A DNA stretch of 64,000 bases. Source: Sipunculus nudus. Lineage: Eukaryota > Annelida > Sipuncula > Golfingiida > Sipunculidae. Numbering within the stretch: the stretch's first letter is position 1; every line of letters begins with the position of its first letter. The position numbers were made by a program, and so were the translations under genes. The stretch lies in NCBI GenBank assembly GCA_026874595.1, contig CM049309.1, forward strand, positions 72,710,426 to 72,774,425. The letters are read 5' to 3'. Shown in pieces: positions 1 to 64,000 of the stretch. The notes under the pieces were generated by a model. It was not told the origin of the DNA and made no database searches. It saw only the letters and a list, made by a program, of their open reading frames with translations.

Positions 1-2708
1 AAGAAATATTTCAAGTGGAATTATCAACCATTCTCCCCTGTTCCATACTCAAGATTCTTTTAGTATTTTTTGTTGTTGTAAATAAACCAGTTTTGTTATT
101 CTGTCAGTATTTTCTATGGTATGGAATCTTCTAGGCCTGAGTAAGCTAGCAGAGTTTAACTTGTTTAGATTTAATGAGAGCTTGGTGTTCAGCAAATGAC
201 CCATTAACATTAGTTTGCTTCAATTTCTTCTGGATTAATCCTAAAACCCTTGCAAACCAGAAATTTTTCAAGAAAGCATAAAGAATAACTATTTTCTGTT
301 CCACCTAGTTCGCAATATTTCCTTTAAAATGTTTTTTACCAATTACAATGCAACTATTATCACATGAGGTTATGTGGTGATTTATTATGATTTAAACAAG
401 TATGAATTCAATATATTTTCTTTGCGAATCCTGAGCAGTGATGACAAGCTGCTGAAACTGTGGTGTCATTTAAATGGTTATTTACATTATTTCTTTTTAT
501 CCTGGAGAGACTATGTATGTGACATTACAATTCTACCACTTACAAATACCATTGTGACATCATCTTTGTGTCATCAAATGTATGGAATTCAAGATCACAA
601 ACCTAGGCTGTCATAAATATGTCAGGTATTTGTTAAGTTATATTTCGTTTTCAATTGATTACCTGTATATGGAATTCATACAAGAGAGAGTATTATTTTG
701 CTGTCAGATAATCACCATATTTGTTTTAATTGCCCAAGGCCATCTTCAAAAGATAAGTTTTTGCATTGTCTACAAAATTCTCATGAAAAATCAGGTGGAC
801 TAGGGTAGTGGAATGGAATTTACATATCATTCTTATCATATGATCATCTTCATCCTCTTTCAAAGACAGTGCCACCTACTGGCCATAGACTTGTACCTAA
901 AAAAATCATTAATTGATAAATGTACAAGATACAACCCCCCCCCCCCCCCTTTCAAAAATCCACATGTGATACCTGCTGTTATTTTAAGGTAACAACATCA
1001 TCCAAAGTTAAACCTGTTCAAGTGAATGAAGTTTTATTATTTTCACCCACAGGAATTTGACCTCCACACAACATAATTTCCTGTATTGATAGTTACTGGA
1101 ACTCTGTCTGTGAAGGTTAAAGGTGTCCTTCTTTAAAATGCAGGCTGTTAAATTAAGTTTGGAAACTCGGTCACTGGGGGAATCTTGGGCCACTGAGTGT
1201 TTAATTGAATAAACCTCGGTGCACAAAGACTGCCGGAGTCTGAAAAGGCTGATGTGTTGCTTCTTGATTCTCTTTGTGATCAAAGACGATTTCTAATTTA
1301 TTTGAATAAACAAGAGAATTTATCAATATTTAGTTATTTACTCTTGAAACCTTGAGAGGTCAGGCTGATACATGACTATTTTATGTAGTGCTATTTATTC
1401 ATGTTCGGGAATGGAGTTTCATTATTTTACCCTCCCTGTTGGAGTGTAAGGTTTTAGCACGGGTCCCAGTTGTAATTAAGGGTTTTAACACAAAGTGCTT
1501 TGTGGGAACTGCAGTGGTGATCCTGAGTAGCATTTATCACAACCATCGTAATGTTGAAAGCTCAAAACACTTAATGTGATATTTTTTTCTGGATGCGGCA
1601 AGGTTATTCTTTATGTCACCCAAGCAGAGTATTTACCAGTGATGCTACCTGCAGTGAGCTGGGAGTTTTATCATTGTTCTGTTACTCTGAAGCCCGGTCT
1701 CCTGCAATTTGATGCTGTGGTTCGGAGGCTGGCGCTCACCAGCAAGACAGTGTTTGCCAGCACCTCATTAATCCGTGGATACGAACGGGAAGAGGAGCTG
1801 TAAGCTTAGATGTGATAACACACGCCCCATTATCCATGTACAAGGAACTCCAGGTAGGGAGCAGGGATGCATGTATATGACGTGTGCCGTTCACTGCGAC
1901 AGCGGGTGTTGTGTTTATTAGTTATGTCAGCAGACAACCCTGGTAATATTGTGTTGCATAGAGTGAGAGAAATATTTTAGATCTGCTACAGGACAGTATT
2001 GATTTTGTTCAGTATTGTTGCAGGCAGAAATGGAACTTCCAAGATGCTCATTTAATGGTCCATAGGCATCTGCCCCAGCCTTTAATTACATGTTTAAAAG
2101 GCAATTTGATATTATAGCCAGTAAATGATATAACGAGATCTGCCCCGGCCAGGTAAACATTGACAACATCGTCACGAACATACTGTCTGTTATGTAAGTG
2201 GTCATGTGCTTGGTTTCAGTGTCCTGACCCGGACACAGGTCTGATCACATGATCATCCCAGGTCCAATGGTATATGTAGATTATCCAGGTTTTTTATGAT
2301 ATCTTGTTAAATAATTGAGGTTAAGCTCTGGACCAGCAAGGTCATGTTCAGCTTGCCTTATTGTTTCACAGCAGCACTGTGATAGTCAGATGCAGCTGCT
2401 GTGCAGACTGTCAATATTTAATACACCAACAAGATTCAGTTAATAAACACATCACTCATTTTTGACAAGCTTCAGACTGTGCCAGCTTTAATCGATGTGG
2501 TCTTACAAAGATAAGCGTGGTATAACACACACATTGGTTTAATTCCTTTTTTATGCCTAGCTGATCGTCCCAGTCGCAGTATTGCCCATCAATGACTCCT
2601 CGGCATCCTATAGAAATATACTATATAAATAACCCCATGTGATGTCTCCTCATCCTTGCCTATGATGATCTTTTATAACACAGACAAAGGTTATATATTC
2701 ACCAGCAT
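1..2708. other. No gene or repeat recognised
   Basis: AT-rich sequence with a 15-C run at 935-949. The stretch 1560-1960 is more GC-rich and has a 75-codon open frame (1576-1803) with no recognisable product; it could be a conserved non-coding block. Confidence 0.5.
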
Positions 2709-3360
2709 TTAACATTTTTAGACCCTGCTTGAATAAGCGTTTGCTCAATGGTAATCACCTAGTCCGTCCATCCATCTGTCTGTCTGTCAGGTCATTCGTC
2801 TGTTTCTGGATGATAATTCCTGTTTTGTTTGACATATTGGTTTCAAACATGATTTGTATATGGCCCACCACTAATGTAAGAACTCTTATGGATTTTGAGG
2901 TCAAAGGTCAATGTCATAGAGCCCACATCTTTGAAAAAAAATTAAAAGTCCTACTATTTTACCAAAACCTTCAATCTTTCACAAATGGATCATCTACCAA
3001 TAAAGGAAGTGCACTGTTGATTCTCAGGTCCAGAGGTCATAGGTCAGGGTCACTGCACCCACTCTTCTAAACAGCTTGTTCAAACATTTTAAGCCGAAGT
3101 TTTCATCCCACACCTTCCATCTTTCACATATGGCTTCCCTACCAAATGGAGAAGAATACTTTTAGTTTTGAGGCCACAAAGGGAAAGGTCAAGGTCACAC
3201 CACCCACTTCTTGAAAAGCATGTGGAAGCATTTACAACAAACCTTCCATCTCAAACCTTCCATCTTTCACTTATGGCTTCCTAACAATAGGGGAATAACC
3301 ATATTGATTTTGACATCACAATGTCAAAGGTCAGGGTAACAGGACCATCGTATGATAACA
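2709..3360 (+). repeat. Diverged tandem array, about 130-150 bp period, with GTCCGTCC head
   Basis: A GCTTGAATAAGC head and a GTCCGTCCATCCATCTGTCTGTC tract (2760-2795) precede three diverged units, each with 'ccttc(c/a)atctttcacataTggcttcct' and 'aaaggtcaaggtcac'. This resembles the HL elements' layout. The open frame at 2729-3070 is a shadow. Confidence 0.6.
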
Positions 3361-3431
3361 TGCTGACCATACAAACAGTTTAATTCATCTGATGTAATTA
3401 TGCCTCTGTTGCTGGGGATACTCCACTCTAT

Positions 3432-5479
3432 ATACCGTATTCGACGTAATAAGTGCCCCGGGCGCTCTCAAAATTAATTTTTTCCAAATTTTTTATACCC
3501 TAATAAGCGCCCCCCCCCCCCCCCCAACATCTGCCAACTTCCAAAGTGCATTACGATCCACCAATTTAACACTGCGGCTTGTGTACACGTGTTTGACTTC
3601 ACAGCACATTCAGGACAATTCAGAAAAAAACAATGATCATTTAACAATGGTTGTGTAATCCAAGTGATACCGATTTGCAGACGATTCTATTTTGTGTTGC
3701 ATGAGAGAATTGTCTGAATGACTACAGTTCGAGATTTCCTTTGCAGGTGAAGAGGAAAAATAAGGATGGTAATAAATGAACGCTTTTATAAAAGTCAACG
3801 CCTTATAAGGTAACAGAATATATAAAATGTTCATATAAAAATATGTAAAACAGTATTTATTTGAATGATGAAAAAAAATAATACGGGACATCGGTACCTC
3901 GATTATGTCAGTCACATTGCGCAAATACCATTGACAGCTGAGCTGATTAATGACATGGAATGGCATCAACAATAATTGTCTTTTTTGTCTTTCATTGTGC
4001 TTGATATTACATGCAAAAGTTTAAAAAAAAACTGAAATACTGACCCTCAGACTCCAGCGTATTATATTTACTTCAGTGCGTATACAAACCAAATCCATGG
4101 TTTTGTTTTAAAATTGTAAGGAAATTTGTCATATTTATATCCCGCGGAAACACGGTCCCTTTCTTGAACTTTGTTGACCCGTTATAATACATTCATTTTT
4201 CGACGTAGTCCAATAATACAAGCTTGACAAACATTGTCACCTGAGGAAAGGCCACTTCATATTTATAATTATAATGCGCTACTAGTTGTCTTGTAATTGA
4301 AGTGCCATGAGCGAGTCTCCGTGTATGTCAGTGTGCAAGCCAGCTGACAGCGTCCACATTCACTGTACTCGTGAACATTTTACGCAGTAAATACGGCACC
4401 ATATGAAAAAATCATCCATGTTTTAACATGCATATTTCGTGCTACTGGATGGCACTTGGTTAGGCAATTTTCCTGCATCCCTTGTGCGAGCGCTGTATAC
4501 ACACAGATTAACCCAGGGCACTGGGATCTTGAGTACATGGGTAAGCCCTGCATGTTGTCAGCGGCATCGACAATTATATCACCGTGTACATGTTCCAAGT
4601 GAATTGCCAAGACATTTTTTGGCAAAAAATACATTAAAACTTATATATTATCAGGATTGGGAATTCCGTTTTGGTCTGTCAATTCCGCAGTTCCGTCCGC
4701 GGTCGCATAAATTCACTGGCTCTACTGTCAGCTAGAAGGGCTTTCATATATTGATTCAGTTAAAATCCCTGTGTCAATGCGGCAAGGGCAAACCTTTTCT
4801 TACCAATTATTTAACTATGTGCACATGGAAATTTGATGTATAAATGATAAATTCAAACAAAAACAAAGCATTGTAATGTTCTTTATTGAGTGTATATTAC
4901 CACCATACGGACATGATGATGATCACTGATATTCACGGCGTCAAGTTCGGCCGACGTAATAATTCAAATTGCCGTTAATTATCCTTGGCGGCCCTGAGGA
5001 CGCTGAGAAACTTGTACCAGTGTATAAGACGGCCGCCCTTCTTTGCCAATATTTTAGGATAAAATTTATCGTCCTGTACACGAGCAAATATGGTAAGTAA
5101 AATATATTTCATTGCATAATACATCCACATACGTACCTGAATTCAGGTCACCCGATTAGCATGGCCACCTGCGGGGTCTGCCTTCACGGACACCGTCATT
5201 CAGTGTTATCTATGATACACTTGACCACTGATTCTGTTATGTGTAAATAATACTATTATTATATTAGATGATAAAGCTTAACGGAGAATGAATAAAAACT
5301 GGTGGTAACTTTTAAGCTTGGCGGGGAGAAATGAAAGCATTACGTTGTCCTGTGTTATATTGGCTAAGGAGAAAAGTGAGGTTAGGATGGCTCATCCTTT
5401 AGTTTCATAGAGTGATCTCCCAAATCCGGTGGGGGGGGGGGGGGGGGGGGGGGGGCGCTTATTACGTTAAATACGGTAT
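3432..5479. mobile_element. DNA-transposon-like element with ~28-bp terminal inverted repeats
   Basis: Left end ATACCGTATTCGACGTAATAAG followed by TGCCCC; right end is the inverse (GGGGCGCTTATTACGTTAAATACGGTAT). About 25 of 28 positions match. A second inward copy, TAATAAGCGC, leads into a 16-C run (3510-3525). The right end has a 25-G run (5431-5455) directly before its CGCTTATTA. The body of about 2 kb has no recognisable transposase. Open frames at 3637-3972, 4380-4634 and 4439-4735 match nothing I know. A target duplication is not clear. Confidence 0.6.
5431..5455. repeat. Poly-G tract, 25 bases
   Basis: Lies just inside the right inverted repeat of the 3432-5479 element, mirroring the poly-C run at 3510-3525. 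Confidence 0.95.
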
Positions 5480-5528
5480 TCATACATGACTGTCAGTGAT
5501 TCAAATGTTAAAGTCTTTGTTAAATTAT

Positions 5529-5600
5529 TGTATCCCAAGACAAAGTCAGAGAATACTTTGGTTTTATAAGGGACCCCCCGCCGCCACTGCTGCAGAAAAA
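5529..5600 (+). mobile_element. HL5 5'-end fragment
   Basis: TGTATCCCAAGACAAAGTC followed by a degraded hairpin arm, TTTT and a CCCGCCGCCAC patch, matching the first 70 bp of HL5. The remainder is absent. Confidence 0.6.
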
Positions 5601-5839
5601 TAAGTACTGCATCTGTTTCCTTCAAATCTGACACAACAATCTCCACCAAGATGTTGGACAAGTTCAAACATTTGTGACCTTGGCCCTGTTACATGTGTAT
5701 ATATACTTTAGAAGAAGGGTACCTATTTTTGAAGGGGGTAAGCTTTATATGTCTGGGGATACTAAAGCATCGGAGGGAATGCCAGAAATTTCTAGTTTAA
5801 CATGGATTGTACAAGCAGTTATGAAATCCAATTGAGGCA

Positions 5840-5995
5840 CTCACCATGGCTTGGGTTATAGCGTTCTATTGGTTCTATAGGTGGAGGAAACAGGACCTGG
5901 AGAAAACCATGGACCATGAACAGGCCACTACAACCCTCTCACAGAGCCACACTAGGAATCAAACCCAAGTCACCAGTGGGGAGAGGCCGTTTTCT
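5840..5995 (-). mobile_element. SINE-like relic with tRNA-like box
   Basis: Shares 'ggagaaaacca', 'cactacaac' and '(a)ggaatcaaacccaagtcaccag' with 27805-28020. On the minus strand this reads as a B-box-like GGTTTGATTCC preceded by a tRNA-like stretch. This is a degenerate member of a common mollusc-type tRNA-related repeat; the family name is not certain. Confidence 0.45.
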
Positions 5996-6729
5996 TTTTC
6001 CTATATGTATATGTAATAACTGACTAATAGCAGATACATATCAATGATTAAACCTGCTGAAAGAGTGAACTGTGAAGTTTTTAATTCAGATGATGAAAGT
6101 TACAAGGGTAAGAAATTTTCTGAGTTGAGTAGAAAGCCAGTTCAAGACCTTTTTGGCTTTGAATATGAAGGAACATTCACCAACATTCTTATGGCACTTA
6201 AGAAAATTTTCAGCTGCTAACTGTAGGCTGTTCATTTTTCTGGGAAATATGGTACTCTGGTACTTTGTAGGTATTATTTACTTGGTAACTGACAAAATCT
6301 TGCTAACCTCCCTCTTGTACCCCCCCCCCCCACCCCTCCCATCAGTGTGGGTGTTGATCGTTAATCAGTACACTGGTTCAGTGAAAGTGTCTCTCAATAT
6401 GGCTGCAGTCTGGGCATTGGAACCCAATACACACAGTGTGTGCTGCATAATTTTATTGCTGGAGCTTTGGACTACATAAATGAACTAGAAATGTAGTCTG
6501 AGCCTCCATATACCTCAACCTGGATCCTGATCAAACTTAGCTTTCTGATACATAGTGTCATGGTTCAAACTTCATACTGTGATGACAGCTATTTAAGCTA
6601 TATATTATAGGTAGCCCATAACACGTTATAATAAATAATCCCCAGTCAAGGAGCTGCCTTTCTCACAATGGCATATAATCATTATAATTAAAGATACATA
6701 ATGGTGATCTAGATTACCTGAAAATTTAA

Positions 6730-6904
6730 TACAGTGGAACCTGTCTAAAAGACCACCTGTCTAATAAGACCACCCCTGAGTGAATTGAATGCTTTAACAT
6801 TGGTTATACCTGACATATCTAACTAGACCACCTATAAAATAACCTTTGTAATAAGACAACCTTTGGGACTTGCCAAAAATGGTCTTATTACACAGGTTGC
6901 ACTA
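6730..6904. mobile_element. pogo/Tigger-like MITE
   Basis: TA followed by CAGTGGAACCTGTCTAAAAGACC; right end GGTCTTATTACACAGGTTGCAC then TA. The inverted ends match at most positions, and the CAGTGGAACC type of terminus with TA targets is typical of the pogo/Tigger branch of Tc1/mariner. It is about 175 bp and non-coding. Confidence 0.6.
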
Positions 6905-8289
6905 GATTAATTCTTGGATGTTGTCCTTACCCTTTGCAATAGTTCATCAGTATCCTTTCAAAACTTTTAGTGTACAGCTGCTAATGGATAAACGATTGAA
7001 CAAAGAAGAAATCATAATACCTCGATCACCACCAAGCGAAGACATCATGCATCATGAAAGTTTTAGAATTTATTATCTCTTTCAATCAGCAGTGAGGAAA
7101 ACAGTGTGAAAGAAAAACATACTCTGGTGATGGTTTCCCGTTGCACATTTCCTGAGAGCAATATCACTAAAAGCCAAAATGGCTCCACAGGAGAGAATTG
7201 CAGTCTGAAACCAGATCACATTATGCTCGTTCCAAGTACTTATTTCTGAGTGTAAAGTTTGGGATGATGAAGGTCAATAGAAAACACCTGCTGCTTCACT
7301 TAAACTAGTTGTTTTGTCGTCCGAACAAAGAGTGTCCGGGCACAATTGCATACATGTTGTCAGCTGTATCAAACTTTCACAGAAAAAAAAAATCTGGCAC
7401 CAAGGGTCAGGTGTCAAAGCCTTGTGGTGGATTTGAGTTAAATGGCAGCTAGATAGGTTCACTGCCATTTAATATCAGAGGGGCCGCGCTGACATTTCGA
7501 ACAGTAGGTGTTATAGAAGAAAATCACAAAAATGGATATGATTAAGAAAAAAAATGGCTTGTCCTTGCATAGATTTTATGAGTATGAGTGTGTGGATGGT
7601 GTAAAAACTTGTCACTTGAAATTGAAGTTATAAATTTTACTGAGCTCTACAAACATGTTTACTATATCTCAGAATTTTAAAATTTTTTTCAGGTATTTTT
7701 CTTTCCATCTTCCTTCCTTCTTAGGGTTTCCTGTGATCTCCTTCCTCTCTTTTTCTGTCTTTCCTTCATATTTTCTTCCCAGTGTCACTCCCTTTACTGC
7801 TTTCATCATTAGGTATGTTTAAAGAAGAATGATTTTTTTTGTACCTGTCAGTCTACCAGTAAAAAATATGTGGGATTTAAATCACTGATGATGTCAGTCT
7901 CATCCGACTTTATACTTGTCTTCCTAGTGTTTTGGGCCTGTTCATTCTTGTAGCTTTTCTTTGTCACCAGGGAGCATACAACCCAAGCTGCTGTAATAGG
8001 TGCTAGAAGGTAAAATAATGCTACATTTGCCTGCCTCCCATTATGATTACCAGTACCCACTCACTCCTGGGTCGAGAGAGAGTACAGAAGGTCAGAAAGG
8101 GACACTAACATACAACCTTGTAGTCACAAATCCAGTTACTCCACAAGCTCATGAGTCCTGCTTTCAGACTGGAGTAAACATTTATAATTACTTGTGACTG
8201 AAGTATTTAACTCCTTCTTTCATCTCTTGTAAGTACACTGAAATAAGAATTACCATGGATATATATGATTAAACATACCAGTAGTTATT
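6905..8289. other. No gene recognised
   Basis: AT-rich, with a pyrimidine-rich patch at 7700-7790 (CTTCCTTCC/TTTCTGTCTTTCC). Short open frames look random. Confidence 0.5.
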
Positions 8290-9130
8290 AGGTCCTTGAT
8301 TGCCAAGACCGTCTGTCTGTCTGTCATGGAGTCCATCTGTCAGTGGCATCTGTCAGTGACGCTTTGATTTGCAGGCATTGTGTCAATGAGTATATATTTG
8401 ATCTTTCTCAAATTCACTGGGATGATTGGTGCCTATGAGGGTTCCAGACTTGTGGAACAATAGACCTGTCTGAATTTCAGGATGACCACCAGAGCACAAT
8501 CTATGATTTTCTTTTATGCACAATATCTCAGCATAAATATGCTTGATCTTTTTCAAATTCACAAAAGTGATTGGTGCCAAATAAGGGGTCCAGATCTATC
8601 AAATAACAGATTGTCCAAATTACAATATGGCCACCAGTGCTTAATCAGTGGTTTTCTTTTCTTGCACAAAATCTCAACGAGAATATGCTTAGTATTTCTT
8701 AAAGTCACAGGGATGATTGGTGTTATGAGGGCTCTGCACCTATCCAATAACAGACCTGTCCGAATTCCAATATGGCCACCAGAATTAGTGAGTTTCTTTC
8801 ATGCGCAATGTTTTAAAGAGAATAGCTTAATTTTTCTCAATCTACAGGGATGATTAGTGCCTATAACATAAGGGCTCCAGCCCTCTCAGTTTCAGACCCA
8901 TCCAAAACCAATATGGCTGACACAGTGCATTCATGGATTTTCGTTTTCGAAAATTTAATAGATTATTGAGACCCATGATAGGATGTATACTATGACATTT
9001 TAGACTGTTAAATTCAGTATGGCTGCCAGGCAAAAATTTTAAAATCCTTTCACAATAATTCTTTAGATCTTTTCATGATTTACATTGTTTGTGCAGATAA
9101 ATTTCAGATCAATCTGACATCCAGTATGGC
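8290..9130 (+). repeat. Tandem array, about 145-bp period
   Basis: A GTCTGTCTGTCTGTC tract at about 8311 is followed by units starting near 8399, 8545, 8692 and 8828. Each holds 'ttctcaaattcacagggatgattggtg', 'cagacctgtccgaatt' and 'aatatggccaccag'. Two looser units follow to about 9130. Open frames on both strands here are shadows. Confidence 0.75.
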
Positions 9131-10616
9131 CATAGGGCTGCCATTTTCAGAAACTGGCAACTGCAGGGACTTATAGTTTATGATCAAGATATTTAAACAG
9201 CAGTGGCTGATATCCAGCAATGCAACATGTTTGTGTCTTTATGACGTCATAGCTTGTGAAATTTTAGGCTTAAGATCATAGGTCATGGCCACTTCAGTTT
9301 TAACTTATTGTATTTATTACCTCAGGAATACTTTGAATTGGTACATTGGCTCAAATACCAAGTGTATTAGATACAAAGGTGAGATGCCTGGGGATGGGAG
9401 TATATGCATGTATGACTACAACTATACACGATGATTGTGCCATTCAATATCTCCTTTCTGCATCATCTCTGGTGCATTGTTCTTCCAATATTTTTCCATT
9501 AGTATAACAGTGCTAGGTCTGGAGGCAGTTTAGTCATGAAAAAGCTTATATTCAAGGTATGTTTCTATATTTGCCTGCACAGGTAAGTTCTTAGCAGTGT
9601 TTGAAAAAGAATTCCTGACAGGACCTTGATATATGGTAAGTTTACAGTTAGATTTAATGGGTTGAGTGATTGTGTTCAAACACATGACTAAGTGTGTTGA
9701 TGGAGACTGAAATTCTGATATATGAAAATGCAGCATCAAATAGATTATTAGCTCAGCTGAATATAAGAGTCATCTGAGCTATAGTGATGGTCCTTTGTCT
9801 GCCATCCAGCCGTCTGCTTATAAGGCACGTTTTGAAACTGTTGGACCTACACATCCAAAATTCTACATACAGTTTGATGTCCCCAAGTTCTCCTACAAAA
9901 CCGAAAACTGGGTCACTGCGACTTCATCCCTTTGAGATTTTAAGGAAAAACCATTGTTTTCAAGTAAAAACCTGTTACACTTCAAAACTGCCCACTGTGA
10001 AAACTACTGGTGTTAATGTATTAATGTTTTAAAAAAAACATTCCTGCATACATATCCTATGTACATCAGAGAAATTAGGTCAATATTGTTAAATTGTTGG
10101 AAGTTATGGGCTCAAACATAATGCACTTTGTCAAAAAAACTGGAAATATGTTTAATCTCCTAACAAGATAATTGTTGAAGCTAGAGATTTTTTCCCCTTA
10201 GGATATATCTTTATGTAATCAAGATTTTATTGCATACAAGAAATCAGATCAGAATTTCGTAAATGTTTTAAGTTATTAGCATAATTGTAAAATCAGTACC
10301 TTAAATTTGGCCCAGCTTTGACCATGGCACATTTTTTTCATATAAGCACTATTGTTTTAGTTTTCACAGTGTGTATAAATAAGGATTTAATCTTTTCAAA
10401 TCTGAAATTGAAAATAAAAGCTTAAAAATTGGGCTAGCAATTGAATTTTTATTTGGAGGCCCTATTGTATGGACTTGCAGTGTCAATCACCAGGCAGCCC
10501 ACTTCTGGTCACTTCAGCCTTGCCTGGGTAACCTCATTAGTAAGGCAACACTGGTTGAGCACCCCTGCTGTCACAGGTGTACAGTAATTCTCATATCATC
10601 CATTCCCCACTCCCCT

Positions 10617-10618
<2 letters not shown>

Positions 10619-10677
<59 letters not shown>
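10619..10677. repeat. (AC)n microsatellite
   Basis: Uninterrupted AC repeat, about 29 units, inside HL1 copy 1. The poly-His/Thr open frame over it is not a gene. Confidence 0.95.
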
Positions 10678-10680
<3 letters not shown>

Positions 10681-11336
10681 CATATTCACAAAGTGTAATG
10701 CAATATTTTTTTATTGTTTGAACTTTATTTTCTTAATTTTAAAGCTGTTTTCACTCCATTGTACCAAACTTTGCTTGAGATAGTAATTGAAGGACTAATA
10801 CAGAGGTAATGTAGCATGTTTAAAGATATTAATTTCCTTTTAAATAATTTTAACAAATTAAAATATAAATAAACCCATCAGTATGCATTAATTGATAATT
10901 TATGAGCCAAATTTTTGATTGGGGCAATTGAGATTTGTGAATTCTTAATCTAGCTTTATTTTCAGATATTTATTGTTTTGTTATCAGATGTATTTTGTGG
11001 TAAAAAAATAAATACATTTGATGCATAATGTGGTGTAAGCTGACAAAATAGGGATAAATGATGAATGATGATTCAGTTTAGAATTGTGAATCAACTTATG
11101 TAAAAAATTAATGCAAGTGTTCTGCATTCTATATTTTAAGTATATAGCTGTAAATTGGAATAGGTTCAATCTAATAAATGTTATATTTAAGCCATGATTC
11201 AAATGTTTTGAATTTGCATTTGGAAATATGTTAAAACTTTTTTTAGAATTATAAATTATATAGCACTGTTTTTGTTGGTCAGATGTATCCTTTCATATAA
11301 CTCTCAGGCCCATCATTTTTTTTTTCCTTATTTCAT

Positions 11337-12511
11337 TGTATCCGCCAAAATAGAGTTTTGCGGATACTATGTTTTCAGCCCACCGCCGCGGCCGCGGCGA
11401 AGGTGTCCAGAGAACTCCTTCGTAACCGCTGGGCAGAATTTTACGAAACCCGGGATTATGTTCAGGTCACAGGTGAACTGCTGCGCCCCGATTTTGTTTT
11501 GACCTCTGACCTTTCCTCTGCGCTCTGCGTCCGTTTGTGCGTCTGTTTCAACACATAACCCACATATCTTGGGAACCGTTTGACCGATCAAGAAAATTGT
11601 TTTGCACAAATGTAGCCCTTGGAGAGCTTTATAACATACACAAAAATGGTGGTGCCACCTGCAACCATGTTTGCACAGTGTCCGTCTGTTTGTCTGCCTT
11701 GGGTTAAAATCACTCATATCTCTGCAGTGGTTTGACTAATTCACCTGAAATTTGGCATGCATATACATCCTGGATAGCTTTTCTGATTTTATGACAGGTG
11801 GCGCCACCTACTTTCACGTTTACGCTGCAGACATCCAAGCTCACATCTCGGGAACCGTTTGACCGATTGGGCCAAAATTTTTGCATGTGTATAGATCTCA
11901 CATAGCTCTTTATCATACGCAAAACTGGTGACACCACCTGCAGCCATTTTTGCACAGCTCCCGTCTGTTTGTCTGCCATGGGATAAAATCACTCCTATCT
12001 CGGCAGTGGTTTGACATATCTGCCTAAAATTTTGCAGATTTATACATCCCCGACAGCTCTCTAGATTTTATGACAGGTGGCGCCACCTGCATTCTAGTTT
12101 ATGCAGCAGACATCCAAGCTCATATCTCAGGAACTGTTTGACCAATTGGGCCAAAGTTTTGCATGTGTATAGTTCTCACATAGCTCTTTATCATACACAA
12201 AACTGGTGGCGCCACCTGCAACCATTTTTGCACAGCGTCCATCTGTTTGTCTGCCACGGGCTAAAATCACTCATATACATGTAGTGGTTTGACTTATCTG
12301 CCTTAAATTTTGCATATATACAAATTGGACGGCTTTCTGGATTTTGTGGCAGGTGGCACAACCTACATACACAATTTGGTTGCAGACATCCATGCTAATA
12401 TGCAACACTTCACTATATTTCCCCTTGCCACTCAATCCATGCCTCACTTCACCCGTTCCACTCTGATTTCGGGGGATACACGTAGTCACTTGTCGACTAC
12501 CCGAATTCTAG
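11337..12511 (+). mobile_element. HL2 copy 1, Helentron-like element nested in HL1
   Basis: Begins TGTATCCGCC and folds at once into a hairpin (GTATCCGC...GCGGATAC). A GC-rich patch (CCGCCGCGGCCGC) follows, then about 2.5 tandem units with a period of 278-279 bp (phrase AAAATCACTC at 11706, 11985 and 12263). Near the 3' end, GGATACAC inverts the 5' TGTATCC. It is followed by the hairpin GTAGTC-acttgtc-GACTAC and the end CTAG, then TT. It contains three exact GGTGGCGCCACC palindromes. Open frames on either strand across it are by-products of the repeats. Confidence 0.75.
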
Positions 12512-13123
12512 TTATTAAATGGTTTCAGGTCACAATTTTCATGTATTACACAGTGCAATATGTACTTATCAGATGTAGTTTATGCTCATTTGATAATGGA
12601 AAATTTTAATTTTTTTTACATCATTTTATTTCAGTAAATAAATGTGTATTATTAAACATCAGCTAATCTTCAATTTCTTCCTTATTCTATAATTGACAGG
12701 GGTTTATACATTCCCAGTGGAGTGGTTATTTCATGCACATGTTACTGTCACATAGCTGAACTACTGATACTTGATACTTTATATTTGATCATGAGAGGCC
12801 CCTGCATCTCTGATATAGTTCATTATAGTGCTCAGTATTAGTTTGGCTAACATTTATTTAGTTTTTGATAGCACCACCATTTCCTATTAGCTTTTCAAGT
12901 GCTTATTTATATAATAAAAAAATAGAAAAAAAGTATATTTTGCATTTGCCATTTTATTAAAATTCAGCTATATAGATCTTGCATTTGCTAAAAATTAAAA
13001 AAAAAATCAGCTGAGCACCATGACCCTTGGTTCACTTGTTTTTTAGGTGATGTAATTTTCTTTAAATGATCCAGATGCAAAAAAACCCCAAAATTATGTA
13101 ATTGTAAAGCTATCCCCCTCACT

Positions 13124-13152
13124 CCCCCCCCCCCCCCCCCACACACACACAC
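13124..13152. repeat. Poly-C then (AC)n tract
   Basis: Seventeen C followed by six AC units. Similar C runs occur at 935-949 and 6320-6330. Confidence 0.9.
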
Positions 13153-13539
13153 CAACAACTTAGTGATTATAGGGAATCAGCCATGGAGAGAATGACTTGG
13201 GGACCAAGGTCAAGATAAAAAAATAAAGATAAATCTATAACCTGGTACAAATATTATGCCCAAATTCTAGCTATTGAAAATCAGCCATATTGGTGACAGA
13301 AAATTGGCAAAAGGAAAAACATAGAAAAAAAAAATTTTGAAATTGATGGTCTTGCACTTGGAGGGGGAGGGACCTAAGTAGATGGACACTAAAAATTGTT
13401 TAACTTGAATATGGATATAGAAATAAACTCATCAACCCCTATAAACCTCCCCTTTCTAAAAAACCTGGTGGACTGAAGTAGTGGAATGGGCTTTAATTGC
13501 AACAGGCTCCTATGGCTAAGGAAAAAGTTAATCCTGAAG

Positions 13540-14260
13540 TGAATTTCATTCAAATTTTGGTCAGTCATTGCTCTTATGCTTACCTTGTTTTGGATTGGTT
13601 TTGGAGTGTCTGGCATTTGTCTGTCTGTCTGTCACTCTGTCTGTCCGTCTGTCAGGTTTTCGTGTCTGTGCCATTACTTTCCTAAATATGATCTGATTTC
13701 ATTCAAATTTTGGTCAGTGATTGATCTCATGCTTACTATGGTTGGGATTGGTTTGGAGTGTCAGGCATCTGTTTGTCTGTCTGTCTGTCACCCTGTTTGT
13801 CAGTCCTTCAGATTTTCATTTCTGTGAGATAACTTTCCTAAATATTATCTTATTTCATTCAAATTTTGGTCAGACATTGCCCTCATGCATACCTTGGTTG
13901 GGATTAGTTTTGGAGTGTCTGGCTTTTCTCTGTCTGTCTGTCACTTTGTCTGTCAGTCTGTCAGTTTTTCGTTTCCCTGCTATAACTTTCCTAAATATTA
14001 TCTAATGTCATTCAAATTTTGGTCAGTGATTGCTCTCATGCTTACCTTGGTTTGGATATGTTTTGAAGTGTCTGGCTTATGTCCGTCGTTCCATCTGTCA
14101 CTCTGTCAGGTTTTTGTTTCTGTGGGATAACTTTCCTTAATATTATCAGATTTCATGCAAATTTTGGTCAGTGATTGCTCTCATGCATACCCTGGTTTGG
14201 ATTTGTTTTGGAGTGTCTGTCTGTCACTCTGTCTGTCTGTCCTTTATCAAGCATGAAAAA
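13540..14260 (+). repeat. Five-unit tandem array, about 152-bp period, with GTCT tracts
   Basis: 'ttcaaattttggtcag' recurs at about 13556, 13708, 13865, 14018 and 14163. Each unit also has a (GTCT)n stretch and 'ataactttcctaaatattatct'. Overlapping open frames that read like repeated Cys/Leu/Ser-rich proteins arise from this array. Confidence 0.85.
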
Positions 14261-17200
14261 CAACAAGATCCCAAAGCTGGGGACATTAATTCCACAAATT
14301 TGCTTGTTGTAAAATGTTAATGTGTTTTAAATGTTTAAACATCAATATTGAGAAGTTTAATGGTATTAACATCACTGAATAAAGTGCTTATTTTAATTGT
14401 TGCTTTTTATGGCAAAGATGTATAATAAATTAATGGATTATCTTGCTGCAAAAAACTACTTAGGTCTTGAAAACATTTTTGCAAATAAGAGTATTTAGTG
14501 AAAGTTGCAGAGGAATCATTCATATTCACACATTAGTAGAATTATTTATGCCAGTGACTCAAATGCATTATTAAATCTGTTTTATGAGCTTTGTGTGATA
14601 AAGCTAACCTGTCTCATAAGAAATTTCTTAATTGGTATCAGAAATTACCAGTGAGAATTTTATGTGAAGTTACAGACTACCAGTGAGTTTTCCTTTTAAA
14701 TATTTCTCATACCCACAACTTAGAGGAATTATTTATGTTAGTGATTTGAGAGTAGAATTATGTAAATATGTGAGCTGTGGGGGAGGCCCATCATGACAGA
14801 TTGTCCTGTCAGTGGTCGGCCATGGTTCAGATTTCTTCTAGGATCAGAGTGTGAGACTGGCTGATGATTGAATGACAGGGTAAACACTCGGAGACCAGGC
14901 TCAGACAGTGTCCCTTCATGCTCGTTCTATCTTTTTCACCTGAGAGCAAATATTTATACTTGCAACTTCAAGGGGGTTCATTGTTCATATGGATGTGTAG
15001 TCTTGGTTCATCGAGTGATTGAATGTATTAGGATTCTTCTGATCTGTGCAGCGATAGAACAGTCCTTCCCCTCCTGGTCTTGCGCTGGAACAGTCCATCA
15101 AATTGTTTTGCTGAGATGCAGATTAAAGCAGGATCATGCGGCTGTAAATCTTGAAAAAGTATTCATAAATCTTCCAGCCCGGTTACTGCTCCAGAAACAC
15201 AGAGCTGATAAGCTGAAGTTTCATGAATCAAGTATCACCATACAGTGTCATTTCACTGGTGGCAAGAGTTTCAACCATTGATGTTAATTAAGAGTCCTAC
15301 GATACATTATTTTACTTTACTTAACTTAATCACTTGTTGCTATACTTACCATAGTGACTTGTTAATGTTTGACTATAATTTGTTCCACCATGGGGTGCAT
15401 GCCCACACCCTTTTTGAGATACATGTATTTTGTACCAAATCATTGATATGAGTTATTATTGAAATTCTGCTCAGATAATTTAGTAATCATGAACAAGAAA
15501 ATAAACATCTTACCTTGAAAACAGCCTATTTTGTTATTATATATGTCAACTGAAGTGACAGGACAGGAACAGCTTGTGACATTGATTTGATTTTGGTTAC
15601 AGTTTTTATTCTAAATATTTTAAAATACATAGTGAGTCAGAAGATGCCATTACAAGATAAAAAGAGTTAAAAAAGTTGATAAATGTAATGGAGGTTAACT
15701 GGAGTGCTCATTCTATTGTCATTATCATTAATCATTTACTGTATAGAGGTAAATTATTATATATTACAAACATGCATCTTTCAGATATGAGTAGTGAAAT
15801 TAAATAAAATGGATAAAGGTGTTTTAAGCAAGTTATTGATGTAAAGTACTTTACGTTTTCATCTTATTTTTAAACACCTTCAGGTCAGATCTGTTGGTTG
15901 CCCGTCTACTGAACGAATCTGAGTTACAGGCTACTGACGTACAACTCTGAATAGATTGTGCGGTGTCGTGATTTAGCTTCCTCCAGCTTCATCGGCTGTG
16001 AACTCCTCTGCTTCAGATGTCTGGGTTGGATCTGCCCATATAACTCTGGAGGTCACTGAACTAAATGAAAGCTCATTCCATGTTAAGGTGGCAGTCTTCA
16101 GTGGGGGGAGGAGTTTGACATGAAGAGATTTGGTGGTACTATTTTATACCTATGTCATGTTATATTCATTTGATTTGTCTTGATATTACATGTTTTTGGT
16201 AATAAAATTACCAATGGTCAGCTTATTTAGTCGATGTATGTCATGAAGTTTTTGTTATCATGTTAAATAAAATATTTCAGTTTCTGCTTGTCATCATTTG
16301 TCCTTAAATTTATTTGATATTTTTAAAGATATTTTCAGTTTCTGCTAAATTTGTCCCTTTCTTTGGAAAATTAAACCAAACATGTGTTGTGTAAAAAAAG
16401 TGCAGAGTGTTATATTGATGGCAATCATCATAAGTATATCAATTCCTGGAATTATTCCTGGAATTCACTGTGCATTTGTTGACTTCTCGATTAGTCAGTT
16501 TTCTTCTGCATGCCCATGTATTATTTTGTGAAAGTGTAACATATGCACCCAGAAATACAGAACGATGTAGAAGTCTATTACAGGTTGATGTATGTAATCT
16601 CTGCTTCCATTAGTTTTTGTCTGAACTTGCAGTTTTATCTGCCTTTATGCTACCAGCTATCTGTATATATTAATTCTGAGTTTGTCAAGGTAAACAAAAC
16701 TCCATCAGAACCAATCAGGCTGTCTCCAGGATAATAAGGATGAACATAATATAAAACAGTCACGCTTGCGGAGTCAACATTTTTATAAAATATCATTTGA
16801 CATCATGCCTTGGATTTTATGTTACACCATACTCCAGTGAGCTTGATTTTGCATTTGCCCTTGAAAGCTTTCTGATGCCCTTGCTGGCAAGTACATAGCA
16901 AGTATTATATGTTCACCACATTTGTGGCACATAAAAGCCATAAACTGCCATAAACTTTGTTTTCGGGGGAAGCCTATTGGATGCTCCCAGGTTTGTTTTC
17001 AGGACCATCGACAGTGGCTGCCATATTGATTTTTTTTCACTGGGCCAAAACACGAGGTACAAGTGAGTGTCACTGCTGTTGTATAAAGTTGCCTTGGATC
17101 CTTTTTGTCCACAGCATGCAACAGTTTGCCAGGAAAAGGTAAACAGTTTTATGCTTTCTGTTTATTACAGCTCATTTCTTGTCCCCCTAGTGTATCAGCT

Positions 17201-17477
17201 GGCATTTAACCGCGGAGCTTTTCTGTCTAGAGACAGAGTGAAATTACTTGCTTGTTTTATCGGTATTATTGATTTGTTCTATAATGTTCTGGAAGTCTTT
17301 TATGATTGAATGAGGTAAAAAGTAAGAATATAGCAACAAATGTACTTGATTTATTCTTTACATTTCCATATTATAGGTTTTCTTAATTTGTTTTCACTAT
17401 TGTCAACCGTGTCATCCTACTGCAAATGAACAATTGGTACCACCGCTTTCTGGTATGAAAACATGAAACATATTTTT
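14261..17477. other. No gene recognised; candidate conserved blocks
   Basis: Mostly AT-rich and single-copy-looking. The stretches 14760-15260 and 15885-16090 have more balanced composition. Their open frames (137 codons at 14868-15281) match nothing I know. A splice-like CAG...GTAAAC pair at 17116-17144 encloses only 24 nt and is probably chance. Confidence 0.4.
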
Positions 17478-18530
17478 AGCGAACCTGTGAGCTTATGCGA
17501 TGGTGTGGCGTCGTCCGTTGTCCGTCATCTGTACGTTAACCCATACTATCTTGAAAACGGCAAGAGGTAGCATCACATAATTTTATGCAAAAAATTAGTC
17601 ATCTAAAAAACTATATCGTATTTTGCTTATTTTTTGGCTAACTGCATTTTCTTAGATTTTAAAGGGAAAAAGCTAAAAAAGCTTTAAAAATCTTCTTCTC
17701 CGAAACTGTTCAGCCAAATTGTCCAATATTTCACAGAAATGATTCCTGGAATAATCTTTCTCAAGTTTGTTCGAATGGTTTAAGTTCAGTGATTTTTGGC
17801 CGAGTTACAGGAAGTTGAACTTAGTCATCTGTCCATAAAAGCATACTAAAATTACAATCTCAGAAACGGCTGGAGCCATCATCACCAAATTTAATGCCAA
17901 TGTTGTTTACATGAGACATATCTGAAATTGAGGTATTGGTGGCGCCACCTGCATCGACCTTTTTTGTACGGGGGTCATCAGTGCCTGTATCATATTGACA
18001 GCTACAAAAAACTTCTTCTCTGAAACCATATGGCCAAATAGTTTAATATTGCACAGAAATGATCCTAGGGTAGTGCTTTCTGAAATTTGTTCGAATGGTC
18101 TAAGTTTAGTGACTTTTGGCTGAGTTATGGGAAGCTGAATTTAGTCATATGCTGTAACAGCCCATTTTAGCTCAGTGGCTACAAAGATCTTCTCCTCAAA
18201 AACCACTGGGCCAAATTCTTAAATCTCACACATTAATTATCCTTAGATGTTGATAATTCAAGTTTGTTCAAATGGTTTTGGTTCAGTGATTTTTGGCTGA
18301 GTTATGGGAAGCTTAACTTAGCCATTTTGCTGTATTTTCCCATATGAGTTATAAACCTGTAATATTTTTTTTGACTGACCCTACTGAGGCCAATTTGTTT
18401 AATATTTTACAAGAATAATCCCCTGAATAATTCTTATAATAATTGACTTTTATGGTTCCAAAGAATGAATTTTGGCTGAATTATAAAGGTTCAATTGAGT
18501 CATTTTACCATATATGTTAGCTGTGTGAAG
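17478..18530 (+). mobile_element. HL3 copy 1, 3'-truncated
   Basis: Starts AGCGAACCTGTGAGCTTATGC after a T-run, followed by a GTCGTCCGTTGTCCGTC tract. It continues with repeated phrases about 'cagccaaattgt', 'aatattt(t/c)acagaaat' and 'gagttatgggaagc', one exact GGTGGCGCCACC at about 17939, and no recognisable 3' end. The right boundary is approximate. It provides an intact (uninterrupted) version of the site where HL4 inserted into copy 2. Confidence 0.6.
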
Positions 18531-19407
18531 CAGATACACAGATACATCTAGATACATCTAGACTGGCACCAGTTTATCAGCATTTATTACATCATGCCTC
18601 TAGACATTCAGATTTCAGGTTATCTATGGTTAATATTGACAAGAATGTTTTTTAAAAGCTTTTAAAAAATGTAGATTTATGATTTTTGGATATTCCTCAT
18701 GCCAGGCAATGTTTACAATAGCAGCTATACAGCTCTCTGTGGGTATATAAAGATGGCTGTACATGGATTATAAATAATTGGTATCCATAGTCAAATTAAT
18801 TCAAGATTTTGCCATCAGTGAGATGTATCTGTATTACAATTTTGCATTCAATATGCATCTGTATTAATTTTTAGTGAACCTGTGAACTTATGCGATGGTG
18901 TGGCTGCGTTTGTCTTCTGTACATTTACCCATACTATTTTGAAAATGATTGGAGCTAGCATCATGAAATTTATTGCAAAAAATTAGCCATCTGAAAATTT
19001 TCTTAAATTTTATAGAGAAAAAGCTAAAAAACCTTTAAAAATCTTCTTCTCCGAAACACTCAAGCCAAATTGTTCAATATTTCACAGAAATAATCTTTTA
19101 TACCATCTCCCTCAATTTTGTTCAGGAAGTTGAACTAAGTCATCTGTCCAAAAAAGCATACTAAAATGACAGTCTCAGAAACAGCCAGAGCCATCATCAC
19201 CAAATTTTTTGCCAGTGTTGGTCACATGAGTCATATATGAAATTCAGGTATTGGTGGCGCCACCTGAATTGACCTATTTTTGTACGGGGGTCATTGGTCA
19301 TATGTACATTAATCCATAATTTCTCAGGAATAGCAGGAGCTACCATTCCCAGATTTTATGCAATAATCTGTCACATATCAAATTTTGTGGTATTCAGCTT
19401 ACTTTTT

Positions 19408-21136
19408 ATGCCCCCGCCACAAAGTGGCCGGGGCATATAGTTTTACCCATGTCCGTCATTCCGTCCTTCTGTCCTTCCGTCATTCCGAAATCAAACAGTT
19501 GTACAGACTTTTCTTTCGCAATGCCTGGAGATATTGGCCTGATTTTTGGTGTGTGGGCAGATATAGACCAGTTACAGATTGGGTTCGCGTTTCGTCCCGG
19601 TTGACCTATTTTTGACCGTTTTACGGCTCCTAAACTTAGAAAATTTCATGAAAAATAGAAATATTCATGACAGATACACATGTACGGACTTTTTTTCGCA
19701 ATGCCTGCAGAAATTGGCCTGATTTTTTGTGTGTGAGCAGATATAGACCAGTCACAGATCGAGTTCGCGTTTTGTCCTGGTTGACCTACTTTTGACCGTT
19801 TTACGGCTCCTGAACATAGAAAATTTCATGAAAAATATGAAATTTCATGACAAGTACACATGTACAGACTTTTTTTCGCAGTGCCTGCAGATATTGGCCT
19901 GATTTTTGGTGTGTGGACAGATATAGACCAGTTACAGATCGAGTTCGCATTTCGTCCCGGTTGACCTACTTTTGATCGTTTTACGGCTCCTAAACTTAGA
20001 TATTTTCATGAAAAATAGAAATATTCATGACAGATACACATGTATAGACTTTTTTTCGCAATGCCTGCAGATATTGGCCTGATTTTTGGTGTGTGGGCAG
20101 ATATAGACCAGTTACAGATAGAGTTCACGTTTCGTCCCGGTTGACCTACATTTGACTGTTTTACGGCTCCTAAACTTAGAAAATTTCATGAAAAATAGAA
20201 ATATTCATGACAGATACACATGTACAGACTTTTTTTTGCAATGCCTGCAGATATTGGCCTAATTTTTGGTGTGTGGGCAGATATAGACCAGTTACAGATC
20301 GAGTTCGCGTTTCGTCCTGGTTGACCTACTTTTGACCGTTTTACGGCTCCTGAACATAGAAAATTTCATGTAAAATATATATTTTCATGACAAATACACT
20401 TGTACAGACTTTTCTTCACAATACCTGCAGATATTGGCCTGATTTTTGGTGTGTGGGCAGATAATGACCAGTTACAGATCAAGTTCACGTTTTGTCCCAG
20501 TTGACCTATTTTTGACTGTTTGACGGTGTTCTAACATAGAAAATTTCATAAAAAGGTGCACATGTATGGACTTTTTTTCGCAGTGCCTGCAGATACGGGC
20601 CTGATTTTTGGTGTGTAGGCAGATAATGACCAGTTACAGATAGAGTTCTTGTTTCGTCTCAGTTGACCTACTTTTGACCATTTGACTGCTCCTGAACATA
20701 GAAAGTTTCATGAAAAATATAAATTTTCATAACAAATGCATATGTACTGACTTTTTTTCCTCCATGCCTGCAGATACCACCCTGATTTTTCTTGTGTGGG
20801 CAGATAATGACATTTACAGATCGAGTTTGCGTTTCATCCCGGTTGACCTACTTTTGATTGTTTTACGGCTCCTAAACATAGAAAATTTCATGAAAGACAG
20901 AAATTTTTATGGAAAATGTTTATGTATGGACTTTTTTTCACAATGCCTGCATATACTGGCATGATTTTTGGTGTGTTGCTTGATAATGACCCGTTACAGA
21001 TCGAGTTTGCATTTTGCCCTTGTTGACCCCATTTTTGACCATACAACACCTCCTGAACTTAAAAAATTTTCCAAATTTTACAAATGTTTCTAATTTGCCC
21101 AAGGCGGGGGCATTCGTGTCGTTCCGACACATCTAG
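19408..21136 (+). mobile_element. HL4, complete Helentron-like element with 180-bp tandem core
   Basis: 5' terminus ATGCCCCCGCC within a hairpin (GCCCCCGCCAC-aaa-GTGGCCGGGGC). An exact 11-bp inverted copy, GGCGGGGGCAT, lies at 21103-21113. Then come a 6-bp-stem hairpin GTGTCG-ttc-CGACAC (21116-21130), the end CTAG (21133-21136) and TTT. A GTCCGTC/GTCCTTCCGTC tract follows the 5' hairpin. Nine tandem units fill the body. There is no coding capacity: the open frames at 19385 and 20710 are shadows. Length is 1729 bp. It is inserted in a T-run of HL3. Confidence 0.8.
19500..21060 (+). repeat. Nine-unit tandem array, 180-bp period, core of HL4
   Basis: The phrase (t)GTAC/TGGACTTTTTTTCGCA recurs at about 19501, 19682, 19862, 20042, 20222, 20402, 20564, 20744 and 20924. 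Spacing is 180 (181 once) except for one 162-bp unit. Each unit contains 'cctgcagatattggcctgat', 'gtgtgtgggcagat' and 'ttgacctacttttgaccgtttt'. Later units diverge more than earlier ones. Confidence 0.9.
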
Positions 21137-22059
21137 TTTGCTATCTGCATTTACTTAGAATTTATAAGGAAAAAGCTGACAATATTTTAAAAGTCGTCTT
21201 CTTGTAGAGGGTCCAGCCAAATTGTTAAATATTTTACATAAATGATCCCAGAGGCAAGCCCTCTCAAGTTTGTTCAAATGGTTTGCATTTGATGAATTTT
21301 AGTGGAGTTACACAAATTTGAACAGTCATTCAGCCAAGTAAGCATACTGACATAGTACTCTCAGAAATGACAGAAGCTAGCATTACCAGGTATTGTGCAA
21401 ATGTTGGTCACATGACTCATATTTGAAATTGCAGATTTTGTGGTGCCACCTACATTGACCTGTTTTTTAATGGGCAAAAAACCTCCTAATATTAGCCTCT
21501 TTCAGCTTAATGATGAAACTGTCAAGTTGAATTGTTCAATTTTTCAAAAGAATTATCCTAGGACATGGTTCTTTCAATCATATCAGAATATACTGAGTTT
21601 GTTGATTTTTGGTTGAGTTGTGAAAAGCTTAAGTTGGTCTTATGGCCATTATGATGTCTTTTTCAAACTGAGGACTGCAATAGTGTTCTTCTACAAAATT
21701 ATTATTTCAATTATATCTTCTGTAACATTGCACAAAAATTATTCTTAGGTGGCCTTTGTTCAAGTTTACTAGAATGATTTTTGGCAGAACTATTGGACCT
21801 TTAACAATGAAAGTACTGCATCTTTTATTATTCTAGATATTTTGATAAAAAGTTTATGAATATGTCGGCTTGAAAAAAGAAATTTTAACCAAAGTCTTTC
21901 AGTATGTGTAAACAGATATACCAACAGGCCAAGATTGAATCTGTATCTTTAAATAGGTTGAGAAACTGCCAACTGTTTCAGATTTGGGAACAGATCAAGA
22001 GTTCATTCACTGCAGCCAGATATAGGTCAAGAGTTCAATCAGTGCAGCCAAGCACATGG

Positions 22060-22125
22060 CATGTGATCACCTCATGGGTGACATGTGAACACCTCATGGG
22101 CACCATGTGATCACTTCATGGGTGT
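22060..22125. repeat. Minisatellite, three 22-bp units
   Basis: Three consecutive units of the form CATGTGAWCACYTCATGGGYRM. Looser repeats of 'gttcactcagtgcagccaggt' surround it from 21990 to 22480. Confidence 0.85.
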
Positions 22126-22933
22126 CAAGCCCTCAGGGCAGGGCCCCTGCATGAGCTTATGCAATGGTGTGGCTACTATTTCAGAATTGGCAACAGGCTA
22201 GAGGTCTGTCTGGATCTATTTATAGCTTTGGCAGACTGCCAACTGTATCAGATTAGGCAACAGGTCAAGAGTTCACTCAGTGCAGCCAGGTATGGGTCAG
22301 GAGTTTACTCAGTGCAGTAGCTGCATTCTGTTTATAGCTTTGGCAGACTTCCAACTGTGTCAGATTATGCAACAGGTCAAGAGTTCACTCGGTGCAGCCA
22401 GGTACAGGTCAAAAGTTCACTCAGTCTAGCCAGGTGCAGGTCATGAGTTCACTCAGTGCAGTTGTCTGAGCAAGCAATTTGTCACAGTTCACTCGGGGCA
22501 ACAGCCTTTCTCACCTAAGCCTGGTCAGCCCCATGCATCAGACTCAAGGTAAGTTTGATGTATTGGCTTAATATTTTGACCTGTCTATGTGTCTTTGATG
22601 GCTTTCTCGCTCACAAGACAGGTGTCACCACCTACCATGACTTTTGCACACGTTTTTCTCAGGAGGGATTTGATATATCAGTCTGAAATTGGGCGTATGT
22701 ATATATCTCTGATAGCTTCGTTGTATACAAGACTGGTGGTGCCAGCTACAATCTTTTTAGTGTTGTGTGCACCTATGCCAGAATTTCAGCAGTGATGTTT
22801 GTGCAATTGTTTCTTATTCAAAATGTTTAGTACTTGCATAGTTCATATACATGAAAAGTAATGGTCTAGCATTGAAGCATTATACCTGGTGTATTTCCCA
22901 ATGCACAGGTTCGCATTAGGCCTGTAGGCCTTG

Positions 22934-23609
22934 TTTATATGAAAAAAAATAATGAAATCATGAAAAGAAATAGCAAATGATGAAGAAATACCCATTTGTA
23001 TAGTTTGTTTATTCATCAGAGAATGCTAAATAGGCCTTTTTACAGGTTTCTATCATTTCATGAGCTTAGCTGACTTGGTCCTGCTGAGCTCTGTGCTTCC
23101 CTATACCTTGCATTGGTTCAAGATCTTCAGTCAGTGCTCAGCAACAGTTTCATCACTGTTATATGGTGGTTCTGTAGTTGTCACCAAATTGATGAATTTC
23201 TAGTACACTTTGCAGCCCTTGTCCTGTCAGTTCATCAAATTCAATGTCTTTCCTTGCAGTCTATTCTTTTCTTCTTTAGATTTTCAAAAAGTCTGTGATG
23301 GAATATGTGCTTCTCATGCAAGGGAGCAAGGTTTCCTAAAATCAGTTTCTTATTTTGTTATACCAAGCAGTATGTGTAAATATTTTAATTTTTCTTCAAT
23401 GATGTAATAAGGGCACACTATGATCGTGGTATGTAAATTTGGTTCATATCATATGTTTAATGATTTATTAGTCCCCCACCAGTAAAGAGGGAAGACCACT
23501 AAAATGGTCAGGGACGTCCATCCATCAGAGCGTCCTTTCATCCATCAATTCCACCCCATCACTGATGGCACACTTTCCTAGTTAAAAATATGTGCCTCTA
23601 GGCCCTAGT
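22934..23609. other. No gene or repeat recognised
   Basis: AT-rich spacer between HL3 copy 2 and HL2 copy 2. Open frames at 23113 and 23210 look random. Confidence 0.5.
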
Positions 23610-24768
23610 TGTATTTGCCAAAACAGAGTTTTGCGGATACTATGTTTTCAGCTGGATGCTGCCACCGCGTAGGTGTCCGGAGAACTCCTCCGTAACCGCT
23701 AGGCGGAATTTTACGAAACCCGGGATTATGTTTGGGTCACATTTGAACTGCTGCGCCCTGATTTTATTTTGACCTCTGACCCTTCCTCTGTGTCCATTTG
23801 TGCGTCTGTGTTCACACATAAACCTCCATATCTCTGGACTCGTTTGACCAATCAGGAAAAAAATTTTGTACAAATGTAGCCCTTGGATAGCTTTATAACA
23901 TACACAAAAAATGGTGGTGCCACCTGCAACCATGTTTGCACAGTGTCCATCTGTTCATTTGCCTTGGGTTAAAATCGCTCATATCTCTGCATTGGTTTGA
24001 CCAATTCACCTGAAATTCGGCATGCATATACATGCTGGATAGCTTTCTTGATTTTATGACAGCTGGCGCCACCTACATTTACATTCATGCTGCAGACATC
24101 CAAGCTCATATCTTGGGAACTGTTTGACCGATTGGGCCAAAATTTTGCATATGTATAGATCTCACATGCATAGCTCTCCATCATACGCAAAACTGGTGGC
24201 GCCACCTCCTACCATTTTTGCACAGCGTCTGTCTGTTTGTCTGCCATGGGATAAAATCACTCATATCTCTGCACTGGTTTGACTTGTCTGCCTAAAATTT
24301 TGCAGGTTTATACATCTTGGAGAGCTTTTTTGATTTTATGACAGGTGGCGCCACCTACATTCACATTTAGGCTGCAGACATCCAAGCTCATATCTCGGGA
24401 ACCGTTTGGCCGATTGAGCCAAAATTTTGCATGTGTATAGATCTCACATAGCTCTTTATCATACGCATAACTGGTGGCGCCACCTGCAACCATTTTTGCA
24501 CAGGGTCCGTCTGTTTGTCTGCCGTGGGGTAAAATCACTCATCTCAGCAGTGGTTTGACTTTTTGCATTTGTATACAACTTTGATAGCTTTCTGGATTTT
24601 GTGGTAGGTGGCACAACCTACATACACATTTCGGCTGCAGATATCCATGCTAATATGCAACACACCTCACTCTATTTCCCCTTGTTACTCAATCCATGCC
24701 TCACTTCACCCGTCCCACTCTGATTTCGGCAGATACACGTAGTCGCTTGTCGACTTCCCATATTCTAG
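23610..24768 (+). mobile_element. HL2 copy 2, Helentron-like element
   Basis: Full-length second copy of the family at 11337-12511, same orientation. 5' hairpin from TGTATTTGCC to GCGGATAC; internal units with period 278-282 bp (AAAATC at 23971, 24253 and 24531); 3' subterminal GATACAC; hairpin around AGTCG-cttgt-CGACT; end TTCTAG followed by TT. It contains three exact and one imperfect copy of the GGTGGCGCCACC palindrome. Confidence 0.75.
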
Positions 24769-27422
24769 TTTATATATTGATGTTTATAATAATTGATTGA
24801 AAAAGATGCAAAAACAACACTTGCTTATTGGTGCTCTGCACTGTTCCACTATGGCTACAATTAAATAGCTTAATGTCATAATAGGTCAATAGAAAGTAAC
24901 AATTGTGAGTTTAATAGGGCTTGTATTAATTCATTAAGAGAAGTGCATATTAAGTTTATTTCTTATTTTAAGTAAGTTATCAGTCCACATTCATCAAACC
25001 AATTGGACCTTTATGGTTGATGGATGTAGGTTGGACATTCCAGACAGCCAAGGCTGTTTTCCCCTTATTTTTTTAAAGATGAACCCCCTGGCTGAAGTGG
25101 TGCAGATGTTTGGATTATTAATCCCTTGGTGTTTACTGTAAACCCTTCCCACTCCAAAATCTTTGAGGTGCTCTTTAGATGTCACCATAACCAGCCTGTC
25201 AGTGGCTGACTAATCATTAATGTCATCTTTAAGATTAATTTCCCTGTCATGGAACTGGCTTTAGAGACACATGTCCTGCCATGCCTCACACCAAGCCTTG
25301 GTATGCTACATGTTTACACCAAGTATGCTGTTATTCAGCTATAAGTACATTTATAAACTGATACACAAATCACACATATTATGATATAAATATGAAGTAT
25401 AGAATGTTGCTTTGTGTGGCACCTTGATTGTTCAAGTTACTAATATGTTAGGAGAAGCAGGGCATGTATACATGCCTTCAAGGATTTAAGCTTTGTATGT
25501 TCAGCTGAGCCTTGTTGGCCAGTTGCCACTCATTGGGTCACAGTCTTTAGTTGGCTCCTAGTACCTGTGTCTTTACCTTTCTTGGACAATTCAGAGATAA
25601 AATGGAGATTCTCAAAGATCTACAGCTAAAGTTTGGAAGAAAGAAGATCATTATAATGGCAATCACTGTAACTGTTACTGTATTTCTCGTCAGGAACCAG
25701 GCATTTGTGCCAGCAGTAAAAAATTCCCCTCTAAGATTGAGCAGTTATAGTTCAGTAAAGTTTCATCTGATGAGCTCTTGGGACACCCGAGTGTTCGTTC
25801 AGACCTCAGATAGATTGCACATTTATTGCCTAGCTAACTTTTAGTCCCTGAGCTATGACGACACCAATTGTCCATACAGCTGCTTGTGCAGCTGTCTCAT
25901 TTAAAGAACAGGGACTGTTTCTTGATTATTAGAACCAAAGACTTTTGTTTTAAAGGTTAATTCTTTGTTGAAGTGATATTTAAGCAAATCTGGTGTTCTA
26001 TCTCCTTTTTTTAATATATGGCATACCAGTTAATTATTGCGGTCTTTCAGATCACTAATTGCAGTGGTCCTAAGCATAAATATGATCAGAGTACAGTGTG
26101 AATACTATGTTTATTACGTTAATATCCTGGTTAATTGCTTTTTAATATCTTATTGGGATAGTGGTTGACTTTCATGTCCTAGTTAATTGCCTTGTAATAT
26201 CTTATTGAGATAGATACTGGTGTTGTTAGATGAGTAAAGTAAATAGCTTGTGCTTACAAGTTACAAACATTGTCCACTTGGCAATGTTGAGGTTTACCGT
26301 GTGGATATTTTGTCCTCTCACAAAATGTAGACATTTTACTCTATGGGTATTTTCTCCTATAGCAGATTGTTGATGGACATTTGGGTAAATATGTAAATAT
26401 AAACTATTGAAACATTTGCATTGTACATCCATGTAGATACTTTCTTGTACTTCCAGATATCAATGATGCACACTCTGATCCCCACTGCCAAACAAACCAT
26501 TTTGTATTAAAGTGTTATTGTTTTTAATGAGTTTAGTCCAGGTGTATATTCACACCTGTTTTAGTTGACTGTTGAATCCTCTGTAAATATATGATACCAG
26601 TTCAGTTTATACCATTGAACTTTGAGCATTATACATTCAATCAGTTATAATTAAACCACTGAATGCCAAGGCAAAATTTATGCACCTGTGCCCCGAGGTG
26701 TATTCTCACATAAATTATATCATTTGATGTTCTAACCTTTATACAACCTGTTTGTTACAGTAGAATTAGCAACACTTTAAATGCCTGTAATTCCCTGAAG
26801 TACCAGAGCAGTTTGTAAATATTTTGGTTTTATTCTTGTTTTAACTAGTAATAATTATTCAGGTTTGTGGAGGTTGTGAAAAGAACATAAAGAATATTAT
26901 ATGTTTACAAAATATTATATTATTTTGATATACAGTTTAGAGACCATGCTTCCTGACAGGTCATATGTATACACTCATACATCACTGATTGAAACCAGAA
27001 AAAGATATGTTTTTTTACAAAGATACATGCACATGAGTTTTAAGGTGATTCTTCAAAGTCTACAGGTACATAAACACTTATGGTTGCAGTTTTTAGCATC
27101 GCCTAAGACTGACACGGTTTGAACTAGTGCTCAGGTGAGTAACATTTGATGGGTTTGAGTCACAGCTCTGCATCAGCTTGATAGATTTTCTGTCCATGTT
27201 CACAGTTCTGCTGTGACTGGCAAATCCCCAGGAAATCTGTTCACTAAAGGTGACATACACAGATACATGTAATTTATATATCCCTTATCCGGGTGGCATC
27301 TGGGGTTGGGGCCAGGTACAAACAGCAGTTCCTAGGTTCAGGTCCAGGTAAAAGTACCTGACACCAACCGTAGCAGCTTGTAGGAAAATTACCTCCCTGC
27401 AAACTTGTTTGACATAGTTTTT
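24769..27422. other. No gene confirmed; one membrane-type open frame
   Basis: Mostly AT-rich unique sequence. An open frame at 25551-25844 contains an internal ATG with a good context (AAAATGG at 25600-25606), followed by a basic patch (KFGRKK) and about 15 hydrophobic residues (IIIMAITVTVTVFLV), the layout of a signal anchor. The rest of it looks random and no family is recognised. A 2x52-bp imperfect duplication sits at 26121-26218. Confidence 0.35.
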
Positions 27423-27475
27423 AGCTCGGCTGACTATAAGTCATCTAAGCTATAGTTGTGGTTCTTTGTGTTATT
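27423..27475 (+). mobile_element. HL1 5'-end fragment
   Basis: AGCTCGGCTGACTATAAGTC followed by ATCTAAGCTATAGTTGTGGTTCTTTG, matching the first 50 bp of HL1. The rest is missing; flanking sequence is AT-rich. Confidence 0.7.
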
Positions 27476-27804
27476 ATTTCAATGAATGAAATTTATTAAA
27501 CATAAAAATTTGTGTTTTAATAAATATAACTGGATATATAAAGTAATTATGAATGCATGTTTTATCTTGGTGAAGTGTGTCAAATTTGTAAAAATATAAA
27601 AGGGTTAATCATCGGAATAAATAATTGATTATAATCATTTAAAATAATGAATTTAAACAAACTATTTATTATAAATTCCTATGGTTGATCCCCACTTTAA
27701 CTTACCTTATTTTAAACTTTATGTATTTTTATTGGGTTGTACAGAGTTTTAATAATTAATGTGAGGCACTCCAAGGCTCAGGTAGTGACATTTTTTTTAG
27801 CACT

Positions 27805-28020
27805 CTGATGCTGGTTGTCAGATGGCCGAAAATGGCACTAGGCATATTATAACCCCTTATGAAGGAACCCAGTGAACCTTGAGAAAAACCACCAACCGTG
27901 GAAAGATCACTACAGCCAACACTTATAGCCTTTCCTGGAATTCAACCCTAGTGACCAGCAGATAGAGTGGAATTAGTAATTGCTCTATGAAGCTTTATAC
28001 TGTTGACCAGTTGACCGCCC
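27805..28020 (-). mobile_element. SINE-like relic with tRNA-like box
   Basis: Same pattern as 5840-5995: 'ggaacccagtgaaccttgagaaaaaccaccaacc', 'gatcactacagcc', 'ggaattcaaccctagtgacc'. The minus strand gives GGGTTGAATTCC as a B-box-like motif with a tRNA-like 'attgctcta' segment nearby. Confidence 0.5.
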
Positions 28021-28197
28021 CTACAAAACAAGATTTTTTTTCACATATAAAAATTATGGAAATTTGTCCCGTTCTTCTTCCACCTATGACAAAAGAATTC
28101 ATCCATGGTAAAAAAAATGTAAAAATGGAAACCTTGTGAAACACTAAAAATGAGATATATTAAAAAAATTAACTTGTAAAGTTAGCTTTGAATATAA

Positions 28198-28526
28198 CAG
28201 TGATGTAATCGAATTCACACCATCCGAGTCCAAGTGCAAGTCCAACTACAGGCCACCTGAGTCCTTGAGATTCAAGTGCAAGTCCACCATTTAAGTCTGA
28301 GTCATTTGGAATCCAATTCCATTTTGTAACTGTTATTCTGTTAGTAGTTTGCACATGTACACAAGTCTTTATTATGTATTTTTTGGGACTCGAGATGGAC
28401 TCAGCCTTATTTCTTGAGTCCTTACCTGAATAGTCCGAGTACAAGTCGGAGTCAAGGACCCTTGAGTCCAAGTCAGAGTCTGAGTCTCTAAAAAAGTGGA
28501 GTCTGGACTCGAGTCATACATCACTG
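28198..28526. mobile_element. hAT-type MITE built of GAGTCC/AAGTCC repeats
   Basis: Left end CAGTGATGTAATCGAATTC; right end GACTCGAGTCATACATCACTG. It is flanked by a perfect 8-bp duplication, GAATATAA (28190-28197 and 28527-28534), the hallmark size for hAT elements. The interior is a degenerate hexamer array (GAGTCC, AAGTCC, AAGTCG) on both sides of an AT-rich middle. The antisense open frame at 28169-28471 is a shadow. Confidence 0.85.
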
Positions 28527-28942
28527 GAATATAAAGTATTTCTCAGTGGTTATACCCTTAATTAATGTCTCCAGACCTACTTGTATCCTCAAAATTCAGG
28601 TCTGTATATTTTGGATAAGTAATTGTACAGATTACAGTACTATACAATCATTTTCTTGCTAACATGCACCATGACTACAGGAATTGCTGGCAGTAGGTGA
28701 GGGTGGTGGTTGATTGAGGTTATCACAATGGAAATAGGTTCACCGCGGCAAGTTATGTCGGCTTGTTTATTCACCATTGTACATAATAAATGATTAATAA
28801 TTCTTTCTTTATAAAACTCAACAATGTAAAAGTCATATGGGTCTGTCCAAATCCAGTTTGTTGATTGTGCTGTCAGGAATAGTGTATAGGATACTCTAGC
28901 ATCGTGCAAATGCTGGTTTCACTACTTATAGAATATTAGTTG

Positions 28943-28955
28943 TATATGTATGTAT

Positions 28956-29025
<70 letters not shown>
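28943..29025. repeat. (TATG)n then (TA)n microsatellite
   Basis: TATG/TGTG units grade into a pure TA run. Confidence 0.95.
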
Positions 29026-29027
<2 letters not shown>

Positions 29028-29312
29028 TGATTTTATCTTGATAGGTTGTTATTGTGATGAGATGTGCCTTGCTGATGGAATGATAGTAATATATTGATAA
29101 TATAGCACCTCACATTCTGGCTTGGATGTAGAAAAGCTTCCATATACATACACATGACTCATAGACAGCTGGTACAGAGTGGCCCGTATGTGGAACAGGT
29201 ACATGCGGATATAGATTTATGTATCTTATATGAAAATCATGAATTTCTAAAAGTGTACATCATCAGTGTTTGTTGATTTTATTTGACAAGGCCATTTTGA
29301 AATTTTCTATTC

Positions 29313-29793
29313 TTTAAAGGTGCCTATTCACCTACCTTTTGAAAAGGAATTTGTGATTTCCAGCTTTCTCTGTGTATATATTAATGAACTAAAGGTAATT
29401 TTGATTGTGAAAATTCTTACAAAGCCTCCAGGAAGGATGTATGAACTTGTTTATCAACAACATGTTTGTAAACACAGCAATGTTGACAAATGGGAAAAAA
29501 CATGTAACCTAAGGTGGTAGTCTGCTTATATGCTAACGTAGATAGGTCACTTGTTGCAAAACACCATTGACAAAGCTCTGGCATATCTGACTTGCTGCCA
29601 GGTTCCCAAGTTGAATTTGTATGGATTATTTTGGCTAGCCCCCATATATTATAAACACGTTGATATAAACAAGACAAGCAGCCAGTGTATGGTGATATCC
29701 ACATTTTCAGGCCTATTTTTTTTATAAAAGCTTCAACAGATTACCTTCAGTTTATAAAGGTCGGTCTGGTCAGAGGTGATTTGGCCCCTTTAA
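29313..29793. mobile_element. MITE family K, copy 1 (complete)
   Basis: Ends are inverted and similar: TTTAAAGGTGCCTATTCACCT on the left, and on the right the inverse of TTTAAAGGGGCCAAATCACCT. The body includes 'ttgtaaacacagcaatgttgacaaa', 'aggtcacttgttgcaaaacaccatt' and 'ataaacaagacaagcagccagtgt', all shared with copies at 31386-31680 and 39005-39440. Open frames at 29320 and 29417 are shadows of this repeat. Confidence 0.7.
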
Positions 29794-30062
29794 AAATAAT
29801 GTTAATAAATTATTTTGTGTGACTATTGACATAGGTCTAAGAAAAGCATGCATGAACATTTAATGTGATATCTTAAAAGGTTATATTCAAAATATAAACC
29901 ATCAATTTCTTAATAAATCATATAAATATTTTATATTTTTATATATACTTTTACAGCAATCTCTTTCCTAAAAAAGTTTATTTATATATTAATACATGCA
30001 CATTTTATCTCAGTTATTAACAAGAAAATGTTTGTAAAGCAACCCATCTATTTTCCATTAAA

Positions 30063-30121
<59 letters not shown>

Positions 30122-31385
30122 CACATACACTAACAATTATAAACTTTTATATACTTGTACACATGAATGAGGACCCTTTAATTTGCCATTCTCTATGATA
30201 CAGTATTGAGTAAATATCACAGCTGTTCCCGTGGGGAGAGCTTGTCATTTAGCCATTCTTCAGTGTAGAAAGTCAGTTCAGTACATAAATGCTAGTAAAC
30301 AGCAGAAGCTGTGTGCACAATATACATATAACACACATATTACCGGGTACATACTAGCTGCCACTGAGAGCCTCTGAGGGCTGGCCTTTAATCTACCAGC
30401 TAGCTGCTGAATTGTAAGTAGTTTGAGTAATTCTTGATTTAATCGTGCCAAGTGCCTACTTTCAACCTTTCTCTTATATACATTATGCATTACAGGTTAG
30501 AGTTGATCAACTTGACCAAGGATCATATGAATAAATCCCTGCATTTAACATATCATAAATGCTTACTGGCTTGTACTCCCCTCTTTTGCAGTGTAAAAAT
30601 ATTTGCCATTTGGCAAACTTGAATTTCTATATTTGATTTATTTATGGGGAAGGCCAAATATTATATTTTTTCCCTTTTCATGAATAATAGTTCTTTGTTT
30701 TCTCACACAAAACATAAAAAACATTCCTTGAAAGTATGTTTCTCTGAAAAATTCTTGGAACTCCTTGAAATTTGATTTGCTCTACAGTTTACATGTATAT
30801 AAGCTGCCAGCTGGCCATGCATTCTTGGCATCAACCAGGGCTTTTTATAGTAGCTACCTCCAGGTGTGTCATGTGATAAGGGTACCTGTATTTACATCAA
30901 CCAAGCCTGCCTCCTCGTTACCAAGTGGATGTTATTTTTCATTTTAACATCGAGCCCAGGGACCAGGGCAGCTGCTTTATTTTGGTAAGTGGTCAATGTG
31001 AAGTTGTAGACATTTTTACAAACGGTGAATTTCTCCAAAATATTAATACAGCTTGTCCTGCAGTGGGACTGTTTAGTTTAGGAGTCCTCCAGAAATTTGG
31101 ATAGATACCCAGGAAATGAATTAAATCTCTGTAGCTCTTGGATTTGAAATAAGTTGAAATATAATCAAAGGGGGCCAGCTTTAAATTCAAGGTTTCTGAC
31201 ATGCTTCATGGGGATACATGAAAATAACATCAAGAGATCTGCTCACATCCACTGTAATCCTTATTCAAGCAAATCTCTTTAACAATTTACAATGTACCTT
31301 AAATGATTAAATGACTAGTCTTTTCAACTGGCTAGACTGAGACACCCAAGAATTTATACTACCGTATTACACCATTTTAATGCCC
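29794..31385. other. No gene recognised
   Basis: AT-rich sequence containing the (TA)n tract at 30065-30116. Open frames on both strands look random. Confidence 0.5.
30065..30116. repeat. (TA)n microsatellite
   Basis: Pure AT dinucleotide run followed by ACATACAC. Confidence 0.95.
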
Positions 31386-31680
31386 TCTTTAAAGGGGCCT
31401 ATTCTGATATCTGATGTCTGTTAACTAATGATCATCCTGTGAACATTAAAAAAAAATTGGCCGGAAATGCCAATCCCACCACACACAGGCTGTTTGTTTT
31501 GTTATGTTAATATCCACATGTTTATAACAGGTTGGGGCCCTTTGAATTAATCCAAACACATTCAATAAGGACATCTGGTGGCAACCAGAATTTTGCAAAG
31601 GGCATTTTGAAACTAGTGACCCTTTAACATCCTCACATATGCAGCCAACCAAGTTTGGTTACGTGTTTATCAAAATTGGC
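31386..31680 (-). mobile_element. MITE family K, copy 2 (inverted, partial)
   Basis: Reverse complement of the 3' two-thirds of the family: TTTAAAGGGGCCTATTCTGATATC at its left, then 'gccggaaatgcc', 'ctgtttgttttgttatg', 'aacacattcaataaggacatc' and 'aactagtgaccctttaa'. Confidence 0.7.
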
Positions 31681-32342
31681 TCTGGTACGGTGTTTACCAA
31701 CACCTTGAAGATACACAAGCTCATACATCCGTCACAGAGGCATAATAAGAACTTTTCTTAAAAGGGACTACCTACAGTTCAATAATATGTACACAGCGTA
31801 AGCCAGAAATCATGACCTCTACAGAAACAATAATTATTGCTGGTTTTATCCAACATTCCATAATTCCCTATTTTGACGTCTGCTACACCACTGCTGAAAG
31901 CTTATTTCAGTAGACCTAATATAGCCTTTAATATTAATTATTATTTTAATATCTAGTTATTACATGTTATAGTGAATACAGGTGTGTCATAGACGCCCAA
32001 GTCTTGGTCTGGGCTGACATCTGTGTGTAACAAGTAGTGCCCCTGGCATTGATTTAGTAATTTTTCATTCTTTGACCAATGACACTTAAGTGCTGACTCA
32101 AAATTGGTTATCAGTCAAGTATAAGACACGTCATTTACAAAAACTGGCCAGGGGTCTAGAATCTTGCCCTAGATCTGACGAAAGGTTTAGATGCCACTCT
32201 CAGATCACATAGAATTTGTTTTAAATTAAACCACACAAAAAATTAAGCTGGAAAATATTTAAATAATTTATGGTCCAAACTAAATATGTGACATTTTGTG
32301 AAAAGTACACTATGTATCATACAAAAGCTGCTTCAATTTTTG

Positions 32343-32345
<3 letters not shown>

Positions 32346-32412
<67 letters not shown>
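32346..32412. repeat. (TA)n microsatellite
   Basis: TA run with one CA interruption near 32397. Confidence 0.95.
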
Positions 32413-35400
32413 AAGAACAAAAAAAGAGCAAGTGAAGTGATATCTTAGAAAGGTTGGAAGTTGGGACACCAGTTTTCAACATTACCAATGACTTACTGCT
32501 CATACTGTTACAAAAAGTTCTGAATGGCAAAAAAAAATAGGAGCTGAGATTCCTTAAAACAATTTATATTTTATGTGGCCTTATCTAAACCATCTCTGTC
32601 TTTAGATACCTGGGAGTATATTTATATACAGATATGGATACAGAGATATATAATCTATGGTCATTTTGTGGCAGGCTGACAGTTTTACATTTAATGGGTT
32701 TCAGTAATTCCTAACCATTTACCAGAAGGTTTCTAGCTGTCACCATAGAAAATTCCAAAACCAAGACTGGCTGCTTGACAGGCCTCAGTCCAGAAAGTAC
32801 TGGGGTCTTCTATTTTATGAATCTATATATCAGCTTGGATGAGACAGCAAAACCTTAAATAGAAACCGTTGAAATCTGTACTGTATTCAGCTACCCCTGT
32901 CCAGATGTTTTTTAATGATAATATTTGAAAAATACACTTAGGCAGGGCTAGAGATAACCTTTTGAAAGCACTTGCCTAGTAGGGTAAGTAACATCTAGGC
33001 TTTACTTGCCCTACATTAATTCTTTCTTGTGTGTTCCACATTATTATTTTGCAACCATAAGCATGTTCAAAAGTTTATTTGTTAATAATATCTCTCTTCA
33101 GCATTTACACAGATAAACATACAGGTAACTTAAGATAGAGGTAATTCAATATGATTTTATTTCTCAAAGAAAGGAAATGCTAACTTAAGATTAGTTAAAA
33201 TTGAGGCCTTTGTGTAAAGGTTTATGTTGGACCCACTTGCCCAGTTAGGAAGGTAGAAGCCCACTTTTGGTTGCCGTACCACCATTTTCTAGAACCCCTA
33301 ATGTCACGCACTGTTACAGCATACTATTTTTGCCCAGGTGATAGAACAATACCTTGCTGATGCTTTGTCAGACAAGAAGTAATACTCTTTTTTTGTGTGG
33401 ATTTTTTTTTAATATAAACTAGTAAGCAATCAGAGGTCATGTACACACCTCTTCCTGTTCTCTGGATCATCAGATAAAAATCATTACCAGGATCTTGAAC
33501 AAACTCTGCTGTATGCTAGGTAAGCATAAGAAATATATGAATGTGAGCCCAGAGAAACATGTGTCACTGTTCACCAGTTCCATAGTTGCATCACAGGTCA
33601 GCTCAACCTGCCAGAACAAAGGCTTTCCTAATACCAGTGAATGAATATTGCTTATTGCCGGTTAAACAAATTGCCTTATCACGCAGTAGTAAAGAATTCA
33701 TTAGACAGAAACATGTTAATGGTGATTTAAATTACCTCGAAAATCCAATTGATTGTTCCTTGGTTAGTACCCTGCTCCTCTGAAAAATTGTCTCAAATGC
33801 CATCCACAACTTTTCGGTAAATTTGTTTACATACAACCAATCAACCAAGACAAAATATATGTTGTGACATTCTACTAATGGCCTAAATAGAAAATATTTA
33901 AAGGTTTGTATATATCCCATCTTATGTGAATTTAGTAACCTTTATCTCATTGTAAGTGTGAAAGCTTTATCTAAACTATGCTGTGATGGAGTGGAACCCA
34001 GAGAATATCATGTGAATTGTTACGTTAAGGTAAAATATACTGGGACTTGATCACATTATCTTTGCAAAGGGAAGCAGAATACACACATTTCTAGGATGTT
34101 CTGGAGCCTGGATCACTGAACTAGTGGAAGTCACTATCAATCATGTGTAGGGTTTTTCTCGCTCTCTTTGTGCAAGTCAGTATTAGGAGGATCGTTTTCC
34201 TGTCGTTCATGAGAGACAACGAAGACACATCATCAGAACCTCTCAATGTAATCAGGTTAGAAAGCATTACACTTCCATTTATTGAATTTACATGGATTCC
34301 AGCAAGCGAAAGAGCTCAGCTCCTCCAACCGGATTGAGAAGAACTTGAGGAGGCAGCTTGCGGGCGCTCAATCTCGTGGATTTACTGACCTCACAGTTGT
34401 GGATTAATGATCGATGATGAATGAAATCACCATCACTATCAGAATGATCAATGATGAATTCCTTCTGATTGACATTCTATGAGTACCAAGGGCCTGACTG
34501 AGGTACAGCGTGTTATAAAGATACCCCAAGACTCGCAGAAGACTGATCATCGGCTCATCTGCAATCCCTGTTGGACAATAAGGTTATCAGCATCCCACAG
34601 ACTTGTCTGGTTTCATTACTGTTCCACCTCCACACAGCCAATAATGAAGATATTGTTACTTCGATTTTGGTTTACAACCTTTGTAGGACAAACAAGCCCA
34701 CCACTTTTCTGTTTATGTGTTAGTCTGTACTGTCCAATTGTTTCACTGTATTGCAGCAATGATCCAGTATCATCAGATCGGTAGCCATGCAAATGCTTTT
34801 ACTGTTCCTGGCAGTCATACACATTTTTATGCCTGCCATCCTTGACGAGTCTCGTCTCTTTGCGGTCATGTCCTCGTTCATGCTTCAGACCATTTAATGT
34901 ACTGTTTAATGGTAACGTCTTTCTTGTTTGTGCTCGTTATTCACTGCCCCCTCATGTTCTATTTGAGCTCAATAAATCTAGCTTTAATGGAATGTGGATA
35001 ACAGATGGCTATTAATGCTGAAACCGTAAAAACTGTGGCACAATAAAGTAAAACCTCAACGTGGAAAGAACTTAAAATCAGCAGCAATATTTTAGCATTC
35101 TTTGAAATTTGTGGTATTAAATGTTATTGGCTGCCTGCCAAGGCTTAGTAATATACCAAGTACTCAGGAGTTCTGTCCATAATCCCTTTTTTAAGCTGCC
35201 AATTGGCAATCTTATAATATTCATGAATGGTTTGTTGGAGTGTGCCAAAATTAACTGGATGTGTGCTACTGCTGCAGTTCACGGACACTTAGATTTAAGG
35301 GTCAAAATCAAGACCAGTGACAACAGGGCTGATATATCAGTCATTGGATTTGTGGTATGTTATGTTATGAATTTTATTTTAATAGCAGTTTAAAATTTTA

Positions 35401-38400
35401 ATTTATTTTGAGATCTTTAATTTTATTCATATGCTTAATTTATGCTTTCATATAACCTAATCAGTAATGCCAGGCATCTTAATCAGGAACATAACGACAT
35501 GGGCCTTATCTTCATCTTTATTCATCTGACTTAGCTCCTCTCTCTATCTTACTTGATTTAGAATTGCCACCACTGAGTCCACTCATTAATCATTACCTGT
35601 TTTGTTAGTGAAGGAGTTGTGCCAGTGGCATTAGACAACTAGTGCAAACCAGCTAGGCCACTCAACCCCGATTTATATTTCTTTAGCTTGAAGAGTGTAG
35701 ATAGCGGATGTATTTATTTTTTGAAATTAATTAACAGGAAAGTTTTTTTTTACCAAATTACCCCATTTCATTATTGATTTAAAAAAAATGGTTTTCTTGG
35801 TTACCATGCCATTAACTACCATGATTTTTAAATCTCATGGTTTTGAGTTCTACTAACTCAGCATCTTTGGGTTTTTGGTAAACGGGAAAGTATAAAGTTG
35901 TATAAAGGTGATGAATTGGTTTGTTGGAAAGGGCACTGAAATGATGTATGGAGTGAGTGGTCATTACTGATAGGTAATCAAATAAAAATCAGTGTTGATT
36001 GTTGGTTATATGACATAAAGAGGCTCTCATGTGATGTGTGCTCTCAGAGTTATGTACTTGCGGCGATGAAGGGGCACCTGCTAGGGTATTCCTTTGCTCT
36101 ATCCTGTGGGCTTGTACCTGCCATGTTAGAGATAGGAGACGATCATATCAGACATGGGCTTAGGACAAGAGTAACTCTATTGTCCCGCACTATTTCCTCA
36201 GCCAGGACCATAATTGTCATCCAAATGGTCCATCAGTAACCAGAACTGGTATGCCCTAAGACAGAAAGTGAAGAAGCAAAGACTCCTCAGGTTCACCACT
36301 TAGGGCAAAAAATTAGTGACCCATCCGCAGAAGTTAGAAATGGTGGGAGCCCTCGATGCTGGCAGGTTTTGCTCCTGGGTTCAGTGTGCCTGTACTGTGG
36401 ATTGTGACTGAATCGATTTGCTGCCTCAGATGCTTTCATGGTTGTCCCCCCCTGACTCCCTTAAACTTGGTGTTCTAATTCCGTGCTGTGGCTGGTTGGC
36501 ATTGATCAGCCAAATGACCACTGGCAGGAACAGCCAGAACCAGGTGAACACCATTTTGGGGATAGTCTCACCCACATGACAATGGCCTGGAGGAAGATAC
36601 AGTTGACTTTGAAAGCACTTCTACCGGTGTCACGTAGGTGATGTCCCCATTCATAGTTTGATATAGCATCCCATATGGGATTTTTTTACTTAAGGTTAGG
36701 TCCATACCTCTTTGTGACATAGATGTTGTCCCTATTCATATTAATTTCAATGCAGTCGCCCATTTTGGAAGTTTTTTTTTTTTTAATATTTTTAAAGGTT
36801 GTTTTTTATTGATCTATGGCCTATTGGTGTCACTGTCTAATTTGATGATTTATCAAGGTAACTGTACATAAGAATGATCAATATGTTAATTATGAGCCTT
36901 GCGGATTCAAGTTATCCATGCATGGGATGAGGGATTATTAAGAAGTTGTTTCCAGTCATCAAGATAAACTTTTTAGTTTTATTGCAATTTCTTCTTTCAC
37001 AATTGGAATACCTTGCAACCAGTGGTTGGTTTTGAACCAGGGTTGTTTGCCCCTTAAGTCCAATGCCGTAACTGCAGGATATGTCTTATCCCTTTTTGGG
37101 TAGATGCTATAGTATATTTAATGTGTATGATATACACATTACAATGGATACCTCCCAGTTATGGGCCGTTTTGAAATCGTTAAAACATTTTCTGAATAAC
37201 AGACATCCCTGTTGTCTTGTCAGTGTCTTTACATTGGTTGTTCTAATAATTTTATTTAAAGTAAATGAATCTGAGAAAGGTTTATGGCATCAAATGTCAG
37301 GAGATGTGGAGCTGTGGATAAGGTCAGTTAGTGCTAGCAAATAATGAAGTTAGTCTGTAGATGAACTTAAAATGTACTGATTTTTGTATTAGAAGATAAA
37401 TTTAGTTATATTAGGTGGACATAAAAAGTCATGTTACAATAAAAATAGATGAATAGAAGATTTATATTTGATTGAGACTTTAGTGGTAACTATTGAATAG
37501 GCCTTTGATGAATAAATCTGTTTGACTGTCAGTGAAATATTGTATCTTTGAATTAAGATAAAATTTAAAATAAAATTGCCATAAATTGATACTAAGTCAA
37601 CATCAAGAAGCTTTTTTAAAATGGTTATTTTAAGATAATTAATTTATTACTATCGTCCCATGCAAAAAGGGCTGTCAAACAGTTTTCTAGTCCGGAATTT
37701 CCTAGTACAGGATTCCCTAGTTAGAAAAGTGTAAGTCTGAAATGTCATTCCACTGCTGGTGATGCGGCTGTACCATTGTCTAAGGCTAAAACGATAGATT
37801 ATCAAATGCATTGGCAGATTACAATTACAATTACAATTGTCAGATCCAGGATATAGGAAAAGGAGGGGTCCAACCCATGAGGACTTATGACAAAACTTAA
37901 GAAAAAGTCCCCAGGTCCAGAAAAGGAGGGGTCCAGGCATAAAAAAATTGGTCTGGAACCCTTAAAAGAAGGTTGCACTGGTTCAAAAAGGGGGGTCCAT
38001 TCCCCAGATGTCACTTCTCATCAGAATTTCAAGTATCATCAATGTATCTGTACTTGGTCAAATGATGATACAGATACAGTATTTGACTTTGTATCATGAT
38101 GTATCAGTGTACCAGTGGAATGTAAGAGCCTTACCGCTATCGCTTCAAAATGTAGGAGACCTGACATCATTCTGACATAAATCGGTGAATTGTAAACCTA
38201 TGATGAAGTGGTGCAGTGAAGGCTGAGACATTACAATTCAGGAGACATGACAGTGTCACCTTGTGTTAGAATCTTGTGATGCTACAGGAGACATAGGCCG
38301 GTCATTACCCATCAAATAAAGCAATAAAGACGCATCACTTAGCCACCTTGGTGGTCATTTGCTAGGCCTTTTGATCAATAGAGCTTGTCCCAGGTCCCAG

Positions 38401-39004
38401 AGACCAGTCTCCCCAACTCAAAGCCAACAGGCTCGTGTTGTGGCTGGATCAGCTGCTGCTCAAGTCTGTGTCTCTCATTATACAAGATACCCTGCTGGCT
38501 GGGAATTTAGTACTTCTGACAGAAACAATGGATATTTATCTGCCCCTAAAGAAACATTTTATCCTCTTCAGTTTGCAGACACTTTAAATCCTCTCAGTTG
38601 TGCTTTCTGAAGTTTAAGTACTTGTGATGTTAGACGAATATTTTTTATTTATTTATTTTTTTTTTATCCTTGTCATTTTTATAGACTCAGTGGAAGTTAC
38701 CTCTCACGTTTTTTTATTTTTGGCAAGTGAAAGTGCTTCTTTAAGGAACTGATTTATTTGTATTTCCCTGGAGAGGTCCAAGACAGGATAACAGAAAGTG
38801 ATACATGAAATGTATAATATTATGACAACATTAATATAAAGCATAACATTTGGTGTTATTTTTCAGATAGGAATGATTAAAAATGTTTCAAGGGTATAAT
38901 ATACATGGAGCTTATTTGTTCTTATAAATATTTTACAAATTATTAGTATCTGCAATACATTTAACCGTGGCATGCATTGTCTGGATATGTTATATGATGT
39001 TTAG
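32413..39004. other. No gene or repeat recognised over most of 6.6 kb
   Basis: AT-rich, with more balanced stretches at 33560-33780, 34140-34520 and 38340-38600 that could be conserved non-coding DNA or untranslated exons. Open frames (for example 34479-34784 and 38359-38610) show no known domain. The (AATTAC)n-like stretch at 37820-37840 is minor. Confidence 0.4.
37010..37080 (-). repeat. Possible tRNA-like SINE head
   Basis: 'ttttgaaccagggttgtttgccccttaagtccaatgccgtaactgc' resembles the reverse complement of the B-box and anticodon region of a tRNA. It is isolated and does not fold as a full tRNA, so it is a relic at best. Confidence 0.3.
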
Positions 39005-39440
39005 AAGTAACTTAAAGCCAGCTATTCACCTGCCTTACCTTTAGAATTTTTTGTGATTTCTGAACTACTATAGCTTAATCTAGGTTCTTATAAAGCCTCT
39101 TTGGTAGATGTATGACCTGGTTTACCTGCAAACTGTTACTGAACATGGTACACACACCCTTGTTGACAAACAGAAAAAGAACACGTGACTGTAGGTAGTT
39201 GTTTGCACATATGCTGAAGCTGAAAGGTCACTAGTTGCAAAACGCCATTTGCAAAACTGATGTTCCTCTAACTTGCCTAAGGATGTCCTTGTTGAATGTG
39301 TTTGGATTATAAAAAAGCAGATATAAACATAACAAACAGCATGTGACTTGTGTGCAGTGGGATCAGTGTTTTCTGGCCTATTTTTATGAAAGATTGAAAG
39401 GGTTAGTTATAGATGTCAGATATCAGCCCCTGTAATAGGG
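39005..39440 (+). mobile_element. MITE family K, copy 3
   Basis: Starts CTTAAAGCCAGCTATTCACCTG. It shares 'aggtcactagttgcaaaacgccattt', 'gatgtccttgttgaatgtgtttggatta' and 'gatgtcagatatcagcccct' with the other copies. The ends are more decayed than in copy 1. Confidence 0.7.
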
Positions 39441-39572
39441 GTGATTGAAAACCTTGGAGCTGCTTATTGTCTTCCTTGATAAAGAGGAAGTGGCTTCTGG
39501 TGACCATTTTACATCTGTCATTAATTTCTTTATATATATCCAAGCTTATAATGACTCAAAAATTAACTTTTT

Positions 39573-42170
39573 AGCTCAGCTGACTATAAGTCATCTGAGC
39601 TATAGTCGTGGTCCATTGTCCGTCGTCCGTCCGTCCGTCCGTCCGTCCGTAGATGTGGCACGTTTTGAAACCGTAAGACCTAGGAATCCAAAATTCGGCA
39701 TAATGTTAGATGTCCCCAAGATCTCCTACCAAGCCGAAAACTGGGTGTTTGCAACTTTGTTCCTTTGAGAAATTAAGGAAAAACCTCAATTTTTTATTAA
39801 AAACCTATTTTCACACTTCAGGACTGCCTAATATCAAAACCACTCATCTGTTTTACCTCATATTTACCATAAATATTCCTCTATATAGTTCCTATGTATA
39901 TGCCAGAAATTATGTCTGTATTATTTAATTTAAAAAAGTTATGGGCCCAAACATAATGCAATTTGTAAAAAATCAGAAAAGATATTTGATCACTTAACAC
40001 AAAAAATGTTAATGCTATGGACCTTTTTTCCAGTAATATAACTTTAATTAATCAAAATTAAATTGTATACCCAAAAATAGATGAAAATCTTTTAAATTTT
40101 TTAAAATATTAATAAAAATAAAAAATTGGTACCTTAAATTTTGCCCAACTTTGACCATGGCACGTTTTTTTCCTGTAAGTACTGTGGATTTAATTTTCAC
40201 AGCATGTTTTTGTTAGCATTTCAACTGTTAACACCAAAAATTTGAACCCAGTTGATCAAAAACTGTAGATTTTAATCAAGTTTTCAAGCACCATGTAACA
40301 TATTGTTTACATCAAGCTAGTGTTATGCAGTTTGCAAGAGCTCAGCTCCCCAGCTTCAGCTCTAAGTTCCTTAAATTCGGCATACAGTTAGATGTCTCCA
40401 AAATGCCCTACCATGCCAAGAATTTTATCACTAGGACATTCGAGATATTACTGAAAAACTTCATTTTTCCATTAAAAACCCATTGTTACACTTCAAGACT
40501 GCCTAATATCAAAACCACTGATCTGAATTTGATCATAAATAATATACATATTTTTCATTCTCTATGCACATGCCAGAATGATGTCAGTATTGTGTAATTG
40601 TTTTAAGTTATGGGCCCAAACATAATGCACTTTGTAAAAAATCAAGAAATATATTTACTCCCTTAACAAGAGCATTGCTGAAGCTAGAGATTTTTTGTCA
40701 GGGATGTAACATTATTTAATCAAGATTCAATTGAATACCCAAAATTAGTTCTGAATTTTTCAAATTTTATTTAGTATAAATATAAAATTAGTACCTTAAA
40801 TTTTGCCCAACTGTGACCATGGCACGTTTGATTCCCGTGAGCACTGTTGATATAATTTTCATATCATGCACACATAAGCATTTCAGCTTTTTAGTTTAGA
40901 AAGCTGAAAGAAATTGGCCAAAAATTGTAGCTTTTATTAATGTTTTTTATGAGACCCTGTCAGACTTTGGCTCTCTCCAGCCTCTCTTGAGTCACCTGTA
41001 TGTTGACCTTGTTGACCTTTAATCAAATTATGCACGCTTGAGGCGAGGCATACATGGAATCCAGGCAGCTTATGGCAAGCCACAGTTGATCCAGGTGTCC
41101 AACCCAACTCATCTAGTAGTTTTAACCAAGAACATAACAAAAAACAATAAATTAATAAATTTTTATTGGTTTTTAATATCAAATTAAAGAAAAATAGAAA
41201 AGGAATTTGTTAGTTTATAATAACAGGAAATTAACTTGCAGTTACTGATGATATAAGAATCTTGTATCGATGGGTAGAATGTCACATATTCCAAATAACA
41301 CCATGCAGTCACCTATGGCATTTTTCAGTTCAATTTTAATGATAAAGAAGTAAATCATATTATTCATTACTAATCATTTGGGATCATATGAAGGAAATTA
41401 GACAAAGATGCAGTTGATAATATTAATCTAGATTCCTGCTGTGTCTAGTGTGTACATTGATGTGAAATTAGTCCAAAATGAATTTTTTACAGTTATTTTT
41501 TAATATAAATAAAAGCCATAAAACCAGGTACTTATGATCATTATTTAAATGTGTGAATTTTGTATATTCTGGATTCTCAACATCATTGTTTGGTGAAAAC
41601 TGAATAAATTCCAGACATGGTGCAAATACTTTGTAATTGTATTTAAATACGAATATGATTTTGTACTCCATTATACAATTTCTTGCATAAAGAACGGAAA
41701 TTCAGGTAAAAATGAAAATATATGAATACTCGTGCAAATACTTTCAAAATGTATTCATGAATGCATTCATGAATATATTCTTTAATATTATTTTAATAAT
41801 CATATCAGTTATATTTCATTTTAAAAAATCATATGATTCTCTTATTATTTTTAATAAAAATTATATTTGGGACAATATTTGTATTTTTTTTAATAAATAG
41901 TTAAACTCTTATATTATATGTTCTGCTTATAAGTTATATGGCCAAGTCAAAATCTGTGTGACAATAGTACTCCATTTGTTAATAAAATAAATGAAATCAA
42001 TCCTCTTCCCTGTCTCCAAAGGTACTATCAAAATCATACATAAGCTAAACAACAACAACTCATAATACAGCTTATATTTATTACCACACAAAACCAGCAT
42101 GTGCCTCATTTCTAAATAATATTTTTTTATCATATATAACAGCTGAGCGTCGTGACCCATAGGTCCCTTG
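39573..42170 (+). mobile_element. HL1 copy 2, Helentron-like element
   Basis: Starts AGCTCAGCTGACTATAAGTCATCTGAGCT (5' hairpin), with a run of GTCCGTCC repeats at about 39617-39650. Two tandem units of roughly 670 bp follow ('aaattcggcata' at 39691 and 40373; 'ttgcccaact' at 40141 and 40803). The 3' end holds the inverted motif CAGCTGAGC (42140-42148), hairpin GACC-cata-GGTC and CTTG followed by TTTT. Short open frames inside (39445, 39710 and 40325) are not genes. Confidence 0.75.
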
Positions 42171-43473
42171 TTTTCAAATAAGTGATTGCATGTATTCTAA
42201 AATGGTTTCTTACATATTTTCTTGATTAAATTGTACTTTGTCAATTAAAATTAACTTCTAAGGGACTTAATGCATGGTGATTGTTTCATGAAGGCAAAAG
42301 CACATATGGGGAAGACATGCATATAATATATAGGCTTACTCATCTGATATTTATTGTTATCATAAGATAACAAGTTATTTTAGTATGAACTTTATAATCA
42401 AGCAGACATAATGATGAACCTTAAAAAAAACATGGTTTAATTATTCTAATTTGCCAATGTGAATGCTTCAAAAATTTTTTGGCACACATCCAAAAAAACA
42501 CTGACCAGTGTGTAAGCATAACTAAGTCCCTGCATGTTGTTCCACATATTAAATGTAAGTTTTTTATGCTGAGAAAAATGACTCTGCATGTTTCAAAGGA
42601 TCCATATGTTTACAGATCTGTATACATTAATACAAATATATTGTATAAATGGTTCAAAATTTTTACCATGGGGATGGAGGATTAATGTTCAGGTGGGTAT
42701 TGACATGGGGGAATCAGTGGTAGGAAGATTATACTCCAGGGATATGCCACTGGAGGGATTTTTTTATCTTGTCATAATATTGATACAGTTGTGGGAATAA
42801 AAAAGGACCAAAACCTATCCACCATGAATCATCACCAGGACTGATTTAATGGAGATTAAGATCAGTTCTGATATTAACACAGGTTTTGTGTGGATACAGC
42901 TGAATTTATGATGAAGGTTTTTCAGGTTTTCATTGTTATGAATATGAAGACAACTTTATTCCTTCTACGGTATATTGCAGTGGATATTATTTTTATACAT
43001 ATTACAGTAGTTGGTTTCCCACAACAAATATCAAATTCTTTTTTTGGTATGAAGAAATAACTTTCATATATATAAATCTGTCATATGCTTTTTTGCCATG
43101 TCCATATTCATTTCTGTGTATCTGTTTGATCACAATGTCCACTAGAACATAAGCAACTACTTTTTATTATTTTATTATTTTCCAGGCCATAACTGAATCT
43201 GTGCATGTAACTGTTTGAACATTTTTCCAAATGGAAAGTTTTTTTGTAGTTTAGAAAGTCTTTCATATGTATGCGCTGTTAAGCAAGGGGATGCATGTTA
43301 TGATGTATTAGATTGTCAAGATGGTAATACAGTATTATTTTGTACATCTGTCTCCAATAATAAAAATGGAAAGTCACTGGTTCTGACCTCTGGGAGATTA
43401 TTTTGAAAATATACATTAATTTATTTCAGTGCATAAGGATGACTTAGTAACACAGTGTTTTTGCTTGTTACAG
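42171..43473 (+). other. Probable upstream intron of ArfGAP1
   Basis: Sequence immediately upstream of the first recognised ArfGAP1 exon. That exon starts in phase 0 at an acceptor, so at least one earlier exon must exist. No candidate could be identified in this stretch. Confidence 0.5.
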
Positions 43474-43539
43474 GCTAGCAAGTTGGCAAATGCTGCCAGC
43501 CAGAAGACAAAGGAATTAGGACACAGTGTCAATGAAAAG
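43474..43539 (+). CDS. ARFGAP1: ArfGAP1 internal exon (region before ALPS2)
   Basis: A 66-nt exon, phase 0 on both sides, with acceptor ...TTGTTACAG and donor GTAATT. It encodes 22 residues containing ASQKTKELGHSVNEK, which matches the family-specific segment of ArfGAP1 between its two lipid-packing-sensor regions (the vertebrate protein reads ASQK.SELGHS.NE there). ArfGAP1 stimulates GTP hydrolysis on Arf1 at Golgi/COPI membranes. This segment lies downstream of the N-terminal zinc-finger GAP domain. It is the most 5' exon of the gene I could find in the window, and it joins in frame to the next exon. The family match is established knowledge recalled without a search; the splice sites are seen directly. 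Confidence 0.85.
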
Positions 43540-46500
43540 GTAATTACAAACCCAGTATTTTACTTCTTTATCCTGTTTTTCCCCAGTATTTCAATTATCA
43601 CTTTTTAATAACAAAGCATCTTCACCTCTGCTTTATATATTCATTGGTGAAATTGTGTATTCTTTTTTAAAAATTGGCAGGTGCACTTACAGTTTATGGA
43701 AGCATACTTTATTTGATGAGGTTTCTGTGTCAGTTGTGTTTTTGCCGTAAAGGACAAAATCTCACCCTGCCAAAAAACTGACCTGGTTAGTAGCACACAA
43801 GACAATAGCCTACCCCTTACAGTGCATAGTAGGACTTTCAGCTTATATTGTGGGTGTATCTAACCTCACATTTTTTGCAGTTTTAAGCACTGGCAGATTG
43901 AGCCAGTTTCAGTGCTGCCTTTTGATATATTTTAATATATCAATTTCATTTGAAAATAGTATGTTCTTAAGTGTAAATACATTTTACTTGTAATTATTTC
44001 ATTAACAAAAAACTTCCACTTAGTTATATTAGACTATTTACAATACTATTTTAAAGGCCTCCCAGATTTAGTTGATGTTCTTTCTGTATTTTTTAGCAAA
44101 ATTCCCAAAATTATTAACAGTGATTGACAGAATTATTTAAATATGACAAAACCAAGGATTCAGAAGTAATTTCCACCTACATCACTGCAGGATGGACTTT
44201 ATTTACAAGCAGAAAGCATTTGGACATGTGACAGAAATATTAGTGTTTTCACAGGACATATTCATATTTTTTGCTCAAAAGTGTAATAAACATTTTCCTG
44301 AAAGATCAAAATTAGTGGCACCACAGTAACTCTGTGGTCCAAGAGAAACACCAGTTCCAATTTTGTATACAGAGAGAAGAATTATACATGACAGCCCTGC
44401 CTTTGTCCTTCCAGTCAGTGATGATTGCTTGCCATGATGCAATTGGTTTAACTGATCATTTTAGATTTCCCAAAGAAGTATCTTGTTTAATACTTTTTTA
44501 CATTTGTATTCTCTCTATTCTTTCTTCTTTTCCAAAACAGTCAAGGACATTTTAACAACATTCTGGGATAAAATTTTGCCATTTATCTAACACCAGCAAG
44601 TTGATTTCTGTTGCCCTTTTATTTACTATGTCCTTAGGAAAGTGACTTTTAACTAGTAAAAAACCTGCCAGGGTAGGGTGAAATGGCAGGCTTGATGAAA
44701 CTCTGAAATACTACGCTAAAGACCATCCGTGGCATGTCTTAGACAGGAAGTCCTGATGGCATGTACCAGTAATTTAATCCAAAATGCCAAGAGTCAGGAT
44801 TTTGTAACTTGACCTTTTCAGAAACTCAAGTTTAAGCAGAAAATGTAAAAAAAATCCAGATGTCTTAAAAATGGGATTGAATGGTTGTATTTTAAAAGCA
44901 AATAAATGAAAACTGAAATTTACTAGATATGCAGCATGTCGTGCCAGGTAAATAGTGCTGTTGGCACTGTCATTCACGCTTTTGAGTAGTGATGTCATTT
45001 TGAACATGACCTGACAATGCATCTAATGTCATACATCCCCACAAGGGGCGAGGGCTATTAACTCTTCCTCACAATGGACTTTTATCCTGGCATTGATTTT
45101 CCGTTTATTTATGTAGAGAGTGCGGGAGAAGCAGAGCATGGGAGGCTGACCCCTCCCCTCCAGACGTAGAAATTGCTTATAGCCAGATAAACACAAAGAT
45201 GCAAAAAGAATCATAAATCACAACAACTTGTCATGTGAGACATGGAAATATGCCTCGCTAAAAAGGAGATTCTTGTTTTGTTGTGTTTTGATTGGATTTT
45301 GGTCCTTTTGGATATTGCAAGAAGCTAATTGATGACCTTTGGTGCTTGTTGTTTGGAATAACTATATGTATGTTATTGACATTTTGCTGTGAAATCATTA
45401 ATTTCTGTGTATTTAATTAAATCTGCCTGATTAAAGAGAATTGTTGTTTTATAGAAAATAAGTCTTTGGCAATTTAATCTTTTAAAAATTAAGAATTAGA
45501 AAGCAGTCAGTGGAGCTCAAAATACCTCCTCCAAGGACAGTCATGAAGTCCAAGAAAAAAATTACTGGACATAATGGACCTTGAAGAAAATGAATGACAC
45601 ACAGCATAATTAGGGCCCATACTGAAATGTCACAGATCAGAATGTTATATTGTATGTATATGAAAATGTGGTAAACTTTCATTGAAGGAGTTTTTACCTT
45701 GTTACCATCAGGATGTGCCTAATCTCTATTAGAAACCTCTGCACATCCTTTCCTGGTGGTCATATCCCATTAATAGGGTTAAGTATGGTTAGTATGGGTG
45801 ACAGGTTGATGGGATGATATTTATGGATAATGCTTCCATCCCCACATTCCTGACGCAGCAGGAAATCTTGATTCCCAAAACCAATTCTCCTTTAAAATAA
45901 AAAGAAAAGTTAAGATGTGTCACAAATAGACATTCAGCTTGCAATTTTCTGTAACTAGTGATTTAGGAATAAAACAAACATGGCTTAAAGCTGTCATGAT
46001 GTTAATTGTTTGTGTCATGATAGGTCTGTGAGTTTGTTTGGGATTATTTTACTCCCTAATATGGCTAATGTTTCTTAGTAATCACAACAGAAAAGATATC
46101 CAATGGTAAATTCTAATACCTATTGTATTAGGCAGTAGAATAACAATACTTAATTTTATAAATTTGCCAAAAAAAAGACCTAATTTCTCTAAAGGCTGGC
46201 TATACAGACAAGCACAGCAAGGCTTTTCTTAACCTGAAGGAATAATAGAAGATATCATTGTATCCCAGACAAAGTCATGGGATGCCTGAAGTTGTGAGGA
46301 AGTCATGGAAAACAGTCAAAATCAAATATTTGTCAAGAAAAAATTGAACGGAAATATTTATTTGAATTATGCCATAATTAAAATCCATGAATAAATTAAA
46401 TAACTACCATATGCTATAAATACTAGTTACTGGTGAACTTCACATAAATTGAAGAAATTGGGTTAAAAAAAAAACACCATGCACAATCCACAGTGATTCC

Positions 46501-47195
46501 ATATTATTTCTTTGCATGTAATTTTATTCATGTATTTGTCTTTTTTATATGTTCATTTGTATGCATGTTTAGATATTATGTGCAGTTAAAATAATAAATT
46601 CATCGATGCATGATTTATATTGTGTATGTGTCTGTAGGACATATTTGTAAGTATATAATTTTTGGTTTTCCTGCTGATTGATTTCAGGTTCTTTCTGTAT
46701 GTACATAATTGGCTTGAATTGTCAATTGTATAAAAAAGATATTTGGTTTAACTGATGTGTTCTTAAACATCATTTAGTCATTGTTTATTTTAGTGATATC
46801 CCCATTTCTTTGCACTGCAACGAGTGTTCATTCAGTCACATGTTTATGAGGTAACTCTCAGTCTCTCAGAGATGAATTCATTTTCTTCCCGCATTCCTAT
46901 CCTTCCTGGAAATTACTCTGTTCTGTTGACATATTTCTGCAAAAAAGTATGATCAGATTATTGCTACCATGAGCAGCTATATGATAAGAGTAATCTTTTG
47001 ATAGAAATAAAAATAGGTTTTTGTAATCTGAACACAACAAATTTGAAGGGAAAAAGTTGTTTCAAGCATGAACACCAGGTGATGTTGTTGTGCAATTGGG
47101 ATATTACTGTAAATATTTACAGCTGCTTTTTATGTACCATATTGTATGAAGATTAATGTTCCATTTAAAATCAACTTGCTATATTTGACTTGAAG
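43540..47195 (+). other. ArfGAP1 intron between exons 1 and 2 of those seen
   Basis: A 3656-bp intron with a GT...AG boundary. It is AT-rich single-copy-looking sequence. The only recognisable repeat is a short relic of the HL5 5' end at 46259-46300 (TGTATCCC, GACAAAGTC, GGGAT). I see no coding sequence in it. Confidence 0.7.
46259..46300 (+). mobile_element. HL5 5'-hairpin relic in an ArfGAP1 intron
   Basis: TGTATCCCAGACAAAGTCATGGGATGCC matches the HL5 5' hairpin with small changes. Confidence 0.5.
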
Positions 47196-47255
47196 GTGAA
47201 AGAGGGGAAAATTATGGAGAACTTGTCGGCAGGCATGACTGATTTTGGTAACAAA
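47196..47255 (+). CDS. ARFGAP1: ArfGAP1 ALPS2-region exon, duplicate copy 1
   Basis: A 60-nt exon, phase 0 on both sides, with acceptor ...TTGACTTGAAG (weak polypyrimidine tract) and donor GTAAGA. It encodes VKEGKIMENLSAGMTDFGNK, which resembles the start of the second amphipathic lipid-packing-sensor helix of ArfGAP1 (vertebrate pattern VKEG..F.DVSSGVS.LASK). The next exon has the same length, the same phase and the same residue pattern (8 of 20 residues identical, several conservative), so the two are tandem duplicates. Skipping or including either one would keep the reading frame. Whether they are mutually exclusive or spliced together cannot be told from the sequence. This copy matches the vertebrate segment less closely than the next exon. 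Confidence 0.75.
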
Positions 47256-49745
47256 GTAAGATTGCTATCTTACTGAGGGTTATTTGCTAAGGATAAGCTT
47301 AGCAATCCACTGTCAACCCTGAGCACTACAGCTTAAGTTAGCATCTCTGGCAAAAAAAACCCTATTTATAAGAAGTCCAAAAGTTTTAAATTTCCATAAA
47401 ACCTTGTAAAGTACATATAATTTTAAGCATGGTAAGTTCTCTGTCATCTTTTATTCCCATTTCAACATTAAAATAAACTTATTTTTTAATTTAAAAAATA
47501 TCAATTTTAGGGTGAAACAAAGATGAAAGAGAAAATAAATCTTTGAGATATTAGCTTGAACTTTTATATTAGCCCACTAAAAAGTTGCATGCTCTTCTCT
47601 TTTAGAAAAAACAATAACACACTAAAAAATAAATTTTAATTATGTTAAAATACTAAATGACACCTTCAATATAAATGCCATCAGGAAGAACACTGTACAA
47701 GATTTAAATGATATATATTTTATGTCCCCTAACATGAATTTAAAACAAAGGAAGGGGTTTTTGCCTGAGCAGCTACCTTAATACCTGCAAATTAACTGAC
47801 CATTGCTGAAACCTCACCAGAACCTCAAGTGATTCACCCTTGTGTGTAAATGACAAGTTAGCATAAAAACACCAAAATTAAAAAGGAATAATAATGGCAT
47901 ATAATTCTTATCCTTTTATCACATGGTTAACTACATTTTCATTCAAACAACAGTGACACCTATAGGCAATTGGCCTATCCTTTAAGAAATAATTCTCCCC
48001 CCACCCCACCACACACACACACACCCTCACACACACACACCCAGCATTACCTGCTGCTGTATGATATATTAGCCTGATGACCTGAGTGATTCTGTAGTCA
48101 TGTATACTCTTTTATTTTAACTCTTTGTCATATTTTATGAAATGAAATCCTGGCAAGTAACAATATGTATAAGATGCAAATGTGGGTATCATATATTTTG
48201 AATTCTCATTGAGGTTTTTATAAATGTAACGTTTGGTCTTTATCTTGTAACTGAATTTTTAAGCTAGTGTAGCAAGTAAAATGTTACAATTTTGACCACA
48301 CCTGGGTGCAGTATAGATCTAAACATTCTCCCCAGGAGAGACTTATAAATTACAACTGATACAGTGAATATTCCAGTTAGGTCTCCAGACAGACAATAGA
48401 GTAAAAAAGCCCAGAGGTTTAGGTTCCTCAGCCAACAAACACAAAGTTGAAAACATTTTTTTATAATGGGGATTTGTATGTCTGCAGGAGGACTGCTTGG
48501 AGGTGTATAATTTACATCCAAATTCAGTACTTACATCACTTGGTTTCTCATGTCATATTGCCAAACGTTTTATATTAAGTCTCTTGTTTGTTTGTTTGCT
48601 TACTAATCAATTGAAATGAATTGTGTTGTGGAGGGAAGTCACTGATATGAAATTGAAACTGAACTGAGACCTATGGGCAAATGTAGATTATATTGGTGCT
48701 TATATGGATATTCATATCATTCAAGGGTATGCAGTTTTGTAAATTACTGAAAATTTTCTTGGTTCACCAGCACAGTAATAATGTATGTGCATTATGCTTG
48801 GTGGTCACATGGGGTTTAGGCTTCTTTTAACTGATATGAAATTTGGTGGGTATCCACCTGTATGTGCACAGAGCTTACTAACTGTATGGTAAATATGGGT
48901 GAATTACAGACAGATTGTGGGTCAATTATAATTCCCATTATAAACACACAGGTCTACACAGCAACCTCTGATGTTACATGCAGGTGCCATCTGTCATCAT
49001 GTTATCATTTTCATTGTCATTCATGTGGCAGTGCCACCGGTAGGCCATGGTAATAAACTGTTTAAAACAATTAGTAAAAGCCCAAATCTCTTCAGATCAC
49101 CTGTTTAATATGACGGTTAATTATCTGTTCAGTTTGGGGCATTGATCATGGTTCTCTTGATATACGATGGCACTTGCCGTAATTTAACATCCCATTTTCG
49201 GGTGGTAATAAACTATCTGTCAATATTGAATTCTCCGTAATAAGATCTGTTATGATTTTTGGAGGTGCTGATGGAAAATAAGCTCATAGCTGATAGTTAA
49301 TTTACAAAATAAGCTGAAAGTTGATGGTTAATTTTCAAAATAAGCAAAATGCCTGGAGCTTCTCTGATATCATCTCTGGTGTGCAGGGTCCTGGATTCAG
49401 TCTTTAGGCATATCACAAATTACAAAACATTTGCTGTATTTGTCATTGTTCGTAATACACTGCACATCTTTGCAGTATTCATAAGGTCCAATCATCATTC
49501 GGGTCCTTAACCAATAATCATTAAAATTAAGGACAATGATTCAGTTATATTTCTTCATGGTTGAAATTAATTATGCACAGAAATATTGCAGCTATTAAAG
49601 TCTTATCATCATTTGGATAATTACCAAAGCATATCATACAGGACAAAAGGTTACATTTGCTACTGCCCATACTGTAATTAAGGTCCATACTGTAAATTTA
49701 CTCTTTTCATGTGCTTACTTTGTAAATATTCCTTTGGACTATAAA

Positions 49746-49746
<1 letters not shown>

Positions 49747-49822
<76 letters not shown>
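49747..49822. repeat. (TA)n microsatellite
   Basis: Pure TA run of about 38 units on the left flank of the structured element at 49823-50064. Confidence 0.95.
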
Positions 49823-49825
<3 letters not shown>

Positions 49826-50064
49826 GGTAGTGTTACCCTCCGATGTAAAGTGCTCTATGGCCTACAGACTAGGCCAGAGCGGTATAACTTTGGAGAAAAA
49901 CAACACTGTAAATTCACTACAGTCTGTTTCATGGGGTGCGACCCGATCATCAGGTGAATGTTGTTAGAATATAGCTAACGGCGTGGTTTGAAAAGCCGAG
50001 ACTTTACGAGATTACGAGATTATGCTTTGTGCGTATTGGGGGGAACATTTAATGACTGACACAC
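49823..50064. mobile_element. Structured element between two TA microsatellites
   Basis: A non-TA block of 242 bp flanked by (TA)n at 49747-49822 and (TA)n at 50065-50081. It contains a strong hairpin GCTCT(at)GGCCT-acagact-AGGCCAGAGC (49852-49880), the hammerhead-like fold on the minus strand, and a short CGGC...GCCG hairpin near 49980-49998. It is more GC-rich than its surroundings and has no coding frame. It may be a non-autonomous Penelope-related element or retrozyme inserted in a TA repeat. Confidence 0.5.
49899..49965 (-). ncRNA. Hammerhead-ribozyme-like fold (type I)
   Basis: On the minus strand, helix I pairs AACAAC (49965-49960) and ATTCAC (49959-49954) with GTGAAT (49917-49912) and GTTGTT (49904-49899), leaving an asymmetric internal loop TTACAGT. 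Core box CTGATGA is 49953-49947. Helix II (ATCGGGT-CGC-ACCCCAT, one mismatch) leads to core box GAAAC (49930-49926). A 3-bp helix III (ACA-GAC-TGT) ends at a candidate cleavage A (49918). Type I topology with a very short helix III is what Penelope-like elements and retrozymes carry. Weakness: the last A of CTGATGA can pair into helix II, so the core may be one base short. Confidence 0.5.
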
Positions 50065-51911
50065 ATATATATATATATATTTGTAATTGTTAACTAATTA
50101 ATATGTTATGCATTTATAAAGTGTCTGCCCAGTCTTTGTGCTATATTTTATTTATTGTAGATATTGATTTGTTATTTTCTTTAAATGGCAAAATAATTGG
50201 CCTGACAAGGGAAATGTTGCACCAGTAATTTTAATACATGATATCATAAATAGTGGTTGTTGATGTGAGTTTAGTGCCCCCTTAATATTACAAAAAGTTA
50301 ATTATAATAAGTTGATCATGTACAGTGTGCTGCAGATGCTGATTGTGACATAATAATTTTCAAGAGCATTTTATTTATGTATGTTTGATCCTGTCCCTAG
50401 AGATTCTATGAAGTTGAGAAAATTTACAACTGAGGGTCCTTTATGTTTGTGGAGCTGTAGCCTTTGACCATATCAGAAGTGATTGTCAGGACATTTAGGG
50501 TTTTGTTATATAGCAGATGTTTTGTATATTCAAAATGTAATTGATTTGGACATAAAAATGGTGAGCATAATATAACCATCTGATATATGGTAGTAACTTG
50601 ATAAAATACAATCATCTGACTCTCCATATCCATGCTCCACAATGGTTGCATTTGAACATGTATGACCTTGGCACGTTTTTCAAGGTCACAGAGGTAATAG
50701 TCCTAAAAAGAGGTCAGCACAATAACTTGAAAGAACTAGATAACTGGCAGTTGACAAACAACTAAAGGTATCTGCCAAATCACAGAGGCATGGATAAAGT
50801 GATTCTTGGAATCTCTCCTAATGTGACAGCCATCCAAATCTGTAGCATCAGAGATTTCCAAGTATCCCAAGATGCACGGACAGACAAAACTAAAGATTAC
50901 TGTAGGTGGCACCACCAGTCACATGTACAAGATAATGCCACCCTAGATCTGTCATGTACAATTTCAGGCTTATACATTAAACCACTCCTGAGATTAATGT
51001 ATTGATGTATTTTACAGAAACATAGTACAGCATAGTACATTAAAAGAAGAGGTAATGTGTTAGCATGGCTTTCATTCACAATTGTAGGGATTATTAGATA
51101 TTTTATCGAGGGACAAGCATGTTATCACTGCCAGAAGGTAAAGCATGTTACATTTCACAATGTTTACCATTGGTGGGACTTGGATTTGAGCATTTGGCAG
51201 GGACACACCTTCCGTCCTGATCTGACACCATGAAAAAGGGAATGTGCCACTTTCATGCTGGATGTTGACACTTGTCTCTCCAAATAAACATTCTCTCCAA
51301 ATAAAAAATAGAACACTATTTGTATGTCCATGGCTGTACTTTAATTTCCAGACTGGATGTTGGAGATATTTATTAAATATTCAGCACCACTGCTGCCACT
51401 GTAGATTATCCTTGTGAAAGAGATAACTCAGATATCTTTTGGCATATTTAATTCAAATTTTGCTGATGCATAGATTTTGGTTTCAAGGTGAAAACTTTTT
51501 AAATTGGTACATTAAACTTTCCTAAAAGAGTTGCCTTCACCTTGTATTGGCCCATGGTAGGTGAAAATTTGCACTAAACCTTTGTCTCCAGAATAGTTAT
51601 GATGTATAATGGTTCTGAAATTTGTTATGGTTCAAGATAGTGGACAGCTATATCTTGTGCTTAGCACTGGTGCTACCATCTGCTGTATTTAGTTTCATTT
51701 TTTGTGCTATTTTACTGCAAAACTGTTAGATTTCTTTGAAAGTTTGCATGAACATATATGTGGGTCAGAGCTGCATCCTGGACAGATTAGTTTGACCTCA
51801 CATTATTTTCTGATTGATGTCAACACAGTTCTCCCACCCCTTCACTAGTGGATAAAATGGAGCAATCACAGTCATATTTTCATCACATTTTCTGTTTTTT
51901 TTCCCCACCAG

Positions 51912-51971
51912 GTGAAAGATGGAACACTGCTGAATGATGTATCACAAGGAATGAGCAGTTTTGCTTCTAAG
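51912..51971 (+). CDS. ARFGAP1: ArfGAP1 ALPS2-region exon, duplicate copy 2
   Basis: A 60-nt exon, phase 0 on both sides, with acceptor TTTTTTCCCCACCAG (strong) and donor GTACGT. It encodes VKDGTLLNDVSQGMSSFASK, very close to the vertebrate ArfGAP1 ALPS2 start (VKEG....DVSSGVS.LASK). Such helices have a Ser/Thr/Gly-rich polar face that binds highly curved membranes. It is homologous to the exon at 47196-47255: about 35 of 60 nucleotides match without gaps. A hAT-like MITE begins only 26 bp downstream of the donor site. Confidence 0.85.
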
Positions 51972-51997
51972 GTACGTTCGTTGTTCTGTGTTAGATA

Positions 51998-52581
51998 CAG
52001 TGATGTAGTTGAGTCCACACAATCCAAGTCCAAGTGCAAGACCGAGTCCAAGCTACTCAAGTCCGTGTCCAAGTCTGAGTCCTAGAAAATCAAGTCCAAG
52101 TCCACCTTCGAGTCTGAGTCTTATGGTCATTTAAACTCAAAACTTATCATGTGTACTTACATTATTTGGATATGCTTTTCACTTAAATGTTTAATTACAT
52201 TTAGCTCCTGATGCAGAGCTAAAGTATTCTATCTTGTATTTTAGTAGTATTTTGCACATGCATAAAAGTCTTATAGTATTTGGAGTTTTTTTCTGGAATT
52301 GAGATGGACTGGGCCTGATTTCTCAAGTCTGTACAAGTCCAAGTCCAGGAGCCTGTTGCAATAACATTTTATCGGACTTAAGCCTAGTAGCGGGCCTAAA
52401 TACCATTGTTACAATTGTGACATCATCATGGTTTGCCATAGTGACATATATATTATCCGGGGCTTAAGTCACCAACATGACTAAAGTCACCTTATTGCAA
52501 CAGACCCCAGGACCCTTGAGTCTGAAAATGGACTTGATTCTGGACTGGAGTTGGGGTCAAGATGCGAGTCTTGCATCACTT
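51998..52581. mobile_element. hAT-type MITE, second copy, with nested MITE
   Basis: Left end CAGTGATGTAGTTGAGTCC; right end GCGAGTCTTGCATCACTT. Flanks GTTAGATA (51990-51997) and GTGAGATA (52582-52589) agree at 7 of 8 bases, consistent with an aged 8-bp duplication. It has the same GAGTCC/AAGTCC interior as 28198-28526, interrupted at 52353-52503 by another inverted-repeat element. It starts 26 bp after the splice donor of the exon at 51912-51971. Confidence 0.75.
52353..52503. mobile_element. Small MITE nested in the hAT-type MITE
   Basis: CTGTTGCAATAA (52353-52364) and its perfect inverse TTATTGCAACAG (52492-52503) are the ends. An inner inverted pair, GACTTAAGCC (52375-52384) and GGCTTAAGTC (52461-52470), lies within. 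Comparison with the copy at 28198 shows the host sequence continues on both sides (...AGTCCAGGA / CAGGACCCTTGAGTC). Target duplication is uncertain. Confidence 0.7.
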
Positions 52582-52659
52582 GTGAGATAGGTGCATTACA
52601 CTGTGTTAGGTATGTACATTGTGAGATAGGTGCATTACACTGTGTTAGGTATGTACATT
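52582..52659. repeat. Exact 39-bp tandem duplication
   Basis: 52582-52620 and 52621-52659 are identical. The first copy abuts the right end of the hAT-type MITE, and the unit contains CTGTGTTAGGTA, similar to the CTGTGTTAGATA on the left flank of that MITE. Confidence 0.95.
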
Positions 52660-53849
52660 GTTCAGTGTATGAGCTATGAAGATTGGGGCACTGAGTAAAT
52701 CATGATCTGTAATGCCCTGTCTGTCAAGTTTAATTTTGGAGCCAGACTCTGGGACAGTTTACTATTGCTTGGCAGATTAGCTTTTAGTTTGCCTCAGGGA
52801 ATGCTGATGTTGTGGCTGTATTCTGCTGAAACAGCGCTGCAAGCCTGGCTGTTTGATTACAAACTAAGATCCCTTAACACAGGGTGGGATTTCAATTTCA
52901 CATAGCCTTTGGGACCAGCAGATGAGCAATATTTTTTTTTAAAGTTTGATAGTTCTGAAAGGAAATCACTGTTCAGTCTGCAAGATTTACAAGCAATAAT
53001 GGTTATTAAATCAAATAAGTCTCATGTTGCAGGTGTTATAAAGAATAAGCCTGAAGCACAGAAAATGCCAGACTAATCAAGCAACAATGGCTATGAATTT
53101 ATTCTCATGTTACAAATGCCTGCCTGGTAAAGTATAAAAAGCTACAAATTATGGGAAAAGACAAAAAGCTTCAAGGATTATTGTTTCGTATTTTGTTTCA
53201 CATTACAGATTCATGCAATGCAGATGTTAACATTTAGAAAATTCACAGTAGATGAAGATACAAAATATGTGAATTTTAATGTCAGACTTGTAATTTAGGC
53301 AGAGCTGTCAATAATAATTAGTGCCATGGCTAGCGATAATGCTTATATGTAACCATACAGCCAAAAGTTGAATACTCTTGATTCCAATAAGTTTGTGATC
53401 TCAAGTTTCATGGATGATAAAAGATGTGTTGTTTTGTGTTATTCAGTTTTTAGGTTTTCATAATGAAAATTAGAAAAGAAGAATATGTTAAAAATAAATT
53501 AGAAAAAAAAATAAAGAAAATATAAGCCATAGGTAATCATGGATACTTTGAAAAGCCTACCTAAATGGAGAAACTAGTGATAAAATGAAAACTACAAGTG
53601 ACTGCCAGGTTTCTGTGACCCAAAAATTAAGGCAGATGAATAGAATCCTTCTTCCAGGGGGGTTATTAAAACTTTCCAGAGAGGGCTTAGTGGTATCTCC
53701 TGAACAGGCATATCAGGTGATCCCCCTCCCACACCCCGAAAAAGGGACATGCTTTATTTCTCACAGTGGAAACCTTAGACTCGAGCTTTCACATTCATCA
53801 GTTAGTTTCCTGCTTATGCCTCAACTACAAGAAGATTGTCTTGGGGCAA

Positions 53850-55078
53850 TTCATGATTTATCAACTGTTTTTAATTTGATACTGTATCATTCACATTTTA
53901 CTGTATTTTGAAACATTTCGACTTACAAGAATCTACCTATGTAAGGGTTTTATTCATTGATTTCAGCTCAGCCTTTAACAATATCCTTCCCCATAAATTT
54001 ATTGGAAAACTATCAAACTGGGTCTTAATATTAACATGTGTAACTGAATCTTAGACTTTTTAACAAATCGGCCTCAAGTGGTTAAGATTGGTAACATTAT
54101 TTCCGAAGAATTGGTCTTAAACAATGGAGCACCCGAAGGGTTGTGTGCTTTCACCAAAATTGTACTCTCTATTCACCTATGACTGTGTCTCTACTTCTGA
54201 TGATTGCCTCATTGTAAAATTTGCAGATGAAACAATAGTTCTAGGCTCATCTGGGGAAATAACGAAAGTGTTTACAGCAATGAAATTAAAACTAACTTTG
54301 TGGTGCTCTGAAAATAATCTGGAGTTAAATGTAAAGAAAACCAAGGAGATGATAATTGATTTTAGACAGAAGAAAACTGAAATATTACCCTTAGTAATTG
54401 AAGGCTCCCAGGTTGAAATCGTTGACTGTTTTAAATTTTTAGGAATGTTTATTTCTTCTGATTTGAAGTTTGCCGAAAATGTTAATTACTGCATAAAGAA
54501 GGCACAACAACATTTATTCTTTCTAAGGAACCTAAAAGATTTCAGGCTCAGTCAACCGATTTTATTAAAGTTTTATTGGGTGGTAATTCAATCCTGACGT
54601 TGTCAGTCACTGTATGGGGAGGCAGTATCACTGTCCAGGAAAGAAACTGTCTTTCGAGGGTAGTAAGAACAGCTGAGAGGATCATTGGGGTTCCTTGACC
54701 CACAGTTGACTCCATATTTCAAACATGATTGTTGAAGAAAGCAAACGACATAATAGAAGACTATAGTCATCTGGTGCACTATTTGTTTAAAAAAATGAAA
54801 ACGGGGGTTCGCTATAGGTCCCTATCAGGCAATTCCAAAAGAACTCAAACTAGCACTTATGCGTCAGCTCTTCGGGAATTAAATATATCACTTGCAGCAC
54901 AATGATCTAGTCAAACATTCTTAGTCATATGTCTTTTTTCAATACATAATTTTATTTTATTATTTCTTGTTTAATGTGTTTGTTTAAGCAAGCCACTCAA
55001 GCCAAATACTATTGTATGTGATGATTTTATAACATATAAATAGCAATAAACTATATCTTATCTTACCTTATCTATCTT
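53850..55078 (+). pseudogene. Broken LINE (CR1/Rex/L2-like) reverse transcriptase, 3' part
   Basis: A 5'-truncated non-LTR retrotransposon. Motif A (FIDFSSAF) is at 53953-53976 in one frame, which hits a stop at 54052. The next part, with LTNRPQ and GAP, is in a second frame. The longest piece is 157 codons (54124-54597) with the GCVLSP motif and the metal-binding box as FADET at 54220-54234, where active enzymes have FADD. Continuing remnants of the C-terminal region run to about 54905. The element ends in a TATCTT/ACCTT-type tail at 55045-55078. Frameshifts, stops and the changed catalytic residue mean it is dead. The clade is inferred from motifs only. Confidence 0.85.
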
Positions 55079-55947
55079 TATACTCTCATTGTTATCAATC
55101 TTCAGTCAAAATTTCAAGGCAGTTGCGCCATTGGTTCTTGAGATAAAGCTGGAAAGAATGACATTTGGACAAACAAAATGCCTGATAAGTATATTGATCA
55201 CCTGCCTTCGCTGCCTGCCTATGCAGGTCCATAATAATCAGTGCTCCATTCATAATAGAGTATTTTGTTAACCATAGTTAGATATTAATTGAGATTGGTA
55301 TATAAAGATGTGAGCAACAAGGGAAGCCGACTTTTAAGTTTATTCTACAGACAATATTTTGTCAGCTGCTACATGTAAAATTGTAATCTTCAAAGTCAAC
55401 AAAATTATAACTTTATCAAATAATGCTGTATTCCTGTTATTTTATAGCAGAGATTTTGAACTTTGCTCAGTTGCTCAAGGAAACGCTGCTACACATCTCT
55501 CTTCTAAACATCATCAGTTAAACATAATCCCAAAAGTGTTATCCCTCAAAGCCAACATAGACCACAGCATCTCTGTCAGTGAAAACATGTGAAAGGTGCA
55601 CTGACAAATCCTGCTGGGCAAAATACGTTCCCAGGGGTGATTCAACCAGAGTCAGGGATCCAGATAAGAAAAGAGTAAAAGAATTTAAAGAATGTGTTTT
55701 ACATGGGTGACCGGTGCACTGTCAGTAGGGAGGCATCGTTTGTCTTGTGCAAGTTAAATATATAAAGGTCAATGGGAAAACTGGGTCCATGAATTCATCC
55801 AAGTACCCTGGAACCAATGAAAAGTAATTCTTTTAAAGTTACTACCACAGATTGTTGAAAGATCATGTTTTTTCATAAACAAAGTACATTTGTAGATTTG
55901 GTTGGTAGATGAAAAGTTTGAAAATTTTTTCCCATTTTAGTTTTATT

Positions 55948-56031
55948 AGCTCAGTTTACTGAATCATCTTGGCTTTAGCAGTGGCATTCCATCTAGTGCT
56001 TTACTGAGTGTCATGACTCATCGATCACTTG
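55948..56031 (+). mobile_element. Minimal HL1 relic retaining only the two ends
   Basis: Begins AGCTCAGTTTACTGAATCATC, like the HL1 5' end. About 55 bp later it reads CTGAGTGTCATGACTCATCGATCACTTG, like the HL1 3' end. The whole is 84 bp. It is degenerate, and the 3' flank is not a T-run, so it could also be a decayed relative. Confidence 0.45.
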
Positions 56032-57084
56032 CTGTGCACCTAAAATGTATGTCCTGAATTCTAGTAGTTTATGTGGATGCCAAATTTGTGTGCAGAGTTT
56101 GGCACTTGCAGCATTGTATTAAGTAGGAGCATTAGTATTAACAATATTTGGCCAGCTGGCAGAACAACGTAGCAACTGGTATTGACCAAACCAAAGATAT
56201 ATAGCAGAACATGGTAAATAGTTCTCATGGGTGATAGCTTTACAGGCACTGGTACATATATACAGTTGACTGGATGATGTATACAGGCTGAGAGGAGAAG
56301 CAGCAGGAGAAAGGGAATATTGCATGACGTATGATGCAGTGTTATCTGAAGCTCAAGGGGTGTGTGAATGCAGAAAATATACCATACTTTGTTTCTGTTC
56401 TGGTGGATATTTGATATGTCAGTCAGCAGTGATAGAAATCTATTGCAGTTTCTATATCACTGCACTTTGTGAAGTACAGTACTTTCATATTAATGTATAT
56501 GGACATATGGATGTGAACAAAGTCACTTGTGTCCACATATGCTTAGGCTTAGACATAAGAGATGAAGGTTACCGTTTGAATTTGACTTTGGAAGAAATAG
56601 TACAGCAATCATGTTTTTTTTAATGGTTTATACACAGCACTTAAAGTATCTACACCAGGTATTTAAGCACTGTTTGTGTGGCTTAGTTTGCTGGGCTTTG
56701 CCTCAAGAGGGCAGTAGAAAATGTCGGCCCAGTTGCCAGAGGTTTTGTGATTGGTTGCTTGATCAGCTGGAGTTAAGCACTCAGTTAATAACATGACGTG
56801 GAAGATTTTGTAAAAAAAGGTGATGAGGAAAGTGATGAATTAAAGAGATACATAATCATTGGTGTGGTAAAAGTTTTAGCAAAGAAAGACTTCCTTGTTT
56901 GTGTTCCTCCAGGAAATGCACTTCCTAGGCAGCAGTTTGCTGAATCAAGAACCAGTAAAACAGAGCAAAATATTAATTTAATATATTCCAAATATGTCAT
57001 TCATCTGGTACTGTAGCATTTGATTGTTTCTGATAGTGATATAAGATTTTTATACATTGACTTCTGTTTTTATATATACGGCAG

Positions 57085-57230
57085 GTGTCCAGTGTGAGCA
57101 TGAAGGGATGGAAAGACTTTTCCTCCCGATTCTCAGACAACAGGACGACTTTATCCTCAGCTGAGGGTGCCCCAGGAGAAGGTACATCACTGCTGGGCGG
57201 AGGTGGAGGTTCAAATCGCAGCGGTGCCAG
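57085..57230 (+). CDS. ARFGAP1: ArfGAP1 exon: end of ALPS2 and linker
   Basis: A 146-nt exon, entry phase 0 and exit phase 2, with acceptor ...ATATATACGGCAG and donor GTAACG. It begins VSSVSMKGWKDFSSRF, matching the vertebrate ArfGAP1 segment in which the ALPS2 helix continues as V.GV.SKGW.D.TTFF. The Lys-Gly-Trp-basic-Asp core is the most diagnostic part. The rest is a low-complexity Ser/Gly-rich linker with a GGGGG run near residue 40 and ends in S-G-A plus a split codon. An overlapping antisense open frame at 56997-57248 is a shadow. The intron to the next exon is 981 bp. Confidence 0.85.
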
Positions 57231-58211
57231 GTAACGATCTGTACTCATCTGAAGCCATCTTCACCTGTGTAGAATACCATATTACCCTAGAAATCTGCAT
57301 TCTTAGGAATGCAAGCACCCGCCAAAGGTGTGTGGGGGGTCCCTATTGGGGATGGCTTATTCCTGAAATGCCCTGAAAATTTCATGAAATTCCATTCATG
57401 ATTACTTGAGTTATGTTGGGAACAAACAAACACACACACAATTGGGTAAGAATACATATCCTTCTGGCGGAGGCAAACAACTCTCTTTAGTATATGGTGT
57501 TACACTATACCACAAAGATGATTCTTTATCTTCTTTGAGTGTTTCTTTTCTCTATGAGGTCTTGTACATAAGTAAAATAATGCTCTTCTGTAACTCTATA
57601 AGAGTCATCTGGCTTTTCTTTTTTTATTGTGCTAGAATCAGATATTACACAGACAGGCTAGTGTATATGGGTTCTAAATATATAATCTGTTTACTGACCC
57701 AAGTGTACCTTATTGAAGTTTTCTAAGATGAAAATGCACCATACAGTCTTTGAAACATCACTCCATCATTCATAGTTTAACATCAGTAACTCATTGTTAT
57801 CATCATATCACAGGAGCTGCATTTGTTCATGTGTCCATTATTGTGTAGATATTGTTTGATTTGATTTCTCAGCAACTAGACCTGAGTCAGACCAGTTAGC
57901 TTTAAGGGGCTTGAAGTTTTGTTTTCTTCAAGATTTGATGCAAACATGTAATGAAGGTTTCATCGTTGAAAACCTAAATGGCTTATGACCATTTACAGAT
58001 CCAAAATTCTACCTTATTTAACAGATGATATTTTCAGAACAGGCAACCAATTGTTTTACACACATTCATTAACCCCCTACCCAGTAACTGTCCTTTGATG
58101 CTTTCCTAAATGCAGACAAAAGAGAGATGTGTAAGTAAATGATTATTACACATATTATTGAATTAAGGGTGTGTGTAAAACAGTGTCATCTTCTGGGTTT
58201 CTTTTCTTCAG
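57231..58211 (+). other. ArfGAP1 intron, 981 bp
   Basis: A GT...AG intron between the exons at 57085-57230 and 58212-58271. It is AT-rich with no recognised repeat. Confidence 0.7.
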
Positions 58212-58271
58212 TTACCAGGCCTTAGTATCAGATACTAGTGTCACCCCACCACGGATAAACCTAGATCTCAG
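58212..58271 (+). CDS. ARFGAP1: ArfGAP1 exon: C-terminal linker
   Basis: A 60-nt exon with acceptor TTTCTTTTCTTCAG and donor GTAATA. The split codon AG+T gives Ser, followed by YQALVSDTSVTPPRINLDL and an exiting AG (phase 2). The phase fits the preceding exon exactly. The Ser-Tyr-Gln at the junction is also found at the equivalent place in vertebrate ArfGAP1. No catalytic role is expected: this is part of the poorly conserved, disordered C-terminal tail. Splice signals and phase support it better than sequence similarity does. Confidence 0.7.
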
Positions 58272-58925
58272 GTAATACATAGCTGGAGCCAAATATAGTC
58301 AGGGCCCTGGTACTCATTAATTTACTCTTCTCAGTTTGGCCAGTGAATGGCTGTTAACACCGTAGATGGATTTTATTTTGGAGGTAGTCTCCCAGCAAAT
58401 GTAGACTCCTAGACACTGGTTCCTTTCTTGGTTATCATTTTATCATCATTTGCTAGCCTTGATTTGCTGAAAGCATACCAGAATAAAGGATTATTGGATG
58501 AGGTTAGAAAAGTAATAGCAACTGAAAGGAATGGAGCATTTACTTTATTGATATATCTAAACAGGATGTGTCCAGTGGGGTACAATAGGAATAATGTGGA
58601 TTTATTGTAATTCATACTTAAAATGACAAGCAGCACCATCTAGTGATCTGTTGTAAAATCTAGTATCCTCAAAGGAAGCCTTCAAAGAGTAAACTTCCTC
58701 TGTTTCCATTAAGAAATTATCTCATTTAAGATCTCATATTTTATGCTGAAGTTTTATTTGTATTCCTACTCCCACATTCTTACTATGTCTGAAGCTGTAT
58801 TTTTAAATTAACACAGGGAAGAAGAGTGTGCTGTTATATATAAATTTATCTTTCTTAAGGACAATACAAAAATTTTATGTGAAAAATTAGTAGTTTAATT
58901 TGTAGATGTAAAAAGACACATTTAT

Positions 58926-60988
58926 TGTATCCCAAGACAAAGTCGGGGGATACTTAGTTTTCATACCGGTCCCGCCGCTGCCGCCGCATATAAATCTTGT
59001 TTGCGCGATGACTCAAAATATATTTCACGGATCTTTACCAAACTTGGTATATGTATAGATATGGGTGAGAGGACGACGCCTTTTTAAAATGAGGTCTTGA
59101 CCTTGACTAGGAGAGTGTCCTTGACCTTGAATAGGTCCAGTTTTGGGCAAAATCACACAAATTCTTAAATATCTCAAGAAATCTTGCATGGATTGATCCC
59201 AAAATCAAGTTGATGGAAGATCATGGATAGGGTTGTCATTTTCCAGAAACTGGTGGTGCCACCTATTATTCTTTACTTGTTTTTGTGCCGTTTAATACCC
59301 CCAAAATTGCAACTTGACAGTACTGTGAGCATTATAAGTCAAAAACTAATGGACAGATTTCTTTCATATTATGCATATACATAGATATGGGTTATGGGAT
59401 CATGTTCATTTAAAATTGGGGTCATGACCTTTCCTTTGAGAGTGGCCTTGACCTTGAATATTGCCATATATGGTGAAAATCACACAAAATCATTAATTTC
59501 TCAATAAGGGATGCATTGATTGGTCCAAAAATCAACTTGACCTAAGATATTGGATAGTAAGGTCATGTACCGGAAACAGGTGGCGCCACCTGTTATTCTT
59601 TTACTTGTTTTCGTGCCGTTTAATACCCCCATCATTGCCACATAACAGTACTGTGAGCATTATAAGTCAAAAACTAATGGACAGATTTCTTTCATATTAT
59701 GCATATACATAGACATGGGTTATGGGATGATGTATATATAAATTGGGGTTATAACCTTTCCTATTAGAGTGCCCTTGACCTTGAATATTGCCATATATGG
59801 TGAAAATTATACAAAATCATTAATATCTCAATAAGGGAAGCATGGATTGGTCCAAAAATCAACTTGATCAAAGATCTTGGATAGGGTTGTCATGTTCCAG
59901 AAACTGGTGGTGCCACCTATTATTCTTTACTTGTTTTTTTGTGCCGTTTAATACCCCCAAAATTGCAACTTGACAGTACTGTGAGCATTATAAGTCAAAA
60001 ACTAATGGACAGATTTCTTTCATATTATGCATATACATAGATATGGGTTATGGGATGATGTTCATTTAAATCAGGGTCATGACCTTTCCTGTGAGAGTGG
60101 CCTTGACCTTGAATATTGCCATATATGGTGAAAATCACACAAAATCATTAATATCTCAATAAGGGATGCATTGATTGGTCCAAAAATCAACTGAAGATCT
60201 TGGATAGTGTTGTCATGTACCGGAAACTGATCGCGCCACCTGTTATTCTTTTACTTGTTTTTGAGAGAGGAATATCTCAAAAAGGATTTATAATATGAAT
60301 TTTATTTCTTCGGTGCTGATGTATATTAACAAAATCTTGTTCAAGTTTGAACATGGGTGACTTTGACTTATTTTTGGTTGTTTAAGAGTGAATTAAAGAA
60401 AAACCTTAGAAACTTATTTCTCAGGAACCACTTGGTGGACTGTTATAAAACATGCTATGATTATTAACACTGATGGTCTGTAACTGCTGCACGAGTTTTG
60501 GGGTGCCACCTCCAATTTCTGAATTTAAAAGAATTTTTATCAGATTTTTCAATTTTGGCCTTGTGAGCAGGATATCTCCAAAAGTATGCAACACAGGAAT
60601 TTCTTTTCTTTGATGCTGATACATATCAACAAAATCTCTGTCAAGTTCAAAGATGGATAACCTTGACCTAATTCTCAAGGTCATAGAGCTTATAATAGAA
60701 AAAACCTAGGAGCTTATTTCTCAGGAACCACTGGATGGATTGTTTTGGAATGTGGAATGGTCATTGGCCTTTATGATCTCTTTAGTGCTGCGTGACTTAC
60801 AAAGACTGGAGCCAGACTTGCAAAGTTACTATATACCTCTCTAGTTCCAATTCACAACTTGAACAAGATATATGTACAGATATACATCCTTGTGAGAACA
60901 AATAATACATGAATACTTGTTACTGTTATCACCCATAAATACTGCTCTTTTGGCTGAGGGCTTTTGTCAGCTTTTGCTGATATTCTAG
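58926..60988 (+). mobile_element. HL5, Helentron-like element with 328-bp tandem core
   Basis: Begins TGTATCCC in a hairpin (GTATCCC-aagacaaagtcg-GGGGATAC), then a GC patch (CCCGCCGCTGCCGCCGC) as in HL2. Four tandem units follow, with an exact 328-bp period over the best part. Two copies of a different repeat of about 300 bp come next (60260-60720). The end is hairpin TCAGC-tttt-GCTGA (60967-60980), TATT and CTAG before TTTT. The 3' inverted copy of the 5' terminus seen in the other families is not clear here. The antisense open frame at 60421-60684 is a shadow. Confidence 0.6.
58993..60260 (+). repeat. Tandem array, 328-bp period, in HL5
   Basis: The phrase TACTGTGAGCATTATAAGTC occurs at 59321, 59649 and 59977, exactly 328 bp apart. 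A diverged unit precedes them from about 58993 and a truncated one ends near 60260. Each unit carries one GGTGGYGCCACC-type motif. Confidence 0.9.
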
Positions 60989-62579
60989 TTTTCAACTTAT
61001 AATTAGAAGAGACTGTTTCTCTGAACTGACTTGCTGATTAATTTTGTTAAACTCAGTCACTCATCTGAAGATTGAACTAATTTAATAGAACTTGGCACAT
61101 GTGTGTTATTTTTTCATACCTAGGCTGTGATTATTGACGGTGCCCTAGCCACATTTTTGTGACTTAAAGTCACCAACCTCTCCTGAACTGTGCCTGGAGC
61201 ATTCATTAACTGAGCTTGGGTACTTCTCATTAGCAGATATATGTCCTGTGACTGGGATAATAACAGCCTTGCACTGGAGGTTTCTTGTTTTATCCGTCTT
61301 CCTTTTAGATTAAAACAAAATGCTCATTTACAGACTCCAAAGAATGTGAGACAGCAAACTGAGAATATATTAATTGAAAATAATGTTGTATAGCTTTAAG
61401 GTGGAAGCTGTAGCCTCTCATCAGGTTATTATTGTAACTAGCTAGAAATAATACTCATACCACAAACCTCGGCCAGCATTGTTGTATACCGGAGGCAAAA
61501 TTTTACCTAAGGATCCTGATTAAACTTCAGAGTATACACATGGTATGAAAGTGCAGGAAATATATGAAAGAATTGCATTTCACCAACCCCATTGTTGTAA
61601 CAGAGGTCAGCTTTGCCTGACAGAACAAAGACAGCTCAAATAAGGTCACACCATTACATGTAAGTGGTAGAAGCTCACCCTTCCAACAGGGTCGCTTCTA
61701 CTCAAAATGAACTTCTTCCAGTTAGAAAATTGTGGGGATGGCTGGGACTACTTGTCTAAACTGTCAGACTTCAAAATCCAACTTGGTTACATTTCAAAGA
61801 AACACATTCTGTTTACATTTCACATGTTCATGCTTACAAAATAATACTAATACCATGATGTCCTTACCATGAAAACACCCGTGTTTATATAATTTGCTTT
61901 GAATCAATTCTTATCCAACATATTTGAACCATCATTACCCTTTCCACTACATTTATACATATGCCACTGGTGTAATTAGAACCTCCAGTCCAATGTGGGC
62001 ATAGGAACTCTACCTACAATCCCTAACCAGCAGAGTCAAATTCTGCGCAGTGTGGGAGAAACTTTAATCTGCTAATCAGTACACTGACGGTCAAATTCCC
62101 CCAATACTAGTGAGTGATATAAGACTAGTCTCACTTTCAACAAGGAGGAATTGATGGCACTTTCTCAAAATTCTAAAGAATCCTTTAATCTAAACCTATT
62201 ATGATGATTCAGATTACCTCTAAAATTTAATTAATGGTTCCATTGTTATTACTGTAATCCTCCTTAAAATTTCATCAAAAGCCTTTCATGTCTCTCTTGA
62301 GTAAATTTGCTTAAAGAAAGTGAAACCATCTGAGGCAAAAACATTAATTAATACATGGCAAAAGTAAAAAAATGTTTAGTCTGGTTAATGTGAAAAGGAA
62401 TAGCAGTTCCCTGACCTGTTAAACCTGTCCATTAATTACTTCACAGTTAAGCCATGGTTCATTACACCAGCTGTAAGCAAAAAAAGAAATATGTGGATTC
62501 ATTTTGCAATACAAAAAATGCATATTTTTAATTTACCATATATATTCATTTTATGAAGGTTTCATATATAATAAGAGTA
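60989..62579. other. No repeat recognised; one candidate exon
   Basis: Unique-looking sequence between HL5 and HL6. Apart from the candidate exon at 61309-61393, I see nothing gene-like. Confidence 0.4.
61309..61393 (+). CDS. Possible terminal or alternative exon of ArfGAP1
   Basis: A good acceptor (TTATCCGTCTTCCTTTTAG) is followed by a frame that accepts the phase-2 donor of the exon at 58212-58271. Read in that phase it codes for 28 residues (Arg from the split codon, then LKQNAHLQTPKNVRQQTENI and further residues) and stops at TAG 61391-61393. It lies just beyond the HL5 repeat. It lacks the tryptophan-rich motifs typical of ArfGAP1 C-termini, so it could be an alternative 3' exon or chance. 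The true downstream exons may lie beyond the window. Confidence 0.3.
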
Positions 62580-62720
62580 TTGTCAAGCCTGTGGGGAGAC
62601 ATTTTATATAATATAGCCAGGCTTGACAAGCGGTGCCCTATAGTGATCACCGTGTCAGTCCATCCTTCTGTCCTTCTGTCCTTCCGTCAATGACTCTTTC
62701 CTTCTGTATTTAATCTGGTC
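62580..62720 (+). mobile_element. HL6, 5' end of another Helentron-like family
   Basis: TTGTCAAGCCTG (62580-62591) and its exact reverse complement CAGGCTTGACAA (62618-62629) form a 12-bp stem. They are followed by TCCTTCTGTCCTTCTGTCCT and more of the same, as after the 5' hairpins of the other families. No 3' end was found. Confidence 0.45.
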
Positions 62721-63274
62721 GAAGTCTTTACTATGTATAGGTCATATATGTCTTTCCTCTGTGGATATTGTAAATAAAAATTTTAATCTTGTTTGTTTTT
62801 GATGTGTTAAGGATTTATTTGAATGGTATTGAAGTTAGACTGACATCATATTATGTGATTAAACCAGTAAAATTTTGCTTTTCCACATTGAGAGTTGTAA
62901 AGGTAAAAACTGGATAGAAGCTAAGTTATTCAGAACAACATGGCTGTCTAGATTAAATCTGAGAGAGAACTTTATAGATAGCTTACAGAATCCATTCATT
63001 AGCTTGGGCAGTTTAAGCTTGGTTTTACGGTAAACATTTTGTTGAAGGACATCTGTATGGTCATATCTTGAAAGATAATCGTAGGAATTCTTCATAGTCT
63101 CTGTAAAATCAATGTTCAAGTCACAGTTCAAAACATGTTATAGTGGATCTGTGTCCCACTAATCAAGATGCTTTTTGATAAGTGGTAATATAATATTTAT
63201 CTTCAGATGTGTTCAGAAAATATTTTGAGGAAGGGAAACCAGTTTGGAATCATTTGAAGTATTGTTGATCTAAT

Positions 63275-64000
63275 TGTATCCGCCATAACAGAGTTTTGTT
63301 GATACTATGTTTTCAGTTGGCCGCCACCGCACAGGTTTCCGGAAAACTTCTCCGTAACCACTAGACAGAATTTTTTTAAATTCAGGATTATGATCAGGTC
63401 ACATGTGAACTGCTGCGCCCTCATTTTTGGTTGACCTCTGACCTTTCCTTACTGCCCAGCATCCATTTGTGCGTCTGTTTCCACACATAAACCCACATAT
63501 CTTGGGAACCGTTTGACCGATGAGGCTAAAAATTTAGCACAAATGTAGCCCTTGGATAGCTATATAATATACACTAAACATGGTGGCGCCACCTGCAACC
63601 ATTTTTGCACAGCATCCATCTGTTCATCTGCCTTTGGATAAAATCACTCCTATCTCTGCATTGGTTGGACTTATCCACCTGAAATTTTGCAGGTTTATAC
63701 ATCCTGGACAGCTTTCTCGATTTTATGACAGGAAGCGCCACCTACATATCACGGTAATGCTGCAGACATCCAAGCTCCTGTTTCTGGAACCGTCTGACCG
63801 ATTGGGCCATAATTTTGCATGTGTATAGATCTTACATAGCTTTTCATCATACGCAAAACTGGTGGCGCCACCTGCAACCATTTATGCACAGCGTCCATCT
63901 GTTCATCTGCCTTGGGATAAAATCACTCATATCTCAGCAGTGGTTTGACTTATCAACCTGAAATTTTGCATGTTTATACATCATGGACAGCTTTCTCCAT
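63275..64000 (+). mobile_element. HL2 copy 3, cut by window end
   Basis: Begins TGTATCCGCC with a degraded 5' hairpin (GTATCCGCCATAACAGAGTT...GATAC). It proceeds through the same GC patch and 279-bp units (AAAATCACTC at 63640 and 63919), then runs off the window. Two exact GGTGGCGCCACC palindromes are present. The open frame at 63580-63828 is a repeat shadow. Confidence 0.75.

Follow-up and report, generated by a model that had tools for sequence, protein, structure and literature searches.

A palindromic 13-bp motif in the tandem arrays of HINE-like elements of Sipunculus nudus: a probable protein-binding site, inherited and conserved

The 64,000-nt stretch of Sipunculus nudus DNA analyzed here (the window) contains several elements built around central tandem arrays.

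11336..12513, plus strand: HL2 element 1, HINE-like, with 5′ TTGTATCCGCC, inner GCGGATAC, array at 11635-12396, 3′ GGGGGATACA, hairpin GTAGTC/GACTAC and CTAGTT end
17479..22931, plus strand: HL3/HLx element, with 5′ GCGAACCTGTG and 3′ CACAGGTTCGC then AGGCCTGTAGGCCT
19408..21138, plus strand: nested HINE, ATGCCCCCGCC ... GGCGGGGGCAT, its 180-bp array lacking the palindrome
23609..24770, plus strand: HL2 element 2, structure as HL2 element 1, ends decayed
58925..60263, plus strand: HL5 element, with 5′ TTGTATCCCAAGACAAAGTCGGGGGATAC and a 328-bp array
63274..64000, plus strand: HL2 element 3, truncated where the window ends

The HL2 and nested elements carry ends of the HINE (non-autonomous Helentron) type. 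Subterminal inverted repeats lie at both ends, 9 of 10 positions being complementary in HL2 (TGTATCCGCC at 11337 and GGGGGATACA at 12471) and the match being exact in the nested element (ATGCCCCCGCC/GGCGGGGGCAT). An inner inverted repeat, GTATCCGC...GCGGATAC, is situated no more than 32 bp from the HL2 5′ end, and similar ones are present in HL5 and the nested element. A short hairpin directly precedes CTAGTT at 12508 in HL2, and the nested element has a GTGTCG/CGACAC hairpin before 21133, followed by CTAGTT; HL2 starts with TT and finishes with CTAGTT, as read from the element itself. No 3′ end was found for the HL5 element, and the HL3/HLx stretch is probably a single element, judging from its inverted pair. 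All 11 accepted HINE 5′ ends in the window are on the plus strand (weaker matches with two mismatches are uncounted), and a relict at 50.7-51.0 kb is on the minus strand. Elsewhere in the genome, 143 matches to the Helitron Rep domain (PF14214) were obtained among the 150 of 195 candidates that were scored, several of them in open frames of more than 2,200 aa. The motif described below is absent from eight Helitron-Rep loci and from two 3-kb stretches adjoining one of these loci, and thus no autonomous partner is linked to these elements.

The arrays share a perfect 12-bp palindrome, GGTGGCGCCACC. Conservation extends to a T at position 13, so that the full conserved word has 13 letters, GGTGGCGCCACCT. 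There are 33 window sites with up to three changes, of which 26 were taken as the motif (one, at 60499, has three changes) and seven were set aside. The accepted sites are given below in 13-mer coordinates, together with a different palindrome present in HL5.

11648..11660, plus strand: motif GGTGGTGCCACCT, HL2, one change
11797..11809, plus strand: motif, HL2, exact
11927..11939, plus strand: motif, HL2, two changes
12076..12088, plus strand: motif, HL2, exact
12205..12217, plus strand: motif, HL2, exact
12352..12364, plus strand: motif, HL2 last unit, two changes
17938..17950, plus strand: motif, HL3, exact
19253..19265, plus strand: motif, HL3, exact
21439..21451, plus strand: motif, HL3, two changes
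22621..22633, plus strand: motif, HLx, two changes
22735..22747, plus strand: motif, HLx, two changes
23913..23925, plus strand: motif, HL2, one change
24062..24074, plus strand: motif, HL2, one change
24195..24207, plus strand: motif, HL2, exact
24344..24356, plus strand: motif, HL2, exact
24473..24485, plus strand: motif, HL2, exact
24607..24619, plus strand: motif, HL2 last unit, two changes
50904..50916, minus strand: motif GGTGGTGCCACCT, relict, palindrome at 50905-50916, flank match 51010-50923
59252..59264, plus strand: motif, HL5, one change
59420..59429, plus strand, also 60075-60084: different palindrome GGTCATGACC, other half of the HL5 unit
59579..59591, plus strand: motif, HL5, exact, within the 20-bp palindrome AACAGGTGGCGCCACCTGTT (59575-59594)
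59747-59756: GGTTATAACC, symmetric variant of GGTCATGACC in one HL5 copy
59906..59918, plus strand: motif, HL5, one change
60229..60241, plus strand: motif, HL5, two changes
60499..60511, plus strand: weak motif TGGGGTGCCACCT, HL5b, three changes
63582..63594, plus strand: motif, HL2, exact
63731..63743, plus strand: motif, HL2, two changes
63861..63873, plus strand: motif, HL2, exact

All eleven exact copies listed in a first-pass annotation of this DNA are placed correctly to within one base. Of the sites that it described as differing by one base, 59252 (its 59249) and 59906 do have a single change, whereas 60229, 21439 and 22735 (its 60231, 21440 and 22740) have two each; near copies beyond its list are located at 11648, 23913 and 24062 (one change) and at 11927, 12352, 24607, 63731 and 22621 (two changes). 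The 50905 site looks unrelated on the plus strand, but on the minus strand it is recognizable as a relict of the array monomer described below.

There are several features of this motif. First, it is enormously over-represented. The 11 exact copies of GGTGGCGCCACC in the window compare with 0.00 expected from shuffles, and the 17 sites with no more than one mismatch compare with 0.02. Genome-wide (1.43 Gb) there are at least 111,729 exact copies, and only 14 of a control of the same composition with the letters written backwards, so that the palindrome is approximately 8,000 times commoner and the genome-wide count proposed in the annotation returned enrichment. Second, a T adjoins the palindrome on at least one strand in 110,547 of the 111,729 genomic copies and on neither in just 1,182, where we estimate from the window base frequencies that about 54% would have one. 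Third, the arrays differ in periodicity. Each ~279-bp period of HL2 contains two palindromes, at alternating distances of 129-134 and 147-149 bp; in HL5 they recur at intervals of 323-327 bp; and in HL3, which is interrupted by a nested element, their spacing is irregular. By eye, the ~330-bp units of HL5 and of a related cluster read as two monomer halves of ~130-170 bp. The motif was not found in the 180-bp and 153-bp arrays of the window.

Fourth, the palindrome (box 2) is preceded at about 80 bp by a second conserved word, ATATCTC (box 1). In all nine flank-cluster consensuses the start of this word is 79-82 bp upstream of the motif, while successive unit flanks are 117-345 bp apart. TCTC is present 76-82 bp upstream in seven of the nine clusters (shuffle mean 0.24, maximum 3 in 5,000 shuffles), and 75-84 bp upstream in 49 of 68 exact sites whose strand was fixed by T13 or A0 alone, as against one of 68 in the opposite orientation. 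In a set of 88, which adds sites whose strand was assigned from TCTC itself, 70 TCTC matches fall at 76-82 bp and 21 at all remaining upstream positions. Genome-wide, 74,677 of the 13-mers have TCTC at this upstream spacing, and the backwards control has none. As the annotation had it, the palindrome occupies a fixed position within the repeat units of several families. It constitutes box 2 of a diverged monomer of ~130-170 bp, and arrays of this monomer are present in HINE-like elements.

The families were previously described as unrelated, which is wrong for most of them. That flanks differ between families, as the annotation stated, is only partly right: identity of the upstream flanks is 35-54% between families and 57-73% between HL2 subtypes, HL2 flanks resemble those of HL5, HLx and HL3 beyond shuffles, and box 1 stands at its fixed spacing. 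No significant similarity was seen between HL3 flanks and those of HL5, HLx or HL5b, or between HL2 and HL5b. Leave-family-out profiles covered 105 bp upstream, with the palindrome excluded. When HL2 was withheld from training, 12 of its 15 units were detected at E<0.01, their palindromes being displaced by -2 to +4 bases relative to the prediction; flank profiles also predict the exact position of the palindrome in the minus-strand relict at 50905, which had no part in the training. Held-out units of HL3 (1/3), HL5 (2/4) and HL5b (1/1) were found at E 0.09-0.4, no more than 4 bases off register. Prediction of the motif from flanks alone is clear for HL2 and one HLx unit, and marginal for HL3, HL5 and HL5b; the common ancestry suggested earlier holds in part. 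Among the flank matches in held-out families with E<0.01, 4 of 18 lack the motif. Profiles trained on the flanks of exact-motif units, partly the same units as those tested, found 68 of 76 testable units with the motif at the predicted place with up to four mismatches. A 23-letter flank pattern had no matches in either viral or prokaryote collections.

We consider it on balance probable, from comparison of the sequences, that the motif reflects common descent together with sequence constraint, box 2 being a cis-acting protein-binding site of the element. An old ~130-170-bp monomer with both boxes would have formed the central tandem arrays of HINE-like rolling-circle elements, and most of the window families would descend from it, their spacers having diverged strongly while GGTGGCGCCACCT and the 80-bp spacing stayed, in our opinion because transposing lineages need the motif. 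It would most likely be a sequence-specific, dyad-symmetric site for a putative DNA-binding protein, probably a host factor, predicted to act with box 1 in element transcription, chromatin set-up or replication, to the element's benefit; transposition would then have carried copies passively to over 100,000 places in the genome.

A possible but clearly less likely explanation is descent alone, in which an ancestral monomer held the palindrome by chance and recent radiation, concerted evolution (gene conversion, unequal exchange) or a low mutation rate has preserved a functionless sequence. The flank homology of HL2 with HL5, HLx, HL3 and the relict is in its favor, as is the decay of the motif's central CpG at much the rate of flank CpGs (20.6% and 23.9%), such that single copies do not look host-maintained. 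Three observations argue against it. First, where spacers between families are only 35-54% identical, the 13-mer matches at 10-13 of 13 positions in 20 of 21 between-group pairs and at 8 in the other, among units chosen for having the motif. Second, the box-1 word is 79-82 bp upstream in every flank cluster. Third, non-CpG mismatches within families are about half as frequent in the motif (34/693, 4.9%) as in the flanks (671/6084 and 287/2330, 11-12%) in 63 units, a test that omitted 8 of 76 units with six or more mismatches and is thus biased toward the motif. This excess is modest, as 10-16% of upstream windows are equally conserved in three of five families and 1-2% in the other two. The flanks are thus less conserved than the palindrome, contrary to what the annotation had associated with simple descent, and its proposal of a maintained protein-binding or replication-related site agrees in part with this conservation, between and within families, binding or a role in replication being putative.

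A structural role appears improbable; here a hairpin or cruciform extruded from the palindrome would favor the formation of arrays, recombination or rolling-circle pausing. In the clam satellite phBglII400, as far as the account of its junctions goes, 13 of 16 junctions lie at a 12-bp palindrome and the rest at a 10-bp one (PMC5139131), and in HL5 the half of the unit away from the motif carries another palindrome, GGTCATGACC, for which one copy has the symmetric variant GGTTATAACC. However, in 68 units found by flank profiles the palindrome pairs show 65 one-sided changes and no two-sided, compensatory ones. The T at position 13 is kept in 9/9 flank clusters, whereas its dyad partner, A at position 0, is kept in only 2/9, and HL2 arrays end some tens of bases past the last palindrome (by reading rather than computation). 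The two arms change about equally in these units (19 in columns 1-5, 17 in columns 8-12), as expected of a symmetric site read by sequence; a left-right asymmetry hinted at by the first 24 window sites was not confirmed in this larger set, leaving T13 as the sole asymmetry of the motif.

Also rather improbable is that the two boxes form one bipartite module, side by side across two nucleosomal DNA turns and read jointly by a putative host chromatin protein, the ~80-bp spacing being kept because the boxes adjoin across those turns. A single genome would then contain, built by rolling-circle elements, more than 100,000 landing sites of nucleosome scale, all identical.

Slightly less probable again is a host regulatory site (an insulator, or a zinc-finger/E-box or E2F-like site) that the elements dispersed and that was afterwards retained, in each copy, for the host. 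The invariant CCACCT appears similar to the cores bound by ZEB and Snail and to a portion of the CTCF core, as does TGGCGCCA to palindromic E2F sites. By eye, however, the downstream half of the CTCF consensus is absent, and the central CpG decays freely, so that most copies do not look protected. Chance, base composition or coding sequence has next to no credibility and is already refuted, since the counts are 0 expected in the window and 111,729 against 14 genome-wide, and the only window ORF of at least 150 aa (54124-54597) contains none of the sites.

Pol III box A and box B were rejected, as box 2 is without the TTCGA core; tRNA and Rfam searches returned no tRNA and no Rfam match. A literature text search for the exact 12-mer gave nothing relevant, the match being in an unrelated chitinase context. 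Regional orientation bias was also considered as a general rule: in a sample of exact sites, 34 of 34 clusters in C1:0.14-5.01 Mb are minus and five of five in the window plus, but strand-labelled lists gave no support. Among the matches listed, 14 of 21 pairs within 200 kb are on the same strand (p 0.11), and a strand-runs test gives p 0.06 for C1 0.2-7.5 Mb and p 0.20 beyond 1.1 Mb.

Diverged arrays (nine flank clusters, a small sample) thus share one 13-mer at a fixed distance from box 1, in more than 100,000 copies. The motif is a concrete candidate for a cis-acting site, the arrays might work as protein-loading platforms, and the motif would serve as a marker linking repeat families too diverged for alignment. 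These features bear on the frequent presence of satellite-like arrays in non-autonomous Helentrons.

Bivalves also have HINEs that combine tandem repeats with palindromes, according to the portions of two reports that concern them (PMC7492417, PMC5139131). Non-autonomous Helentron structure, with tandem repeats in some, is also described for arthropod DINE-1/HINE Helentrons, the relevant part of that account describing no comparable internal repeat palindrome (PMC4067079). In the sections of PMC5139131 on satellites, phBglII400 of Ruditapes philippinarum has an internally repetitive monomer with 12-bp and 10-bp palindromes, both sizes being among those in HL5; BIV160/Cg170 satellites share two conserved motifs, comparable by description (their letters are unprinted) with the two boxes here; and the DTC84 element has a conserved palindrome near repeat junctions. 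Monomer lengths differ from those of HL2 and HL5, at about 160 bp for BIV160 and, from its name, about 400 bp for phBglII400 (PMC5139131). Cg_HINE of the Pacific oyster, in the description of its structure, resembles HL2 in its subterminal inverted repeats, inner inverted repeat and 3′ hairpin, and the elements here in its central arrays of satellite-like monomers (140-180 bp in Cg_HINE) and in two conserved segments common to otherwise dissimilar monomers, again compared by description as the letters are unprinted (PMC7492417). It differs in that palindromes are reported there at the element 3′ end, with none described as shared inside monomers (PMC7492417). GTCC-type microsatellites, which the same description reports for Cg_HINE (PMC7492417), can be recognized by eye in the 39569 family of the present DNA as well.

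Exact copies of the palindromic 12-mer GGTGGCGCCACC occur 11 times in the window, where shuffled sequences predict 0.00, and 17 places match it with at most one change (0.02 expected), which bears out the palindrome reported in the first-pass annotation. Allowing up to three changes raises the number of places to 33, of which 26 were taken as the motif and seven excluded. The window has a GC content of 36% and a single open reading frame of at least 150 aa; searches for tRNAs and, at gathering score, for Rfam families found none, and it is surrounded by a repeat-rich eukaryotic genome whose element types point to an animal, probably a mollusc. Across the assembly (1,426,538,692 bases, 153 contigs) the palindrome is present in at least 111,729 copies as compared with 14 for a control with the letters reversed, also a palindrome and identical in composition, so that the proposed genome-wide count does reveal enrichment. 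A second genome-wide pattern finds just 1,182 of the 111,729 lacking both a right-hand T (T13) and a left-hand A (A0, its dyad partner), and 98.9% are therefore the 13-mer GGTGGCGCCACCT in either orientation, where window base frequencies give an estimate of about 54%. Twenty exact copies in 20 regularly spaced 10-kb stretches are confined to four of them, and the copies are thus clustered in elements.

Elements that carry arrays in the window, HINEs (non-autonomous Helentrons) among them and named for their tandem-unit families, include the following:

11336-12513: HL2 element 1, HINE anatomy
23609-24770: HL2 element 2, HINE anatomy, decayed
63274 to window end: HL2 element 3, HINE anatomy, cut
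17479 to about 22931: apparent single HL3/HLx element, with ends GCGAACCTGTG and CACAGGTTCGC
19408-21138: second HINE, clean, inside the HL3/HLx element, with a 180-bp array
58925 (5′ start): HL5 element, beginning TTGTATCCCAAGACAAAGTCGGGGGATAC

With letters taken from element 1, the HL2 elements have TTGTATCCGCC at the 5′ end and an inner GCGGATAC, continue with a central array, and towards the 3′ end carry GGGGGATACA, then the hairpin GTAGTC/GACTAC and a terminal CTAGTT. The HL3 and small HLx units appear to belong to one element, and the palindrome is absent from the 180-bp array of the HINE nested within it. No 3′ end of the HL5 element was found in the window. Scoring 150 of 195 candidates gave at least 143 genome-wide matches to Helitron-like Rep domains, of which several sit in open frames longer than 2,200 aa; six such genes (L071-L076, on contigs C7, C11, C4, C17, C8 and C3) have open frames of 1,163 to 2,250 aa. 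Autonomous Helitron-type elements may therefore be intact in this genome. The motif was found neither in eight Rep loci of 3.4-3.6 kb each nor in a pair of 3-kb stretches next to one of these loci.

Unit alignment reveals a second conserved place, ATATCTC (box 1), about 80 bp upstream of the palindrome (box 2). Its spacing was examined at 96 exact sites with enough flank; these lie in the window, in the 10-kb stretches, at eight loci (L001-L008) and in 40 short segments of contig C1 that surround listed sites. T13 or A0 alone fixes the strand of 68 sites, 27 having both letters and one neither; TCTC lies 75-84 bp upstream in 49 of the 68, and in one when the orientation is reversed. After adding 21 of the 27 both-letter sites, oriented by TCTC itself, and dropping eight (six undecided, one with neither letter, one with too little flank), 88 sites were analysed. 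TCTC occurs 70 times at 76-82 bp, with 43 of these precisely at 80 bp; the remaining upstream places together have 21. Genome-wide, TCTC stands at this spacing before the 13-mer 37,649 + 37,028 times (backwards control, 0). By upstream flank the 88 sites form nine clusters at 70% identity and five at 65%; as two of the nine are found alternating within HL2 arrays, the clusters do not equal nine element families. Seven of nine cluster consensuses have TCTC at 76-82 bp (shuffle mean 0.24), with TCTA or TCTT in its place in the remaining two. Successive unit flanks are 117 to 345 bp apart.

What keeps the motif? The first possibility is common descent. The first-pass annotation called the families unrelated; upstream flanks, compared with the palindrome excluded and against 60 shuffles each, indicate otherwise for most of them. 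HL2 flanks exceed shuffles against HL5 (z 10.4), HLx (10.6) and HL3 (3.8), and HL5-HLx, HL5-HL5b and HLx-HL5b are more weakly alike (z 2.5-2.9); the comparisons of HL3 with HL5, HLx or HL5b and of HL2 with HL5b do no better than shuffles. Profiles of 105 upstream bases, each family being left out of training in turn, recover 12 of 15 HL2 units at E<0.01, the palindrome lying -2 to +4 bases from its predicted position; of the other three HL2 units one scores E 0.42 and two were missed. For HLx, one of two units is recovered at 1e-9, the second at 0.26. HL3, HL5 and HL5b are matched in 1/3, 2/4 and 1/1 units at E 0.09-0.4 only, with the palindrome no more than 4 bases out of register. A minus-strand place outside the training set, at 51010-50923 (E 2.7e-7), has GGTGGTGCCACCT exactly where predicted. 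The first run gave 18 held-out matches at E<0.01: 12 HL2 units, that minus-strand relict (a decayed monomer), four without the motif at its place, and one running off the window. On these comparisons most families share an ancestor, the evidence being weaker for HL3 and HL5b.

Conservation of the motif nonetheless exceeds that of its flanks. Between family consensuses the 13-mer is identical at 10-13 of 13 positions in 20 of 21 pairs (8/13 in one), as against 35-54% for upstream flanks (57-73% between HL2 subtypes), a comparison biased by choosing units for the motif. The alternative posed earlier, flanks conserved like the palindrome, thus fails between families, though flank homology does exist. 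Motif-free flank profiles, run on the window and a 200-kb sample to lessen this bias, gave 77 units, 76 testable, with at most four mismatches to the motif in 68 and at least six in eight; some bias remains, since training used flanks of units with the exact motif, some of which recur among the units tested. Mismatches per column in the 68 units are 4, 5, 4, 4, 2, 15, 14, 3, 6, 3, 3, 2 and 1, the two peaks being the central CpG. Across 63 units in five clusters, the non-CpG mismatch rate is 34/693 (4.9%) in the motif, while in the flanks it is 671/6084 (11.0%) on the upstream side and 287/2330 (12.3%) on the downstream side (Fisher p 1e-8). This test, with non-independent units, favours the motif by excluding those with six or more mismatches. 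Upstream windows as conserved as the motif make up 10-16% in three clusters and 1-2% in two.

Second, each copy might be maintained for the host. However, CpG columns of the motif (26/126) decay much as those outside it do (75/314), which argues against upkeep of single copies and places the constraint most likely on lineages that transpose. Third, if the motif were a hairpin preserved for its shape, paired changes should be tolerated, and base-pair positions show 65 one-sided and no two-sided changes in the 68 units. The two arms show about the same degree of conservation, the pattern of a symmetric protein site, to which one extra T is added. Judging from sequence, the motif most likely serves the element in cis as a protein-binding site and forms a pair with box 1 about 80 bp away, both the protein and its effect being inferred. 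Of the earlier choice between binding site and common ancestry, ancestry holds for most families and a binding site is suggested by conservation above the flanks. Candidate look-alikes of the motif are ZEB/Snail CACCT, part of CTCF and E2F TGGCGCCA.

Similar arrangements are described for tandem-repeat HINEs of oysters, where otherwise dissimilar monomers have two conserved segments in common (PMC7492417), for the clam satellite phBglII400 (13 of 16 junctions at a 12-bp palindrome, the rest at a 10-bp one), for DTC84, whose palindrome is conserved, and for BIV160/Cg170 with its two conserved motifs (PMC5139131). Their likeness to the present boxes is one of description; in one text search of a literature library, the 12-mer turned up in one unrelated paper.

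Several other features were observed. The HL5 units (59083-60263) contain further perfect 10-bp palindromes, ACAGTACTGT, GGTCATGACC and CCATATATGG, at recurring places, and in the middle copy GGTCATGACC is replaced by GGTTATAACC, both arms having changed with the palindrome kept. TGACCT/AGGTCA words, presumably nuclear-receptor-like half-sites, recur in the 180-bp array (19500-21040) and the HL5 units (59083-60680). A decayed HL5-type 5′ end lies at 5528-5764, about 53 kb from the HL5 array, and a run of 25 G at 5431-5455. Another HINE-like family has three 5′ ends (9746, 27419 and 39569; TTTTAGCTCAGCTGA, up to two mismatches), with no motif seen nearby and a GTCC microsatellite in the element starting at 39569. 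The open reading frame at 54121-54594 is a reverse-transcriptase piece, presumably LINE-like, with an ALKBH8_N-like end. All eleven accepted HINE 5′ ends in the window (5528-63274) are on the plus strand, the relict at 50.7-51.0 kb and the sampled C1 sites at 0.14-1.08 Mb on the minus strand; a general regional bias is unsupported in wider strand-labelled lists, among the matches listed. Within C1:5000001-5010000, units of another palindrome cluster are arrayed at a period of about 327-345 bp, and this array directly adjoins the apparent 5′ end of a like-oriented HL2 element.
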